Virus record (IMG/VR): IMGVR_UViG_3300031963_000271
Coordinates: 1 to 45,833 of that record
Source of the DNA: a virus
Direction: 5' to 3' (one strand)
DNA length: 45,833 nucleotides
Within the stretch, counting starts at the first letter, position 1; each line of letters starts with the position of its first letter. A model generated the notes under the pieces. The model searched no databases. It was not told the origin of the DNA and saw only the letters and a program-made list of their open reading frames with translations. Shown one piece after another: positions 1 through 45,833 of this stretch. The translations under genes were made by a program, and so were the position numbers.

Positions 1-919
1 ACGGGAGCGGAACTTCATCTTCGTACCCCGGCATATCCCAGTCCACATGGATCTCTAGGATCTGATACCGGTCGTCATCCGTCAAGGAGTAACCTTGCTC
101 TTCTGCCTTTTTCTTTTCAACGTCGGTTAGGATGCGCGTCGGCTCACCCAGGTCCACCTCGCGGTAGAACCCAGCAACCTGCAGCTTCTTGATCTCGTTC
201 TCCGTTTTACGCATCACATGCGTGACACGCTCGGCGGTGTAAACATTACTTGCCCCATAGGGCATGATCAAGTCTTCAGCCGGCACAAACGGAGCAGCAG
301 GCAGTTCCGTGCTTGGGTTGGGGTAGATCTTCTTAAACGCCGCCCCCGCAAGACCCAAGGAGTACAGCATCCGCTCATGCTCTGAGCGGTAGTCCACCAT
401 CCGCTCGGTCAGCATGTAGTTCATGTCATCACGAACACGCTCTGCCGCGTCCTCGTTCAGCCGGGTGGACTCTCCAATGATCTGCGTCTTGACCGGCCCC
501 TGAGCAGGGAAGGTCTCCGTGATCATTTCTGACTGGAACCGTATCGCCGCCTCCGTTAGGAGAGGCGAATACACGCCACAAGCACCAGACCAAGGCTCGG
601 TGCGCTCTTCGTACTTCATGCCAAGGACTTCCAGTCCCTTGACAAACATCTCTGTCCAGTCTTTGCGACTGTTGATGTCCGCGTCCACCAGATCAACGAG
701 TTCTGAGGCAAGAGACTGCATCTCACTCTTGTCCATGAACTCCGCAAGGTTTGCGTCAAAATCATCTGCGGTCTCGGGTTCCGGCATCAAATCGATTTCG
801 ACGCCATCAATTCCTATCTTGACGCCTTCCGGGTCTTCAATTTCAATCTCGATGGCCGGCTCGTCGGTGAGGAGCATCGGGTCGAAAGGCATGAGGGCTT
901 GGTCGATGTTGGTAGCCAT
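1..919 (-). CDS. Phage portal protein, N-terminal 306 residues (runs off left edge)
   Basis: The portal is the dodecameric ring at the capsid vertex through which DNA is packaged and ejected. The reverse strand is open from an ATG at 917-919 to the window edge, giving about 306 residues. The N-terminus is acidic, followed by a region with SRKDWTEMFVKGLE, RTEPWSGACGVYSPLLTEAA, and a helical stretch with MNYMLTERMVDYRSEHERML and LGLAGAAFKKIYPNP. This pattern is familiar from portals of podovirus-like aquatic phages; I assign it from that resemblance and from its place directly after the terminase large subunit, only 9 bases downstream. The C-terminal half is outside the window. A T7-type head-tail connector is the same role under another name. 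Capsid genes are expected to continue beyond position 1. Confidence 0.8.
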   Translation of the reverse strand, partial: MATNIDQALMPFDPMLLTDEPAIEIEIEDPEGVKIGIDGVEIDLMPEPETADDFDANLAEFMDKSEMQSLASELVDLVDADINSRKDWTEMFVKGLEVLGMKYEERTEPWSGACGVYSPLLTEAAIRFQSEMITETFPAQGPVKTQIIGESTRLNEDAAERVRDDMNYMLTERMVDYRSEHERMLYSLGLAGAAFKKIYPNPSTELPAAPFVPAEDLIMPYGASNVYTAERVTHVMRKTENEIKKLQVAGFYREVDLGEPTRILTDVEKKKAEEQGYSLTDDDRYQILEIHVDWDMPGYEDEVPLP

Positions 920-928
920 TTGGTGTCC

Positions 929-2440
929 TTAGTAGTACGCCGCTCTGCGGCTACTCTTGAAGTAAGTCACTTCTTCCTTTACGTCTGTCGGCAATCGGAT
1001 AAAACCGCCTTGCCTGAAACGCAACAGCGCTTGAGTTGTCGAATCCACGAGGTCGTCGTTGGCACCGCTAGGAAAGTCGTTGCACTCTTCAATGACCTCT
1101 CTCGCCCACCGCCTGTCAGGTGCCCACACTATGCCTGAAGAAAACAGATCAGAGACAGCATTCACACGAGAAATCTTGTCTTGGCCCTTACCCGGAGTGA
1201 ACTCTCCTATGGGCACTCCCATGCGACGTAGCTCCTGATAGAGAGCCGCCCCGTTGGACTTCTTCTCCACCACGAACGCATCGGGCTCCCACTCGTTATA
1301 TTCTTCAAGTACGAGTTTCTTAAGCTCAGGAAACTCCATCCGCTTCTTGATGGCGTTCAACAATATAATGTTGAAGTTGTCTGTTTCCTCATTGAAGAAT
1401 ACCCCCCAGGTAGTCAAAGCATTGTAGTCCGCTCGGGTATTTGCCTCTTGAGCAGCGTCCAGCGACATAATAAGGAACTCACATTTGGGAGGGTCTTCTT
1501 TTTCCCAAATTTTCCACCACTCACGTTTAATCAGTGCGCCTTCTTCAGATACGGGGTTCTGCATGTACTGGGCTTCCCAGTACCGAATATCCATACCCGC
1601 TTTTTTAGCAAGCAGTTCGTCAAGGCTCCAGAATTCCCCCCAAAGTGGCTTTTCATTTAGAATTGCAGGGAATTCGACCACTTCCCACTGGTCAACGCCT
1701 TCTTCGCGTTGCATCTGATTGACAATTTGACCTGTCAAATCCAGTTTAGACCAGCGCGTCATCACGACAATAATGGCACCTCCAGGCATCAAACGCTGGA
1801 TGGGGCCCGACTGAAACCACTCCCAAGCAGGTAAAAATACGTCCGGACGCCCTGTTTTTGCGTCTTGTTCGCTGTGTGGATCGTCAATGATGAACAGATC
1901 AGCGCCTCGACCTGCCAACGCGCCACCTACACCAATAGCGAAGTACTCGCCATTGAAGTTTGTACCCCAACGTGAGGCAGATTTACTGTCCGCTTGTAGT
2001 TCGACCTGCGGGAATATGTCCTTATACGAGTCCGAACCCACCAGATTACGCACTCTACGGCCAAAATTAACTGCCAAATCCGCCGTATGGCTGGACATGA
2101 TGACCTTTTTGTGGGGGTATCTGCCTAAAAACCACGCGGGAGCGAGATAAGATATCAATTCTGACTTGCCATGACGGGGGGCGATATTCACAATCACCCG
2201 TTTTTTGATGCCGTTGGCAATATCTTCGAATATCTGGATCAATCTACGGTGGTGGGGGCCTACTTTATACCCCGGATATACGTGTTGGACGAAATCCAGC
2301 AGTGAATCTTTACCTTTTGACTGAATATATTCGCTTTCCCAGCGTTTTAGCAGTTCCAGCGTCTTTCTTTTATCCGCTTCCGTCATGTACGGAAGGGATT
2401 TCTTCAACTGAAGTACCTTATCAGGCGTTAGTTGGCTCAT
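929..2440 (-). CDS. terL: Terminase large subunit (TerL)
   Basis: Motor ATPase and nuclease that cuts concatemeric DNA and pumps it into the prohead. The 503 residues are a normal TerL length. A Walker A-type loop APRHGKSE lies at about residues 87-94 and Walker B LFIIDDPH at 182-189, with the catalytic acid following the DD. The C-terminal RNase H-like nuclease has candidate metal ligands in MSLDAAQ (about D327), VVEKKSNG (about E392) and NDDLVD (about 462-466), as in Terminase_6C families. The gene starts inside the end of the small-subunit gene (20-base overlap) and is followed after 9 bases by the portal, so the three form one minus-strand packaging operon. The identification is secure; the packaging type (cos, pac or direct terminal repeat) cannot be told from it. 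Confidence 0.96.
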   Translation of the reverse strand: MSQLTPDKVLQLKKSLPYMTEADKRKTLELLKRWESEYIQSKGKDSLLDFVQHVYPGYKVGPHHRRLIQIFEDIANGIKKRVIVNIAPRHGKSELISYLAPAWFLGRYPHKKVIMSSHTADLAVNFGRRVRNLVGSDSYKDIFPQVELQADSKSASRWGTNFNGEYFAIGVGGALAGRGADLFIIDDPHSEQDAKTGRPDVFLPAWEWFQSGPIQRLMPGGAIIVVMTRWSKLDLTGQIVNQMQREEGVDQWEVVEFPAILNEKPLWGEFWSLDELLAKKAGMDIRYWEAQYMQNPVSEEGALIKREWWKIWEKEDPPKCEFLIMSLDAAQEANTRADYNALTTWGVFFNEETDNFNIILLNAIKKRMEFPELKKLVLEEYNEWEPDAFVVEKKSNGAALYQELRRMGVPIGEFTPGKGQDKISRVNAVSDLFSSGIVWAPDRRWAREVIEECNDFPSGANDDLVDSTTQALLRFRQGGFIRLPTDVKEEVTYFKSSRRAAYY

Positions 2441-2984
2441 TTTCGACCACTTCCACCATCGGTACGTCCACAGTCCGGGCTTCCAGCTTGGAAAGAGTCT
2501 CCAGAAGCTCGCGTTCGACCTCTTCCAGAGACTGATTCTTGACCGTCATCTCGGTGCGCTTCTTGAAGGCATCGACGCCATCGACTTCGCCCAAGGCTTT
2601 GATAGCTTGCAGGCGTACTTTTCCGTCAGGATGGGCAGATTCTTCGATTAGTTTGTTGACTACGAAGCGTTTGAGGTTGGCAAGCTCTTGTACAACCTGA
2701 GAGTCGTACTGAGCAACCAGCCCTGCAAGATAGGCAATGGTCTCGTTGGGGTAAACCGCCATATCCGGGCGGATAGGCCCGCCCTTGATGAGATCGGCAG
2801 CGATTTCTCTAGCTGCTGACTGTGAACTCTCGTCGGGCGCAATGATCGCACCCGTGAGATCGGCAATCATTTTGATTGTCCGAGCCCGCATTTCCAACTC
2901 CTCGCGGGGAGTCATCTCTGGATACGCCTCTTGGGCGCTTGCGGGCAGGGGAATGCTGTCTTCGATGTCTGGTATGAGGTCCAT
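2421..2984 (-). CDS. Probable terminase small subunit
   Basis: Predicted DNA-recognition subunit that brings concatemers to TerL. It is called mainly by position: first gene of the packaging operon, overlapping the TerL start by 20 bases. The 187-residue product starts MDLIPDIEDS, has a helical centre (ELEMRARTIKMIADLTG, REIAADLIKG) and a HEAT-like helix pair VRLQAIKALGEVDGV, and ends in a Glu-rich coiled-coil-like helix (SLEEVERELLETLSKLEA). An upstream GTG (3023) would add 13 residues; the internal ATG at 2984 is preferred because the extension (LHFAHCFIVRLP) looks unlike the rest, though neither start has a strong Shine-Dalgarno site. No classical N-terminal HTH is obvious, so the function is inferred from context. 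Confidence 0.7.
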   Translation of the reverse strand: MDLIPDIEDSIPLPASAQEAYPEMTPREELEMRARTIKMIADLTGAIIAPDESSQSAAREIAADLIKGGPIRPDMAVYPNETIAYLAGLVAQYDSQVVQELANLKRFVVNKLIEESAHPDGKVRLQAIKALGEVDGVDAFKKRTEMTVKNQSLEEVERELLETLSKLEARTVDVPMVEVVENEPTNA

Positions 2985-3072
2985 AGGAAGTCGCACTATG
3001 AAACAGTGCGCGAAATGTAGCACGTATTTTGAAAAGGAGGTAGGAGTCCCTGACGGGGGGTGTTTCTAGGAT

Positions 3073-3130
3073 GTGACGTATGGAACGAAGGACAAGTGAC
3101 GTATGGAACGAAGTGACGTATAAAACGAAG
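3073..3130. repeat. Three 18-bp direct repeats carrying TGACGTA sites
   Basis: Copies lie at 3073-3090, 3096-3113 and 3113-3130. The first two are identical and the third differs at two bases. Each begins GTGACGTA, the reverse of the TACGTCAC element found in promoters at 5603, 5663 and 20386. Read on the minus strand they face the terminase operon, so they are likely operator sites for late packaging transcription. Confidence 0.75.
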
Positions 3131-3232
3131 TGGAGTTTTGGAAAGTGCGGAGTTGTTTGTGTAGATCATGGGGTGTGGGGTGCGCGGGGGGACCCGTTAC
3201 CAGCTAGGGGGGTCCGGGTGCGGTGGGTCAAT

Positions 3233-3273
3233 CCCCCTGAGAATTCGCTTTCGGAACAGCACCATGCTATATA
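3233..3273 (+). promoter_or_regulatory. Promoter with CCCCCTGAGAA upstream box
   Basis: CCCCCTGAGAA at 3233-3243 stands 22 bases before GCTATATACAAA, whose TATATA (3268-3273) is a good -10. The -35 in register with the sister promoter at 3955 is TCGCTT (3245-3250), poor against sigma70 consensus, which suggests that the upstream box recruits an activator. It drives the gene at 3323. Confidence 0.6.
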
Positions 3274-3322
3274 CAAATCACTGGGCAGCGCGGTGCTGTT
3301 CAGTGTTTACTAGGAGGCCAAC

Positions 3323-3820
3323 ATGGCTAAGACGACAAAGGTGGACCGTTCGGTCCTGGTTTCCCGTGGAATCATCAAGGCAACGCTTGAGAGTCTCAAG
3401 CGTGAAGCTGCTGAAGTGAAGCGCCGCGCAAGTGATTTGCGCAAAGCGCGGTATACGGTCGTACAACCTGTCCTGACCCGGCTCTGTATGCTCCTCGATG
3501 GTGTACCAGAGAATGACCGACACGTCGGCGTCTCGAGTCACTACGGCAGAGTTGAGATTACGTTGGCGCTGTATAACCAAGACACACTCAACAGTGATTT
3601 GGTTTGTAACTTGCTGGGTTACGCCAACGACGTTTGCCCCAACGCAAAGTCGAGGGACTACGTTGGAAAAGACTGGGGCGAGCGTGAGCACCAATTCAGC
3701 AATGAAGATCTCAGCATTCGGATTGGGGTACACGTCAAGTCAGACAGCACGTGCCAGCGAGTGATAGTCGGCACAAAGACAGTCGTGCAAGACGAATACA
3801 AGTTCGTCTGTCCAGACTGA
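3323..3820 (+). CDS. Hypothetical protein, 165 aa, single-gene unit
   Basis: I do not recognise this family. The start ATG follows a strong Shine-Dalgarno AGGAGG (3312-3317). The N-terminal 50 residues are basic and helical (LESLKREAAEVKRRASDLRKAR), suggesting a coiled coil or nucleic-acid contact; the rest is mixed alpha/beta with five Cys and no clear metal pattern. It is transcribed alone: its own CCCCCTGAGAA promoter lies 50 bases upstream and a strong terminator 16 bases downstream. The following gene at 4047 has the same promoter type and layout, so both probably share timing, apart from the early operon. The layout (gene, terminator, CCAGTTCTT-type repeat) is repeated for that gene. 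Confidence 0.8.
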   Translation: MAKTTKVDRSVLVSRGIIKATLESLKREAAEVKRRASDLRKARYTVVQPVLTRLCMLLDGVPENDRHVGVSSHYGRVEITLALYNQDTLNSDLVCNLLGYANDVCPNAKSRDYVGKDWGEREHQFSNEDLSIRIGVHVKSDSTCQRVIVGTKTVVQDEYKFVCPD

Positions 3821-3835
3821 CCCGACAGGGTTGCA

Positions 3836-3870
3836 AGGCGCAGGGCTCCGGCCCTGCGCCTTTTCTTTTG
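3836..3870 (+). terminator. Rho-independent terminator after the 3323 gene
   Basis: An 11-bp perfect GC-rich stem (3836-3846 with 3851-3861, arm AGGCGCAGGGC) and TCCG loop are followed by TTTTCTTTT. Confidence 0.92.
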
Positions 3871-3881
3871 GCCCATCGATG

Positions 3882-3902
3882 CCAGTTCTTGGTCGTCGCG
3901 CG
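3882..3902. repeat. 21-bp direct repeat, copy 1 (other copy 4732-4752)
   Basis: CCAGTTCTT, two variable bases, then TCGTCGCGCG, 19 of 21 identical with 4732-4752. Each copy lies about 20 bases beyond a terminator and is followed by a GC-rich tract, so the two single-gene units look like duplicated modules whose spacers kept this element. Function unknown. Confidence 0.7.
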
Positions 3903-3942
3903 TGTCTGGGCGCGGGCGTGGGCGCTAGATAGTGGTTCAGTT

Positions 3943-3983
3943 CCCCCTGAGAAGTTGATTAGCGGGCCAGTATCAGCTATACA
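3943..3983 (+). promoter_or_regulatory. Promoter with CCCCCTGAGAA upstream box
   Basis: CCCCCTGAGAA at 3943-3953, one base, then -35 TTGATT (3955-3960), a 17-base spacer and -10 TATACA (3978-3983), followed by AACA. The layout matches the promoter at 3233. Two GACGTCGCG direct repeats (3997-4005, 4008-4016) lie in the leader of the gene at 4047 and may be a further regulatory site. Confidence 0.7.
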
Positions 3984-4046
3984 AACACTACAGAACGACG
4001 TCGCGGTGACGTCGCGTATGTTTCAACGCACTATTGGAGCAAAATC

Positions 4047-4670
4047 ATGAGTGCAAAGCAAAAGACCCCGGTTTCCCCGTTCTATCAACCTACATCCCTC
4101 AAAGATGCGGGTTACAAGGGTGCACAAAGTGTCGAAACGCTGGCAGCAATTGCTGCTTACGTGATGACGCTGCAGCCTGATGTGTCAGAGAATGGTCTCT
4201 CTTCCGAAAACAAAGCCGGCTTGGCGGAAGGTTGGATGTTGCGTTATGGGGAGATTAACCCCGGCCAGCGTTACACCAAAGAATGGAACCCGCTCCCTGC
4301 CGATGCCCCGGCGCAAGAGGGTGAAATGCTGGTGACAGTGCATTTCGCGATGTCATTCACCCAGCAAGAATTCGGCAAGTTCAAGGGCACTGACCCCGGC
4401 AAGTATGGTGCAGTGCAACCGGTACGCGAGAAGTTCCAAAAGTACTGTGCTAATCGGGTAGCTGACCTGATGACGCAGATCAAACGCATCGTCAACGATG
4501 CCAAGCCCCGAACACGGGTTCAGGCCAAAGACTACGCGGATTGGCTCTCTGGCCAATTGGACGAATTCAAGTCCAGGGCAAAGACTGCGAAGTCCAGGGG
4601 AGACGCAACAGCCCCTGACGAAGCCAAACTCAGAATGGCAATTGATGCCTTCAGGAAAGCCTTAGGCTAA
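4047..4670 (+). CDS. Hypothetical protein, 207 aa, single-gene unit
   Basis: Unrecognised family. The product is soluble and starts with a Lys/Pro-rich tail (SAKQKTPVSPFYQP). A middle region follows (SVETLAAIAAYVMTLQ, GEMLVTVHFAMSFTQQEFGKF), and the C-terminal third is strongly helical and charged (KFQKYCANRVADLMTQIKR, ADWLSGQLDEFKSRAKTAKS). GGAG at 4036-4039 is the ribosome site. It has a private promoter (3943-3983) and a strong terminator 8 bases after the stop. No sequence likeness to the 165-aa neighbour is obvious despite the parallel layout. Confidence 0.8.
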   Translation: MSAKQKTPVSPFYQPTSLKDAGYKGAQSVETLAAIAAYVMTLQPDVSENGLSSENKAGLAEGWMLRYGEINPGQRYTKEWNPLPADAPAQEGEMLVTVHFAMSFTQQEFGKFKGTDPGKYGAVQPVREKFQKYCANRVADLMTQIKRIVNDAKPRTRVQAKDYADWLSGQLDEFKSRAKTAKSRGDATAPDEAKLRMAIDAFRKALG

Positions 4671-4677
4671 CCCCCAC

Positions 4678-4713
4678 GCCCCACGATGCCCCGCGCATCG
4701 TGGGGCTTTTTTT
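4678..4713 (+). terminator. Rho-independent terminator after the 4047 gene
   Basis: Perfect 11-bp stem GCCCCACGATG (4678-4688) with CATCGTGGGGC (4696-4706), 7-base loop, then seven T. Confidence 0.95.
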
Positions 4714-4731
4714 CGTCCGCGCTATTTGAAA

Positions 4732-4752
4732 CCAGTTCTTAATCGTCGCGCG
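4732..4752. repeat. 21-bp direct repeat, copy 2 (other copy 3882-3902)
   Basis: Differs from copy 1 at two central bases and again follows a terminator by about 20 bases. Confidence 0.7.
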
Positions 4753-4874
4753 CGTGCTCGCGTGTGCGGGCGCAAGGTTTCGCGCAAGGTTGTTATTTAG
4801 GACGCCAGCCTCGGCTGAGCCGCTAATTAGCGATTCAGTGTTGTATGTACTGCTAATCAGTCATTTTGTTCTGA

Positions 4875-4948
4875 TGTTCCGGTTATACGTCATTGTTCTA
4901 ACCAATACGTCACACTACACCCTGGAACAATGACGTATAACCAGAACA
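4875..4948. repeat. Imperfect 26-bp inverted repeat with TACGTCA and GTTC sites
   Basis: Left arm 4875-4900 and right arm 4923-4948 match at 24 of 26 positions as reverse complements. Each arm carries TACGTCA flanked by GTTCY motifs. The 22-base spacer holds another TACGTCAC (4906-4913). It could be a two-protein binding site, an origin element or a cruciform. Confidence 0.8.
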
Positions 4949-4969
4949 CTGGAACAAAAACCACTATGG

Positions 4970-4999
4970 ATAAAAAAAGTCCACCTATTGAGGTGGACT
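4970..4999 (-). terminator. Rho-independent terminator on the minus strand
   Basis: A 9-bp perfect stem (4978-4986 with 4991-4999, arm AGTCCACCT) and a 4-base loop are followed, read on the minus strand, by eight T (4978-4971). There is no T-run on the plus strand. No minus-strand gene lies upstream, so it would end a non-coding transcript. Confidence 0.85.
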
Positions 5000-5068
5000 A
5001 ACCTTGATGACAAGGAGGGAGATCGCAACTGAACCCGATTTGTGCCGTAAAATTTCAACATGCACTGG
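4970..5068 (-). ncRNA. Candidate small RNA, about 100 nt
   Basis: Predicted from a minus-strand promoter at 5103-5075 (TTGACA, 17 bases, CAACAT) and the terminator at 4999-4970, with no ribosome site or good ORF between. The RNA would carry a short 5' hairpin (GCAC/GTGC), a C-rich stretch CTCCCTCCTTG complementary to Shine-Dalgarno sequences, a small CCTTG/CAAGG hairpin and the terminator stem. This layout is typical of trans-acting bacterial sRNAs that mask ribosome sites. Purely predicted; the -10 is weak. Confidence 0.4.
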
Positions 5069-5074
5069 ATGTGC

Positions 5075-5103
5075 ATGTTGCCAGAAAAAATCCGTTTTGT
5101 CAA
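5075..5103 (-). promoter_or_regulatory. Minus-strand promoter with palindromic operator, copy 1
   Basis: -35 TTGACA at 5103-5098, 17-base spacer, -10 CAACAT at 5080-5075 (weak). The 25-bp palindrome 5057-5081 overlaps the -10 and the expected start near 5068. It would drive the small RNA ending at 4970. Confidence 0.5.
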
Positions 5104-5108
5104 GTAAC

Positions 5109-5150
5109 CCTACTCAGAAGTAGGAAATCCGCCCGGAGGCGGATTTTGCT
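5109..5150 (+). terminator. Double hairpin, probable terminator between the repeat copies
   Basis: A 6-bp hairpin CCTACT/AGTAGG (5109-5124) is followed directly by a 9-bp stem AAATCCGCC/GGCGGATTT (5125-5146) and TGCTC. The T-run is short. It would stop plus-strand transcripts entering from the left copy. Confidence 0.6.
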
Positions 5151-5188
5151 CATTTGTGACGTTTAATTTCAACATGCACTGGATGTGC

Positions 5189-5217
5189 ATGTTGCCAGAA
5201 AAAATCCCGTTTGTCAA
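5189..5217 (-). promoter_or_regulatory. Minus-strand promoter with palindromic operator, copy 2
   Basis: Same arrangement as copy 1: TTGACA at 5217-5212, 17 bases, CAACAT at 5194-5189, palindrome 5171-5195. Confidence 0.45.
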
Positions 5218-5238
5218 GCCCTTTTTACCCCTATTTTT

Positions 5239-5342
5239 GTTCCAATGTTCTAGTCGTGTTCCAGAAAAAGTTAGTGGTTCCTTACACGTAAGTTGTTGTC
5301 ACACAAGGGAAATTCGGATTTGTTCCCACTGTTCTAGTGTTC
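5239..5342. repeat. Iteron-like GTTCYARTGTTC repeats
   Basis: GTTC-N4-GTTC occurs at 5239-5250 and 5331-5342, and in reverse at 4944-4955, with consensus GTTCYARTGTTC, i.e. a tandem octamer TGTTCYAR. A further GTTC at 5258 lies N7 after the first pair. Single copies flank the region (GGAAC at 5386, 5563 and 5575). The pattern suggests a repeat-binding initiator or repressor. Confidence 0.65.
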
Positions 5343-5420
5343 TAGCCAAAATGAGGGGTGACGGTAAAGGGCATGAATTTTTTGGTGGAACAGAGAGGTC
5401 AAGCGAGGTTTTGCAAGAAG

Positions 5421-5429
5421 TTATCCACA
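5421..5429 (+). other. DnaA box (perfect consensus)
   Basis: TTATCCACA matches the E. coli DnaA box exactly, followed by an A7 run and an AT-rich stretch ending about 5520. Together with the nearby iteron-like repeats it marks a likely replication origin using host DnaA. Confidence 0.6.
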
Positions 5430-5574
5430 GAAAAAAACATGGTCTCCTAGGAGCCCTCCCCCCTCTAAACTTAGAACAAGAACAAAACATCATTTTTCTC
5501 TTTATATTCAAGCACTTACAACCGTTCCTTGCACGTTCTACACAAGATTTTTTTACGTCACTTGGAACAAATCC

Positions 5575-5620
5575 TGGAACAACCCCCATTTGTGCCCTAT
5601 AATACGTCACAAATGACGTA
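5575..5620 (+). promoter_or_regulatory. Promoter with inverted TACGTCA operator
   Basis: -10 TATAAT at 5598-5603 with a weak -35 TGGAAC at 5575-5580 (17-base spacer). The last T of the -10 is the first base of TACGTCA, which forms an inverted repeat with TGACGTA (5603-5609 and 5614-5620, 4-base gap). The operator covers the start site, so the bound protein should repress. Confidence 0.65.
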
Positions 5621-5656
5621 TCCGAGCCTTCTAATAAACAAAGTTGCCCAGAAGTC

Positions 5657-5685
5657 TTGACATACGTCACAAAACCCCCTATAAT
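5657..5685 (+). promoter_or_regulatory. Consensus sigma70 early promoter with operator in spacer
   Basis: TTGACA (5657-5662), 17-base spacer, TATAAT (5680-5685): both boxes fit consensus exactly. TACGTCAC (5663-5670) fills the first half of the spacer. It is the likely main early promoter for the genes from 5755 on. Confidence 0.85.
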
Positions 5686-5754
5686 GCGCGTGTTGGGGCA
5701 ATGCGCTCTGACACAGTCCTATTCAGTCACCCACCTCTGCCTGAGGTACTAGTT

Positions 5755-6093
5755 ATGGAGTCAGTCATGTACGCTCGTCCTCGTTCCCCCATCCTTGCTG
5801 GGTTCGTATCTATCAGCCCAGCCACGCATGAGTTCCTACCTAGAGCCACCCGCAAGGCCCTGCGCGTAGTGAAGCCTGCCGCAATCCCCCAGACCTACAC
5901 CAACTGGGATGCAGACACCCCAGACATCTGCGACTCCGACGATGCCCACATCCTGCGGGCCAATACGGTCGATCCTGACTTCGACCTCGACGGGTCCGCA
6001 GAGTTCAACGATTCAGACGGGTCTGAAGACCTGCACGGCCTGACCATCGTCAATGCCTGGGAGTACGACTTCCAGGGCTACAGCGTCCTTTGA
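5755..6093 (+). CDS. Hypothetical acidic early protein, 112 aa
   Basis: Unrecognised. First gene after the consensus promoter at 5657-5685. An ORF start further upstream (5644) is rejected because it would encode the promoter; ATG 5755 has GAGG at 5743-5746. ATG 5767 is an alternative. The first 45 residues are basic and Pro-rich; the second half is very acidic (DADTPDICDSDDAH, DPDFDLDGSAEFNDSDGSED), and the end is WEYDFQGYSVL. The product is small and acidic, and the gene is the first of the early operon. Inhibitors of host proteins or DNA mimics often look like this, but no function can be claimed. Confidence 0.7.
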   Translation: MESVMYARPRSPILAGFVSISPATHEFLPRATRKALRVVKPAAIPQTYTNWDADTPDICDSDDAHILRANTVDPDFDLDGSAEFNDSDGSEDLHGLTIVNAWEYDFQGYSVL

Positions 6094-6110
6094 TCTGAGG
6101 AGCAACTGCC

Positions 6111-6425
6111 ATGTCTCGCATCAAATCCCTCGTCTTCGACGACCAGATGAACTTCCGTGTCTTCCCTGAGGTAGTCATTCAGCGCAGTGTGAGTCACTCC
6201 ACACTGCTACGCCTCCAACGGGACCCTGCCCGTTTCCTGCAATGGTGCCGCCTGCGCACCATCCTCAAGCCTCACTGCCGCACTTCCCACACTTGGGAAG
6301 ACCCGGTGGATGCAACTCCGTTGGAAATGCATCGGTTCAAGATCGATGAGTGGATCTGCTCGTTCATCGTCGAGCGTGGCGAGATCAGCGAGTGGTCATT
6401 CAGCCACATCACCTGCGACAACTGA
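6111..6425 (+). CDS. Hypothetical protein, 104 aa
   Basis: Unrecognised. Good ribosome site GAGGAG before ATG 6111. The product has a basic, Arg-rich middle (STLLRLQRDPARFLQWCRLRTILKPHC) and an acidic C-terminus with FIVERGEISEWSFSHITCDN. Three Cys and several His are present without a clear zinc pattern. It sits 17 bases after the acidic protein and 10 bases before a small zinc-ribbon gene, in the early operon. Confidence 0.7.
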   Translation: MSRIKSLVFDDQMNFRVFPEVVIQRSVSHSTLLRLQRDPARFLQWCRLRTILKPHCRTSHTWEDPVDATPLEMHRFKIDEWICSFIVERGEISEWSFSHITCDN

Positions 6426-6435
6426 GGAGATGCCC

Positions 6436-6648
6436 GTGAAACCCATGAAGCCCCTGTGTGTCGCCTGTGGTGACACCTACTCTGCCGCCCGTCGTCTGGC
6501 TGGCTACCAACTCTGCCTGCCATGTGGCGAGGACCGGGCGCGAAGCGTCCGTCACACCATCGTGCCGATGCACAAGTCCAACTACCTGCTCATCACGGAC
6601 AGGGACGACCTGCTTGGCATCAACAACAAGGGAGGGCTGTACAGATAA
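6436..6648 (+). CDS. Small zinc-ribbon protein, 70 aa
   Basis: Two CxxC knuckles (CVAC near residue 7, CLPC near 26) form a treble-clef or zinc-ribbon fold at the N-terminus. The C-terminal part carries HTIVPMHKSNYLLITDRDDL and GINNKGG, a pattern I have seen in short uncharacterised phage proteins. GAGGAG at 6424-6429 directly touches ATG 6430, too close for initiation, so the GTG at 6436 (6-base gap) is preferred; ATG 6445 is also possible. Likely a nucleic-acid or protein adaptor; partner unknown. Confidence 0.65.
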   Translation: MKPMKPLCVACGDTYSAARRLAGYQLCLPCGEDRARSVRHTIVPMHKSNYLLITDRDDLLGINNKGGLYR

Positions 6649-6691
6649 CAACCCACCACACACTGAACCACTAACCACTACCGGAGTTCTT

Positions 6692-6850
6692 ATGTTCATC
6701 GCAGTTCTTTTCCATGCCCACGAGCCGATGCGCTTGTACGGTCCATTCGACACTGAAGATCAGGCGTTCGCCTGGGTGGATGAGCAGACTTTCGAAGCTG
6801 CAACCATCCATGAACTTCGTGCTCCCACCCCCGTGAATAACATCAACTGA
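6692..6850 (+). CDS. Hypothetical protein, 52 aa
   Basis: Short ORF starting MFIAVLFHAHEPMRLYGPFDTEDQAFAWVDEQ. GGAG precedes the ATG. The pattern of two strands, 'GPFDTEDQAFAWVDE' and another strand resembles small one-domain phage proteins of about 50 residues related in style to the 59-aa gene at 9162. It is followed after 13 bases by the 318-aa gene. No function known. Confidence 0.6.
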   Translation: MFIAVLFHAHEPMRLYGPFDTEDQAFAWVDEQTFEAATIHELRAPTPVNNIN

Positions 6851-6863
6851 CAAAGGAAACATC

Positions 6864-7820
6864 ATGTCAATCGATACAACTCTCTCCGCCCCTTCGCACC
6901 TCACCTCTTTGCACTCATCCTGCTACGTGGTATCCGTCGAGGTGTCCACGTGGGTGGGCACAAAGCAAGACAAGACGGTCTCCAACGAGGTGACAACCCA
7001 GAAGAAGGCATCTGCCGATGCTGGCAAGTTCACCAAAATGCTGATGGCAGGTAACGCCACGCACAAAGCCCTGGTGAATCATCGTCAAACGGTCTACAAC
7101 TGGCTGCAGAGATGCACGTATGACTGGGCGGGTAAGTCTCGCCTGTTACCAATGATGCAACTGCCGAAGTTCCAGAAGGAGTACGAGCAGCACTTGGCGC
7201 AGTTCAACCTGCTCAAGGAGAAGTTCGCTGCCGAGTACAACGGCATCGTGGCGAACATGGCCTTCGAACAAGGCGACCTGTTTAACAGGGCAGACTACCC
7301 TGACCTGCAAACTATCCTGGCTAAGTTCAACATGAGGTTGCTGGTCACTGACGTGCCGCGTGGTGACTTCCGCAACGCGGTCAGCGAGGAGTTGGCGTCC
7401 GACCTGCATACACACTACCAGAAACAGACGGAGACAATCGTCAAGGCAGCAATGGACAAAGCTGCAACGCGGTTGGTCTCTCTGGCTGAGCGTGTGGCTC
7501 ACGCCTGCTCTGAGCCCGAGGAAACCGTGGCCGAGGACGGCACGGTCAAGAAGGGACGCAGGCCCAAGATCGTCGAGGCTACGTTCGATCAGGCGCGGGA
7601 AATGTGCGCCATCCTGCGGGACTTCAACCTGACAGGCAACGAGGAGATCGAGGAAGCCCGCGCAAAGCTGGAGTCTGCGCTGCGTGGCGTGACAACGGAC
7701 GACCTGCGCGAGTACGCAACAAAGCGCAAGGCAGTCAAGGACGAGATGGACGACCTGCTCACACAGTTCGGAGCATTCAAGCGCATCGGGCGCGACGAGG
7801 AGGACGACGGGGACGAGTGA
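6864..7820 (+). CDS. DUF3150-like protein, first gene of the MoxR/VWA cassette
   Basis: 318 residues, helical and charged, with little hydrophobic core outside the middle. The N-terminus has SSCYVVSVEVSTWVGTKQDKTVSNEVTTQKKASADAGKFTKMLM, then a long coiled-coil-like region (KFQKEYEQHLAQFNLLKEKFAAEYN), a domain ending in DLHTHYQKQTETIVKAAMDKAATRLVSLAERV, and an acidic C-terminal tail. I assign DUF3150 from this pattern and from its place next to a MoxR-type ATPase and a metallopeptidase/VWA gene, an arrangement known in other phages and some bacteria. The biochemical role is unknown; it may be the client or structural partner of the ATPase. Ribosome site AAAGGAA. A CCCCCTGAGAA promoter begins directly at its stop codon. 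Confidence 0.65.
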   Translation: MSIDTTLSAPSHLTSLHSSCYVVSVEVSTWVGTKQDKTVSNEVTTQKKASADAGKFTKMLMAGNATHKALVNHRQTVYNWLQRCTYDWAGKSRLLPMMQLPKFQKEYEQHLAQFNLLKEKFAAEYNGIVANMAFEQGDLFNRADYPDLQTILAKFNMRLLVTDVPRGDFRNAVSEELASDLHTHYQKQTETIVKAAMDKAATRLVSLAERVAHACSEPEETVAEDGTVKKGRRPKIVEATFDQAREMCAILRDFNLTGNEEIEEARAKLESALRGVTTDDLREYATKRKAVKDEMDDLLTQFGAFKRIGRDEEDDGDE

Positions 7821-7821
7821 T

Positions 7822-7862
7822 CCCCCTGAGAACTTGACAAAGTTAACGCGACATTTTTCTCT
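7822..7862 (+). promoter_or_regulatory. Third CCCCCTGAGAA box with consensus -35
   Basis: CCCCCTGAGAA at 7822-7832, one base, then TTGACA at 7834-7839. The -10 expected 17 bases on (TTCTCT, 7857-7862) is poor. It lies in the 77-base gap before the MoxR gene and lets that gene be expressed apart from 6864-7820. Confidence 0.5.
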
Positions 7863-7897
7863 CAATCAGTTCTTCATTCAGTAAGGAAGTCTTAATC

Positions 7898-8971
7898 ATG
7901 GCAAACATCAGTTTCACCACCACCGTCACCCTGGACCAAGCAGCCAACCTCATCGAGGTGACGGGAGACGAGGTGACGAACATCCTTGTGGCCGAGCCGG
8001 GTATCGGCAAGACCAGCATCCTCAAGATGCTCGAAGAGCGCATGGGTGATGGGTATGACTACATCTACGTGGACTGCCCCGTCAAGGACATGATGGACAT
8101 CGGTGCCAACATCCCGAACCACGAGACCCGCACCCTGGACTACTACGCAGCCAGCCTCTTCAAGCTGTCAGGACCGGGCGCAAACCGACCCAAGGTCATC
8201 CTGCTCGACGAGTTCTTGAAGGCTCCGAAGCTGATGCAGATCATCTTCACGCGGCTCATCCTTGAGCGCATGGTGGGTGATGTGCCGCTGCCCAAGGGGT
8301 CATATGTCTTCGCTACATCCAACAACGTGACGGACGGGGTGGGCGATGCACTCCTCGGTCACGTGGGCAATCGCGTGGCTGTCATCCACGTGCGAAAGCA
8401 CAAGGCAGACAAGTGGAATGCATGGGCCAGCAAGGTGGGTATCTCACGGGTCATCCGCACATGGGTTGCTCTGAATCCTCGGTGCATGGCGTCCTACCTC
8501 GACGGCAATCAAGAAGATAACCCGTATATCTTCAAGCCGGGTAAGCCCGGACAGTTCGTGTCTCCCCGGTCTCTGGCAAAGGCGAACGTGCCGATCTCCC
8601 GTAAGGATCGCTTGAGCGAAGACGAGTTGCAAGCGCAGCTCGCTGGCATCCTTGGCGAGGCTGCTGCCCGGTCGATGTCAGCGTTCGTGTCGATGAGCGA
8701 CAAGGTACGTGATGTCAAGGACGTGCTCGCTGATCCGAAGGGCATCGAAGTGCCAGAGGATATCGCTGCCCAAGTGATGATGATGTTCCAGGCTGTCGAT
8801 GTACTCGAAACGCAGGATGAACTGTCCGCGTTCATGGAGTTCGTCAACCGCATCAAGTCAGCCGAGGTGCAGGCTATCTTCTTCACGATGATGGCAAACC
8901 AACGCATGAAGCTGGCAAAGAACAACTCAGCCATCCGTGAGTGGATGCGTGTGAACTACGTGCTGGTGTAA
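7898..8971 (+). CDS. MoxR-type AAA+ ATPase
   Basis: AAA+ ATPase of 357 residues. Walker A VAEPGIGKTS at 31-40, Walker B KVILLDEF at 99-106 and sensor 1 YVFATSN at 136-142 are visible, followed by ALLGHVGNRV (151-160), matching the MoxR pattern in which a remodelled loop contacts the substrate. MoxR ATPases work with VWA-domain proteins to insert cofactors, activate enzymes or remodel complexes; the VWA partner is encoded at 9334. Only two genes of about 60 residues separate them. A helicase-loader role cannot be excluded, but the VWA partner argues against it. Good ribosome site TAAGGAAG. Confidence 0.88.
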   Translation: MANISFTTTVTLDQAANLIEVTGDEVTNILVAEPGIGKTSILKMLEERMGDGYDYIYVDCPVKDMMDIGANIPNHETRTLDYYAASLFKLSGPGANRPKVILLDEFLKAPKLMQIIFTRLILERMVGDVPLPKGSYVFATSNNVTDGVGDALLGHVGNRVAVIHVRKHKADKWNAWASKVGISRVIRTWVALNPRCMASYLDGNQEDNPYIFKPGKPGQFVSPRSLAKANVPISRKDRLSEDELQAQLAGILGEAAARSMSAFVSMSDKVRDVKDVLADPKGIEVPEDIAAQVMMMFQAVDVLETQDELSAFMEFVNRIKSAEVQAIFFTMMANQRMKLAKNNSAIREWMRVNYVLV

Positions 8972-8982
8972 GGAGAAAGCAA

Positions 8983-9165
8983 ATGAAGATCAAAGTCAAA
9001 GCCGTGAAGCAGTACGGAAGCTGGGTGTACTACCCAGTGTGTGGCAAGGCTGGGCTGTTTGCCCAGATCGCTGGCACCAAGACGCTCACCTCGCATGTCT
9101 TATCTCTCATCAGAGAGATGGGGGTAGAGGTGGAAGTGCAACAGGAAAACCCGGAGGGTGTATGA
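8983..9165 (+). CDS. Hypothetical protein, 60 aa
   Basis: Starts MKIKVKAVKQYGSWVYYPVCGKAGLFAQIAGTKTLT after AAGGAGA. The form (basic beta strands, then a helix LTSHVLSLIREMGVEVEV) resembles short phage proteins with a conserved YYPVC core that are common near replication genes. It ends in an ATGA overlap with the next gene. Function unknown. Confidence 0.65.
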   Translation: MKIKVKAVKQYGSWVYYPVCGKAGLFAQIAGTKTLTSHVLSLIREMGVEVEVQQENPEGV

Positions 9166-9341
9166 AAACCTATTACGTCCAACTGGTGAAGACCATCTAC
9201 GTCCTCATCAACGCTGAATCAGAAGAACAAGCTGCTGAGAAAGCAAAACAAGACAGCGAGGGGTTCGCCTACGACGGGCACTGGGCCCACGCAAAACCTA
9301 TGGTGTATGACGTATCAGAACAAGGAGTCTACGATGCTTGA
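9162..9341 (+). CDS. Hypothetical protein, 59 aa
   Basis: Starts in the ATGA overlap at 9162 and ends 8 bases into the next gene, so it is translationally coupled on both sides. MKTYYVQLVKTIYVLINAESEEQAAEKAKQ is the strand-helix pattern typical of small DpnD/PcfM-like phage and plasmid proteins (a beta strand, then an 'AESEEEAAEKA' helix). The function of that fold is unknown. Confidence 0.65.
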   Translation: MKTYYVQLVKTIYVLINAESEEQAAEKAKQDSEGFAYDGHWAHAKPMVYDVSEQGVYDA

Positions 9342-10566
9342 CCTCGAAATCAGAATCAAGAAGGCCCACGTGGCGCTCATGCGCCATCCCGAGACTGCGC
9401 TGTACTCGGGCGTGATGATGGCAGGTAGTAGTTCAGTCTCGGATGAGCCCATAACTGCGGCGACTAATGGACTGGACAAGTTCTACGGCAGAGCATTCAT
9501 GTCCAAACTCTCCGATCAGGAGATCAACGGCATCGTGCTGCACGAGAACCTGCACGTGGCGCTGCGCCATCTGGTCCACAACCGTGACCTCTTCAATGAA
9601 GATAGGCGCACGGCAAACATAGCAGCAGACTATGTGGTCAACGGGATCATCAACGGGCTGAAGGACACGAGACTGTGCAAGCTTCCGCAAGGGGCGCTGT
9701 ACGAGCCTCAGTACGACGGCATGTCGATGCGGGAAATCTATCGCCTCCTGAGGAAGAATAAGAAATCTCAACCGCAGCAGCCGGGACAGCCATGCCAGAA
9801 TGGACAGAATGGCGATCCATCTAATCAGCCCGGTCAGTCTCAATCCGGTAAGGATGATCCATCGGAATACGGTGGATTCGATGAGCACGACCTGAGCAGT
9901 GGCCCAGCCGACGCTGAGGAACTAAAGAAGGTGAGCGAGGCAGTGGACCGGGCGCTGCGTGAGGGTGCCCTGATTGCTGGTCGGTTCGGGGTTGATATCC
10001 CCCGCGCTATCGGTGAGTCGCTGGAACCGCAGGTTGACTGGCGGGCAGAGTTGATGGACTTTGTGGTCAATGCAACATCAGGCAAGGATGAGTACTCCTG
10101 GCGTCGCTACAACCGTCGAGTCATCGACACCATGCTCCTGCCTACCACCGTGAATGAAACGATAGGAGAGATTGTTGTTGCCATCGACACATCAGGTTCT
10201 ATCGGCGGCAGCGAACTCGGACTATTTGTCTCAGAACTGGTATCTATCTGTGAGATGGTAACTCCCGAGCGTGTCCGGGTTTTGTGGTGGGGCACGATGG
10301 TGGTCGGGGAGCAACTCTTCGAAGGCGACTATCAGAATCTCAAGACTCTACTCAAGCCCCGTGGAGGTGGTGGCACTCGCGTCGGGTCGGTGAGCGATCA
10401 CATCATCAAAAATAACATCTCAGCAGATGCTGTGATTGTATTTACAGACGGCTACGTCGAGGCACAAATCGATTGGAGGATATCGATTCCCTCCTTGTGG
10501 CTTGTGACTCAGTACGATAGGATGAGCGTCCCCGTGGGCGGTAAGCTTGTCAAGTTCAACAAGTAA
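9334..10566 (+). CDS. HExxH metallopeptidase-like plus VWA domain protein
   Basis: 410 residues with two parts. The N-terminal domain has HENLH at residues 70-74, an HExxH zinc site, followed by the helix RRTANIAADYVVNGIINGL, as in the DUF2201-type putative metallopeptidase domain. After a Gln/Gly/Asn/Pro linker (about 144-175), the C-terminal domain is VWA-like: VVAIDTSGSIGGSE (281-293) contains the DxSxS metal-binding site and DAVIVFTDGYVE a later acidic strand. In MoxR systems the VWA protein is the partner of the ATPase, here at 7898. Start ATG 9334 follows AAGGAG at 9322. Whether the peptidase site is active is unknown. Confidence 0.85.
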   Translation: MLDLEIRIKKAHVALMRHPETALYSGVMMAGSSSVSDEPITAATNGLDKFYGRAFMSKLSDQEINGIVLHENLHVALRHLVHNRDLFNEDRRTANIAADYVVNGIINGLKDTRLCKLPQGALYEPQYDGMSMREIYRLLRKNKKSQPQQPGQPCQNGQNGDPSNQPGQSQSGKDDPSEYGGFDEHDLSSGPADAEELKKVSEAVDRALREGALIAGRFGVDIPRAIGESLEPQVDWRAELMDFVVNATSGKDEYSWRRYNRRVIDTMLLPTTVNETIGEIVVAIDTSGSIGGSELGLFVSELVSICEMVTPERVRVLWWGTMVVGEQLFEGDYQNLKTLLKPRGGGGTRVGSVSDHIIKNNISADAVIVFTDGYVEAQIDWRISIPSLWLVTQYDRMSVPVGGKLVKFNK

Positions 10567-10593
10567 GTTTTCAATCAGTCAAAGGAAGTCATC

Positions 10594-11538
10594 ATGCGAG
10601 TATCTGACCTTCGTCCTTACATCTATAACCCAACAGACGCACTCGTCGAGAAGTTTGAGTTGCGGATGAGTTCGTACCCTAACGCTCTGACGGTACTTGC
10701 CGCAGAGTTCTGTACTGCTACAGGGTTCCTCATCGATCCTACCCCTCGCAGGGGTAGGTTGGCAGTAGATTTGGTGTTGCCCAGCGGCATCGAGGCTGGC
10801 TATCTCACCGTTCAGTTAGATGGGGGTGACCACATCTACGGGTACACGCACCACGTTGTCAACAAGACACGCGGCGACAAGTACTCCAGCGACAAGAGCA
10901 CTCGGTCTTCTAAGAAGATTCACAGCCTGCTTGCTGCATTGCGTAAGTGCAACGAGATATACAGCCAATCCAGGGCAGAGAGTTTTCTCTTCCAAGACTT
11001 CCAGACCTCGTACAAGTACGCGATACCTGACACGAGGGAGATTACATTCAGGGTGCCTTCACAAGCAGCATTGGCGGCGGCGCAGTTCGCCCTCAAGCGG
11101 ACTGATTACCTCCCACATGAGGTGATAGTTACGCTAAACGCAGCGATGAGTGACTACGACGCTGAAGTCGCACAAGACAAGGACAAGAATGCAATCAAGG
11201 CTCGCTTCGACGCGGGCGTGTATGTCCTGGCGGTGTCTCCTCTATCTACCGTAGAGCATCCCATCTACTACTTCTGGGAGACAGAGAAAGAGCCCATCCA
11301 CAATGTAATGAAGGCCCCGAGAAACCTCAAGCGTTACGCCACGATAGAAGACATCGAGCCTATCCATCTCGATATGGTCTTTGCCAAGACAGAGTTTGAG
11401 AAAGTCACCAACTACAACGTGCGGGACCCGTATCACATCCCTCGCTCAGACAAGTACTACCCTGAACTTGACATGAGCACGTGCTACATCAGCAGTTTCA
11501 TGTACGTAGTCATCCCCAAGAAAAAGGAGGGGGCATGA
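10594..11538 (+). CDS. Hypothetical protein, 314 aa
   Basis: Unrecognised. AAAGGAAG precedes the ATG. Residues about 60-110 contain LAVDLVLPSGIEAGYLTVQLDGGDHIYGYTHH and a basic Ser-rich stretch (KYSSDKSTRSSKKIHSL). The second half is mostly beta-rich with a run of Tyr. No transmembrane segment or metal motif is clear. It follows the VWA gene after 27 bases and overlaps the next gene by ATGA, so it may belong to the MoxR cassette as an added subunit, but this rests only on position. Confidence 0.7.
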   Translation: MRVSDLRPYIYNPTDALVEKFELRMSSYPNALTVLAAEFCTATGFLIDPTPRRGRLAVDLVLPSGIEAGYLTVQLDGGDHIYGYTHHVVNKTRGDKYSSDKSTRSSKKIHSLLAALRKCNEIYSQSRAESFLFQDFQTSYKYAIPDTREITFRVPSQAALAAAQFALKRTDYLPHEVIVTLNAAMSDYDAEVAQDKDKNAIKARFDAGVYVLAVSPLSTVEHPIYYFWETEKEPIHNVMKAPRNLKRYATIEDIEPIHLDMVFAKTEFEKVTNYNVRDPYHIPRSDKYYPELDMSTCYISSFMYVVIPKKKEGA

Positions 11539-11942
11539 TCGGTGGGAGCAATCGCTTCTTCGCAGGTTACCCTCCCATGCCGTACAAGCATGGGCGGAAA
11601 GATGATCTCTACCGTTGTGTCCTGTGTCAGTCAGGAGATATGTACAAACTGTACACAACGCGAGAGCGGGTGTTGCACTACACCGATGAGACCCTGCCTG
11701 ATCCCATAAAGATTGCGTTGGGTTTCATCAAGGCTATCCCGGCGCGTAACACGAACCCTTGGGCGCAAGCGGGGGACCTGTACATGAACAACCACAGCCC
11801 CAAGCTAGACGGTATAGGTTGGCTAGGGAAAGTGGACCTCGTTCATTTCGAACCACCCAACGTATACCAACCCATCAAGGAGTATTACTACGTGATCATC
11901 CTGCCTCGTGACGTACTCAGTGAAATCTCTAATGGACTGTAG
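11535..11942 (+). CDS. Hypothetical protein, 135 aa
   Basis: Start ATG lies in the ATGA overlap with the previous gene, with AAAGGAGG just upstream. One CxxC (RCVLCQSGD, near residue 28) and a Tyr/Pro-rich body are visible. The C-terminus is a hydrophobic strand (EYYYVIILPRDVLSEISNGL). No family recognised; the coupling suggests it works with the 314-aa product. Confidence 0.65.
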   Translation: MIGGSNRFFAGYPPMPYKHGRKDDLYRCVLCQSGDMYKLYTTRERVLHYTDETLPDPIKIALGFIKAIPARNTNPWAQAGDLYMNNHSPKLDGIGWLGKVDLVHFEPPNVYQPIKEYYYVIILPRDVLSEISNGL

Positions 11943-11950
11943 GGGTACGC

Positions 11951-12247
11951 ATGTCTAAAACTCCGGAAGCAAAAGTCAAAGCGCAAGTTGACAAAGTTCT
12001 GAAGGATCTTGGCGCGTACTCATGCAAGCCCATGACGGGCGGGTATGGGGCGTCAGGGGTGCCTGACATCCTCGCGTGTGTACGCGGAAGGTTTGTGGGC
12101 ATCGAGTGCAAAGCAAAGGGTAACAAGACCACTGCCTTGCAGGATTACAACCTCGCGCAAATCAAACGCGCTGGGGGCATCGCCCTTGTGGTCGATGAGT
12201 TCAACGTACATCAACTCAGTTTATTGATTCAGGAGAACATGAAGTGA
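11951..12247 (+). CDS. VRR-NUC domain nuclease
   Basis: 98 residues, the full size of a stand-alone VRR-NUC domain, a PD-(D/E)XK-type fold. The active-site pattern is visible: GGYGASGVPDILAC (GxPD, about residues 30-40) and FVGIECKAKG (ExK, about 50-58), then a Gln/Asn helix ALQDYNLAQIKRAGG. Such phage proteins are structure-specific endonucleases acting on branched or flapped DNA during replication and recombination. It ends in a GTGA overlap with the next short gene. Confidence 0.92.
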   Translation: MSKTPEAKVKAQVDKVLKDLGAYSCKPMTGGYGASGVPDILACVRGRFVGIECKAKGNKTTALQDYNLAQIKRAGGIALVVDEFNVHQLSLLIQENMK

Positions 12248-12420
12248 AAAACAGGATTGAACTTCTACGTCATGCAGTCAAGCTGTGGAGCGTCCCGCAT
12301 GTGCCGAAAGAAATCAACCGGGCCAATGCGAGGAAGTGGGTGGCATCTGTGGAGCGCCTCGGGGACAAGTGGCTCCTCGCTAAGAAGGTGGAGCGCCTCG
12401 GGGGGCAGCATGGTTGCTAA
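12244..12420 (+). CDS. Hypothetical basic protein, 58 aa, GTG start
   Basis: Easy to miss because it begins with GTG. The start overlaps the stop of the nuclease gene (GTGA) and the reading frame shows a sensible helical product: KNRIELLRHAVKLWSVPHV, EINRANARKWVASVERLGDKWLLAKKVERLGG. Tandem 'VERLG' ends give it a repeated look. The end overlaps the start of the 315-aa gene by 11 bases. Function unknown. Confidence 0.65.
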   Translation: MKNRIELLRHAVKLWSVPHVPKEINRANARKWVASVERLGDKWLLAKKVERLGGQHGC

Positions 12421-13357
12421 TAAGCCCATCATCAATCTGTTCTGGGACCGTGGCGCGACCCGTGAGCACGGTATCCCTGTGGACTTGGCTGACTCTGCCC
12501 CACCAGACAAGACGCAGATCTTTGTGCTGTCTCCGGAAGTTGCGCTGGCTGCGGAGAAACTTGTGCGGTCGGAGTCTTTCAAGTTCCCTGACCTCAAGGA
12601 CCACCATATGCCGTATGAACATACGGCTATTGAATATGAGATAACTCCTGAGATCCGTGCGTTCCGTTCTTTGGCCCCGAGCGGATCACAGCAGATATCC
12701 CACGTCGGCGTACACATTTGGGAGATACCTAAGGAGTCTAGGTTTGTATGTACTCCGTACTGGCGGTTCGTCAGCGGCGCGATGCAGCACAGCCTTTTCT
12801 CTTACACATTGGGGGTGAACGAGTACGACATCCACAGGATATTGCTGAACACAAAGGGGACAGCAGACGGAGCAATCGAGACCGGCGTCATCATGTCGTT
12901 AGCGGGTTTACGTGGGTTTGAGGCAGCGAAGATCCCCGTTAACCGGATTTACGAACATCTCAATGCTGCTTTCGGTGGCGCACCGGACGGGTCTTCTGTG
13001 ATGACTCACATACACGAGTCAGCAGTGGAGATTCCTGTACTTGCATTCGCCTGCGCCATGCTGATCAACTGCAAGACCGGGGTCGAGAAGAAGCACGTAG
13101 CGGAGAGGAAGTTTAGGAACTCAGCCTACGGTGCAAGACTACGTAAGAAGATGTCATCGGCAGCGTTCACCGTAGTGCATCTGTCAGCTCTGGAGAAAGT
13201 CTCAGACGATGGGACGATCACTTCCAACGTCGGTATGGCCGCGCACTATGTCCGTGGACACTTCAAGCAACGAAAGAGTGGTGTGTATTGGTGGAGCCCG
13301 TTCGTGCGCGGCTCTGGTGAACCTAGAAAACGAGCCGCTTACGCGGTGAAGGAATGA
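12410..13357 (+). CDS. Hypothetical protein, 315 aa
   Basis: Start ATG 12410 is chosen; the longer frame to 12257 overlaps the 58-aa gene and has a Ser/Gly/Arg-rich nonsense-like N-terminus. The body is alpha/beta with MVANKPIINLFWDRGAT and a long middle helix region. The C-terminal AHYVRGHFKQRKSGVYWWSPFVRG is a motif I have seen in short phage and plasmid hypothetical proteins ending in 'RRGHFRRY..G..WV..H..G'. No function is known for it; a nucleic-acid-binding tail is possible given its basic character. Confidence 0.75.
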   Translation: MVANKPIINLFWDRGATREHGIPVDLADSAPPDKTQIFVLSPEVALAAEKLVRSESFKFPDLKDHHMPYEHTAIEYEITPEIRAFRSLAPSGSQQISHVGVHIWEIPKESRFVCTPYWRFVSGAMQHSLFSYTLGVNEYDIHRILLNTKGTADGAIETGVIMSLAGLRGFEAAKIPVNRIYEHLNAAFGGAPDGSSVMTHIHESAVEIPVLAFACAMLINCKTGVEKKHVAERKFRNSAYGARLRKKMSSAAFTVVHLSALEKVSDDGTITSNVGMAAHYVRGHFKQRKSGVYWWSPFVRGSGEPRKRAAYAVKE

Positions 13358-13638
13358 ATATGAAACGAACCCCGTGGTTCGGCGCTCTGGAATGCCCAGT
13401 GCGTGAGGGTGTCTACGAACGCAAGCTATACAACCATCACAACGGTGATGAACTGATTGTTTACTCCTACTGGGATGGCAAGCAGTGGTATATCGGCACG
13501 TATTCACCTGATGACGCCATGCGCGTTGCCGAGCTTGGCCCAACCATGACCCTGTACCGCGAATGGCGCGGGTTGCTAAAGGAGGATGAAGATGAAGGAC
13601 TTCCCACACTGCACGGGTCCCTGCCAACAGGGGGATAA
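13354..13638 (+). CDS. Hypothetical protein, 94 aa
   Basis: Starts in an ATGA overlap, with a second ATG two codons on. The product is rich in Trp and Tyr (WDGKQWYIGTYSPDDAM), consistent with a small beta-sheet domain, and ends acidic (LKEDEDEGLPTLHG). It overlaps the next gene by 47 bases. First of the long coupled chain of small genes up to 16797. Confidence 0.65.
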   Translation: MNMKRTPWFGALECPVREGVYERKLYNHHNGDELIVYSYWDGKQWYIGTYSPDDAMRVAELGPTMTLYREWRGLLKEDEDEGLPTLHGSLPTGG

Positions 13639-13765
13639 ACCTTGCCCGTGTCCTCAATCATGCGAGGCACCTGAAGACTTTAACGGTCTTGAGGTTGTAG
13701 CTAAGTTAGTTATCTGGTTCCTGGCACTTGTCGGTGCTGGTGTTCTTGTGGGGTATTTCGTATGA
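13592..13765 (+). CDS. Cys-rich single-span membrane protein, 57 aa
   Basis: Starts at ATG 13592 behind AAAGGAGG inside the end of the previous gene. The N-terminal half has five Cys (C7, C11, C18, C20, C24), enough for a metal cluster or disulphides; the C-terminal half is one hydrophobic segment (VVAKLVIWFLALVGAGVLVGYF). Such a protein would sit in the inner membrane with a small metal-binding head; a role in superinfection control or membrane sensing is only a guess. Confidence 0.65.
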   Translation: MKDFPHCTGPCQQGDKPCPCPQSCEAPEDFNGLEVVAKLVIWFLALVGAGVLVGYFV

Positions 13766-13944
13766 AGATCGAAGTTACACATGCATCCATAGTCAATGAC
13801 ATGGGTGTCGTTGCCTCAGTAGAGCTTGTCGATGGGGTCACCGTGAAGGTCAACATCAATCAATACGTCGGCTGGAACGACTGGATCGAAGTCTACGAAG
13901 CCATCAAAAAGATCATGATGTTGATGGAGGTGAAGCAGCCATGA
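13762..13944 (+). CDS. Hypothetical protein, 60 aa
   Basis: ATGA-coupled on both sides. MKIEVTHASIVNDMGVVASVELVDGVTVKVNINQYVGWNDWIEVYEAIKKIMMLM is a compact beta-beta-alpha pattern. No family recognised. Confidence 0.6.
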   Translation: MKIEVTHASIVNDMGVVASVELVDGVTVKVNINQYVGWNDWIEVYEAIKKIMMLMEVKQP

Positions 13945-14162
13945 CTGACGATCAGTTCCGCGAACTCTGCAATACCTTTGGCTTCGCCCCCAGCAGGGCA
14001 CTGCGGGAGATGCTGGATAAGGCGATGGAGCAGGAGCGTGAAAGCTGCGCGAAGGTGTGTGACTTTGAAGTGGCGCGGCTGCACGCGATTGATGAGCCGC
14101 GTCCTGCGCTGGCCGTTGGCATCTGCGCCGCCGCCATCCGCGCAAGGAAGGATAAGCAATGA
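13941..14162 (+). CDS. Small conserved phage protein, 73 aa (family with 15956)
   Basis: Carries the pattern QERESCAKVCD...CAAAIRAR, common in short phage proteins of unknown function; the paired Cys may bind metal. A second copy of the family lies at 15956-16213, and 29 bases around the RESCAKVC codons are identical between them (14034-14062 and 16088-16116), pointing to recent duplication or recombination. Starts with ATGACTGAC in an ATGA overlap. Confidence 0.7.
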   Translation: MTDDQFRELCNTFGFAPSRALREMLDKAMEQERESCAKVCDFEVARLHAIDEPRPALAVGICAAAIRARKDKQ

Positions 14163-14254
14163 CCCGCATCCATTACTGGTGCCCGGTGTCTCGGGCGTAT
14201 GTTACGGCCATCGTGCCGACCGAGGTTGCTTTCAAAATGATGGGGTGGGTATGA
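14159..14254 (+). CDS. Candidate micro-ORF, 31 aa
   Basis: Fills the 88-base gap between two ATGA-coupled neighbours and itself starts and ends in ATGA overlaps. The product is MTRIHYWCPVSRAYVTAIVP plus 11 residues. Only its perfect place in the chain argues that it is translated; it might serve mainly to carry ribosomes to the next start. Confidence 0.45.
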   Translation: MTRIHYWCPVSRAYVTAIVPTEVAFKMMGWV

Positions 14255-14568
14255 CTGACCGCGAACTCCTTGAACTCGCTGCGAAGGCGGCGGGGATTGA
14301 GCTATGGCACGAAGATGTGTTCACCAACGGCTTGACGCACAAGGTGAGCGACAACGGAGTGTTGTGCTGGAACCCTCTCACCGACGACGGCGATGCGCTG
14401 CGGCTGGCGGTGAAGTTGCTGTTTGAAATTGACATGGATCGCAGGAGCATTGCCATTAGGCACCAAACTGGCGTCAAGATTCTTCGGGCTTTCAACAACG
14501 ACCCCTACGCAGCCACCCGCCGCGCCATCGTCAGGGCTGCGGCTGAGATTGGAAGGAGCATGAAATGA
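14251..14568 (+). CDS. Small phage protein, 105 aa, duplicated cassette A1
   Basis: MTDRELLELAAKAAG, WNPLTDDGDALRLAVKL and AIVRAAAEIGRSM are the conserved blocks of a small phage family of unknown function. The gene at 14915 is a paralogue: 54 bases are identical (14365-14418 and 15044-15097). ATGA-coupled at both ends, with GGAAGGAG before the next start. Unit A of a two-gene tandem duplication. Confidence 0.75.
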   Translation: MTDRELLELAAKAAGIELWHEDVFTNGLTHKVSDNGVLCWNPLTDDGDALRLAVKLLFEIDMDRRSIAIRHQTGVKILRAFNNDPYAATRRAIVRAAAEIGRSMK

Positions 14569-14918
14569 CCATCACCATCGACCGAGCCGTGGCCCAGCAG
14601 GCGCTGGAGGCGTTGGAGGGTTTAAGCGAACCCTACTATGTCTTGAAAGCCCAAGACGCCCTCCGCGCCGCGCTGGAGCAGCCGGAGCAGGAGCCGGTGG
14701 CGTCCATCTACGTGACGATAGGTGGAGATCGAGAGTTTGACGACTGGCGCTGCCCGCTGCCTGTAGGAGGAAATCTTCTCTACACCCACCCACCCCGCCG
14801 CGAGTGGCGAGGGCTGACGGAGGAGGAGCATGAGAAAGCCAGACACGTCTGTCGGCATGTCGGCGTTGAAGGGCTTGTGTTATGGCTTGAAGATAAGCTG
14901 AAGGAGCGAAACGCATGA
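14565..14918 (+). CDS. Small phage protein, 117 aa, duplicated cassette B1
   Basis: Pattern QQALEALEGL...DALRAALEQPEQEPVA...LLYTHPPRREWRGLTEEE. This modular type is widespread in phages: a helical N-terminus, then EPVA, a variable segment and a 'LYT.PP' turn. The paralogue at 15229 shares these blocks. Function unknown. ATGA-coupled on both sides. Confidence 0.75.
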   Translation: MTITIDRAVAQQALEALEGLSEPYYVLKAQDALRAALEQPEQEPVASIYVTIGGDREFDDWRCPLPVGGNLLYTHPPRREWRGLTEEEHEKARHVCRHVGVEGLVLWLEDKLKERNA

Positions 14919-15232
14919 CTGACCGCGAACTGCTTGAGGCCGCTGCGAAGGCGGCGGGGCTGAAGATTCACGCCGCTCGACAGGCTGAACGCGACGAGGA
15001 AGGGTGCGCCAATTCCGGCCTTTGGATCGTCAACGGCTCAACCTGCTGGAACCCTCTCACCGACGACGGCGATGCGCTGCGGCTGGCGGTGAAGTTGGAG
15101 GCGTGTATTGACTTTATGGATCGCAGAGTGGTTGCGGGGGCATGGCCTGAAGTTGTCATTGACTTCACAGACGAAGACTATCGCCGCGCCATCGTCAGGG
15201 CAGCATCAGAGATTGGAAGGAGCATGGCATGA
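14915..15232 (+). CDS. Small phage protein, 105 aa, duplicated cassette A2
   Basis: Paralogue of 14251-14568, of identical length, with the same N-terminal MTDRELLEAAAKAAG, central WNPLTDDGDALRLAVKL and C-terminal RRAIVRAASEIGRSM. The segment between (residues 17-45) differs and has extra Cys. The 54-bp identity with its copy indicates a recent origin or gene conversion. Confidence 0.75.
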   Translation: MTDRELLEAAAKAAGLKIHAARQAERDEEGCANSGLWIVNGSTCWNPLTDDGDALRLAVKLEACIDFMDRRVVAGAWPEVVIDFTDEDYRRAIVRAASEIGRSMA

Positions 15233-15621
15233 CTGACCTACGAACCGCCGCCCAGCAGGCGCTGGAGGTACTTGTTCGCGCCAGCAGTTACTACGACACA
15301 TACGCAGAGATTGCCGCTCTTGAGGCCGCGCTGGCAGAGCCGGTGCAGGAGCCGGTGGCGTGGCGATGGAGGATGCGAAACCTTACAGACGCGCCGGGTT
15401 TTGTCCAGCCGTGGAAGGTAACAACCTACTACCCACGGGAGCAGGCAAACGAGATCGAGCCCCTCTACACCGCCCCACCCCAGCGCAAGCCGCCAGCAAC
15501 CATTGACGAGATGTTCGACCGCATGGACAAGGCCCCCAAAGGGGTGTTCTTTGGGCATGACCCGATGACGATCTGGATGGAGGCTTGGCGGGCTGCGGAG
15601 CAGCAGCATGGGATCACATGA
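15229..15621 (+). CDS. Small phage protein, 130 aa, duplicated cassette B2
   Basis: Paralogue of 14565-14918: AAQQALEVL, AALEAALAEPVQEPVAW, EPLYTAPPQRKPP. The C-terminal third (MFDRMDKAPKGVFFGHDPMTIWMEAWRAAEQ) is different from the first copy, so the family has a constant front and an exchangeable end. ATGA-coupled. Confidence 0.75.
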   Translation: MTDLRTAAQQALEVLVRASSYYDTYAEIAALEAALAEPVQEPVAWRWRMRNLTDAPGFVQPWKVTTYYPREQANEIEPLYTAPPQRKPPATIDEMFDRMDKAPKGVFFGHDPMTIWMEAWRAAEQQHGIT

Positions 15622-15959
15622 AACTCAACTGGGAAAACGTCAAGGGTGTGCTTGAGCAGTGCGGGCCGATGACCATGCGTGAGGTGGCTACGTACTTTCC
15701 TGACCATCCATACCCAAACGTAAGCAGCCTGCTCTCTGCCATGCGGTTACGGGTACAGACCAAGCAGATCTACATCCACTCATGGACCCGTGAGGGTATC
15801 GGCAGGAAGTACCTCCGTGCTGTTTACGCAGTGGGCAACAGACGCAACGCAAGTAAACCTCCGGTCATCAGTGACTACGAGAGGAAGAAAGCATACCGAG
15901 AGAAGAAAAAGGTGCCGCAGGTTGCGGTGAACTCAGTGTTTACATGGGGGCAGCAATGA
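15618..15959 (+). CDS. Winged-helix-like DNA-binding protein, 113 aa
   Basis: Start ATG lies in the ATGA overlap. Residues about 5-50 (WENVKGVLEQCGPMTMREVATYFPDHPYPNVSSLLSAMRLRVQTKQIYIHSW) read as helix, helix-turn-helix and a wing, a common small phage DNA-binding fold. The C-terminus is very basic (YERKKAYREKKK). It may regulate phage or host promoters; the target is unknown. Confidence 0.65.
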   Translation: MKLNWENVKGVLEQCGPMTMREVATYFPDHPYPNVSSLLSAMRLRVQTKQIYIHSWTREGIGRKYLRAVYAVGNRRNASKPPVISDYERKKAYREKKKVPQVAVNSVFTWGQQ

Positions 15960-16213
15960 ATAAGGAAGACGTCATCCGCATGGCGCGGGAGTCTGGGTTC
16001 AAACCCCACCATAGCCCAGAGATGTGGGACATCACGATTGCCTCTGACGAGGCCATTGAACGCTTCGCCACCCTTGTCGCCGCTGCCGAGCGTGAAAGCT
16101 GCGCGAAGGTGTGTGATGACCTACAGCGTAGCTACTGGAACAGCACTCGCGTGATGGACGAACCTGATGCGTATGACTGCGCCGCCGCCATCCGCGCAAG
16201 GGGGCAGGGATGA
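15956..16213 (+). CDS. Small conserved phage protein, 85 aa (family with 13941)
   Basis: MNKEDVIRMARESGF at the N-terminus, then AAAERESCAKVCDD and CAAAIRARG, the same constant blocks as the protein at 13941 but with a different front. The two share 29 identical bases over RESCAKVC. ATGA-coupled at both ends. Confidence 0.7.
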   Translation: MNKEDVIRMARESGFKPHHSPEMWDITIASDEAIERFATLVAAAERESCAKVCDDLQRSYWNSTRVMDEPDAYDCAAAIRARGQG

Positions 16214-16398
16214 AACAACTAACCCTCGTCAGCGCAGTACTGCTGTCGGCCTGCTCAGTTCAAAAAATGGAGCGCTTCACTTTGCGAACGGTGGACGGTA
16301 AAGAGATCATCCTCGTCTGTCCGGTCAAGAGAGTGGAGGGCGACCTACAACTGAGGGGCGGGCATTGCTTGGTGGAAGTGCCAAAGGAGCGGAAATGA
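16210..16398 (+). CDS. Small lipoprotein, 62 aa
   Basis: MKQLTLVSAVLLSAC is a short signal peptide with lipobox LSAC; the mature protein would begin at Cys15 and be about 48 residues, with two more Cys that could form a disulphide (VCPVKR, GGHCLVE) in the periplasm. It lies in the early/middle operon, far from the lysis genes, which fits a superinfection-exclusion or envelope-modifying lipoprotein better than an Rz1 spanin. That role is inferred. Confidence 0.7.
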   Translation: MKQLTLVSAVLLSACSVQKMERFTLRTVDGKEIILVCPVKRVEGDLQLRGGHCLVEVPKERK

Positions 16399-16583
16399 CC
16401 TACCAACCACAAGACTTCGCCCGCTGTGCGGGTAACCCATGCTTTGAATACTGCAAGGCATGTAAACGCAACCTCAAGAACTCTCCGGTTCACCCGGAGG
16501 CTACGAGACAGTACTACATGGGGCCGTGGATCATGGAAGATGAACGCTGCCCTAGCTTTGTGGAGAAGAAGGAGGATGTTTAG
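16395..16583 (+). CDS. Cys-rich protein, 62 aa
   Basis: MTYQPQDFARCAGNPCFEYCKACKRNL contains C-x4-C-x3-C-x2-C, with a further Cys near the end (DERCPSF). A zinc-binding or ferredoxin-like knuckle is likely. Similar short 'C.NPC...C..C.RN' proteins occur in many phages. ATGA-coupled start; its end overlaps the next gene by 8 bases. Confidence 0.65.
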   Translation: MTYQPQDFARCAGNPCFEYCKACKRNLKNSPVHPEATRQYYMGPWIMEDERCPSFVEKKEDV

Positions 16584-16797
16584 ATGCCCCGAGTGCAACG
16601 TGTGGACGGAGGTGATAGACACGCGAGTGAGGTCAGATGGATCGCGCCGCCGTCGTTACCAGTGCGGGAACCTGCACAAGTTCTGGACAGAGGAACGCAT
16701 AACCCCTGGCCCTTCCTCTACAGCTATCAAAAAGACGGAAGCGTTAGTGTCAATAGAGGAGCAAAGAAAACGACTTACCAACAAGCTACTGAAGTAG
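16576..16797 (+). CDS. Zinc-ribbon protein (NrdR/Ogr-like), 73 aa
   Basis: MFRCPECNVWTEVIDTR...RRRRYQCGNLHKFWTEE: CxxC, a beta hairpin with Arg-rich tip, then C-x4-H. This is the zinc-ribbon form seen in the N-terminus of NrdR and in Ogr/Delta-type phage activators. The C-terminus is a basic helix. It begins at ATG 16576 behind AAGGAGG and closes the coupled chain. It is a candidate DNA-binding regulator, possibly of late genes, by analogy with Ogr; that is an inference. Confidence 0.65.
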   Translation: MFRCPECNVWTEVIDTRVRSDGSRRRRYQCGNLHKFWTEERITPGPSSTAIKKTEALVSIEEQRKRLTNKLLK

Positions 16798-16878
16798 GAG
16801 AAGCAATCATGTAAATAAGTCTTCACAGTTCCCTGAAACACTACCTATCAACTCAGTCAAAACGATTGGAAAAACCAA

Positions 16879-17268
16879 ATGCAAAAGAAGTCAGACGCCG
16901 CAAGAATTCGTGAGTACTACGAGAAGCACCCCAACGCAAAGCCGGGGGAAGTAGCCAAGGCGTTGAAGGTCAAGCCGGGTAGCGTGTACGTGACCCGCCA
17001 GAAGATGAAGAATACCTTTGAGGTAGCCCCGTTCCCCGTTGCCGCTGATCCGGCTCCTGCCGAACCCCCCGCTGCCGACCCGGTCAATCACCCGCCCCAC
17101 TACAAGACTGGTGGTATCGAGACCATCGACTTCATCGAAGCCAAGGGGTTGAACTACCGCCTGGGCAACGTGATCAAGTACATCACCCGCTCCGAGCACA
17201 AGGGCAACCGCAAGGAAGACCTGCAGAAAGCGTTGTGGTACTTGCAACGTGAGATTGATCAATCCTGA
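16879..17268 (+). CDS. DUF3310 protein with N-terminal HTH
   Basis: Residues about 6-45 (ARIREYYEKHPNAKPGEVAKALKVKPGSVYVTRQKMK) form a helix-turn-helix. A Pro/Ala linker follows, then DUF3310 (NHPPHYKTGGIETIDFIEAKGLNYRLGNVIKYITRSEHKGNRKEDLQKALWYL, about 68-125). DUF3310 is found across tailed phages; in T7 the related gp1.7 handles nucleotides. The added HTH suggests DNA or promoter targeting. It is followed by a terminator, so it ends the small-gene operon. Confidence 0.85.
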   Translation: MQKKSDAARIREYYEKHPNAKPGEVAKALKVKPGSVYVTRQKMKNTFEVAPFPVAADPAPAEPPAADPVNHPPHYKTGGIETIDFIEAKGLNYRLGNVIKYITRSEHKGNRKEDLQKALWYLQREIDQS

Positions 17269-17284
17269 TACATCTCATTCCAAC

Positions 17285-17312
17285 AAACCGGGCTCCGGCC
17301 CGGTTTTATTTT
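17285..17312 (+). terminator. Rho-independent terminator after DUF3310 gene
   Basis: 9-bp stem AAACCGGGC/GCCCGGTTT (17285-17293, 17298-17306) with TCCG loop, then TATTTT. Confidence 0.9.
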
Positions 17313-17344
17313 CACTTTTGACCACGCTAGTTAGCGAGTACTGA

Positions 17345-19216
17345 ATGAGTTTCATCACGTTGGATTTTGAAACTTTCTACGACAAGTCGTTCTCGTTGAG
17401 GCGGCTGACTACCGAAGAGTATGTCCGTGGAAAGCAGTTTGAAGTTATCGGTGTTGGTGTCAAAGTCGATGATGCCCCCGCAGTTTGGACTTCAGGAGAC
17501 CGTGCGTTCCTGACTAAGTTCTTGCGCAAAGAGTTCGACTGGAAGAACAGCGCAGTCCTGGCTCACAACATGCTCTTCGACGGAGCAATCCTCGCGTGGT
17601 ATTTCGGTATCACTCCCGCCTACCTATGCGACACGCTTTGTATGGCTCGGGCGCTTCACGGTGTGGATGTAGGTGGGTCACTCGCTCACTTGGCGCAGAT
17701 GTACCAGATCGGAGTCAAAGGCGACGAGGTAGTTGCAGCGGAAGGCAAGCGTCGGGAGGCGTTCACGCCCGAGGACTTGGCGCAATACGGACGCTACTGC
17801 TGCAATGACGTGGAGTTGACGTACACCCTGTACAACCGCTTCGCGAATTCATTCCCCGAGTCGGAGATGGACCTCATCAACCAGACTCTACGGATGTTTA
17901 TACAACCAAAGTTATATATCGATGAGCCCGTGCTGCACGAGCGCCTTGCCTCACTGCACGAGGAACGTAGCGAACTGTTGGGCAAACTCAAAGAACAACT
18001 TCAATGCCAGACCGAGGATGAGGTTGCAGCGAAGTTATCCAGCAACAAACAATTCGCAGAAGTTCTGACATCTTTTGACGTCCAAGTTCCGATGAAGACA
18101 AGCCCCGTCACAGGCAAGGAAGCCCCTGCCCTGGCAAAGAAGGACGAGGGATTCTTGGCGCTTTGTGACCACGAGAACACCTTCATTCAGAACTTGTGCG
18201 CTGCACGCCTGGGTGTGAAGTCCACTCTGGAAGAAAAGCGTATCCAAAGATTCATCGACATCGGTAGGCGCAACGCTGGGCGCATCCCCATCCCGTTGAA
18301 GTATTACGGCGCACACACCGGGCGCTGGGCGGGGTACGACAAGGTGAACTTCCAAAACCTGCCGAGCCGGGATGTGAAGAAGAAAGCACTGAAGAATGCC
18401 ATCGTGCCGCCTGAAGGGTACGTGGTCATCAACTCAGACTCCTCGCAGATCGAGGCGCGGGTGCTGGCGTGGCTGGCAGGTCAGGATGACGTGGTGAAGA
18501 TGTTCGCGGAGAAGCAGGATGTCTACCGGATCATGGCGTCCAAAATCTTCAAGTGCAAGCCGGAGGAAGTTACAGAGGAGCAGCGCTTCATCGGGAAGAC
18601 CGTGATCCTGGGCTGCGGTTACGGCACCGGGTGGGCGAAACTCCAGTCCACGTTGGCGGTAGCCTCACCTCCGCGAGTGGTTACCGAGGCGCAGGCTCGG
18701 GAGATTATCGACGTTTATCGGGAGGCAAATAATAAGATCAAGGAACTGTGGGCCGAGGGTGACTTGGTGCTCAGAGACCTTGTGCAGTGGCAGCAACCCG
18801 AGGATCGGTATGCGTTTGGGCAGAGGGATTGCTTGAAGTATGACCGGCAGGGGTTCATCCTGCCCAACGGGTTCCGTATCCGCTACCCTGAGCTAAAGAC
18901 TGAGGTTGAGAACAACAAAACAAAGTACGTCTATAAGTCTCGCAAGGGTCCGGTGTCGATCTGGGGCGGGACCATCGTGGAGAACGTGGTCCAGGCGCTT
19001 GCGCGTTGCATCGTCGGAGAACAGCTAGTCAACATCTCCAAGCACTACAACGTGGCGCTCACCGTCCATGACTCGGTGGTGTGTATCGCCCCCGCCGATG
19101 AGGTAGAGCAAGCGTTGCAGGTAGTCACTGGCATCATGTCTACCACCCCATCCTGGGCTGAAGGGCTACCCATCGCCTGCAAGGCAACTTTCGGCCCCAA
19201 CTACGGCGACTGCTGA
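17345..19216 (+). CDS. Family A DNA polymerase with 3'-5' exonuclease
   Basis: Replicative phage polymerase of 623 residues, no 5'-3' exonuclease domain. Exo I LDFET at 6-10, Exo II AHNMLFDGA at 73-81, Exo III YCCNDVELTY at 151-160. Polymerase motif A INSDSSQIEARVLAWLAG near 361-377, motif B RFIGKTVILGCGYG near 413-426 and motif C TVHDSVV near the C-terminus. In motif B the residue four after the catalytic Lys is Leu, at the place of Phe762 in E. coli Pol I; motif C reads HDS where E. coli has HDE. The ATG at 17345 has a poor ribosome site. Neighbours are a nuclease, helicase and primase, forming a complete replisome set. Confidence 0.95.
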   Translation: MSFITLDFETFYDKSFSLRRLTTEEYVRGKQFEVIGVGVKVDDAPAVWTSGDRAFLTKFLRKEFDWKNSAVLAHNMLFDGAILAWYFGITPAYLCDTLCMARALHGVDVGGSLAHLAQMYQIGVKGDEVVAAEGKRREAFTPEDLAQYGRYCCNDVELTYTLYNRFANSFPESEMDLINQTLRMFIQPKLYIDEPVLHERLASLHEERSELLGKLKEQLQCQTEDEVAAKLSSNKQFAEVLTSFDVQVPMKTSPVTGKEAPALAKKDEGFLALCDHENTFIQNLCAARLGVKSTLEEKRIQRFIDIGRRNAGRIPIPLKYYGAHTGRWAGYDKVNFQNLPSRDVKKKALKNAIVPPEGYVVINSDSSQIEARVLAWLAGQDDVVKMFAEKQDVYRIMASKIFKCKPEEVTEEQRFIGKTVILGCGYGTGWAKLQSTLAVASPPRVVTEAQAREIIDVYREANNKIKELWAEGDLVLRDLVQWQQPEDRYAFGQRDCLKYDRQGFILPNGFRIRYPELKTEVENNKTKYVYKSRKGPVSIWGGTIVENVVQALARCIVGEQLVNISKHYNVALTVHDSVVCIAPADEVEQALQVVTGIMSTTPSWAEGLPIACKATFGPNYGDC

Positions 19217-19251
19217 TACGATTGAAACCCCTCACACAATCAATCAGTGCC

Positions 19252-19917
19252 ATGCAAGTAAGCGAACTCAAGTGGTCATATTCTGGGTTGAAGGATTACC
19301 AGAACTGTCCGAAGCAGTATCACGAAGTCAAGGTCCTGAAGCGTTTCGAGAAGCGCCCCACGAAGCAAATGCTTTATGGCACGGAGGTGCATTCGGCGCT
19401 TGAAGACTACGTGAAAGCGGGTAAACCCTTAGCCAAGAACTACGAGCGGTTCCGCCACATGCTGGATCCGCTGGCTGAGATGGCGGGGATAAAGTATCCA
19501 GAACATCGCATGGCGGTGACACATGACCGCCGCCCGTGTACGTTTGGCGCGGCTGACTACTGGGTGCGAGGAATCGCGGACTTGCTGGTGGTTGACGACG
19601 ACACTGCGTTCATCGTTGACTACAAAACCGGCAGCAACAAGTACCCTGACCCGAAGCAGTTGCAGTTGATGGCGCTCATGGCGTTTGAACACTTTCCGGA
19701 AGTCAACGGGATCAAGGCAGGCTTGCTGTTCGTCATGCACGACCACTTCGTCACCTCGGAGTACAAGCGTGATGACAAAGACAAACTCTGGCTTGACTTC
19801 ATGCCCACCCTAGAACGCTTGAGTTTGTCCCACAGAAATCAAGTGTGGCAGGAGAACCCGACGCCCTTGTGCGGCTGGTGCCCTGTCAAGTCTTGTTCCT
19901 TTCACAGAGAGAAATAA
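19252..19917 (+). CDS. PD-(D/E)XK nuclease, Cas4/AddB-like with Fe-S cysteines
   Basis: A 221-residue RecB-family exonuclease domain. YGTEVHSALE (H47), GIAD (D110), FIVDYKTG (D123 and K125) and a Gln at 136 form the active site. One early Cys (C19, in NCPKQY) and three late ones (C207, C210, C215, in CGWCPVKSC) match the four-Cys 4Fe-4S arrangement of Cas4 and AddB. No cas genes are near, so its place next to polymerase and helicase suggests replication or recombination. ATG 19252 is preferred over an upstream TTG (19222), which would add 10 residues; neither has a good ribosome site. Confidence 0.88.
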   Translation: MQVSELKWSYSGLKDYQNCPKQYHEVKVLKRFEKRPTKQMLYGTEVHSALEDYVKAGKPLAKNYERFRHMLDPLAEMAGIKYPEHRMAVTHDRRPCTFGAADYWVRGIADLLVVDDDTAFIVDYKTGSNKYPDPKQLQLMALMAFEHFPEVNGIKAGLLFVMHDHFVTSEYKRDDKDKLWLDFMPTLERLSLSHRNQVWQENPTPLCGWCPVKSCSFHREK

Positions 19918-19920
19918 CCT

Positions 19921-20124
19921 ATGGATACCGCAGAAGTGATTGACTACGCCTATCCCTGCATGATGGCAGAGAAGGCGCTGAAGGAAGTACATCTAGCCAT
20001 GCTTGCCCAGGATCACGGCGCAGCAATTGAAGCTGCTCACAAAGCGCTGGTTGAGGTCAAAATGACGTTGAACTCCATCGTCTTGATGCAGGAGAAAGAC
20101 CATGCCATACACGAAGTCTCCTAG
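19921..20124 (+). CDS. Hypothetical helical protein, 67 aa
   Basis: All-helical, 3 bases after the nuclease gene. Two amphipathic helices (CMMAEKALKEVHLAMLAQDHGAAIEAAHKALVEVKMTLNSIVLM) suggest a dimer or helical hairpin. Its last 23 bases overlap the HNH-like gene. Function unknown. Confidence 0.65.
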   Translation: MDTAEVIDYAYPCMMAEKALKEVHLAMLAQDHGAAIEAAHKALVEVKMTLNSIVLMQEKDHAIHEVS

Positions 20125-20356
20125 GCCGTACAAACACGAGTACGAGATGCAGAAGAAGCGCGGAGAGCACGAGGACCGCATGGAGCGGCAACGTGCCCGC
20201 AGGGAACTGGACAAGAAGGGCGTGAGCCGCAAGGGCAAGGACGTTGCGCACGTCAAGGCGCTGTCCAAGGGCGGCAGCAACGACGACGGCTACAAGCTTC
20301 AGGCCCCCAGCAAGAACCGATCATTCAGGAGAAACCCTGATGGGTCGATGAAATGA
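20102..20356 (+). CDS. Small HNH-like protein, 84 aa
   Basis: Very basic, with a helical N-terminus (YEMQKKRGEHEDRMERQRARREL) and a C-terminal part KDVAHVKALSKGGSNDDGYKLQAPSKNRSFRR. The H..L..GG.ND...L...S.NRS pattern is that of a compact HNH (beta-beta-alpha metal) finger, with His in AHV and Asn in ND and KNRS. The first HNH position is weak, so activity is uncertain. Ribosome site GGAG. Such short HNH proteins recur in phage replication regions. Confidence 0.6.
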   Translation: MPYTKSPRPYKHEYEMQKKRGEHEDRMERQRARRELDKKGVSRKGKDVAHVKALSKGGSNDDGYKLQAPSKNRSFRRNPDGSMK

Positions 20357-20357
20357 C

Positions 20358-20393
20358 TTGACGAATAGGTCACAAGGCCCTATCATTCGTCAC
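20358..20393 (+). promoter_or_regulatory. Promoter for the helicase operon with two operator-like sites
   Basis: -35 TTGACG (20358-20363), 17-base spacer, -10 TATCAT (20381-20386). TAGGTCAC (20366-20373) lies in the spacer and TTCGTCAC (20386-20393) starts on the last T of the -10, the same positions used by TACGTCAC in the promoters at 5657 and 5598. Confidence 0.75.
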
Positions 20394-20428
20394 ATCGGGC
20401 TGATGAAGCCCTCAGTAGGATTCAGTCA

Positions 20429-22009
20429 ATGACAGTCGAGGTAGTCGAAGAGCAGGCAGTCAAGCTGCTTTGCCCGCATGACTTTGCGCAAGCAGTCACG
20501 CAGTGCATCCCCCGCAGCGAGATCATCGGAGTACGCGGCAGCGACTCTGAGTTGTTGGTCTATTGGGGGATGGAAGAGATGCAGCGGTTGGCGCGAGTCG
20601 CGCCCCTGCACATGAAGCTACCGTCCCCCATCGAGCGGGACTACAACTGGCCGGGGATGTTCACGCCGTTTGAGCATCAGAAAGACACCGCCAGATTCCT
20701 CACGCTGCACAAACGCGCCTTCTGTTTCAACGAAGCAGGAACCGGAAAGACTTCCGCTGCCATCTGGGCTGCTGACTATTTAATGAGTCAGGGTCTGGTG
20801 AAGCGCTGTTTAGTCATCTGCCCGCTGTCCATCATGCAAGCGGCTTGGCAGTCTGACCTGTTCAAAACAGCGATGCACCGAACGAGCGCAATCGCGCATG
20901 GATCGATTTCCAAGCGCGAGAAGGTCATACGCGGCTCATACAACTTCGTCATCATCAACTTCGACGGCGTCGGGACCGTAGAGAAAGCCATCTCTGAGTC
21001 CAACTTTGATCTCATCATCGTAGATGAAGCAAACGCCTATAAGAATCCCACCACCAAGCGCTGGAAGACCCTGGCAAAGCTGGTAAGACCTGAGTCTTAC
21101 CTGTGGATGATGACGGGCACACCTGCTGCGCAGTCCCCGATGGATGCTTACGGACTAGCCAAGATGGTCAACCCGGAAGCGGTTCCGAAGCGCATGTCTG
21201 CGTGGCAAGAGCGGGTGATGACGCAGTACTCCCGCTTCGTGTGGAAGCCCAAGCCCCATGCACGGCAGATCGTCTTTGAGACGCTTCAGCCAGCGATACG
21301 CTACGAGAAAGCAGACTGCCTGGACTTGCCCGATGTCATGTACCAGACTAGGGAAATCCCTCTTACGCCACAAGTCCAGCGATATTACAAAGAACTCAAG
21401 GACCAGATGCTCATCAAGGCGGCGGGGGAGCAGATCACGACGGTCAACGCGGCTGCGGCACTGACGAAACTTCTTCAGTTGTCGGGCGGCGCGGTGTACA
21501 CCGACGACAGGAACGTCCTTGAGTTTGACATTTCCCCGCGCCTCAACGTCCTGAAAGAAGTCATTGAGGAATCAAGCAACAAGCTACTCGTCTTTGTGCC
21601 CTACAGCCACACGATCAGGCTCGTCTGCGACTTCCTCAATCAGTGTGGTATCACCAATGAAGCCATTCAGGGAGATGTGAGCGCAAGACAGCGCGCAGAA
21701 ATCTTCAAGTGTTTCCAGACGGTCGCTGATCCGCGTGTGCTCGTGATCCAACCACAAGCCGCTTCGCACGGGGTCACGCTGACTGCTGCCGACACGGTGG
21801 TCTTCTGGTCACCTGTGACATCAGTCGAGACTTACCTGCAGTGCATCGCCCGCGTAGATCGCGTCGGGCAGAAGAACAAGATGACAGTAATCCACCTTGA
21901 AGGGTCCGAGGTGGAACGGCGCATGTACTCCCTGCTGCAAGGCAAGGTGGACCTGCACGAAAAACTAGTGGACCTCTACCGTGATGAGATGGGAATAACC
22001 AATGAGTGA
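20429..22009 (+). CDS. SNF2-type superfamily 2 helicase
   Basis: 526-residue DNA translocase with both RecA-like domains. Motif I NEAGTGKTS at 101-109, motif II VDEAN at 198-202 (DEAN where DEAH or DEXH is usual), motif III MMTGTPAAQ around 227-235, and motif VI QCIARVDRVGQKN around 470-482. The N-terminal 70 residues are an extra domain. It likely unwinds or remodels DNA ahead of the phage polymerase or at stalled forks. First gene of the operon from the promoter at 20358. Stop overlaps the next start by 8 bases. Confidence 0.93.
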   Translation: MTVEVVEEQAVKLLCPHDFAQAVTQCIPRSEIIGVRGSDSELLVYWGMEEMQRLARVAPLHMKLPSPIERDYNWPGMFTPFEHQKDTARFLTLHKRAFCFNEAGTGKTSAAIWAADYLMSQGLVKRCLVICPLSIMQAAWQSDLFKTAMHRTSAIAHGSISKREKVIRGSYNFVIINFDGVGTVEKAISESNFDLIIVDEANAYKNPTTKRWKTLAKLVRPESYLWMMTGTPAAQSPMDAYGLAKMVNPEAVPKRMSAWQERVMTQYSRFVWKPKPHARQIVFETLQPAIRYEKADCLDLPDVMYQTREIPLTPQVQRYYKELKDQMLIKAAGEQITTVNAAAALTKLLQLSGGAVYTDDRNVLEFDISPRLNVLKEVIEESSNKLLVFVPYSHTIRLVCDFLNQCGITNEAIQGDVSARQRAEIFKCFQTVADPRVLVIQPQAASHGVTLTAADTVVFWSPVTSVETYLQCIARVDRVGQKNKMTVIHLEGSEVERRMYSLLQGKVDLHEKLVDLYRDEMGITNE

Positions 22010-22406
22010 TGCAGAACAGTTAGTCAAAACCTATTTGACGATCCGGGCCGAACGTGAAAACCTCAAGGCCAAGTTTGAAGCAGAGGACGACAAGCTGAAG
22101 GGCGACATGAGCGCCATCGAAGCTGCGCTCCTCGCCATGTGTGGAGAAATCAACACCAACGGGCTACGCACTGCCTTTGGCACCGTGACTCGCACCATCA
22201 AGGATCGGTACTTCTGTACCGATTGGGAGCAACTCAAGAAGTTCATCGAGCAGCAGGGGAACATCGACCTGCTGGAGCGAAGGATTCACCAACGTAACTT
22301 CAAGGAATTCATGTCTGAGCGGCAGGAAGACGGTCTGCCACCCGGCGTGAACGTGCTACGGGAATACGACATCGTAGTACGTAAAGCAAGCAATACCGTC
22401 CAGTAA
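22002..22406 (+). CDS. Hypothetical coiled-coil protein, 134 aa
   Basis: An N-terminal coiled coil (YLTIRAERENLKAKFEAEDDKLKGDMSAIEAALLAMC) is followed by a strand region (GLRTAFGTVTRTIKDRYFCTDWEQLKKFIEQQGNIDLLERRIHQRNFKEFM). The arrangement recalls Gam or Gp157-like phage proteins that protect DNA ends, and the gene lies before the ssDNA-binding candidate, but the sequence is not close enough for me to name it. Confidence 0.65.
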   Translation: MSDAEQLVKTYLTIRAERENLKAKFEAEDDKLKGDMSAIEAALLAMCGEINTNGLRTAFGTVTRTIKDRYFCTDWEQLKKFIEQQGNIDLLERRIHQRNFKEFMSERQEDGLPPGVNVLREYDIVVRKASNTVQ

Positions 22407-22421
22407 CTTTCAGTGAGCACC

Positions 22422-23255
22422 ATGTCAAACGAAATCGCAAACATCATCCAAAGCCTGCCCTCCATCGTTGAGACCGGACTCGACGAAGACACCCTTGCCG
22501 TTGCTGGCAATGCGGTAATGGGCAACAAGCGCATCAGCATCAAGGGGCGCGTTTTCCGCAAGATCGTTTCTGGTAAGGAACAGTCGGTCAACACCGACAA
22601 CCACATGAACGTGATCTTCGTGAAGCTGTCCCATGACGCTTCACGCACGTTCTACTCATCTACGTACAAGGAGGGTTCCAAGGTCTCCCCCGTCTGCTGG
22701 TCCGCAGACTCCAAAGTCCCGAGTCCTGACGTTTCCAACCCGTGCGCTTCTAGCTGCTCGGAGTGCCCCAACTCTGTGAAGGGTTCAGGGCAAGGCGGTC
22801 AAGGCACAGCCTGCAAGCTGTCGTGGCGCACTGCAGTCGTATTGGCGAATGATCCCGAGGGAGATGTTTACCAACTCGTGTTGCCCGCTACCTCTGCATT
22901 CGGCAAGGAAGAGAACGGGCGCTGGCCGTTCCGTCCGTACATCCAGATGCTGGCAAACAATAACGTCAGCGCTGGCAGTGTCGTGACCAAGATGCAGTTC
23001 GACATCAACTCGCCTGTTCCGCGTTTGCTTTTCTCTCCTGTTGAGGCTGTGCCCCCGCAGTACCGGGAAGCCATCAAGCGGCAGGGCAAGACCCCCGCTG
23101 CTGAGAACGCTATCAAGCTGACTGTCTATAAGACAGATGGCGGGGATGAGGGGGAGGCACCCCCCAGTGAACCCGTGCGGCGTGAGGCTAAGCGCGAAGA
23201 CACTCAGCAGGTTTCGGATGCGTCTGAAGTCATCAAGCGCTGGGCCAAGAAGTAA
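22422..23255 (+). CDS. Probable ssDNA-binding protein, Cys-rich insert
   Basis: 277 residues from ATG 22422 (a GTG at 22413 is an alternative). Beta-rich core with KRISIKGRVFRKIV and a Cys cluster (CASSCSECPNSV, then TACKLSWRTAVV) that may bind zinc, and an acidic/charged C-terminal tail (EGEAPPSEPVRREAKREDTQQVSD). The core-plus-tail layout and the place between helicase and primase fit a single-strand binding protein. This is an inference; I see no clear OB-fold signature. Confidence 0.55.
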   Translation: MSNEIANIIQSLPSIVETGLDEDTLAVAGNAVMGNKRISIKGRVFRKIVSGKEQSVNTDNHMNVIFVKLSHDASRTFYSSTYKEGSKVSPVCWSADSKVPSPDVSNPCASSCSECPNSVKGSGQGGQGTACKLSWRTAVVLANDPEGDVYQLVLPATSAFGKEENGRWPFRPYIQMLANNNVSAGSVVTKMQFDINSPVPRLLFSPVEAVPPQYREAIKRQGKTPAAENAIKLTVYKTDGGDEGEAPPSEPVRREAKREDTQQVSDASEVIKRWAKK

Positions 23256-23578
23256 TGGCTAGGCCCTACGACAAGGCCCGCGCTGCCGAGTTGATTGTGT
23301 ATACCGGGGACAAACTCGGTATGCGTTTCGGTTCGGCGGCGCTACGCGCCAATCTTCCGATGACGTATCTGGCACAGATGTTCGGTCTGACCCGCAATGC
23401 AGTGGGGCGGTGGTATGCCGGTGGTGGCGTAACTCCCAAGCATCAGCCTGTCGTCGAAACACTCATACAAGTCTTTGAAGGGGATCTTCGTGCTGGTGAA
23501 CTTCCAGCAAAAAATCTAACCGCTGCCCGCGAGTACATCGACGGTCTCAAGGGTCTCGGCATCGACTGCTCCAAGTAA
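23255..23578 (+). CDS. Helix-turn-helix protein, 107 aa
   Basis: Start overlaps the previous stop (TAATG). Residues about 34-56 (LPMTYLAQMFGLTRNAVGRWYAGG) form a helix-turn-helix of the Cro/C1 or AlpA type; the C-terminus is helical. Last gene of the operon that starts at 20429 and directly followed by a terminator. The operon promoter carries TACGTCAC-like sites, so this protein is a candidate for the regulator of that site, possibly autoregulatory. Confidence 0.75.
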   Translation: MARPYDKARAAELIVYTGDKLGMRFGSAALRANLPMTYLAQMFGLTRNAVGRWYAGGGVTPKHQPVVETLIQVFEGDLRAGELPAKNLTAAREYIDGLKGLGIDCSK

Positions 23579-23593
23579 CTTTACTTGGTCCAC

Positions 23594-23620
23594 AAAGGCG
23601 GGGGAAACCCCGCCTTTCTT
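23594..23620 (+). terminator. Rho-independent terminator after the HTH gene
   Basis: 10-bp stem AAAGGCGGGG/CCCCGCCTTT (23594-23603, 23608-23617), GAAA tetraloop, then CTT. The T-run is short. It lies before the primase gene, whose open frame extends upstream through it but whose start is downstream. Confidence 0.8.
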
Positions 23621-23632
23621 GTCTCTGCGAAC

Positions 23633-26524
23633 ATGAACCAACAATTCTTTGAGAAAATTTTGCCGACGCAGGGCACCTACTGTGTAGCGTCAATAAAGGG
23701 AACAGGGAAAGACAAGACCATCATTCCGCGATTCACGGAGGACGCGGACAAGGTTATCGACATTTTGCAGGCACTGTCCGTTCCCGGTGCCAATCTGTAC
23801 TTCACCCCCGGAACCTATGAAGGGTTCAGGCGCAACGCAGATGAATGCGTTGCGATGAAGGCTTTCTTCCTTGACCTTGACTACATGCACGGCAAGTTCG
23901 TGTACGTCAGCAAGGAAGCCGCAATCTCAGACACAAAAAGATTCTGCGATGAGATAGGGTGGCCGCATCCTGTCTTGGTCGATTCTGGTGGTGGTATCCA
24001 CGCCTACTGGATCTTTGACGAAGACATCCCCGGCGACGAGTGGAAGGTCTACGCCGAGCGGTTCAAGCAGTTGTGCATTGACCGCAATATGGTCATCGAC
24101 CAAGCCGTACCCGCAGACGCTGCACGTCTGATGCGTGTACCGGGTACGTTGAACTACAGGTATGACCCGCCAGAGCCTGCGCAACTTTTAACGGACGTGT
24201 TCACGTATCCGCTTGAACAGTTGATAGGGGCCTTGCCAGAAGAGTCACCGCCTGTATTGACAGAGGTAGCAAGTGTCTTGGCGGGCGCTGAGAAAGGTCT
24301 CGACGAAGAGACCCGCCGTATTTGGGAAGAGCAACGCAAGAACTTCGAATTCAGTTTTGACAAGATCGCCCTCCAAAGTCTTGAAGGCAGCGGCTGCAAT
24401 CAGATAAAGGAAGCAATCCTCAACGCAGACAAACTGCCTGAACCCCAGTGGTACGCCGCAGTGTCTGTGGCTATACGCTGCACCGAGGGAATGGAGGCGG
24501 TTCACAAACTTTCAGAAGAATATCCTGGGTACTCAAAAGAAGAAACCGAGCGCAAAGCCCAGCAGTCGCTCGACAACGCTACAGGAGCACATAGTTGTGA
24601 AGCATTTGAATCAATCAACGCCGAAGGATGCAAGGGATGCCCTTATCGAGGAAAACTCGGAAAGATGGGTCCAATCTCTCTTGGAAAAGTCTTACGAGTT
24701 CCTGAGCCCGCCGAAACCGTTGAGGCCGATGAAGAGGAGTCAGTTCGGAAAGAAGAGAGTCCCCGTGCTACGTTCTTCCCCGACTTCCTCAAACCCTTTG
24801 TAAAAGGCGTTAATGGCGGCATCTACTACCTGCCGCCTCCGAAGCACTTGAAGGATGGCAGAGTCATACAAGATGATCCTCATTTGATCCTGGCCCATAA
24901 CCTGTACGCAATCAAACGGCTGTACAGCCCTCACGATGGGGAGTGCTTGGTGATGAACCTTGAACTTCCTATGGACGGGATCAGAGAGTTCACTCTACCG
25001 CTCAAAGAGGTGGCGTCACAGGAGAAGCTGAAGGCGGCGCTGGCAACACAAGGGGTTGTGTTTGAGCCTCTAAAAATCTCTCAGATAGCAAGTTATTTGA
25101 TGAAGTGGGGGTCGTTCCTCATCAACACAGGAAAGGCAGACAAGATGTACATGCAACAAGGTTGGACTGAAAACTGCCAGTCATTCGTACTGGGCGCGAC
25201 GGAATACGAAGCGCGGGGTACTCGCCCCTCGCCGCCTTCGATCTGGTCAAGAAACATCTCCAAGTACCTGACGATGGGCGGCAGCTACGAGGAGTGGAAG
25301 CAGAGCATCCAGATGCTCAATGACCCAGGCTACGAGCTTCACGCTTTCATTTTTCTTTGTGGTTTGGCATCACCCCTGATGGAGTTCAGTACGGTCAATG
25401 GCGTGACAGTCTCAGCGATGGGTGAATCTGGTAGTGGCAAGACCGGCGCGATGTACGCCGCCATGAGTGTGTGGGGCCGACCCGATGCTCTGGCGCTCAA
25501 CGACGGTACAGCCAACGGCCTGATCCAGCGCATGGTGAACATGAAGAACCTGCCGTTCCCGTTGGACGAGCAGTCGAACTTGTCGCCTAAGGAAGCCTCT
25601 GATCTGCTCTACAAGGTGTCAGCCGGTCGGTCCAAACTGCGAATGCAAGCCTCCAATAACGCAGAGCGCCCCCAGGACTACCTCACAAAGCTGATCTGTA
25701 TCGCCACAGTCAACCAGTCTTTGAAGGACAAGGTGGGGCAGTTCAAAGCCGATGCGTCAGCAGAAGAGATGCGTCTGCTTGAGTTGACTCTCTATCGCCC
25801 CAAGACCCTGACTGAGCCTCGTGGCCGGACCATGTTCGATTCCCTCAAGAGGAACTACGGCCATGCGGGTCCGATCTACGTATCGCGCCTGATGGATCTT
25901 GGCGCACCCAGACTCAGCCAGATGGTCAACGAAGAAACCACTCGGGTCACAGAGCGCTTCACTGGCAAGAGCGAGTACCGCTTCCTGATCGGCTTGGCAG
26001 GTGTGGTGTTTGCTGCAGAGCGAATTGCGCGAGAGGTTGGTATATGCGAATTCGATTTGGAGCGAATCAGCGCCGTAGTGTTCGGTGAGTTGGGCCGCAC
26101 ACTCAGGGAAACTACTGAGTCCAAGCTAGACAACACCCTGGTTCTCGGTGACTTCTTGGCAAGTTCTGCGCAAAACATCCTGCTGGCGATGGACGGCAAG
26201 ATTGGCACGGTCACACCACGAGGGGCGCTATCTGCTCGGGTAGAGATTACAACCGGACAGAAGGACTGCGATGTCTTCATCTCCGTCACTGCCCTGAAGC
26301 AGTATCTGGCTGAACGGCAGTTGTCTGTGGGTATGTTTGAGCGCGAACTGAAGATGCTCGGTAATCTTCAGGGCAAGGTGAAGAAGCGACTTGGCGCTGG
26401 CTGGTCAGGGCTGGGCCACGTGAACTTGTTCGCGTACCACTTCAAGATGCCTACGTCCGATTTTGCACTACCGGAAGACATTTATGGCAGCAGAGAAAAC
26501 GCCTCCTCCGCCCTCGCCGCTTGA
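23633..26524 (+). CDS. Primase-polymerase/helicase fusion protein
   Basis: 963 residues. The N-terminal archaeo-eukaryotic primase (PrimPol) domain has FFLDLDY (catalytic DxD near 81-83), SGGGIHAYW (SxH near 118-126) and RLMRVPGTLNYR (near 165-176). A zinc-like segment CEAFESINAEGCKGCPY follows near 320-340. The C-terminal DUF927/SF3-like ATPase has Walker A MGESGSGKTG near 594-604 and PLDEQSN near 643 as Walker B. The ATG 23633 is preferred because the longer frame would start inside the terminator. It should make primers and unwind the fork for the family A polymerase. Confidence 0.88.
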   Translation: MNQQFFEKILPTQGTYCVASIKGTGKDKTIIPRFTEDADKVIDILQALSVPGANLYFTPGTYEGFRRNADECVAMKAFFLDLDYMHGKFVYVSKEAAISDTKRFCDEIGWPHPVLVDSGGGIHAYWIFDEDIPGDEWKVYAERFKQLCIDRNMVIDQAVPADAARLMRVPGTLNYRYDPPEPAQLLTDVFTYPLEQLIGALPEESPPVLTEVASVLAGAEKGLDEETRRIWEEQRKNFEFSFDKIALQSLEGSGCNQIKEAILNADKLPEPQWYAAVSVAIRCTEGMEAVHKLSEEYPGYSKEETERKAQQSLDNATGAHSCEAFESINAEGCKGCPYRGKLGKMGPISLGKVLRVPEPAETVEADEEESVRKEESPRATFFPDFLKPFVKGVNGGIYYLPPPKHLKDGRVIQDDPHLILAHNLYAIKRLYSPHDGECLVMNLELPMDGIREFTLPLKEVASQEKLKAALATQGVVFEPLKISQIASYLMKWGSFLINTGKADKMYMQQGWTENCQSFVLGATEYEARGTRPSPPSIWSRNISKYLTMGGSYEEWKQSIQMLNDPGYELHAFIFLCGLASPLMEFSTVNGVTVSAMGESGSGKTGAMYAAMSVWGRPDALALNDGTANGLIQRMVNMKNLPFPLDEQSNLSPKEASDLLYKVSAGRSKLRMQASNNAERPQDYLTKLICIATVNQSLKDKVGQFKADASAEEMRLLELTLYRPKTLTEPRGRTMFDSLKRNYGHAGPIYVSRLMDLGAPRLSQMVNEETTRVTERFTGKSEYRFLIGLAGVVFAAERIAREVGICEFDLERISAVVFGELGRTLRETTESKLDNTLVLGDFLASSAQNILLAMDGKIGTVTPRGALSARVEITTGQKDCDVFISVTALKQYLAERQLSVGMFERELKMLGNLQGKVKKRLGAGWSGLGHVNLFAYHFKMPTSDFALPEDIYGSRENASSALAA

Positions 26525-26711
26525 CGAGCCGCTGTGGATTTTCCCGTTTGAAGTGATGGAGGTGGGGGAGAGTTTCTTCGTCCCCACCATGAAACCCGCG
26601 TTCTTAACTTACTCGGTAGAAAACGGAGCCAAGCGCGCCCGTGTCAAAGTCAAGGTCTACACCACGACAAAAGACGGAGTGCTTGGCATCCGAGTTTGGC
26701 GTACAGGTTAG
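26484..26711 (+). CDS. Hypothetical protein, 75 aa
   Basis: Starts inside the primase gene (41-base overlap) behind GGAAG. It begins MAAEKTPPPPSPLDEPLWIFPFEVMEVGESFFVPTMKPAF, with a C-terminal basic beta hairpin (RARVKVKVYTTTKDGVLGIRVWRTG). This 'FPF..M.VG.SFFVP' pattern is widespread in small phage proteins near replication genes; function unknown. The stop overlaps the stop of the convergent 2,430-aa gene. Confidence 0.75.
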   Translation: MAAEKTPPPPSPLDEPLWIFPFEVMEVGESFFVPTMKPAFLTYSVENGAKRARVKVKVYTTTKDGVLGIRVWRTG

Positions 26712-29700
26712 GGTGTCAACTCACTGATCTGTTCAAACGCGGTGAGAAGGTTGCGCTTGACCAAGTTCTGAATGGGCTTCAAGTTATCAAGCATCTCACC
26801 ACGTTCTTTCGGGGTGTACTCCCGATTGATACGGATGTCGTTCATCATCTTGCGGATGTCACGCAACTGTCCGTTGACCTGCGAGTTGTAGTAGTCAACA
26901 AGGTACTTGTGAGTCGGGTTGTCTTGTAAATACTCAGAGTACCCCACAGGGTTGTTGCTCTTGAGCGTGTTCAGCCGACGCTCAATATCCTTGATCTTGT
27001 TCTCAACATTAGAGAACTGCCGCGCATCAAAGTTTGACGGAGACCCGAAGAAACTCTCGAAAACAATCGAGTCTCTCTTTGGATCAAACTCCTTGAACCC
27101 GGTGGCCGACATAGCCAGTCCGGAGACGCCGGAGATACCACGCATGATGCCGTCAGCGTAGTTGTTGGCAAAGAAGTACATGGTGTTCGGGCTCCAGTCG
27201 ATGCCGCCGTTTGTGGCATCAAAAAGGAATCGAGCCGCCTGCTTGTACATCTCAGGGATGTTGTCCCCGCCCGTGTAGGCATCCCCGGCACGAGACTGCC
27301 GGTTGTTGTAAATCTCTCGGCCCAAACCGTCCTTGTTCATCACGAACTCAAGGAACGGACGGAACGCTGACGGTGTGGCCGTATCCATCAAGAACGCCGC
27401 AGGCTCATCGATTGGGCTGATGCGCGAGAACGGCAGGGGTAGGAAGGAGTCGAGCCCGATGCTGATGATGTTAGACAGCGCTTCCTTTGGCGTAGTGTGT
27501 CCACCAATAGTAGAAGCAAGCTGTGCCCCTGTAGCAGCAAAAGAACCGAGTCCGAAACCCCACGGGATTTGAATCGCGTTATCCATTCCGGGAAGGAAGA
27601 AACGCGCATTGCGTGTCCATCGTGCGGGGTCATCAGTCGCAACCTTATTGCGTTCCTGATCATCGTCGTCAGACAGCATCAGTGCCATCACGTAGACAGC
27701 CATCCCCATGCCAAGCAGGCTGGCAGACATCGCACGTGCATCGGAACTCTTCTTGTAAGCGTCCGCGATTGCCTTGTTGATCTCATCTGCTGATGCCTTC
27801 ATCGCCCCACCACGGGCTTTCATCAGATCAGCGGTTACCTTCTTCTGTGCATTCGTGTAGTTGGTGAAAGCAGGCAACACAGCATCCAGCGCACGAACCG
27901 CGCCCGTAGCAGCGGGGCGGAAGAACATGAAGGCTGCGCCCATCGCCTTGCCCCACTCACCGACTTGCTCAAAGTTAGCGAGGTTCTTGGTGTACTCAGC
28001 AGCGCGGTTGGAGGCGTAGTCTTCCAGTTCAGCACCGGAGAGGTTCTTGCCCTTACCCTCTTGCAGCATGTTCTTCTTCAGGACACGATACGAGGCAGTG
28101 CGGCTTGCCAACTCAAACATATCGGTCCAGTAGTCGAATACCTTCTCGACCTGATCCTTGGTCTTCAGGACGTTGTTGCGCCCCACGTCTTTCAGCAGTT
28201 CCTGCATCTGCCCCTTGGCAGCGATACCCTGGATGTACGAGACACGCCCGCCTTTCTCCAGATACTCCAGCATGTCGGCTACGTAGGGGTCTTTCGCCGC
28301 CATAGCCTTGGCTTCGCCTACCCTGTTGTTCGCCATCAGGTAAGCAATCTTTGCAGACTTGAACAGGCCCCCGTTTGTAGCAACTTGGCGCGAAACCTCC
28401 GCGATCAGTTGGTACGAAGCCTTCGGACCAAGTTCAGCTCCTAGCGTGTAGGCGTTGGTAAGCAAGTCACGCACAAAGTTCATCGGGGCAAACGGCAGGC
28501 TGTAGCGGGTGTGGAGCTGCCCGATACCGCTGGTAATGGCATTTGCTTTTTCCAGCAACGGGTTTGCCTCACGGTACGTGCGGCGCACAGCCTCTGCTTC
28601 CAGATTACTCTGAAGCTTGACCACCCGGATGTCACCATTCGGCTCGTAGTGCAAGATGACCTTCTCACCCTGCGCTGCCTTCAAAGCATCTGGGTTGTTG
28701 GCCCGCTCTTCAAACTTGATGACCGTCTTTGCATCACCCTTGAGGATGCCGTCGTTCACAGCATTCTTGATGGAGAGCGTCAGGTCTTTGCGCCCCAACC
28801 GCATCGCAGCGCGGGCACCGTCAGCAAGAGACTGCAACACGGGGTTGTCAGAGTCAGACTCCCGGCCACCGAAAGCGAGTTCTTTTTCTTGCAGTTCGCC
28901 ACCAATCTTGCGGGACTTCAGAGGATCGAGGTCTTCATCGGCTTCTAGCGCACCGGGGCGACCCTTCAGAGGGACGTAGTGTTTCCAGCCATTGAAAGCG
29001 ACGATGTTGGAGACGCCTTGAGACCAGTAGTTAGCCTCTTTGTTCAGCTCAATAGTTTCTTTCTGGACTTCCTTGAGCTTGTCAAAGACATCCTTCAGCA
29101 TGTCCTGATTGAACTCGGAGGTCGTGCCCGTGTAGAACTTGCGCATCTCAGCAAGCTCTTTGGTCGTGTAGTTACCAGCTACGTTGTACTTCTCAGACTT
29201 CTCATCAAACAGCTTCGCCGCCATCTCCGGAGTGACGGGCTTGGCCTTGCCAGCAGGTCCAACAAACTTGGCGTGGTTGTTGGGGTCGTTGACGATTTTG
29301 TCCAGCATCTGACGGTACTTGACCGCATCTGCTTCTTTGGTTGTCGGATGAGCAAGACTCTCCAGAATCTTCTTACGCGCTGCGTCTGCTGCTGGTTCCA
29401 GCGGAACTGTCTTGATGTACTTGACTTTGCGGCGCTCCGGCTCGTGCATGACGATGGAGTAGCCATGCAGAACTTGCAGGGCCTCATCAACTGTCAGCTT
29501 GTGTACGGTGGCAAAGTTCTCGATTGCCTTGTGGACATCATTGGTCTTGCCAGCAAGCCTGTTGACGAAGTTCCACCATGCGCGGCCTGTAGCCAACGTG
29601 GCTTGTGACCAGACGTTGTTGATCTTGTCGCCCGTGTAGATGATCTTGCCGAAGGCATCGTACTTTTCCTGGGCGCGTTTCAACGGTTCCTGAGCGTTCT

Positions 29701-32700
29701 GGAACTTCCGCACCACGTTCTGCCAGAAGCCTTGGCTCTTGAGCGCCTGCACAATCGTCGGACGCTCAGCTTTACCAGCAAGGGGCAGTGCCTTCTGAAT
29801 TTCTTCGGGGGTTCTATCGAGCTTCGGGGGTGCCTTCTTGGTGACACCGGCTTTGCCCCTTGAAGGCAATTCCGTTCCGGCGTCTCTCTGCTGATAGGCG
29901 CTACTCCTAAGAGACGTCAACTGTGCCTCAATGTCAGCTAATTTTTGCTTAAGCTCAGGCAAATCTCTCCCGAGCCATTGTGCTTGTTCCTCCAGCACTG
30001 CGCGTTTATCGGGATACTTTTCAGCTTTTTCTTTTTCTTTTTGAACTTTTGATTCGGTTTCAGCTATTTTTGCGTTTACGTTGTCGTAGTCTTGCAGCAA
30101 CACCATAGCCAGCCCAGTCTCAGACTCACTCCCAAGCATTTGCACCCAAGAAGTGTCTTCCCACGCAGCGGATTTAGAAAGAAGTTCTGTCCCAATACTT
30201 CCCTTACCAGCAATCCGCTCGATGCCGCCTTCAGGTGCGGCAAGGATGTCTTGGAACGCCGACGAGATTTCCAGCAGCAGATTGCCCTTGTACCCAGGCT
30301 CAATGAGGATGCTGCGACGGAGGTTGGTGATCCCCAGTTGCGTGACAAGTTCGCCTTTGACAGGGGCTATCTTTGCTTCAGCGGCATCCTCGGGGGTTAT
30401 CCCTTCGCCCTCTTGTGCAAATAGCTTCTCCGGCTGCAGCGCTTCTACATCAGCCGCGCTCAGCTTTCGTTCTTCCCTGCGCTCCGCTGGGGTAAGAGTG
30501 CCTTCCTCAAGTTCAATTTCAGCAAGGCGCTCTTCCGCCGCCGTCAGATCCTTTTTCTTCTGGGCGGCAAGTTTTCCTTTTAGCTCTTCTTCACGCAAAC
30601 GCTGCGCGGTCTTCGTGGTGACACGAGACTTCTCAGTGGGCAGATAAACCTTTTGAGTACTCGCAGAGGGCGTAAACAGACGGTACAGATACGCCAGAGT
30701 GCCTGTGAAGTAATCCCACAGGTTATCGAACATGGAGTCGTACAGATCACCGACTTCCCGTGCAGTCTGAAGTACACGTGGGGCTTGCCCCGTCTTGGCC
30801 GTGGCCTTAGCCAGCCGAGGGATGCTGATGTTGGCGAGTTCTTGTTGGAACGGCCCATCCGTCATTGCATACGCGATGAACTCGTAGAGGTTCTCAAAAG
30901 CGTTGGGGTACTTGCTTCCAATCTTGTTCTTTGCGGCACCAGCAATCTCGATGAGGTGCTCTACAGCTTTGATCGACCGAGCATCGAGCTTCGTCTTGTC
31001 AGAGAAATACTGATTGATGATCTTGACTGTGGCTGCGTGCGTCAGTTCGTGCAGCAGCGTAGCTTCATCAAGACCGTTCGGCCCCAGGTAGATCGTGTTG
31101 GTTGCAGCGTCGTACTTGCCAATCTCATCGAACACCATGTTTTCGTCGAACACGATGTTGACGTTGAAGTTGTCAATACGCTGGAGTGCATTGGCAAGCG
31201 CTTCGTAGACCTGACGAGAGAACCAATTTCCTTCTTTAGTGCGAGAGAGGATGCCTTTCGCCCCGCCTTCTTTTTGGCTGGGCTTGTATCTGCCAAACGG
31301 TTCTCCTTTCGATACCTCGCCAGGAGCACCACCAAGATACCTAAGCACCGCTTTGACATCACCCGCCAGCAGCTTGCTGAGAATTTCATCAGGGAGGATC
31401 GCTCCCTTACCGGCAGGCTGAGCTTTCCTAGCGCGTTCAGCGGCGCGAACTATCTCGTTCTTGACCTGGGACTCAGCAGATTGCAGGGCTTCGCGCCGCT
31501 GCTGCTCTGCCTTCTCCGTTTGAATCTGCTTGCGGATAGCGCGAAACGCTAGGTCCTGCTCGTTTGCAGAGTCTGTCTTGTTGATGGTCGTGAAGAGGTT
31601 CCTCGACGCTTCAGAGAGCGAACCCCAGGTCGGGAAGGAATACGCAAGGCCCGTCTTCTGGCCCATGACCGGGCGCTGCCGCTCGTATCTGTACCGCGCA
31701 GAGACTTCTTCCTTGGCCTTAGCGCGAGCTTCTTTTCTCGCTTCTTCCGTTTTCGCCTTTACCTCTTCAGCCTGCTTCTCTTCAGGCGTCAGGCCAGCAG
31801 TGACTCCGCGCACTGCCTGACGGCCTTCAGCCTCGGCCTGCACGTTCTTGGATTGCAAGTACTCTGACAGCGCTTGAGCAGCCTCGTCGTGCTCAAACTG
31901 AGAGTTATCTCTTATGTGCTCCGTGAAGTAGACACGCTTTTCTTCAGGACGCAGCTTGTCGAACTCAGGCAGGTTCTCCTGATCTGATTCAGTCGTCTGA
32001 TTGAAAGCCTGCCGAGTCTCCTCGTACAGCAGCTTCTGTTCTTCAGGGATGACAACCTGTCGCTCAGGCTTGATCTCCTGCGCAGCAATCAGCGACGGTT
32101 CAACGTCAGCAGCCCGCGTAGCCAGCCCACCAACTTCAGGGGCAGCAATCTCAGACTCCAGGGTCATCGCGGGCTTGACCCGCGCCCAGTATTGACGCGC
32201 AGTCTCGCCGTCTTTGCGCACAACGCCAAGGCGTTTGCCTTCGGCTTCTAGTTCTCTCTCACGCTCTTTCTGAGCAGGGGTAAGTTCAGCAGCGCCTCTC
32301 GTGAAGAAGTCTTCATCTTCACCGAACGCCGCATCAAACTTACCGATCTTCTCCTTAAGACCGGGTGCTCCACCCACCACCGGAGGCGGTGCCCCTTCCA
32401 CTTTTAACGGAGGGCTCGGTGGGGGTGGAGCAGGCGGTGCAGCAGCAGAGGGTGTCGAGGGCGTTACTGCACTTGGCTTACCCAACTCAATGAGCTTGGG
32501 CTCATCCAAGAAACCTATAGCAGCAGTGAGCTCTAGGTCCTCATATTCATCCGCCTCTTTGGGGGTGAGTTCGCGCTGCGCCTTTATCGTGAAGAGTTCG
32601 TTGTACCGGTCTTGCTCTTCTTGTCTTTTACTTACTGGAGGGGGCTTTGCTCCTTCTCCTCCAGCAGGTTGTCCAGCATCCTCGACAGGAGGAACCACTC

Positions 32701-34000
32701 CACCTGGGACAGTGGTTCCAGCCCCTTCGGCGGCGGGTTTTGCACCGGGCTCGCCAGCCACTTGAACGCCTGCTCCACTTGGCGGGGTGATAGCTTCTCC
32801 AGCATCTTTGGCTCCAGTCAGCGATTTCAGTAAGTCTTCCACGCTCATGTCGGGAGACACAGAGCGTGTTGCGGGGGCAGGGGCTGGGGCACCTGCAGGT
32901 GCCGGGGGAGCGGGTGGGGCTTCTTCCTCTTCTTCCTGAACTGTTGTGCCAGCGGGGGGAGGAGGCGTAGTTATACCTGGGAATTGCTTCGGCGCTTCTT
33001 TGCGCCCAGTGGCTACGTCCGTAGTCCCAGTGATAACCCCTCCACCGATACCGCCCTTCAGGAAGGCATCCACTACGCGGTTGAAGTTCTTCTCGCTGAA
33101 GAACTGCTGATTCTCATCAACAAACTTCTCGGCGGCGGCAGATGAAGTTTCCTGGGCGGCTTCAGTCCCACCTTCAATCAGGAAGCCCTTGCCAGCACCC
33201 TTGGCGAAGCGCTTGTACCACGCCCCCATGATCTGCTCTTCAGGAATACCCGCCTTACGTACTTTAGCAAGTAAAGTAACAGGCATAACAGCATCCAGCG
33301 CTGCATTGAACCCACCGAACGCAAGGGCTGCACCGAGGTCTTCTTTGCCTGTTGCTTCCTTAATATTCTGGTAGACCTCAGGGATGTTCTGCGCTGCAGA
33401 CCCCGCAAACGCACCCGCCGCCTGATACTTCAGGGCTTCGCGCTGAGCAGCCTTGACCCCCGCCGCAGTAGCGGCGTCGATTGCCGCCTTAGTGGGCGGT
33501 CCCATCTTTGCGGCTTCAGCCAGTAGAACCCGCTCAGCAGCTTCTTTGGCGGCGATGGTCGCACCGCGCCCAGCGACACCCGCAAGTCCACCCGTAAGGA
33601 TGGCAGGTAGAAGGGAAGCAATGCTTTCCCCGACGGCTTCCTTGGCGTAAGTCCAGGCGTCACCGAGACTCTTAACGTCTGTGTACGAAGGAACCGCAGC
33701 GGGCATCTCCCGCTGAATCTTTTGCTGAGTAGCGGCGGCTTCTTTCCACTGCTTCTCCGCGTATTCGCCAGCGCCTACGGCACGTGCCGCCATTGCCGGG
33801 AGGACATCTCCTAGCAGAACCCCAGTCTGGTAGAACCCGCGCTTGACAGCAGGGACGAACCCGCCCTCCGGGGGAGGGGGAGGCGCAGAAACCGAACCTG
33901 ACAGCCCTCGTATGTAATCAGCTAATTGCTTAGCTGACTGCGTATCCCCCGCTGCATCGGCTTTTTCGAGGGCTCTGTACAGACTTTGCAGGTCAGCCAT
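26708..34000 (-). CDS. Giant virion-associated polyvalent protein, 2,430 aa, metallopeptidase motif
   Basis: The largest gene. The N-terminus (residues 1-30, ADLQSLYRALEKADAAGDTQSAKQLADYI) is a helical hairpin typical of ejected virion proteins. A Gly/Ala membrane-like region (about 95-240) follows, then a Pro/Ala linker to about 560 and charged coiled coils. A metallopeptidase-like site LLHELTHAAT lies near residue 983 (HExxH). The C-terminal part around 1950-2040 (RTASYRVLKKNMLQ, NRAAEYTKNLANFEQVGEWGKAMGAAFMFFRPAATGAV) resembles the LPD38 large polyvalent domain. It likely travels in the virion and is injected with DNA, opening the envelope or acting in the cell. Confidence 0.85.
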   Translation of the reverse strand: MADLQSLYRALEKADAAGDTQSAKQLADYIRGLSGSVSAPPPPPEGGFVPAVKRGFYQTGVLLGDVLPAMAARAVGAGEYAEKQWKEAAATQQKIQREMPAAVPSYTDVKSLGDAWTYAKEAVGESIASLLPAILTGGLAGVAGRGATIAAKEAAERVLLAEAAKMGPPTKAAIDAATAAGVKAAQREALKYQAAGAFAGSAAQNIPEVYQNIKEATGKEDLGAALAFGGFNAALDAVMPVTLLAKVRKAGIPEEQIMGAWYKRFAKGAGKGFLIEGGTEAAQETSSAAAEKFVDENQQFFSEKNFNRVVDAFLKGGIGGGVITGTTDVATGRKEAPKQFPGITTPPPPAGTTVQEEEEEAPPAPPAPAGAPAPAPATRSVSPDMSVEDLLKSLTGAKDAGEAITPPSGAGVQVAGEPGAKPAAEGAGTTVPGGVVPPVEDAGQPAGGEGAKPPPVSKRQEEQDRYNELFTIKAQRELTPKEADEYEDLELTAAIGFLDEPKLIELGKPSAVTPSTPSAAAPPAPPPPSPPLKVEGAPPPVVGGAPGLKEKIGKFDAAFGEDEDFFTRGAAELTPAQKERERELEAEGKRLGVVRKDGETARQYWARVKPAMTLESEIAAPEVGGLATRAADVEPSLIAAQEIKPERQVVIPEEQKLLYEETRQAFNQTTESDQENLPEFDKLRPEEKRVYFTEHIRDNSQFEHDEAAQALSEYLQSKNVQAEAEGRQAVRGVTAGLTPEEKQAEEVKAKTEEARKEARAKAKEEVSARYRYERQRPVMGQKTGLAYSFPTWGSLSEASRNLFTTINKTDSANEQDLAFRAIRKQIQTEKAEQQRREALQSAESQVKNEIVRAAERARKAQPAGKGAILPDEILSKLLAGDVKAVLRYLGGAPGEVSKGEPFGRYKPSQKEGGAKGILSRTKEGNWFSRQVYEALANALQRIDNFNVNIVFDENMVFDEIGKYDAATNTIYLGPNGLDEATLLHELTHAATVKIINQYFSDKTKLDARSIKAVEHLIEIAGAAKNKIGSKYPNAFENLYEFIAYAMTDGPFQQELANISIPRLAKATAKTGQAPRVLQTAREVGDLYDSMFDNLWDYFTGTLAYLYRLFTPSASTQKVYLPTEKSRVTTKTAQRLREEELKGKLAAQKKKDLTAAEERLAEIELEEGTLTPAERREERKLSAADVEALQPEKLFAQEGEGITPEDAAEAKIAPVKGELVTQLGITNLRRSILIEPGYKGNLLLEISSAFQDILAAPEGGIERIAGKGSIGTELLSKSAAWEDTSWVQMLGSESETGLAMVLLQDYDNVNAKIAETESKVQKEKEKAEKYPDKRAVLEEQAQWLGRDLPELKQKLADIEAQLTSLRSSAYQQRDAGTELPSRGKAGVTKKAPPKLDRTPEEIQKALPLAGKAERPTIVQALKSQGFWQNVVRKFQNAQEPLKRAQEKYDAFGKIIYTGDKINNVWSQATLATGRAWWNFVNRLAGKTNDVHKAIENFATVHKLTVDEALQVLHGYSIVMHEPERRKVKYIKTVPLEPAADAARKKILESLAHPTTKEADAVKYRQMLDKIVNDPNNHAKFVGPAGKAKPVTPEMAAKLFDEKSEKYNVAGNYTTKELAEMRKFYTGTTSEFNQDMLKDVFDKLKEVQKETIELNKEANYWSQGVSNIVAFNGWKHYVPLKGRPGALEADEDLDPLKSRKIGGELQEKELAFGGRESDSDNPVLQSLADGARAAMRLGRKDLTLSIKNAVNDGILKGDAKTVIKFEERANNPDALKAAQGEKVILHYEPNGDIRVVKLQSNLEAEAVRRTYREANPLLEKANAITSGIGQLHTRYSLPFAPMNFVRDLLTNAYTLGAELGPKASYQLIAEVSRQVATNGGLFKSAKIAYLMANNRVGEAKAMAAKDPYVADMLEYLEKGGRVSYIQGIAAKGQMQELLKDVGRNNVLKTKDQVEKVFDYWTDMFELASRTASYRVLKKNMLQEGKGKNLSGAELEDYASNRAAEYTKNLANFEQVGEWGKAMGAAFMFFRPAATGAVRALDAVLPAFTNYTNAQKKVTADLMKARGGAMKASADEINKAIADAYKKSSDARAMSASLLGMGMAVYVMALMLSDDDDQERNKVATDDPARWTRNARFFLPGMDNAIQIPWGFGLGSFAATGAQLASTIGGHTTPKEALSNIISIGLDSFLPLPFSRISPIDEPAAFLMDTATPSAFRPFLEFVMNKDGLGREIYNNRQSRAGDAYTGGDNIPEMYKQAARFLFDATNGGIDWSPNTMYFFANNYADGIMRGISGVSGLAMSATGFKEFDPKRDSIVFESFFGSPSNFDARQFSNVENKIKDIERRLNTLKSNNPVGYSEYLQDNPTHKYLVDYYNSQVNGQLRDIRKMMNDIRINREYTPKERGEMLDNLKPIQNLVKRNLLTAFEQISELTP

Positions 34001-34003
34001 GTT

Positions 34004-35752
34004 TTATGACCCGTACTTGTTGAGTATCGCTTTGATGTTAGGCGGAGGCTCTTGCCCGGATGATCCTCCACCCATTCCGGGTATTTCCAAACCGAGCGAC
34101 TCATAGATCTCACGTTTCTTCGCTTTGGCAGCGTCCTCAAAGACTTTCGGATTCTTTATATTCGTCATTCTTAACATTTCGCCAGGACCTTTTTCCCACT
34201 CAGCATACCGCTTATAGGCTTCCGCTCTATTCTTTGTGTGCACACTTTCTGCGCGGGGCGCGCCCTTCACTGATTCGTGCGCAAACTGAATGGCTTCAAG
34301 TTTTTGTTGAGTAGTAGCAGTCCCCGGTTTACCCCCGGTCAACTCGTTGAGTTTGAGACCTTCAACTCGATGGATTTCTTCAAGCTCACGCGGCTTCATC
34401 ATCTGAGTCCGCCGACGATACTCTTCCAGTTCTCTTTGCGCTTTGTGGTTGAGTTCTGCTATTGTTTCTGCAGAACGCATTTGCTTTTCATCGGTCTCTG
34501 CCTTCAGCAATTGAGGCGCAAAGTTAGCGCGGATTTGTGCTTCTGCCGTCAATTTAGCGTTCTGTGCTGCGCGAAGCGCCTCGGCTTCTTTACCTGCGGT
34601 GGCAATATCTCCATCAGCAAGTGCTTGATTACGGTTCGCAAGAGCAACACGTTCCGCAGCAATAGCATCCATGCGCTGGCGCTTGAGCAGGTTGTATGCT
34701 TCATCAGATCGCTCCCATCCCTGCTGAAGCTGCGCTGATGCTTCTGATCCTCTACGCCCACCAGCCACCATTGAGGATGCGCCGCCAAACCCGGTCAGGA
34801 AAGTAATCAGATCTTGCATCCCGCGCTGATCAACGCGCTTCTTGCGCTCAGCTTCTTCTTGGGCATCAAATGCCTCAAGCTTTGCAAGACGCTCTCGCTC
34901 TGCCTTCCCAGGCTCAATTCCACGAGCGCGGTACACGGCCTCTATTTCCGCCCGGATCTGCTCTGGAGTTCTTGCTTTGCCTGGATCGACGCGACCAGCA
35001 ACACTTAACGCTTCCCCAAACTGACGCTCTGATCCAGAGGGAACAGGCGGTCCAACGAGCGCAGCAATCCCTGTGTCAGCAGGCTTGGCAGTTTCTGCAG
35101 CAGGCTTTTTACGCGCTTCGGGGGTTTCTTTTCGTTGCCCGCTAGGAGGGCGAGGTGCCGGAACCGCGACAGGCATACCAGCGGGGGATGCGTTAGCTTC
35201 TTGAAGCCGCGCAGTTTCTGCCTCTGACATTGGGCGCGATACGGGAACCACAGGAGGTTCTTTGCCCAGCTTTTGCGCAATCTGTTCTGGCGTTGCTCCC
35301 GCCTGCCGCATCAAATCGGTTTCTATGCGTTCATACAACCCTCTAAACGCTTTTTTGAACCGTTCATTGACCGGCAATTCGACTTCTGAGCCATCTGGTC
35401 CGGCGTAACCAACCACCCCACCTTCAGCCATCTCAACATCCGCTGGCAATGAGGCAATACCGCCTGATGCCATGCCTTGCTGCTGACCTTGGGCAAGCAT
35501 TGCCATCCTTTGCGCTTGCTCTTGAGCTTTGGCCTGCAGAGTCCGCATTAGCTGCGCACGATAAGGATCGCTTGGCAGCATACCCGGCATCTGCGCAGGG
35601 GGCGCAGACTGCGCCGCAGCTTGTGCTGCAGCCTGCTCAACTTGAGCGGCCAGAGTGGGGGCACCACTAGGAGTCTGTGGACTGGAAAGCTGTTTAAGCT
35701 CTTCCACAGACTGCATGAGCTTTTGCAGCCCAGGAGAAATTGTGCCTTGCAT
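34004..35752 (-). CDS. Low-complexity virion protein, 582 aa
   Basis: Ala/Gln-rich helical protein, three bases upstream of the giant gene. N-terminal coiled coil (PGLQKLMQSVEELKQL, QQAAAQAAAQSAP), then a Gly turn block MASGGIASLPADVEMAEGGVVGYAGPDGSEV (about 94-125), a Pro/Lys linker and a long helical part with charged repeats (RERLAKLEAFDAQEEAERKKR, ELNHKAQRELEEYRRRTQMM). It is one of three consecutive genes with GGI/GGV turn motifs, likely internal-core or ejection proteins by analogy with T7 gp14-gp16; not proven. Confidence 0.7.
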   Translation of the reverse strand: MQGTISPGLQKLMQSVEELKQLSSPQTPSGAPTLAAQVEQAAAQAAAQSAPPAQMPGMLPSDPYRAQLMRTLQAKAQEQAQRMAMLAQGQQQGMASGGIASLPADVEMAEGGVVGYAGPDGSEVELPVNERFKKAFRGLYERIETDLMRQAGATPEQIAQKLGKEPPVVPVSRPMSEAETARLQEANASPAGMPVAVPAPRPPSGQRKETPEARKKPAAETAKPADTGIAALVGPPVPSGSERQFGEALSVAGRVDPGKARTPEQIRAEIEAVYRARGIEPGKAERERLAKLEAFDAQEEAERKKRVDQRGMQDLITFLTGFGGASSMVAGGRRGSEASAQLQQGWERSDEAYNLLKRQRMDAIAAERVALANRNQALADGDIATAGKEAEALRAAQNAKLTAEAQIRANFAPQLLKAETDEKQMRSAETIAELNHKAQRELEEYRRRTQMMKPRELEEIHRVEGLKLNELTGGKPGTATTQQKLEAIQFAHESVKGAPRAESVHTKNRAEAYKRYAEWEKGPGEMLRMTNIKNPKVFEDAAKAKKREIYESLGLEIPGMGGGSSGQEPPPNIKAILNKYGS

Positions 35753-35754
35753 GA

Positions 35755-38700
35755 TTAACCCCCTGCGCCCTTCAACTTGCCGTACATATTGAGTAAGGTT
35801 CCGATGCCACCAGTCAGGTCAGCAAACATCGAAGTGTTAGGCGATGTCGTGCTTGTTGAAACAGGCAAGCCTTGAATGAGGCTTTGTTGGAACTGTATCT
35901 TCTTGTACGGATCAAGTTGAGCTTCTTGAAACTGCTTGAGTTGAGCGTCCACTGATGCTTGCTCCGCAGCCTGCTGAGTAGCCCCTGCGCCGAGCAGTGC
36001 GTTGAGACCTTGCAACTCGGTGCCAAACTGTTGAGCACCCAAGCCGCCAAGCTGACCTGCCGCAGAAAGCTGCTGACCAATACCCTGCATGCCCAGCCCT
36101 GCACCAAACTGCTTGGACTGCTCTCCGTACTGCTGAGCCTGCATGCCCATGCCAGCTTCTTGGAAGCGTTGCTGCAGCGCACGGTCGTAAGCAGACTGCA
36201 TGCCCTTTTCTTGGATGTCGCCAATCTGCTGACCCAGATTCCTCTGTCGCTCTGCTTCCATGATGGCCTGACGAGACCCGCCGTAGGCACCAGCCTGAGC
36301 TAACCTAGCCTGCTCTGACTGACGAGCAATGTCCGCTTGACGCCGGGCTTCCCGAGCCTGAATGTCAATGACATTCTGCTGGTACGGGTTCATGTAGCTC
36401 TGTACGGAACCCACGGGGCCAAGTCCGGTATCGAACGTGGTCGGCGTGTAAGAAGCGGAACCTGCTGCTTGTCCTGCCTGCGTTGCCATTTGCGTGGCAG
36501 TACCAAACTGAGAAGGAGTACCAAGCCCCTGAATCTTGCCAAAAGCAGATTCTTGAAGCGGCGACACGCCTGCGGTCAGCGGACCTTTGTAGGCTTGGTA
36601 CGGCGTATCGCTCAGCGCCCAGCCCTTAGCTAGATAGCCTTCGGGGCCAGCAACATAGTCACCAATGTACGGAGACAAGCCGCCGCTGAGAGTGCCACCA
36701 CTGCCCGTTGCGTTTACTGCAGTTGAACCACCTGTTTGGAAAGCAACCGCTCCACCACCGGCATAGCCGGCGATACCGCCCGGAGTGAACTTCTCAGGGT
36801 TGATCTGCTTGCCCTGCTTCTTGTTGCCCGTCCGCGCCATGCGTACACGGTCCATCATCTTGTACAGAGCTTTGGCTCCAGCATCAGAGTTGCCGTTTCC
36901 AAGATGGGACACAACGTCCGCAGGGATCACAAATTCGCCGTGGCTAAGTTTGGCAGGCTGCACCCCGTCGATGTTACTCGGGATCTTGTCTGCCATGCCA
37001 TCCGTTTGACCACGGAGATAGCGCGGAGGGAGCCTGCCACCACGAGCCAGACCCATCAGACCACCTTCAGCAGCACCAACTGGAGGCTGTACGGGGGGAG
37101 GAGGGGCCGGGGCGAAGCTGCCGTTTTGGAAAAACAGTTCCGGCATGCTCAGATCGGGCGGCTTGATGTTTGTAGACATCGACCCCGTGCTGTACCAAGT
37201 CTCTGGCCCAGCACGCTCTACCTCACGCTTAAACAAATCGCCATACGTCATGGGTGCCGGTGCGGCGACATCTTCGTATTTACGTGTTTGGTAGTTGTAC
37301 TGCTGCGTCGGCGCGTAATCTTGAAACCTGTCAGGCGCACGCAAATTGAGAAAGTTCTCACTGCTTTGCGCACCAGACCCGCCAGTGATCTTTCCTACCG
37401 CTGCACCAGCTTTTGTATTGTCCTCAACTCCACCACGGGTGGCCTCAGACAAGTACTGGTTGAACGCCCCTCGCGTCTCCGCGTCCTGTATCCGCCCAAT
37501 GTTCGACAACTGCATGAACTGCTGCGCGTAGTCAGGAATGTCAGGCGCAACCACGTTCCTAGACGGCGCCATGTCTCGTATGACAGCCAGATTGCCTAAA
37601 CTCTCAGGCGACCTATACTCAAGCATCTTTGCAAACTCTTTTGGATTCGTTGCAGCAACGTTTGCAAGCGTCTGATAGTTGATCGTGCCATTACCAAGAT
37701 CGCGCAACAAAAAGTCAAATACGTTATTAAAAAACCCAGGCTGACCGTAGTTTTGGGTAACGCGATAATCACCATACTCAGGCTTGTAAGGAGCACCAGC
37801 ACCTTCCAGCAATGAAGAAACACCGGTTTGTGTGCCACCCGTAGTGCCGGTTGTACCGGTTGTACCGGTTGTGCCCGTAGCTCCAGTGACGCCGGTTGTG
37901 CCCGTAGTGCCACGAGAACCAAAAGAGTTTATCCACGTGTCATACGCGGCATTGATTGTGTTTTGCGTAAACCCACGATCACTCAAAAACTTTTGTGCCG
38001 CAGCCCTATTTGCAGGTGTGTCGCCGCCACGGCTGGAAACGTATTCGTTGTACGTCCTGGCAATTTCCAAAGGAGATGATGTGCCGGGGATCAAGTTGGC
38101 GTACAGAGCAGCGCCAGCCTGTCCACCAGTTGTATTGGTTGTAGCAGTTGTAGTGTTCACGCCGTCCGCCGTTTCTCTATTGCCCGTCATAGGACGAACA
38201 TTGGGTTGTTCTGTACCCGCAGTGATCCCAGTGGTGCCCGGCGTGTTTGTCGTGCCCGAAATTCCGCCCGTCGTGCCCGTGGCTCCCGTGGCTCCCGTCG
38301 TTCCTGTAGTTCCCGTAGTTCCCGTAGTTCCCGTAGTTCCCGTAGTTCCCGTAGTTCCCGTAGTTGTTGGCGGCACATACTTCCCGCCCGTAAACGGGTT
38401 TACACCCATAGCCCGCTGACCGTAGCCACGAGACATGATGCCCGTGTAGTAGTCGTCCGTAACAGTCTGCGGCTCGTACTTGCCCTTGCGCACAGTGCCC
38501 TCCCAAGTCTTGGGAGAACTGTCCTTGTTCATCGTCTCATAGAGGCCGAGAACCCCGGCAAGCAGGGTGCCGTAGTCAGCCATTGAGCCGTCACCGGAGA
38601 AGAGCTTTTTGATGTATTGCCTGGCTTTTTGCGCAGCGGTGCGGGCGACCCCCGAGGGGGCCGAAGAACCAGTGAGGAACGTCTTAATATCCCCACCCGT

Positions 38701-38898
38701 GTAAGGCACCCAAGTATTGTCTTTGAACGCGCCCAGATTACCGCGTGAGTCTTGAATCAGCCCATTTTCGGTGACAGCAAAGTCTCTTTCTAAGTTACCG
38801 TCACCATCGCTATCAGGGAATACCCAAGTGGTGCCTGTATCGCCAACGGCTTCATCGTCAATCCATTCTTCGGATACGGAATCCCATGTAATAGACAT
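35755..38898 (-). CDS. Virion protein with collagen-like GTT repeats, 1,047 aa
   Basis: N-terminus with an EF-hand-like DSDGDGNLE loop. Two collagen-like blocks of G-T-T triplets lie at about 174-232 and 326-356. In the centre (about 605-740) is the block GGLMGLARGGRLPP...GQTDGMADKIPSNIDG...LSHGEFVIPADVVSHLGNG, a module that recurs in virion proteins of podovirus-like aquatic phages, ending PGGIAGYAGGGAVAF. The C-terminus is a Gln/Gly/Ala-rich helical rod (RFQEAGMGMQAQQYGEQSK). A virion or ejection protein is likely; the exact part of the particle is unknown. The DNA of the GTT blocks is made of 9-bp tandem repeats. Confidence 0.75.
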   Translation of the reverse strand: MSITWDSVSEEWIDDEAVGDTGTTWVFPDSDGDGNLERDFAVTENGLIQDSRGNLGAFKDNTWVPYTGGDIKTFLTGSSAPSGVARTAAQKARQYIKKLFSGDGSMADYGTLLAGVLGLYETMNKDSSPKTWEGTVRKGKYEPQTVTDDYYTGIMSRGYGQRAMGVNPFTGGKYVPPTTTGTTGTTGTTGTTGTTGTTGTTGATGATGTTGGISGTTNTPGTTGITAGTEQPNVRPMTGNRETADGVNTTTATTNTTGGQAGAALYANLIPGTSSPLEIARTYNEYVSSRGGDTPANRAAAQKFLSDRGFTQNTINAAYDTWINSFGSRGTTGTTGVTGATGTTGTTGTTGTTGGTQTGVSSLLEGAGAPYKPEYGDYRVTQNYGQPGFFNNVFDFLLRDLGNGTINYQTLANVAATNPKEFAKMLEYRSPESLGNLAVIRDMAPSRNVVAPDIPDYAQQFMQLSNIGRIQDAETRGAFNQYLSEATRGGVEDNTKAGAAVGKITGGSGAQSSENFLNLRAPDRFQDYAPTQQYNYQTRKYEDVAAPAPMTYGDLFKREVERAGPETWYSTGSMSTNIKPPDLSMPELFFQNGSFAPAPPPPVQPPVGAAEGGLMGLARGGRLPPRYLRGQTDGMADKIPSNIDGVQPAKLSHGEFVIPADVVSHLGNGNSDAGAKALYKMMDRVRMARTGNKKQGKQINPEKFTPGGIAGYAGGGAVAFQTGGSTAVNATGSGGTLSGGLSPYIGDYVAGPEGYLAKGWALSDTPYQAYKGPLTAGVSPLQESAFGKIQGLGTPSQFGTATQMATQAGQAAGSASYTPTTFDTGLGPVGSVQSYMNPYQQNVIDIQAREARRQADIARQSEQARLAQAGAYGGSRQAIMEAERQRNLGQQIGDIQEKGMQSAYDRALQQRFQEAGMGMQAQQYGEQSKQFGAGLGMQGIGQQLSAAGQLGGLGAQQFGTELQGLNALLGAGATQQAAEQASVDAQLKQFQEAQLDPYKKIQFQQSLIQGLPVSTSTTSPNTSMFADLTGGIGTLLNMYGKLKGAGG
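37838..37914. repeat. Degenerate 9-bp repeats coding the second G-T-T block
   Basis: Repeats of the type GTTGTACCG / GTAGTGCCG code the Gly-Thr-Thr triplets near residue 330-354. They are less uniform than the block at 38281. Confidence 0.75.
38281..38368. repeat. 9-bp tandem repeats (GTAGTTCCC) coding the first G-T-T block
   Basis: About seven near-identical GTAGTTCCC units (38305-38368) preceded by GTGGCTCCC variants. The unit is three codons long, so gain or loss keeps the frame and changes fibre length. Confidence 0.9.
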
Positions 38899-38900
38899 TC

Positions 38901-40691
38901 TTAACTCCTACGGCTTGCGCCGATGATATTCAGCAGATCCTCGATGGATGTCTCGTCGTCTCGCCCAACCGAGAACATCTTCTCCAAGTCGTCCGTGGTC
39001 ATGCCACGATCTGCAAGCTGCATCACCAGACTGTTTATATCAAACGGTGAGACATTTGCCATGATGGGTGTGTGAACAGTGGGCTGTCCCGGTGTGCGGG
39101 TGACAGTCTCTGTTGTGGTGCCTGCGGGCGTTTCAGCCGCAGGTTTAGTTGCAGGCTTGGTAGCGGGGGTCGTGGGCTTGGCAACAATTCCACCGGGGAG
39201 ATCCTTGGACAGATCGGGCTCTACGATCTTGGTGCCATCCAAGATTTCGTCCGGTTTTATTTTAGTGATGTCAGGCACATCCACAATCGTTCTTGGACCG
39301 CCCGTACCGCCACCAACAATTTCGACTTGTTGAACATCACCTTCCCTTACGTTGATGATGCGCGGCGGGTCTACATTGGTCGGGGGCAGATCAACCCCTG
39401 GCCCCTTTAGCAGGTTACCTGTGACATCAATGCGCTGCTTTGGATCAACCTGAATCCTGGGTTCATCTACAAACTGCGCAGGGAATTCAAGTTGTGGGTC
39501 CTGCAAGCGCGTGCCTGTGACAGGAACACGTTGGGCGGTAGAAGAAGAGATGTCCCAGTCTGGGATGATTACACCTGTGTCTTGCAGGATGTCCCAGTCT
39601 GGGATAACTACACCTGTGTTTTGCAGGCGGTTTCCCTTAACGTCAATTTGCTGTGCCCCGCCCAGTGCGGCCCATGCGTTTAAGAGCGCATCAATGTCTT
39701 CGCTGCCCTGCGGAAGTGGCTCACTTGTTGGTGACAGAGACGCTATGAGTGCGGCTAATTCTTCTGCCTCTGGGTCAAAGAAGCCAAAATCTGCGCCGCC
39801 GTAGCCTGCACCGGGTTCTTGCAACGCTGCTGATTTACCGGCTGGTGTTTTGGATGGCTCTGATGCAGTAATTAACCTTGAGATGTCAGAGATATTGATA
39901 CCCTTATCTTGCAGTGTATTTACTGCAATACGCAGGGCGGCGTTTACCTGCCCCACAGGGTATTTTGTTTCGTCTGAAATGTTTTGAGCTATTGCAGGCA
40001 GCAGCGTATTCTGTATGTCAATCTCTTGCCCTGTAGCCGCCGCTCTTATGCCGGCGGTCAAAAGATTTTTAGCGCCTTCAACGATTCTGTCTGTAGCCGC
40101 TTGACTTAGCCCTGGAATTTGTTCTGGAAGGACGTTGCTTATTTGCTTTGAGACAAAAGGATCAAATATGTTTTTAAGGCCGACGGTAGCAGCGCCTGTT
40201 ACTGCACCTTTACCAAATCCTTCACCAAAACTGCCGCCTTGTCTTTCGGCTCCAAGCCCACCGAACGTGCCAGATACTAGCGCTTGAGCCACATATGGAG
40301 CAGCCGTATTTCCAACAACGCCCGCAAGCATGTTTGTCAGGCTGCTTAAAGTCCCTCCACTCAAAACAAGCGGTGCGGCTTGCAGTGCAAAATCAATCAA
40401 GCCACTTTTAAGTCCGCCTTCTTGGACTTTTGCTTGTTGCCCAGTGGATGCGCCGTAAGGATCAAAGACATCGTATGTAGTGGTGCGCCCACCCCATGAG
40501 TCTCCGGTTGATCCTACTTGTTTATACGTCTGGAAGTCGTCTCCCAGCAGATCAAGATTTGTGCGGCTCTTGCGTACCCCTTCCAAGCCGCCTTGTGTCA
40601 GGCCGGCTTGAGCTTCTGGGGAAAACGCCGCACGATCTACGGGCGATGAGCGCAGGATCTGCAGCAGTTCTTCTGCGGTTAACTCGTCCAT
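38901..40691 (-). CDS. Virion protein with internal repeats, 596 aa
   Basis: The N-terminal 70 residues are mixed. A hydrophobic Gly/Ala-rich region at about 95-165 (LIDFALQAAPLVLSGGTLSSLTNMLAGVVG, FGKGAVTGAATVGL) could enter membranes. A beta-repeat region follows, with V.G.RLQ...-type units (VKGNRLQNTG, VTGTRLQDP, VTGNLLKGPG) and a perfect-length 13-residue repeat ending IPDWDI. The C-terminal part is Thr/Pro-rich. With the neighbouring low-complexity genes it is probably a particle or injection protein. No enzyme motif seen. Confidence 0.7.
   Translation of the reverse strand: MDELTAEELLQILRSSPVDRAAFSPEAQAGLTQGGLEGVRKSRTNLDLLGDDFQTYKQVGSTGDSWGGRTTTYDVFDPYGASTGQQAKVQEGGLKSGLIDFALQAAPLVLSGGTLSSLTNMLAGVVGNTAAPYVAQALVSGTFGGLGAERQGGSFGEGFGKGAVTGAATVGLKNIFDPFVSKQISNVLPEQIPGLSQAATDRIVEGAKNLLTAGIRAAATGQEIDIQNTLLPAIAQNISDETKYPVGQVNAALRIAVNTLQDKGINISDISRLITASEPSKTPAGKSAALQEPGAGYGGADFGFFDPEAEELAALIASLSPTSEPLPQGSEDIDALLNAWAALGGAQQIDVKGNRLQNTGVVIPDWDILQDTGVIIPDWDISSSTAQRVPVTGTRLQDPQLEFPAQFVDEPRIQVDPKQRIDVTGNLLKGPGVDLPPTNVDPPRIINVREGDVQQVEIVGGGTGGPRTIVDVPDITKIKPDEILDGTKIVEPDLSKDLPGGIVAKPTTPATKPATKPAAETPAGTTTETVTRTPGQPTVHTPIMANVSPFDINSLVMQLADRGMTTDDLEKMFSVGRDDETSIEDLLNIIGASRRS
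39549..39626. repeat. 39-bp tandem repeat, two copies
   Basis: 39549-39587 and 39588-39626 differ at only a few bases and code the 13-residue units LQNTGVVIPDWDI and LQDTGVIIPDWDI. Confidence 0.9.
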
Positions 40692-42043
40692 TACGTCAGA
40701 TCCCAGAATGACAGTGCGCCGATAGCGGTTTGCGTACCAGACAATGCGCGGACGGCAATTGTGTAGATGTCTGAAGTGCCGGCAAGGTCAGCGCCCAGTT
40801 GCAAGTCCCAGTTGTAGTCCCCGCCACCTGCGGTGATCCCGCTGGACTGCGTTGAGGCCAATACAAACTGCTGCTGCACGATGGTCCCGCCTGTGTACGC
40901 TGTGGCAGAGAGGTCAGCCTCAACATTGGTAGAAGAGGTCGAGGTCCAAGACGCACCAGTCAGCGTGGGGTTCTTCACCAAGACAACCTCAAAGGTCACC
41001 GACGAAGCCGCTGTGGGTAGGACGGAGTATCCATCAGGAATGACAACAGCGCCAGTCCTTCCAGAAGCTAAACGTATCGAAACCAGCGGGACGAAGCTTG
41101 CGCCAATACTTGCGTTGGCCGTGGTCATACGCGCCACGTTGAGCGCGACCTTCTTCTCGTAGCCGCCCTCAGAGATCACCGAGGAACAAATTTGCTTGAG
41201 CGTGGCAGCGGTCGATGCACCTGTGTTGGTGATCTCATAGCGCATCGGCAGTATTGCCGTGGTCATGTAGACCGCCGTCAGGTTGTTGGCGTTCTGGAAT
41301 ATGTGAGCAATGATGACCTGCCCGTCAATCACAAACCCCGCCCGCACCGAGCCCACACCCAGCCACTCAAAGTCTTCCCAAAAGATCTGCGCCTTGGTCA
41401 AGTCAAGGGTAAACCCTGAGTCCCCGGTTCCGTTGAGCTTGTCTGCGTTCCAATCAGCCTGGGCCACGCGGGTGTCCACCGCAACGCCTGTAACGTAGGT
41501 GCGCCGCACGATGTAAACATCGGTGCCGTCACGCTCAACGAATACGCCATTTTGGGTGTTGAAGTAGCCGACTCGGATACGCTGGTTGGCCGATGCTGCA
41601 GGCATCACAAACGTATTGAAGGTCAGCAGGGACTTACCCGGTTGGTACGAGAACGACCTGTAAGTCTGCCTTACAACTTCAGAGCCAGAGCTTGTGGTGA
41701 CGTTCAGGTTGACCGTGCTTTCATTGGCAGTGTAAGTAACCGTGCCGCCCGTGGCGGTAGTCTCGGCCCAGAGATCGTTTTTCTCGTAGCGGTTCTGAGA
41801 GTCAAAGAGGGTGTACGGCTGGCTGAAACGCGCCCGACCAAAAGCGTCAAGCGCGGTGCCGTAAAACTGCACATTTACCGGAGACGCATTCACAAGCTGC
41901 TCCAAAAAGTTGTCAAGCTGGTTGAAGTACAGCCGGAGTATGCTGACAAAGGAGTCAAAGTACGCCTTGTCGTATTCTGGTTGTGGCTTTGGTAAAGACG
42001 GTGATGTAAACCGCTTGACCAGATTTGCCCAGACGGTGCTCAT
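40691..42043 (-). CDS. Tail-region structural protein, 450 aa
   Basis: Unrecognised family. It starts MSTVWANLVKRFTSPSLPKPQPEYDKAYFDSFVSILRLYFNQLDNFLEQL, a helical region. The rest is a beta-rich, Thr/Ser/Gly-heavy body with many short strands (SKQ-type turns, FVIDGQVIIAHIFQ, VYMTTAILPMRYEITNTG), like receptor-binding or tail proteins. Start codon overlaps the previous stop by one base. Position between the 636-aa protein and the low-complexity virion genes supports a structural role. Confidence 0.65.
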   Translation of the reverse strand: MSTVWANLVKRFTSPSLPKPQPEYDKAYFDSFVSILRLYFNQLDNFLEQLVNASPVNVQFYGTALDAFGRARFSQPYTLFDSQNRYEKNDLWAETTATGGTVTYTANESTVNLNVTTSSGSEVVRQTYRSFSYQPGKSLLTFNTFVMPAASANQRIRVGYFNTQNGVFVERDGTDVYIVRRTYVTGVAVDTRVAQADWNADKLNGTGDSGFTLDLTKAQIFWEDFEWLGVGSVRAGFVIDGQVIIAHIFQNANNLTAVYMTTAILPMRYEITNTGASTAATLKQICSSVISEGGYEKKVALNVARMTTANASIGASFVPLVSIRLASGRTGAVVIPDGYSVLPTAASSVTFEVVLVKNPTLTGASWTSTSSTNVEADLSATAYTGGTIVQQQFVLASTQSSGITAGGGDYNWDLQLGADLAGTSDIYTIAVRALSGTQTAIGALSFWDLT

Positions 42044-43953
42044 TAGCTCTTCCTGCCATCAGGTCGGATGTCAATTCTGGTTGCACCCAACTGCCACTGG
42101 ACTCCAAGGCCCGTAGACGCTGCCTTAATAGACATTTGACGCCCACGCACCCGAATGTTCACTTGGCCCGTGTACCTGTCAACCGGCACTGTGGCACTGC
42201 GTACCACAGGGAATGAGTTTTCCCCCGCCACCGACATATCAGAAGTCACCAAAGCTACCGGGTCTACGCCCCTGGTGTATCCAGAGCCAGAGTTCTGCAG
42301 GGGCAGCAATGTCAACTGCATCGACGGGTTATTGGCCGTTGACCCCGTAAAGTTTACGTCAGGCAGCACGCGCCACACAAAGCCAAAGTTGTGCCCGTCT
42401 TCAATGTCAAACTCAGACGAAGTGATGTAAGCCTCAATCGGAAGCGTTGAGGTGGTGGCGTTGTCGTCCACACCGACTTCGTGGTTCAGCAAGCGCCGGT
42501 TGTAATCCGCTGCTATCGGAATTGCGCTTGCCACGCTTGTGTCAATCCATGCGGTACGCCCAAGATTGCCGTAGTACCAAGCCTTCTCGACGTAGTTATA
42601 GATCACATACTTATCAACCACCGTGCTGTTTGCTGAGCAGTAGAACCACCAAACTTCGTTGAATTGCTCATTGGTGCCCGCAAAAACCTGTTGCAGTTGA
42701 TCAAAGTTGAGATCGCTGAAGACATACTGACGCAGGTCACAGACGATGTTCTGTACGCGCCCGTCGTACATATAAAACTTCTCGTTACCCATCCAGTAGG
42801 TAACGCCCGTGGCGGTGGCCCATGCTCTGTCGCTGACGATGGAGATGTTGTCCGACAGAAGCTGTGAGCCCCACACAACCGGAGGGCCGAGGTACTGCAG
42901 GGAATAGATGGCGGTGTCGGTCCAGACCAGAATTTCTTGCCGCACCTGAGCCACAGCCTCAATGGCTGACCCGTGGGACAAGCGCACACTGCCCGCTTGG
43001 TTGGTGGCTGATGGGGTCCAGTTGACCGCGCTCTCTTGATCAGACCACCGGATCAACATGGTGTCTTGCAGGATTGAGCCGTAGTCGTTGCACCCAAACG
43101 CCAAGACAAACCTTGAGGTATCCGACACCATCAGCAGGCGCTGGATGATTGGCACATCTGACGCACCGGACAAAGACGAAATTGCCACCCCGCGAGTGGT
43201 CACCCCAGCGGTTTCGTCCCAGTAATACATCCCGCCGTCTTTGGGGCCAAAGATCAGGTCTTCACCGAAGTTGTAGTGGTTCCAGATGCGGATGGCCGTA
43301 GTAGACGTAACGCCCGTACCCCAGCCACCAGCGCCCCAAGAGCCAGCACTCCAGCCAGTAAGCGCAGTTTGCGTTTCATCGCCTACATTGACCTGATAAG
43401 CCGCAATGACCGCAGCGCCACCGTAAGAGCCGGCAGCAATGGAAGAGCCCGTGGTGATGGTGTACGTGTCTACCGTCAGTACCGTGACTTGAAACTCGGC
43501 ATTAAATATGGAGTTGTAAGTTCCTGTTGCGCCGCTGAAGGTTACAAAATCACCCGTAACGCACCCGTGAGCTACATCCGTGACTGTTACCGTGGTGGTC
43601 CCGTCACCTGCAAATGGATTACCAGACCCAGGAGGGGTTGGACCCAGCATCGGGTTGACTGTCTTCCTAATTGGCGTGACATCGTAATAAGCGCCGCCGC
43701 TAGCTTCAGCAATGTAGTACTTGAGGTTTGTCCCCAGGCTTACGTACTTTCGGCCAAAGTTTGATGCCCACGCCCACAGAGAGCGACAGATACCCAAAAA
43801 CTGTTCGTTGCTAATCTGTTGCCAGCCGCCAATCTTTTCTGGTGTACCTTGGCGAAAACGAATCTTGTCGCAGGAGAACCACCCACCTTCAGTGGTGTAC
43901 CGCGTGTTTTCCCGGTTTACACCGGTCTTCATCAAAAGTTTTTTCAGCGGCAT
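42043..43953 (-). CDS. Tail-region structural protein, 636 aa
   Basis: ATG 43953 is preferred over an upstream start (44031) inside the lysozyme gene; the start MPLKKLLMKTGVNRENTRYTTEGGWFSCDKIRFRQGTPEKIGGW is a clear N-terminal domain seen in phage tail/structural proteins of unknown function. Beta-rich with repeated WNHYNFG, YYWDETAG, WVYWMGN-like stretches suggesting a beta-propeller or long beta rod. It lies two bases after the lysozyme gene and overlaps the 450-aa gene. Confidence 0.7.
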   Translation of the reverse strand: MPLKKLLMKTGVNRENTRYTTEGGWFSCDKIRFRQGTPEKIGGWQQISNEQFLGICRSLWAWASNFGRKYVSLGTNLKYYIAEASGGAYYDVTPIRKTVNPMLGPTPPGSGNPFAGDGTTTVTVTDVAHGCVTGDFVTFSGATGTYNSIFNAEFQVTVLTVDTYTITTGSSIAAGSYGGAAVIAAYQVNVGDETQTALTGWSAGSWGAGGWGTGVTSTTAIRIWNHYNFGEDLIFGPKDGGMYYWDETAGVTTRGVAISSLSGASDVPIIQRLLMVSDTSRFVLAFGCNDYGSILQDTMLIRWSDQESAVNWTPSATNQAGSVRLSHGSAIEAVAQVRQEILVWTDTAIYSLQYLGPPVVWGSQLLSDNISIVSDRAWATATGVTYWMGNEKFYMYDGRVQNIVCDLRQYVFSDLNFDQLQQVFAGTNEQFNEVWWFYCSANSTVVDKYVIYNYVEKAWYYGNLGRTAWIDTSVASAIPIAADYNRRLLNHEVGVDDNATTSTLPIEAYITSSEFDIEDGHNFGFVWRVLPDVNFTGSTANNPSMQLTLLPLQNSGSGYTRGVDPVALVTSDMSVAGENSFPVVRSATVPVDRYTGQVNIRVRGRQMSIKAASTGLGVQWQLGATRIDIRPDGRKS

Positions 43954-43955
43954 GA

Positions 43956-44438
43956 TTACCCCAACAGTTTTGCTTCGGCTTCTCTGCGCCTGACAAGTCC
44001 TGGCAGAACACGCCCCCCGCCCCTGACCCACAGCAACAATTGCTCTTTTGAGCCTTCCCAGTCAAGGGCTCGGAGTTTGCGCCTCAGGGTTGATGTTTGA
44101 AGTCTACCTGCACCGAGGTTGTAAGTGAAATCTGCGATAGCACAAAATGCCCGCCAGTTACCGTTTGCCAAGCTCCATGCAAACAACTCAGGACACTGCC
44201 GCATTACAGCAGAAGCGCATACCCGCTGAAGTTCATCCATGAGCCATGCGTCAGCAATTGCTCGCGTAATGGGCGGATCTTCCATCGTGACCTTCTTGCC
44301 TGAAGGCTTATAGACGGTTCCCCAACCAATCGTAGGGTAGCCTGCTGGGCAGACATAAGGGTAGATAAGGCCATCCGCCCCAACCCTATGAAGCCCCTCA
44401 AACTGCTTGCACAGCGCTACCGCTACGTCCAAGTTCAC
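43956..44438 (-). CDS. Endolysin, GH24 (T4-type) lysozyme
   Basis: Hydrolyses the peptidoglycan glycan strand. GTG 44438 is chosen: it overlaps the holin stop (GTGA) and has GAGG 6 bases upstream; an ATG at 44477 would add 13 residues. Catalytic Glu is in KQFEGLH (E14), with the conserved CPAGYPTIGWGT (C30, T36) after a 7-residue insert. The middle (DPPITRAIADAWLMDELQ) and end (WVRGGGRVLPGLVRRREAEAKLL) fit the family. No signal or anchor at the N-terminus, so it needs the holin. Confidence 0.92.
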   Translation of the reverse strand: MNLDVAVALCKQFEGLHRVGADGLIYPYVCPAGYPTIGWGTVYKPSGKKVTMEDPPITRAIADAWLMDELQRVCASAVMRQCPELFAWSLANGNWRAFCAIADFTYNLGAGRLQTSTLRRKLRALDWEGSKEQLLLWVRGGGRVLPGLVRRREAEAKLLG

Positions 44439-44929
44439 GCAAGACCTCGCTTTGCCAGAGTGCGATCCATAAACCAATAGTTAATAGTGCCCCCCACAAG
44501 AGCGGCAAAGTCAGCGCTCATGGCAACTTTGAAGACCTCCACTGGCGGCAAACCCTGCAACCATGCGTTCCAAGCAAACCAAATATGTACAAAAGACCAG
44601 AGAAACAAAACCCAATATGTCACTACCGGGCGTACCGAGGCGCTGAGTGAAGCCACCCACCCCCCTGCCTTTTTGACCATATCGGTCTGCTGATCTATCG
44701 CGCTCTTGAGTGCGTCAAGGACTCCAACGTCTACAGCCGCAGCGTGTTGAGCGCCAATTTCATGCAACTTTTGGGCACCCCGCTGGGCCTCTAACTGGCA
44801 CTGGCGGTCGAACATAGCAAGTTCATGTGACCGCTCGTTTTTCTTATCCAGCCACTTGAGTACTTCTGGCGCAAGTCTGAATAAGCCACCGAAGATTGAA
44901 CCTAACAGCCCGCCGCCAAGAAAGTCCAT
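44435..44929 (-). CDS. Holin of 3TM gene-transfer-release type
   Basis: 164 residues with an N-terminal amphipathic part (LGGGLLGSIFGGLFRLAPEVLKWL), a long charged helix to about 80, and a C-terminal membrane part (VTYWVLFLWSFVHIWFAW, AALVGGTINYWFMDRTLAKRG) that matches the GTA_holin_3TM pattern. Direct overlap with the lysozyme start supports it as the lysis timer. The charged helix between hydrophobic parts is typical of this family. Confidence 0.82.
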   Translation of the reverse strand: MDFLGGGLLGSIFGGLFRLAPEVLKWLDKKNERSHELAMFDRQCQLEAQRGAQKLHEIGAQHAAAVDVGVLDALKSAIDQQTDMVKKAGGWVASLSASVRPVVTYWVLFLWSFVHIWFAWNAWLQGLPPVEVFKVAMSADFAALVGGTINYWFMDRTLAKRGLA

Positions 44930-44942
44930 ATCAACCTCTCTA

Positions 44943-45749
44943 TTAACAGGTCAAAGCACCGCCCATGCCACCTGAGCCGCCGAGAGCGCCAGAACCGCCC
45001 GTGGCAGTAGCAGAGCCAGGGACGCCAGACGCAGCAGATGAGGGGTTAGCCGCAGCCGATCCACCCGCCGCACCGCCAGCACCAGGGCCACCAGAGCCAG
45101 CAGCGCAAGTGCGCGTCAGTACGCCATCGCCAATCACACCATCCCGGCCAATCGTGGTTGTCGCCGTGTTGGTAGAGGTTGTGTTGGTGCTGGTGTTGGT
45201 CGTGGTTGAAGTCTGGTTTGCGTTGGTCGTGGTTGAAGTCTGGTTGGCGTTTGTCGTGGTCGTAGTGTTGTTGGTTACGTTGGCGGCGGGGGCTTGAATC
45301 TTCCCAGCCACTTGAGCGATTGCGCTGTACGAACCCAGGAATATGTCCTTGTTGGCGTTGGCCTGGGCAATACTGACGTTAGCGTTGGTCTGCCCTTGTT
45401 TGTAAGCCATCACCGGGGCAATCCACGGCGTGATGATGTTGTTGGTCAACTGCAAAACCTGCAGAACACGGTCTACAGGAGACGGAGCCGGGGCGATTTG
45501 TTGGCTCTGCACCTGAGGCTGGGCAGAGGGCTGCATCTGCATGAGCGAGAACATAGCAGCAACTTTGGCTGCATCCCCGCCCGTCGATGCCATAGAAGCG
45601 ATGGCTGCATACCGAGCCTTGTCCGCTTCCGCTTTGGCTACAGCAATGGTCTGCTCTGAGCGCGTACGGGACTCAATTGCTTCGTAATACGCCTTGTCAG
45701 AGGCACAGCCCGTCAAAGCCACTGAACATAGAAGAATGTAAGGCTTCAT
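44943..45749 (-). CDS. Low-complexity lipoprotein, 268 aa
   Basis: MKPYILLCSVALTGC is a lipoprotein signal; mature Cys at residue 15. The body is helical (SRTRSEQTIAVAKAEADKARYAAIASM) with a Gln-rich part, then an Asn/Thr region with the tandem NANQTSTTT and a Gly/Ala/Ser tail ending in Cys. It precedes holin and lysozyme in the lysis operon, so an outer-membrane step such as a unimolecular-type spanin is possible, although no C-terminal anchor is present. Ribosome site AAGGAG overlaps the stop of the upstream gene. Confidence 0.75.
   Translation of the reverse strand: MKPYILLCSVALTGCASDKAYYEAIESRTRSEQTIAVAKAEADKARYAAIASMASTGGDAAKVAAMFSLMQMQPSAQPQVQSQQIAPAPSPVDRVLQVLQLTNNIITPWIAPVMAYKQGQTNANVSIAQANANKDIFLGSYSAIAQVAGKIQAPAANVTNNTTTTTNANQTSTTTNANQTSTTTNTSTNTTSTNTATTTIGRDGVIGDGVLTRTCAAGSGGPGAGGAAGGSAAANPSSAASGVPGSATATGGSGALGGSGGMGGALTC
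45199..45252. repeat. 27-bp tandem repeat coding NANQTSTTT
   Basis: 45199-45225 and 45226-45252 differ at one base (26 of 27 identical) and code a nine-residue unit twice. Confidence 0.85.
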
Positions 45750-45758
45750 GGTTACTCC

Positions 45759-45833
45759 TTAAACGTTTCCGGTGTTGGTGCTCGGGAATGCACGACCTGC
45801 GCCCCAGATGATGCGAACTGCCCCTGGACCACC
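45759..45833 (-). CDS. C-terminus of a structural protein (GAVRIIWG type), enters from right edge
   Basis: The last 24 residues before a TAA at 45761-45759 read GGPGAVRIIWGAGRAFPSTN plus TGNV. This GAVRIIWG.GR.FPST end is a familiar C-terminal motif of large phage structural proteins, such as tail-fibre and baseplate-associated proteins of aquatic phages. The rest lies outside the window. Short but distinctive. Confidence 0.7.
   Translation of the reverse strand, partial: GGPGAVRIIWGAGRAFPSTNTGNV

What the first reader, a model, noticed from the sequence alone, without database searches (positions are those of the whole stretch)
5575..20393. TACGTCAC operator in matching promoter positions, a phage-wide regulon
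The 8-mer TACGTCAC (or one-base variants) lies at the same places in three plus-strand promoters. It starts on the last T of the -10 at 5603 (TATAAT) and 20386 (TATCAT), and it lies inside the spacer at 5663 and 20366. At 5603 it forms an inverted repeat TACGTCA/TGACGTA. The same site occurs three times upstream of the terminase operon (3073-3120, minus orientation) and in the 26-bp inverted repeat (4886-4937). I read this as an operator for one regulator acting on early, replication and packaging transcription.
Basis: partly seen in the sequence, partly recalled or inferred. Interest (0 to 1): 0.75.

Follow-up and report, generated by a model that had tools for sequence, protein, structure and literature searches.

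The report
Phage early-promoter operator and its relatives
The repeated 8-letter DNA word in this phage is very probably a real regulatory site: it sits inside the main early promoter and upstream of the DNA-packaging genes, and related phages carry either the same word or a changed version of it at the same place, so it is likely the docking site of one gene-control protein, which is still unidentified.

Summary
TACGTCAC occurs 8 times (1.0 expected) and 7 copies lie in the 6% of the window that is noncoding. The promoter placements are as described, although P1 (5598-5603) has no good -35 and the 20366/20386 copies are one-mismatch variants. The regulon idea is supported for two places, the early promoter P2 (5657-5685, a 12/12 sigma70 match) and the array upstream of the putative terminase operon. 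It is only suggested for the helicase promoter, and "phage-wide" is too strong. A narrow P2 pattern scanned over all IMG/VR hit 7 stretches, all in this phage family. L297 has four tandem copies, 26 bp apart, upstream of terS. The new result is that relatives lacking TACGTCA carry GTmAAGTT in the same early-promoter spacer, exactly 4 nt before the -10 hexamer: in 15 of 15 such records tested first, none with the reversed control, absent from window and G003. TACGTCAC therefore looks like this clade's version of a family-wide spacer operator. The best candidate binder is the family-wide XRE-like protein at 23255-23578, whose recognition helix reads R-N only in window and G003. Repression of early genes is inferred, not shown. 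A known kind of system, new member.

The parts
3073..3080 (-). TACGTCAC, array copy upstream of putative terS, reading along terS transcription
   Evidence: exact match
3096..3103 (-). TACGTCAC, array copy; part of the 18-nt repeat GTGACGTATGGAACGAAG
   Evidence: copy number and spacing differ in relatives (L174 3 copies at 23 bp, L297 4 at 26 bp, L093 2 at 27 bp)
3113..3120 (-). TACGTCAC, array copy
3007..3024 (-). probable -10 region (TGCTACATT) just upstream of putative terS; TGnTAyATT in many relatives
   Evidence: by eye on upstream sequences of relatives
4864..4959 (.). imperfect inverted repeat holding TACGTCAT (4886+), TACGTCAC (4906+), TACGTCAT (4930-)
5554..5561 (+).
5598..5603 (+). 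-10-like TATAAT of putative promoter P1 (no good -35)
   Evidence: not reported by the promoter scan
5603..5620 (+). inverted pair TACGTCA-caaa-TGACGTA at P1
5657..5685 (+). early promoter P2: TTGACA-17-TATAAT
   Evidence: 12 of 12 match; same promoter in L093, L174, L297, G003, L191
5663..5670 (+). TACGTCAC in the P2 spacer (main operator)
6111..6425 (+). gene in the operon behind P2, found only in phages with TACGTCA at P2; alternative regulator candidate, no known fold
20358..20386 (+). putative promoter P3 upstream of helicase: TTGACG-17-TATCAT
   Evidence: its GTCA-to--10 distance (12 nt) equals that of the family-wide element
20366..20373 (+). TAGGTCAC, one-mismatch copy in P3 spacer
20386..20393 (+). 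TTCGTCAC, one-mismatch copy on P3 -10 end
23255..23578 (+). XRE/Cro-like helix-turn-helix protein, best candidate binder

Best explanation
TACGTCAC (core aTACGTCA) is the operator of one phage-encoded DNA-binding regulator. Its main site lies in the spacer of the strong host-sigma70 early promoter P2. Further sites surround P1, the 4.86-4.96 kb inverted repeat and the control region upstream of the putative terminase operon. It is this clade's version of a spacer operator found in most relatives as TTATATGTmAAGTT, fixed 4 nt before the -10 hexamer. The most likely mechanism: host RNA polymerase uses P2 at once after infection; the regulator, most likely the XRE-like protein at 23255-23578, accumulates, binds the spacer and shuts early transcription down, while the extra copies upstream of terS bring that region under the same protein. 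Shown by computation: enrichment, placement, presence in relatives, the counterpart word in other relatives. Inferred: that a protein binds, which protein, that the two words are versions of one operator, and repression rather than activation.
For: Enrichment and noncoding location. Narrow P2 pattern in all IMG/VR: 7 stretches, all in this family; 0 in GTDB genomes. Arrays upstream of terS in L297 (4 copies, 26-bp period), L174, L093, and three copies in G003/L111. Family-wide counterpart: GTmAAGTT has TAyAmT exactly 4 nt downstream in 32 of 244 distinct occurrences, against 0-2 at that spacing for five control words. The composite pattern is in 15 of 15 records with R-M type HTH, 0 reversed controls, 0 of 2 R-N type records. 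25 of the 32 promoters have an extended -10 (TGn) and many lack a good -35, so the spacer word does not track the -35. L191 is intermediate (CTTGACGTATACGTCAAGTT, a family palindrome that contains TACGTCA). HTH: XRE-like arrangement (AF2 pLDDT 85.5; RsaL Z 6.7, HigA2 Z 6.6, P22 c2 Z 5.0).
Against: No binding or transcript data. In the window clade the copies are mostly single asymmetric words without a fixed inverted partner, which fits poorly with a Cro/CI-type dimer. Copy-by-copy conservation of the noncoding sites is not above the conserved background (4 of 7 kept in L297, P 0.09; 2 of 7 in L093, P 0.60). The HTH correlation rests on two phages; R-Q (L044) and R-A (L049) proteins also go with GTmAAGTT. 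In the window clade the site sits 2 bp further from the -10 than in the rest of the family. L191, the intermediate, was found by searching for TACGTCA.
Confidence: 0.5

Rival explanations
1. The sites bind another phage protein, most likely the product of ORF 6111-6425 in the P2 operon (autoregulation), not the HTH protein.
For: Its relatives were found only in phages with TACGTCA at P2 (window group, L093, L297, G003).
Against: No recognisable DNA-binding fold (AF2 pLDDT 72, no significant PDB match); not found in L191, which has the motif; cannot explain the GTmAAGTT version in relatives without the gene.
Confidence: 0.15
2. A replication-initiator system: direct-repeat copies act as iterons and the inverted copies at promoters autoregulate, as plasmid Rep proteins do; the 4.86-5.6 kb region is the origin.
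For: Direct-repeat arrays (17-27 bp) beside inverted pairs; a second repeated word (TTGGAACA/CTAGAACA and variants) at the same place in most family members; DnaA-box-like TTATCCACA at about 5421, kept in L093 and L297; cumulative GC skew minimum at about 6.75 kb.
Against: The skew also follows gene direction; no Rep-type initiator was recognised; the terS-side TACGTCA array is not in the repeat-rich stretch but 1.7 kb away; the family-wide element is tied to the -10 at fixed spacing, which points to promoter control.
Confidence: 0.1
3. The spacer word is an activator or RNA-polymerase element (a positive element) used with an extended -10, not a repressor operator.
For: Fixed 4-nt spacing to the -10 and many relatives with poor -35 (best match 1-3 of 6 in 22 of 32).
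Against: In window, L174, L297 and G003 the promoter has a perfect consensus and would need no activator; spacing shifts by 2 bp in the window clade; copies upstream of terS have no fixed relation to a -10.
Confidence: 0.15
4. The sites bind a host regulator.
For: The host is unknown, so this cannot be excluded.
Against: The word changes between phages of one family while its place is kept, and the P2 pattern is absent from the GTDB species genomes scanned.
Confidence: 0.08

Closest known systems
Early-promoter operators of XRE/Cro-CI-type phage repressors (lambda CI/Cro, P22 c2)
   Same: Sites overlap strong early sigma70 promoters, occur in clusters, candidate binder has an XRE-like arrangement
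   Different: Window-clade sites are asymmetric single words without fixed dyad; no integrase seen among the proteins scanned; one cluster flanks a terminase control region
Mycobacteriophage L5 operators/stoperators (asymmetric 13-mers bound by a monomeric repressor; PMC9283540)
   Same: Asymmetric site, single copies, orientation mostly along transcription (16 of 18 terS-upstream copies in window, L174, L297, L093, G003, L111; related phages, not independent)
   Different: Not spread along the genome; no repressor of that family recognised; 8-bp core
F plasmid RepE iterons and inverted-repeat operator (PMC13028717)
   Same: Same word as direct repeats and as inverted pairs at a promoter
   Different: No Rep-type initiator recognised; promoter-locked spacing family-wide

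Membership tests
Lambda CI/Cro-type repressor-operator system | Candidate regulator has XRE/Cro-CI helix-turn-helix fold | tested here: inconclusive
   AF2 model pLDDT 85.5; best VIA Z 6.7, under 8, so only a common arrangement is certain; best viral structure match A0A516LPI0 E 7e-6, unnamed
Lambda CI/Cro-type repressor-operator system | Palindromic operators with constant half-site spacing | tested here: not met
   Window-clade array copies have no inverted partner; TGAC-to-GTCA gap is 4 in window/L093 and 6 in G003/L191. In TTGAC-bearing relatives CTTGAC-N6-GTCAAG is palindromic
Lambda CI/Cro-type repressor-operator system | Protein binds the site and represses | not testable with these tools
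   needs gel shift and reporter assays
L5-type stoperator system | Asymmetric site oriented with transcription | tested here: met
   16 of 18 terS-upstream copies lie along terS
L5-type stoperator system | Sites spread over the genome in short intergenic gaps | tested here: not met
   All exact noncoding copies in the window lie at 3.07-5.67 kb
Iteron/Rep replication control | Initiator of a Rep family encoded in the genome | tested here: inconclusive
   No Rep hit among the proteins scanned; not every ORF was scanned
T4 MotA-box middle promoters | Element replaces the -35 at about -30 | tested here: not met
   Element lies downstream of a perfect -35 at P2

The most novel reading that the evidence does not exclude
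One regulator, whose DNA word has switched from TATGTmAAGTT to TACGTCAC together with its recognition helix, ties early transcription, the origin-like repeat region and the packaging locus into one switch across a large environmental phage family, so that operator and protein alleles can be read off metagenomes as specificity groups.
Probability: 0.2. Interest if true: 0.65.

Novelty: new member of a known kind. Interest (0 to 1): 0.5.

Why it matters
A fixed-phase spacer operator with two versions, together with a family-wide HTH protein, gives a direct and cheap test of which phage protein controls early genes and of how operator and regulator change together.

Tried and rejected
Site-by-site conservation test: not significant. 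Helicase-upstream site in relatives: not found. Winged-helix 15618-15959 and zinc-ribbon 16576-16797 as regulators: no relatives in motif-sharing G003. Class-II activation of terS: array distance too variable. HTH as binder of the GAACA repeats: repeat type does not follow the helix. Phage-database DNA search for the control region: no match. No PDB sequence match for the HTH. ORF 6111-6425 fold search: nothing significant. Search for more R-N type HTH phages: only window's own phage, G003 and the 4.7-kb contig L397, which is too short to carry the early region. Paper search for TACGTCA with operator and repressor: nothing on this family.

Full report
What the window is. The window is an IMG/VR virus contig of 45,833 bases. 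The same phage occurs as G001 (54.3 kb). G001 runs 19.6 kb beyond the window's left end and its far end overlaps the window's right end by about 127 bases, which implies a circle or terminally redundant genome of about 65.3 kb. Genes left of about 3.0 kb and right of 26.7 kb read leftward; genes from 3.3 to 26.5 kb read rightward. TerL is at 929-2440(-), DNA polymerase at 17345-19216, helicase at 20429-22009 and primase/helicase at 23585-26524. The ORF at 2421-3023(-) is called putative terS from its place beside TerL; no family model confirms it. The nearest isolates by TerL are phage 023Pt_psg01, DSL-LC04, the Pelagibacter phages HTVC027P/HTVC023P and three cyanophage records of identical length, at 43-52% identity.

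Observation. TACGTCAC occurs 8 times against 1.0 expected; 7 lie wholly in noncoding DNA (6.3% of the window; P 3e-8), and an order-2 model of that noncoding DNA gives 0.09. P2 (5657-5685) is a 12/12 sigma70 promoter. P1 has no good -35. The copies at 20366 and 20386 are one-mismatch variants; matches with up to one mismatch are common in the window (40 outside 3.0-5.7 kb), but these two are the only noncoding ones. An exact copy at 5554 was missed.

Relatives that share the word. L093 (about 67% identity over the noncoding control region), L174 (92%), L297 (TerL 94% aa), G003 (TerL 85% aa) and L191 (TerL 67% aa over a 122-residue segment) all have TACGTCA in the spacer of a consensus-like early promoter. 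A narrow pattern for this promoter, scanned over all IMG/VR contigs, hit 7 stretches, all in this family (the one new hit, L297, checked), and none in GTDB genomes. L191 came from a looser scan that stopped at 120 hits, most of them unrelated, so it carries less weight; a reversed-heptamer control of that loose scan gave 78 hits. Upstream of putative terS the word forms arrays that differ in number and spacing: three in window (17 and 23 bp), three in L174 (23), two in L093 (27), four in L297 (26, 26, 26), three in G003/L111 (65 and 112 bp, one inverted). Around the searched core TACGTCA only the A before it is well kept. Single sites turn over: copy-by-copy conservation is not above background.

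The family-wide counterpart. Comparing early-operon promoters of relatives without TACGTCA showed the same spacer occupied by GTmAAGTT. Over the family loci, GTmAAGTT is followed by TAyAmT at exactly 4 nt in 32 distinct places, with 3 or fewer at neighbouring distances and 0-2 at that distance for control words. The composite GTMAAGTTNNNNTAYAMT is present 1-2 times in each of 15 records, always on one strand per record, with no reversed-control hit, and absent from window and G003. In a second set of 15 records, many of them fragments, it was in 2. 25 of the 32 promoters have an extended -10, and the -35 ranges from near-consensus to none. The word is therefore not simply part of the -35 strength of the promoter, as expected of an operator, although a positive element is not excluded. 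L191 (CTTGACGTATACGTCAAGTT) is both a perfect family palindrome and a TACGTCA site; G003 (CTTGACACATACGTCAATAT) keeps the family spacing. In window, P3 keeps the family distance of 12 nt from GTCA to the -10, and P2 is shifted to 14. I read TACGTCAC as this clade's version of the operator; this is an inference from position and intermediates.

Which protein. The HTH protein at 23255-23578 was found in 15 of 21 family records searched and in G003 (45%). Its model has the XRE-like arrangement (Z under 8, so the fold assignment is supportive, not proof). Among the homologues aligned, window and G003 alone have R-N in the recognition helix. The 15 GTmAAGTT records have R-M; L044 (R-Q) and L049 (R-A) also have GTmAAGTT. 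This is a complete but small correlation, and the phages are related. ORF 6111-6425 is confined to TACGTCA phages but has no recognisable DNA-binding fold.

Mechanism. Repression of P2 by spacer occupancy is the simplest reading, because P2 is already a consensus promoter. Activation cannot be excluded for relatives with weak -35. At the terS side the distance between array and -10 varies from 53 to about 130 nt, so fixed contact with RNA polymerase is unlikely; repression, looping between clusters 1.8-2.6 kb apart, or a role in origin or packaging function remain open.

Comparison. It works like an early-promoter operator set. It is not filed as a lambda-type or L5-type member, because a defining feature of each was tested and not met (fixed dyad; genome-wide spread), and iteron-type membership is inconclusive.

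Noticed in passing
window 4864-5600: Second repeated word TGTTCTAG/TGTTCCAG (rc CTAGAACA/CTGGAACA), 17 copies of its 6-base core; at the same place most relatives carry many copies of a related but changed word (GTAGAACA, TTGGAATT, ATAGAACATG). Looks like origin iterons that differ between phages.
   Followed up: partly
window 5038-5104 and 5152-5218: Two near-identical 67-nt units with the palindrome CAACATGCACTGGATGTGCATGTTG, fully kept over about 46 nt in L093 although the region around is about 67% identical; minus strand reads TTGACA upstream of it. Possible leftward promoter-operator or structured RNA.
   Followed up: no
window 5415-5440: DnaA-box-like TTATCCACA in a conserved AAGTTATCCACAGAAAAAA, also in L093 and L297.
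   Followed up: no
window 3000-3240 and terS-upstream regions of relatives: Family-wide order in terS direction: C-rich runs, GCACAAATAACT, a variable stretch, AACACCCCCCGTCAGGGACTCCTACC, then TGnTAyATT close to the terS start; possibly the packaging site.
   Followed up: partly
L141 upstream of terS (terS match starts at 1545): A different tandem array, about five copies of AAATCCCAAACTTGCACAACAT (22 bp), in the same variable stretch.
   Followed up: no
window 3232-3280 and 3942-3990: Repeated promoter-like cassette CCCCCTGAGAA ... GCTATAyA before two small genes; relatives have GCTATAAC with AACTTkAC at the -35.
   Followed up: partly
window 6415-6645: Small zinc-ribbon protein (CxxCGD...CxxCGE...MHKSNY), encoded in the early region of most relatives examined.
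   Followed up: partly
window 14365-14610 and 15044-15268: Internal repeat of about 249 bp at 71%; short pieces of it match Pseudomonas phages ZC08 (98%) and PS-1 (90%).
   Followed up: no
window 26708-34000: 2430-residue protein with LPD38 domain (PF18857) near its C terminus.
   Followed up: no

Follow-up and report, generated by a model that had tools for sequence, protein, structure and literature searches.

A MoxR-type ATPase with a VWA partner is found in NorQ/NorD, CbbQ/CbbO and RavA/ViaA, as in the locus studied here, and the mode of work is probably alike. These three systems act on housekeeping targets and are not known to contain a DUF3150 protein. In jumbo phages of group 2.2, a MoxR AAA+ ATPase likewise adjoins a vWA protein that carries a metallopeptidase domain at its N-terminus, and a function in virion assembly was proposed for this pair (Iyer et al. 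2021, PMC7824862); the accessible part of that account names no DUF3150, whereas the trio reported below is located on the replication side and is shared with plasmids. An ATPase and a vWFA-domain protein are also encoded by genes 24 and 25 of phage N4, which are core genes of the N4-like phages, gp24 being listed as unknown (PMC4193335). For plasmids, the MoxR/VWA pair of pCAR1 (ORF100-103) was noted in 2009, with conservation in R478, Rts1, SXT and R391 (PMC2642839). The MoxR-vWA ternary conflict systems combine ATPase and vWA protein with a third component as well, which according to the accessible text is VMAP, iSTAND, FtsH or a beta-propeller (PMC7159879).

In the open literature searched, no paper mentions DUF3150, nor DUF2201 together with MoxR. 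MoxR paired with a HExxH-VWA protein has been published before; new is the trio of the two with DUF3150, common to phages and plasmids. It is described here from viral DNA of 45,833 nucleotides (IMG/VR record IMGVR_UViG_3300031963_000271), referred to as the window.

The three genes and their products

Three intact open reading frames are present at 6864-7820 (318 aa), 7898-8971 (357 aa) and 9307-10566 (419 aa), on the plus strand like all features given below with coordinates. The three genes of a preliminary description are borne out at the positions given there, and their motifs are intact. The first product is termed DUF3150-like here, short of a confirmed PF11348 member. The window protein has no Pfam match at E≤0.01, PF11348 is matched by 11 of 36 aligned relatives (best 1.1e-4), and a copy from Cupriavidus reaches 22.1 bits against a cut-off of 24.9. 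The best phage match of the window protein is a Synechococcus phage MinM2 protein annotated as DUF3150. The gene order of the preliminary description, with a DUF3150-like protein before the ATPase, stands, while the PF11348 matches come from relatives only. The predicted model (mean pLDDT 84.5, pTM 0.53) consists of strands followed by long helices (residues 97-139 and 169-214). No PDB entry matches this fold at E≤0.001, and the search for solved relatives by sequence gave none that is convincing. At the same threshold, a viral structure library yielded eight matches, of which one bears the name DUF3150 and the others are unnamed or uncharacterised. Matches from VIA-align with Z up to 7.9 were discounted, this being the usual level for helical bundles. 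The third component of the window trio is DUF3150-like, and the Pfam search of DUF3150 members gave none of the VMAP, iSTAND, FtsH or beta-propeller components of the ternary conflict systems.

The second gene (7898-8971) encodes a MoxR-type AAA+ ATPase matching phrog_1297 'ATPase' (3.7e-46), with the P-loop AEPGIGKT, Walker B ILLDEF, sensor 1 TSNN and the arginine finger NR. All 19 aligned ATPases have GK[ST], a DE or DD Walker B (DD in four from Burkholderiales plasmids), the sensor Asn and the Arg; in a separate alignment, P34, G35, G37, K38, D104, E105, N142 and R159 are invariant. The Pfam search gave weak matches to AAA, AAA_22 and nSTAND3 only for the window protein, while AAA_5 and AAA_3 are matched by 6/39 and 2/39 family members. 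The closest solved proteins by profile are midasins.

The third gene (9307-10566) encodes a DUF2201 protein with an N-terminal putative metallopeptidase domain, a linker and a C-terminal VWA domain, matched by PF13203 (DUF2201_N, 77.7 bits, cut-off 23.2), PF09967 (DUF2201 VWA, 53.5 bits, cut-off 26.4) and phrog_1314. The PHROG label 'HNH endonuclease' for the last was rejected, since Pfam and the motifs indicate a metallopeptidase-VWA protein. The start is more likely at 9334, as suggested by an in-frame position, AAGGAG upstream and the starts of relatives. Counted from 9307, the zinc motif HENLH reported in the preliminary description occupies residues 79-83 (9541-9555). HEN[L/F]H is invariant in 37 aligned relatives together with N104, D108, N112 and the MIDAS DxSxS, which argues against chance; in a wider set HExxH is found in 24 of 25 proteins, and one phage partner has HLAMH instead. 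The three invariant residues N, D and N lie in NIAADYVVN (residues 104-112, 9616-9642), probably the region of the third metal ligand. The Gln/Gly/Pro-rich linker (residues 156-198, 9772-9900) has pLDDT mostly below 50 and a mean column conservation of 0.36. The most conserved block (mean 0.78) precedes the VWA domain (residues 259-285, 10081-10161), is mostly unstructured in the isolated model despite this conservation and is a candidate ATPase-contact element. The MIDAS DTSGS (residues 294-298, 10186-10200) is kept in 37/37 relatives and in 25/25 of the wider set. The model matches VWA domain folds with Z of about 11-12, NorQD (9qhe) standing at rank 50, and these matches concern the VWA part, not the zincin part. 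By sequence, no convincing solved relative was obtained. All matches from NCBIfam were below cut-off.

Two small open reading frames separate the ATPase gene from the VWA gene: 8983-9165 (60 aa, AAGGAG upstream), whose upstream-extended form is matched by profile in 25/80 loci, and 9162-9341 (59 aa, GGAGG upstream), restricted to the closest relatives. A sigma-70-like promoter with a 17 nt spacer and 12/12 consensus bases, assigned purely by this match, is located at 5657-5685 upstream of the rightward genes. A 12/12 site is also present 977-1440 nt before the DUF3150 gene in the close relatives L005, L006 and L016. The internal promoter postulated in the preliminary description had to be rejected: no sigma-70-like site was detected in the gap between DUF3150 and MoxR genes (7821-7897), and a site of at least 10/12 is lacking from this gap in all 76 loci compared.

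Gene order and co-variation in the viral clade

The comparison set comprised 81 related sequences, namely 80 viral contigs and the window. A search for similarity to phage records at the DNA level gave none. The order DUF3150-MoxR-VWA is seen in 75 of the 81, the other six being cut by contig ends; a VWA gene is near the ATPase gene in 76 of the 80 contigs and the remaining four end after the ATPase gene. Co-occurrence in other phages, on which the preliminary description had made its cassette depend, is therefore observed, and it extends to MinM2.

The trio opens a rightward operon that leads to nuclease, DNA polymerase and helicase genes. It shares its strand with nuclease, PolA, PDDEXK and SNF2 genes and is opposite to TerL (51/51), portal (47/47) and a probable small-terminase gene (51/51). 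In the clade, it is followed by a fast-evolving protein (10594-11538, 314 aa, 59/80 loci) with a median identity of 0.22 and no Pfam domain in any of the 44 members scanned, then by a small protein of conserved position (11481-11942, 62/80 loci) and an endonuclease of phrog_93 (11951-12247, 60/80 loci), which we name VRR-NUC type. Median identities of the trio proteins are 0.51-0.58 as compared with 0.22-0.30 for the next two genes.

In distance trees of 21 contigs, the partial correlations within the trio, given TerL, amount to 0.76-0.82, whereas the controls gave 0.43 (VWA and o153) and 0.35 (the touching pair o153 and VRR). The jackknife difference is 0.39 with a standard error of 0.14. Co-variation is thus stronger inside the trio than between its members and neighbours at a comparable distance.

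In three relatives sharing the packaging backbone the trio was not found, the search covering 49.9 of 59.8 kb in one of them; this backbone thus does not require the cassette. A search of genome contigs located the trio on a single contig (7.6 kb) from an actinobacterial MAG, probably a piece of a phage.

Occurrence on plasmids and in other phages

The trio forms an operon on plasmids of Burkholderiales and Rhodovastum, and all five plasmid loci examined with the DUF2201 form carry all three genes, as confirmed by HMM. On plasmids and in MinM2 it also occurs with a different gene order. Of 42 plasmid records, 40 have the VWA gene directly after DUF3150, at a distance of no more than 100 nt. 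Neighbours include a DNA repair exonuclease and an AAA gene on pRK1-1, ssb-bet-exo between ATPase and DUF3150-VWA on IncC pEc78, ssb-recT-exo about 10-18 kb downstream on pCAR1, and adjoining PRTRC or T4SS genes on plasmids of Burkholderia cenocepacia and Paraburkholderia. In the phages D502 and BWKH3, genes for a Dda-like helicase and a DNA polymerase come after the VWA gene. Homologues of the ATPase-VWA pair were found in Schitoviridae, and no gene annotated as DUF3150 was seen in the Schitoviridae loci examined, which distinguishes N4 gp24/gp25 from the window trio.

The pCAR1 locus likewise has an operon of AAA ATPase, DUF3150 and VWA genes, and in this distant pCAR1/IncC version the VWA protein has HExxH at its N-terminus, too. 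However, the pCAR1 VWA protein is NorD-like with 604 aa, the one in the window is DUF2201, and the DUF2201-type profile did not match the pCAR1/IncC protein. The pCAR1 DUF3150 is a canonical PF11348 member (8.3e-92), whereas the window protein is only distantly similar: canonical DUF3150 proteins of pCAR1 and IncC compare weakly with the window type (21.5 and 11.5 bits, hhalign probability 4.7%). The link between the two trios, drawn from sequence comparison, is therefore a weak one. For SXT, deletions that possibly cover the DUF3150 and VWA genes, which by gene order would be s067 and s068, were reported to lower transfer by no more than 10-fold (PMC2791158).

Proposed function

The MoxR ATPase, the MIDAS/HExxH VWA protein and the DUF3150-like protein are encoded together, kept together and co-varying. 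We give about an even chance to the explanation that together they make up a remodelling machine of three parts, which is driven by ATP and travels with mobile DNA elements. Judged by the NorQ/NorD structures (PMC13036017), an ATPase hexamer would grip and rotate the VWA protein while the MIDAS would hold the target. The strain might be passed on by the linker to the zincin domain at the N-terminus, and this domain could cut or handle the exposed target; DUF3150 may serve as the adaptor between machine and target. Such a target would be a nucleoprotein or DNA-processing complex during replication, recombination or establishment of the element DNA, rather than the virion; the neighbourhood evidence for it is suggestive only, given the PRTRC or T4SS genes on some plasmids and the Hsp20 and virion genes in cyanophage S-TIM66.

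Among the roles offered in the preliminary description, the remodelling of a complex fits best. Virion maturation, in which an ATPase-VWA chaperone serves assembly and the metallopeptidase domain processes structural proteins, loses ground and appears distinctly unlikely. It was the proposal for the jumbo phages, the pair adjoins Hsp20 and virion genes in cyanophage S-TIM66, and virion proteins are encoded near the gp24/gp25 homologues of N4-like phages, although the N4 transcripts are middle and not late (PMC4193335). Since plasmids without virions carry the trio, a virion-only role is hard to uphold, and in the window clade the genes stand with replication genes opposite to packaging. Distribution over phages and conjugative plasmids, the early operon position and the absence from relatives sharing the packaging backbone would also suit counter-defence, that is, disassembly or cleavage of a host immune complex attacking phages and incoming plasmids. 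We consider this unlikely, as the window proteins gave no match in PADLOC (a plasmid ATPase gave one weak IetA match) and the trio proteins are fairly conserved, unlike a typical arms-race gene.

It is very unlikely that the proteins insert a metal or cofactor into an enzyme of element or host like NorQ/NorD or CobS/CobT, with HExxH handling the metal. NorQD drives iron insertion (PMC13036017), and the pCAR1 ATPase carries the CbbQ/NorQ C-terminal domain beside a VWA protein annotated as NorD; but no metalloenzyme gene was conspicuous as a constant member of the gene families followed around the 80 loci, and the neighbours show a pattern of DNA-processing genes. That the genes are neutral hitch-hikers or a chance cluster is scarcely credible: the 80 contigs come from related phages, in which shared ancestry alone preserves some order, but the trio is kept across plasmids and MinM2 in different gene order, its motifs are invariant and its co-variation exceeds the linkage controls.

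We thus favour an ATP-driven remodeller or protease whose target would be a complex that processes the DNA of mobile elements. More tentatively, and with some doubt, DUF3150, MoxR and HExxH/VWA proteins might be one hitherto undescribed machine of three subunits, present in tailed phages, conjugative plasmids and ICEs, that unloads or cleaves the nucleoprotein complexes of recombination and replication (assemblies with SSB, annealing protein, exonuclease or polymerase) and would be to mobile elements what midasin or ClpX is elsewhere; this would also be the probable answer for N4 gp24/gp25.

The MoxR/VWA-metallopeptidase pair is core yet unexplained in N4-like phages, and the operon with DUF3150 rides on well-studied conjugative plasmids. 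The DUF3150 link speaks for a service to mobile DNA at large and against virion assembly, and it makes the function testable in pCAR1 or in phage N4 with E. coli K-12. If proteolytic, the trio would represent an ATP-powered protease or remodeller of new composition.

The DUF3150-MoxR-VWA genes in the window

The window, from an IMG/VR virus record, is tailed-phage sequence with terminase, portal and virion genes, and all three genes named in the preliminary description are present on its plus strand. The ATPase (7898-8971) matches phrog_1297 (3.7e-46) and retains the P-loop, Walker B, sensor 1 and arginine finger. In the third protein (9307-10566, true start likely 9334) both DUF2201 domains lie far above cut-off. 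The first protein (6864-7820) is DUF3150-like: the window protein itself stays below PF11348 detection, whereas 11 of its 36 aligned relatives match PF11348 weakly and a relative in phage MinM2 is annotated as DUF3150. The members of phrog_1314 seen here are DUF2201 metallopeptidase-VWA proteins; the family is labelled 'HNH endonuclease', a label copied into many phage records.

An internal promoter separating the first gene from the others was not recovered: the scan of the window found no site between DUF3150 and MoxR, and across 76 loci this gap, at most 50 nt long in 42 of them, held none of at least 10/12. A perfect sigma-70 site lies at 5657-5685 of the window. Sites of at least 10/12 occur upstream of DUF3150 in 38/76 loci, which is a modest excess over the 0.43 sites per region in mononucleotide-shuffled sequence (first 40 loci); in L080-L086 (seven loci) the site matches 12/12 and lies 110-133 nt ahead of DUF3150.

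Elsewhere in the window, a two-gene unit is tandemly duplicated (13978-15621), with 53-61% identity between ORFs 13978-14568 and 14915-15232, and 30% between 14565-14918 and 15229-15621. The minus strand at 26708-34000 encodes a 2430-aa protein without a PHROG match, in which Pfam recognises LPD38, a large polyvalent protein domain (residues 2127-2294, 2.1e-18).

Conservation and co-variation in phages

With tblastn, 448 phage records matched the VWA protein, 348 the ATPase and three the DUF3150 protein, the latter equal in length and probably near copies of one phage. A scan of viral contigs yielded 86 relatives of the ATPase, and the analysis used the best 80. Together with the window, 75 of these 81 sequences carry DUF3150, MoxR and VWA in this order within 5 kb, and the other six are all cut by contig ends, so that the co-occurrence expected from the preliminary description is borne out in other phages. 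The 81 sequences form one related group, and shared descent accounts for part of the kept order. In this clade, portal, TerL (51/51 loci where seen) and a probable small-terminase gene lie on the minus strand; on the plus strand the trio is followed by two fast-evolving genes and then by nuclease, PolA (43/43 loci), PDDEXK and SNF2 genes. An actinobacterial MAG also includes the trio, on a 7.6 kb contig that is probably a piece of phage sequence placed in the bin of its host. The nearest named phages by TerL are 023Pt_psg01, DSL-LC04, HTVC027P and HTVC023P, followed by MinM2. Trio profiles at E<=1 found no match in DSL-LC04 and HTVC027P (whole records, two stretches) or in 49.9 of the 59.8 kb of 023Pt_psg01, although TerL, portal and PolA matches are present in all three.

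Co-variation of protein distances was analysed in 21 non-redundant contigs out of 32 having all seven genes. Given TerL, partial correlations were 0.76 for DUF3150-MoxR, 0.82 for DUF3150-VWA and 0.79 for MoxR-VWA. Control pairs with the neighbouring gene o153 and the endonuclease gene VRR (11951-12247) gave 0.43 (VWA-o153), 0.22 (VWA-VRR) and 0.58 (DUF3150-o153), and the touching genes o153 and VRR only 0.35. The difference between DUF3150-VWA and VWA-o153 is 0.39 (jackknife s.e. 0.14). Linkage alone would not readily produce this co-variation, although the sample of 21 contigs is small.

Motifs of the VWA protein and the ATPases

HEN[L/F]H (window residues 79-83), N104, D108, N112, the DEHD motif (D192, H194, D195) and the MIDAS DxSxS (294-298) are invariant in 37 aligned VWA-protein relatives. 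In a wider set of 25, hand-picked from 448 phage and 42 plasmid matches (four of this clade, 16 other phage records, five plasmids), MIDAS is kept in 25/25 and HExxH in 24/25, the exception being Pseudomonas phage 98PfluR60PP with HLAMH. The structure model places HExxH within a helix and predicts a disordered linker (156-198); residues 259-285, N-terminal to VWA, are the best conserved block and mostly unstructured in the model. Alongside this set 19 ATPases were aligned; three members of the clade were left out, as were Axy11, ZC03 and Pollock, whose gene is split. Walker B reads DD, not DE, in four Burkholderiales plasmid ATPases (L096, L103, L113, L102). In Escherichia phage Pollock (L108, 1082-2870) the gp24-like ATPase is annotated as separate pieces that flank a gene for an HNH homing endonuclease.

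The trio on plasmids

The DUF3150 proteins of MinM2 and of a Cupriavidus plasmid each matched 42 plasmid records. With the latter as query, the VWA gene directly adjoins DUF3150, no more than 100 nt away, in 40/42; in Burkholderia NZ_CP015038 the DUF3150 match is split and apart from VWA, and in Manganitrophus CP114559 VWA is not among the best 60 of 119 matches. All five plasmid loci inspected contain ATPase, DUF3150 and VWA, as phage-built profiles confirm; in Simplicispira other genes part ATPase from DUF3150. Both there and in MinM2 the genes run ATPase-DUF3150-VWA, as opposed to DUF3150-MoxR-VWA in the window; the trio has thus been re-ordered yet kept together. In about 78 plasmid records (119 versus 41) the VWA protein was matched and DUF3150 was not, which means that the pair need not be accompanied by DUF3150, while DUF3150 is seldom seen without a VWA gene.

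A distant version on pCAR1 comprises AAA (AAA_5, CbbQ_C), DUF3150 (PF11348, 8.3e-92) and a NorD-like VWA protein with HECSH (57-61); on IncC pEc78 AAA is followed by one gene, ssb, bet, exo, DUF3150 and VWA, the last with HEAAH (61-65). In both VWA proteins NxLED follows HExxH by 20-odd residues, resembling HENLH...NIAAD of the window, which suggests that a zincin-like N-terminal domain may be common to NorD-type and DUF2201-type partners. Against pCAR1 and IncC, the window DUF3150 scores 21.5 and 11.5 bits and the ATPase 20.9 and 7.0 bits; the window-type VWA gave no sequence match to either, and the hhalign probability for DUF3150 is 4.7%. Because these sequence links are weak, common descent of all three proteins is plausible but unproven. 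The pCAR1 DUF3150 matched 1118 plasmid records, 969 typed conjugative, and one phage record. A 2009 paper described the pCAR1 operon as ORF100-109, identified MoxR and VWA in it, stated that it is conserved in R478, Rts1, SXT and R391, and suggested that it acts in transfer (PMC2642839). SXT deletions of bet, exo (s065 and s066; PMC2786100), s067, s068 and s070 are reported to lower transfer 10-fold at most (PMC2791158); gene order alone would make s067 and s068 the DUF3150 and VWA genes.

Proposed function

In the reported NorQ/NorD structures a VWA finger enters the ATPase pore, the VWA C-terminus lies on the ATPase, and rotation stretches a linker to the N-terminal domain (PMC13036017). The window VWA protein shares the NorD layout described there, namely N-terminal domain, flexible linker and VWA. 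By analogy, ATP hydrolysis might pull on a target held by MIDAS, the HExxH domain could act on the pulled target, and DUF3150 would be an adaptor. We infer a DNA-processing complex as target class because such neighbours recur in several element types: replication genes in the window clade, ssb-bet-exo on pEc78, ssb-recT-exo on pCAR1, a DNA repair exonuclease and an AAA gene near one plasmid trio, and helicase and polymerase at further loci. Contrary contexts are virion/Hsp20 genes in S-TIM66 and PRTRC or T4SS genes elsewhere.

For jumbo phages, a MoxR/metallopeptidase-vWA pair has been reported and virion assembly proposed (PMC7824862), and N4 gp24 and gp25, which belong to a core of 14 genes in N4-like phages, are described as middle-transcribed and of unknown function (PMC4193335). 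A search of open-access literature for 'DUF3150' found no paper. As the MoxR/VWA pair is already published, the new part is confined to the addition of DUF3150 to this pair, its being common to phages and plasmids, and the evidence against a virion-only role.
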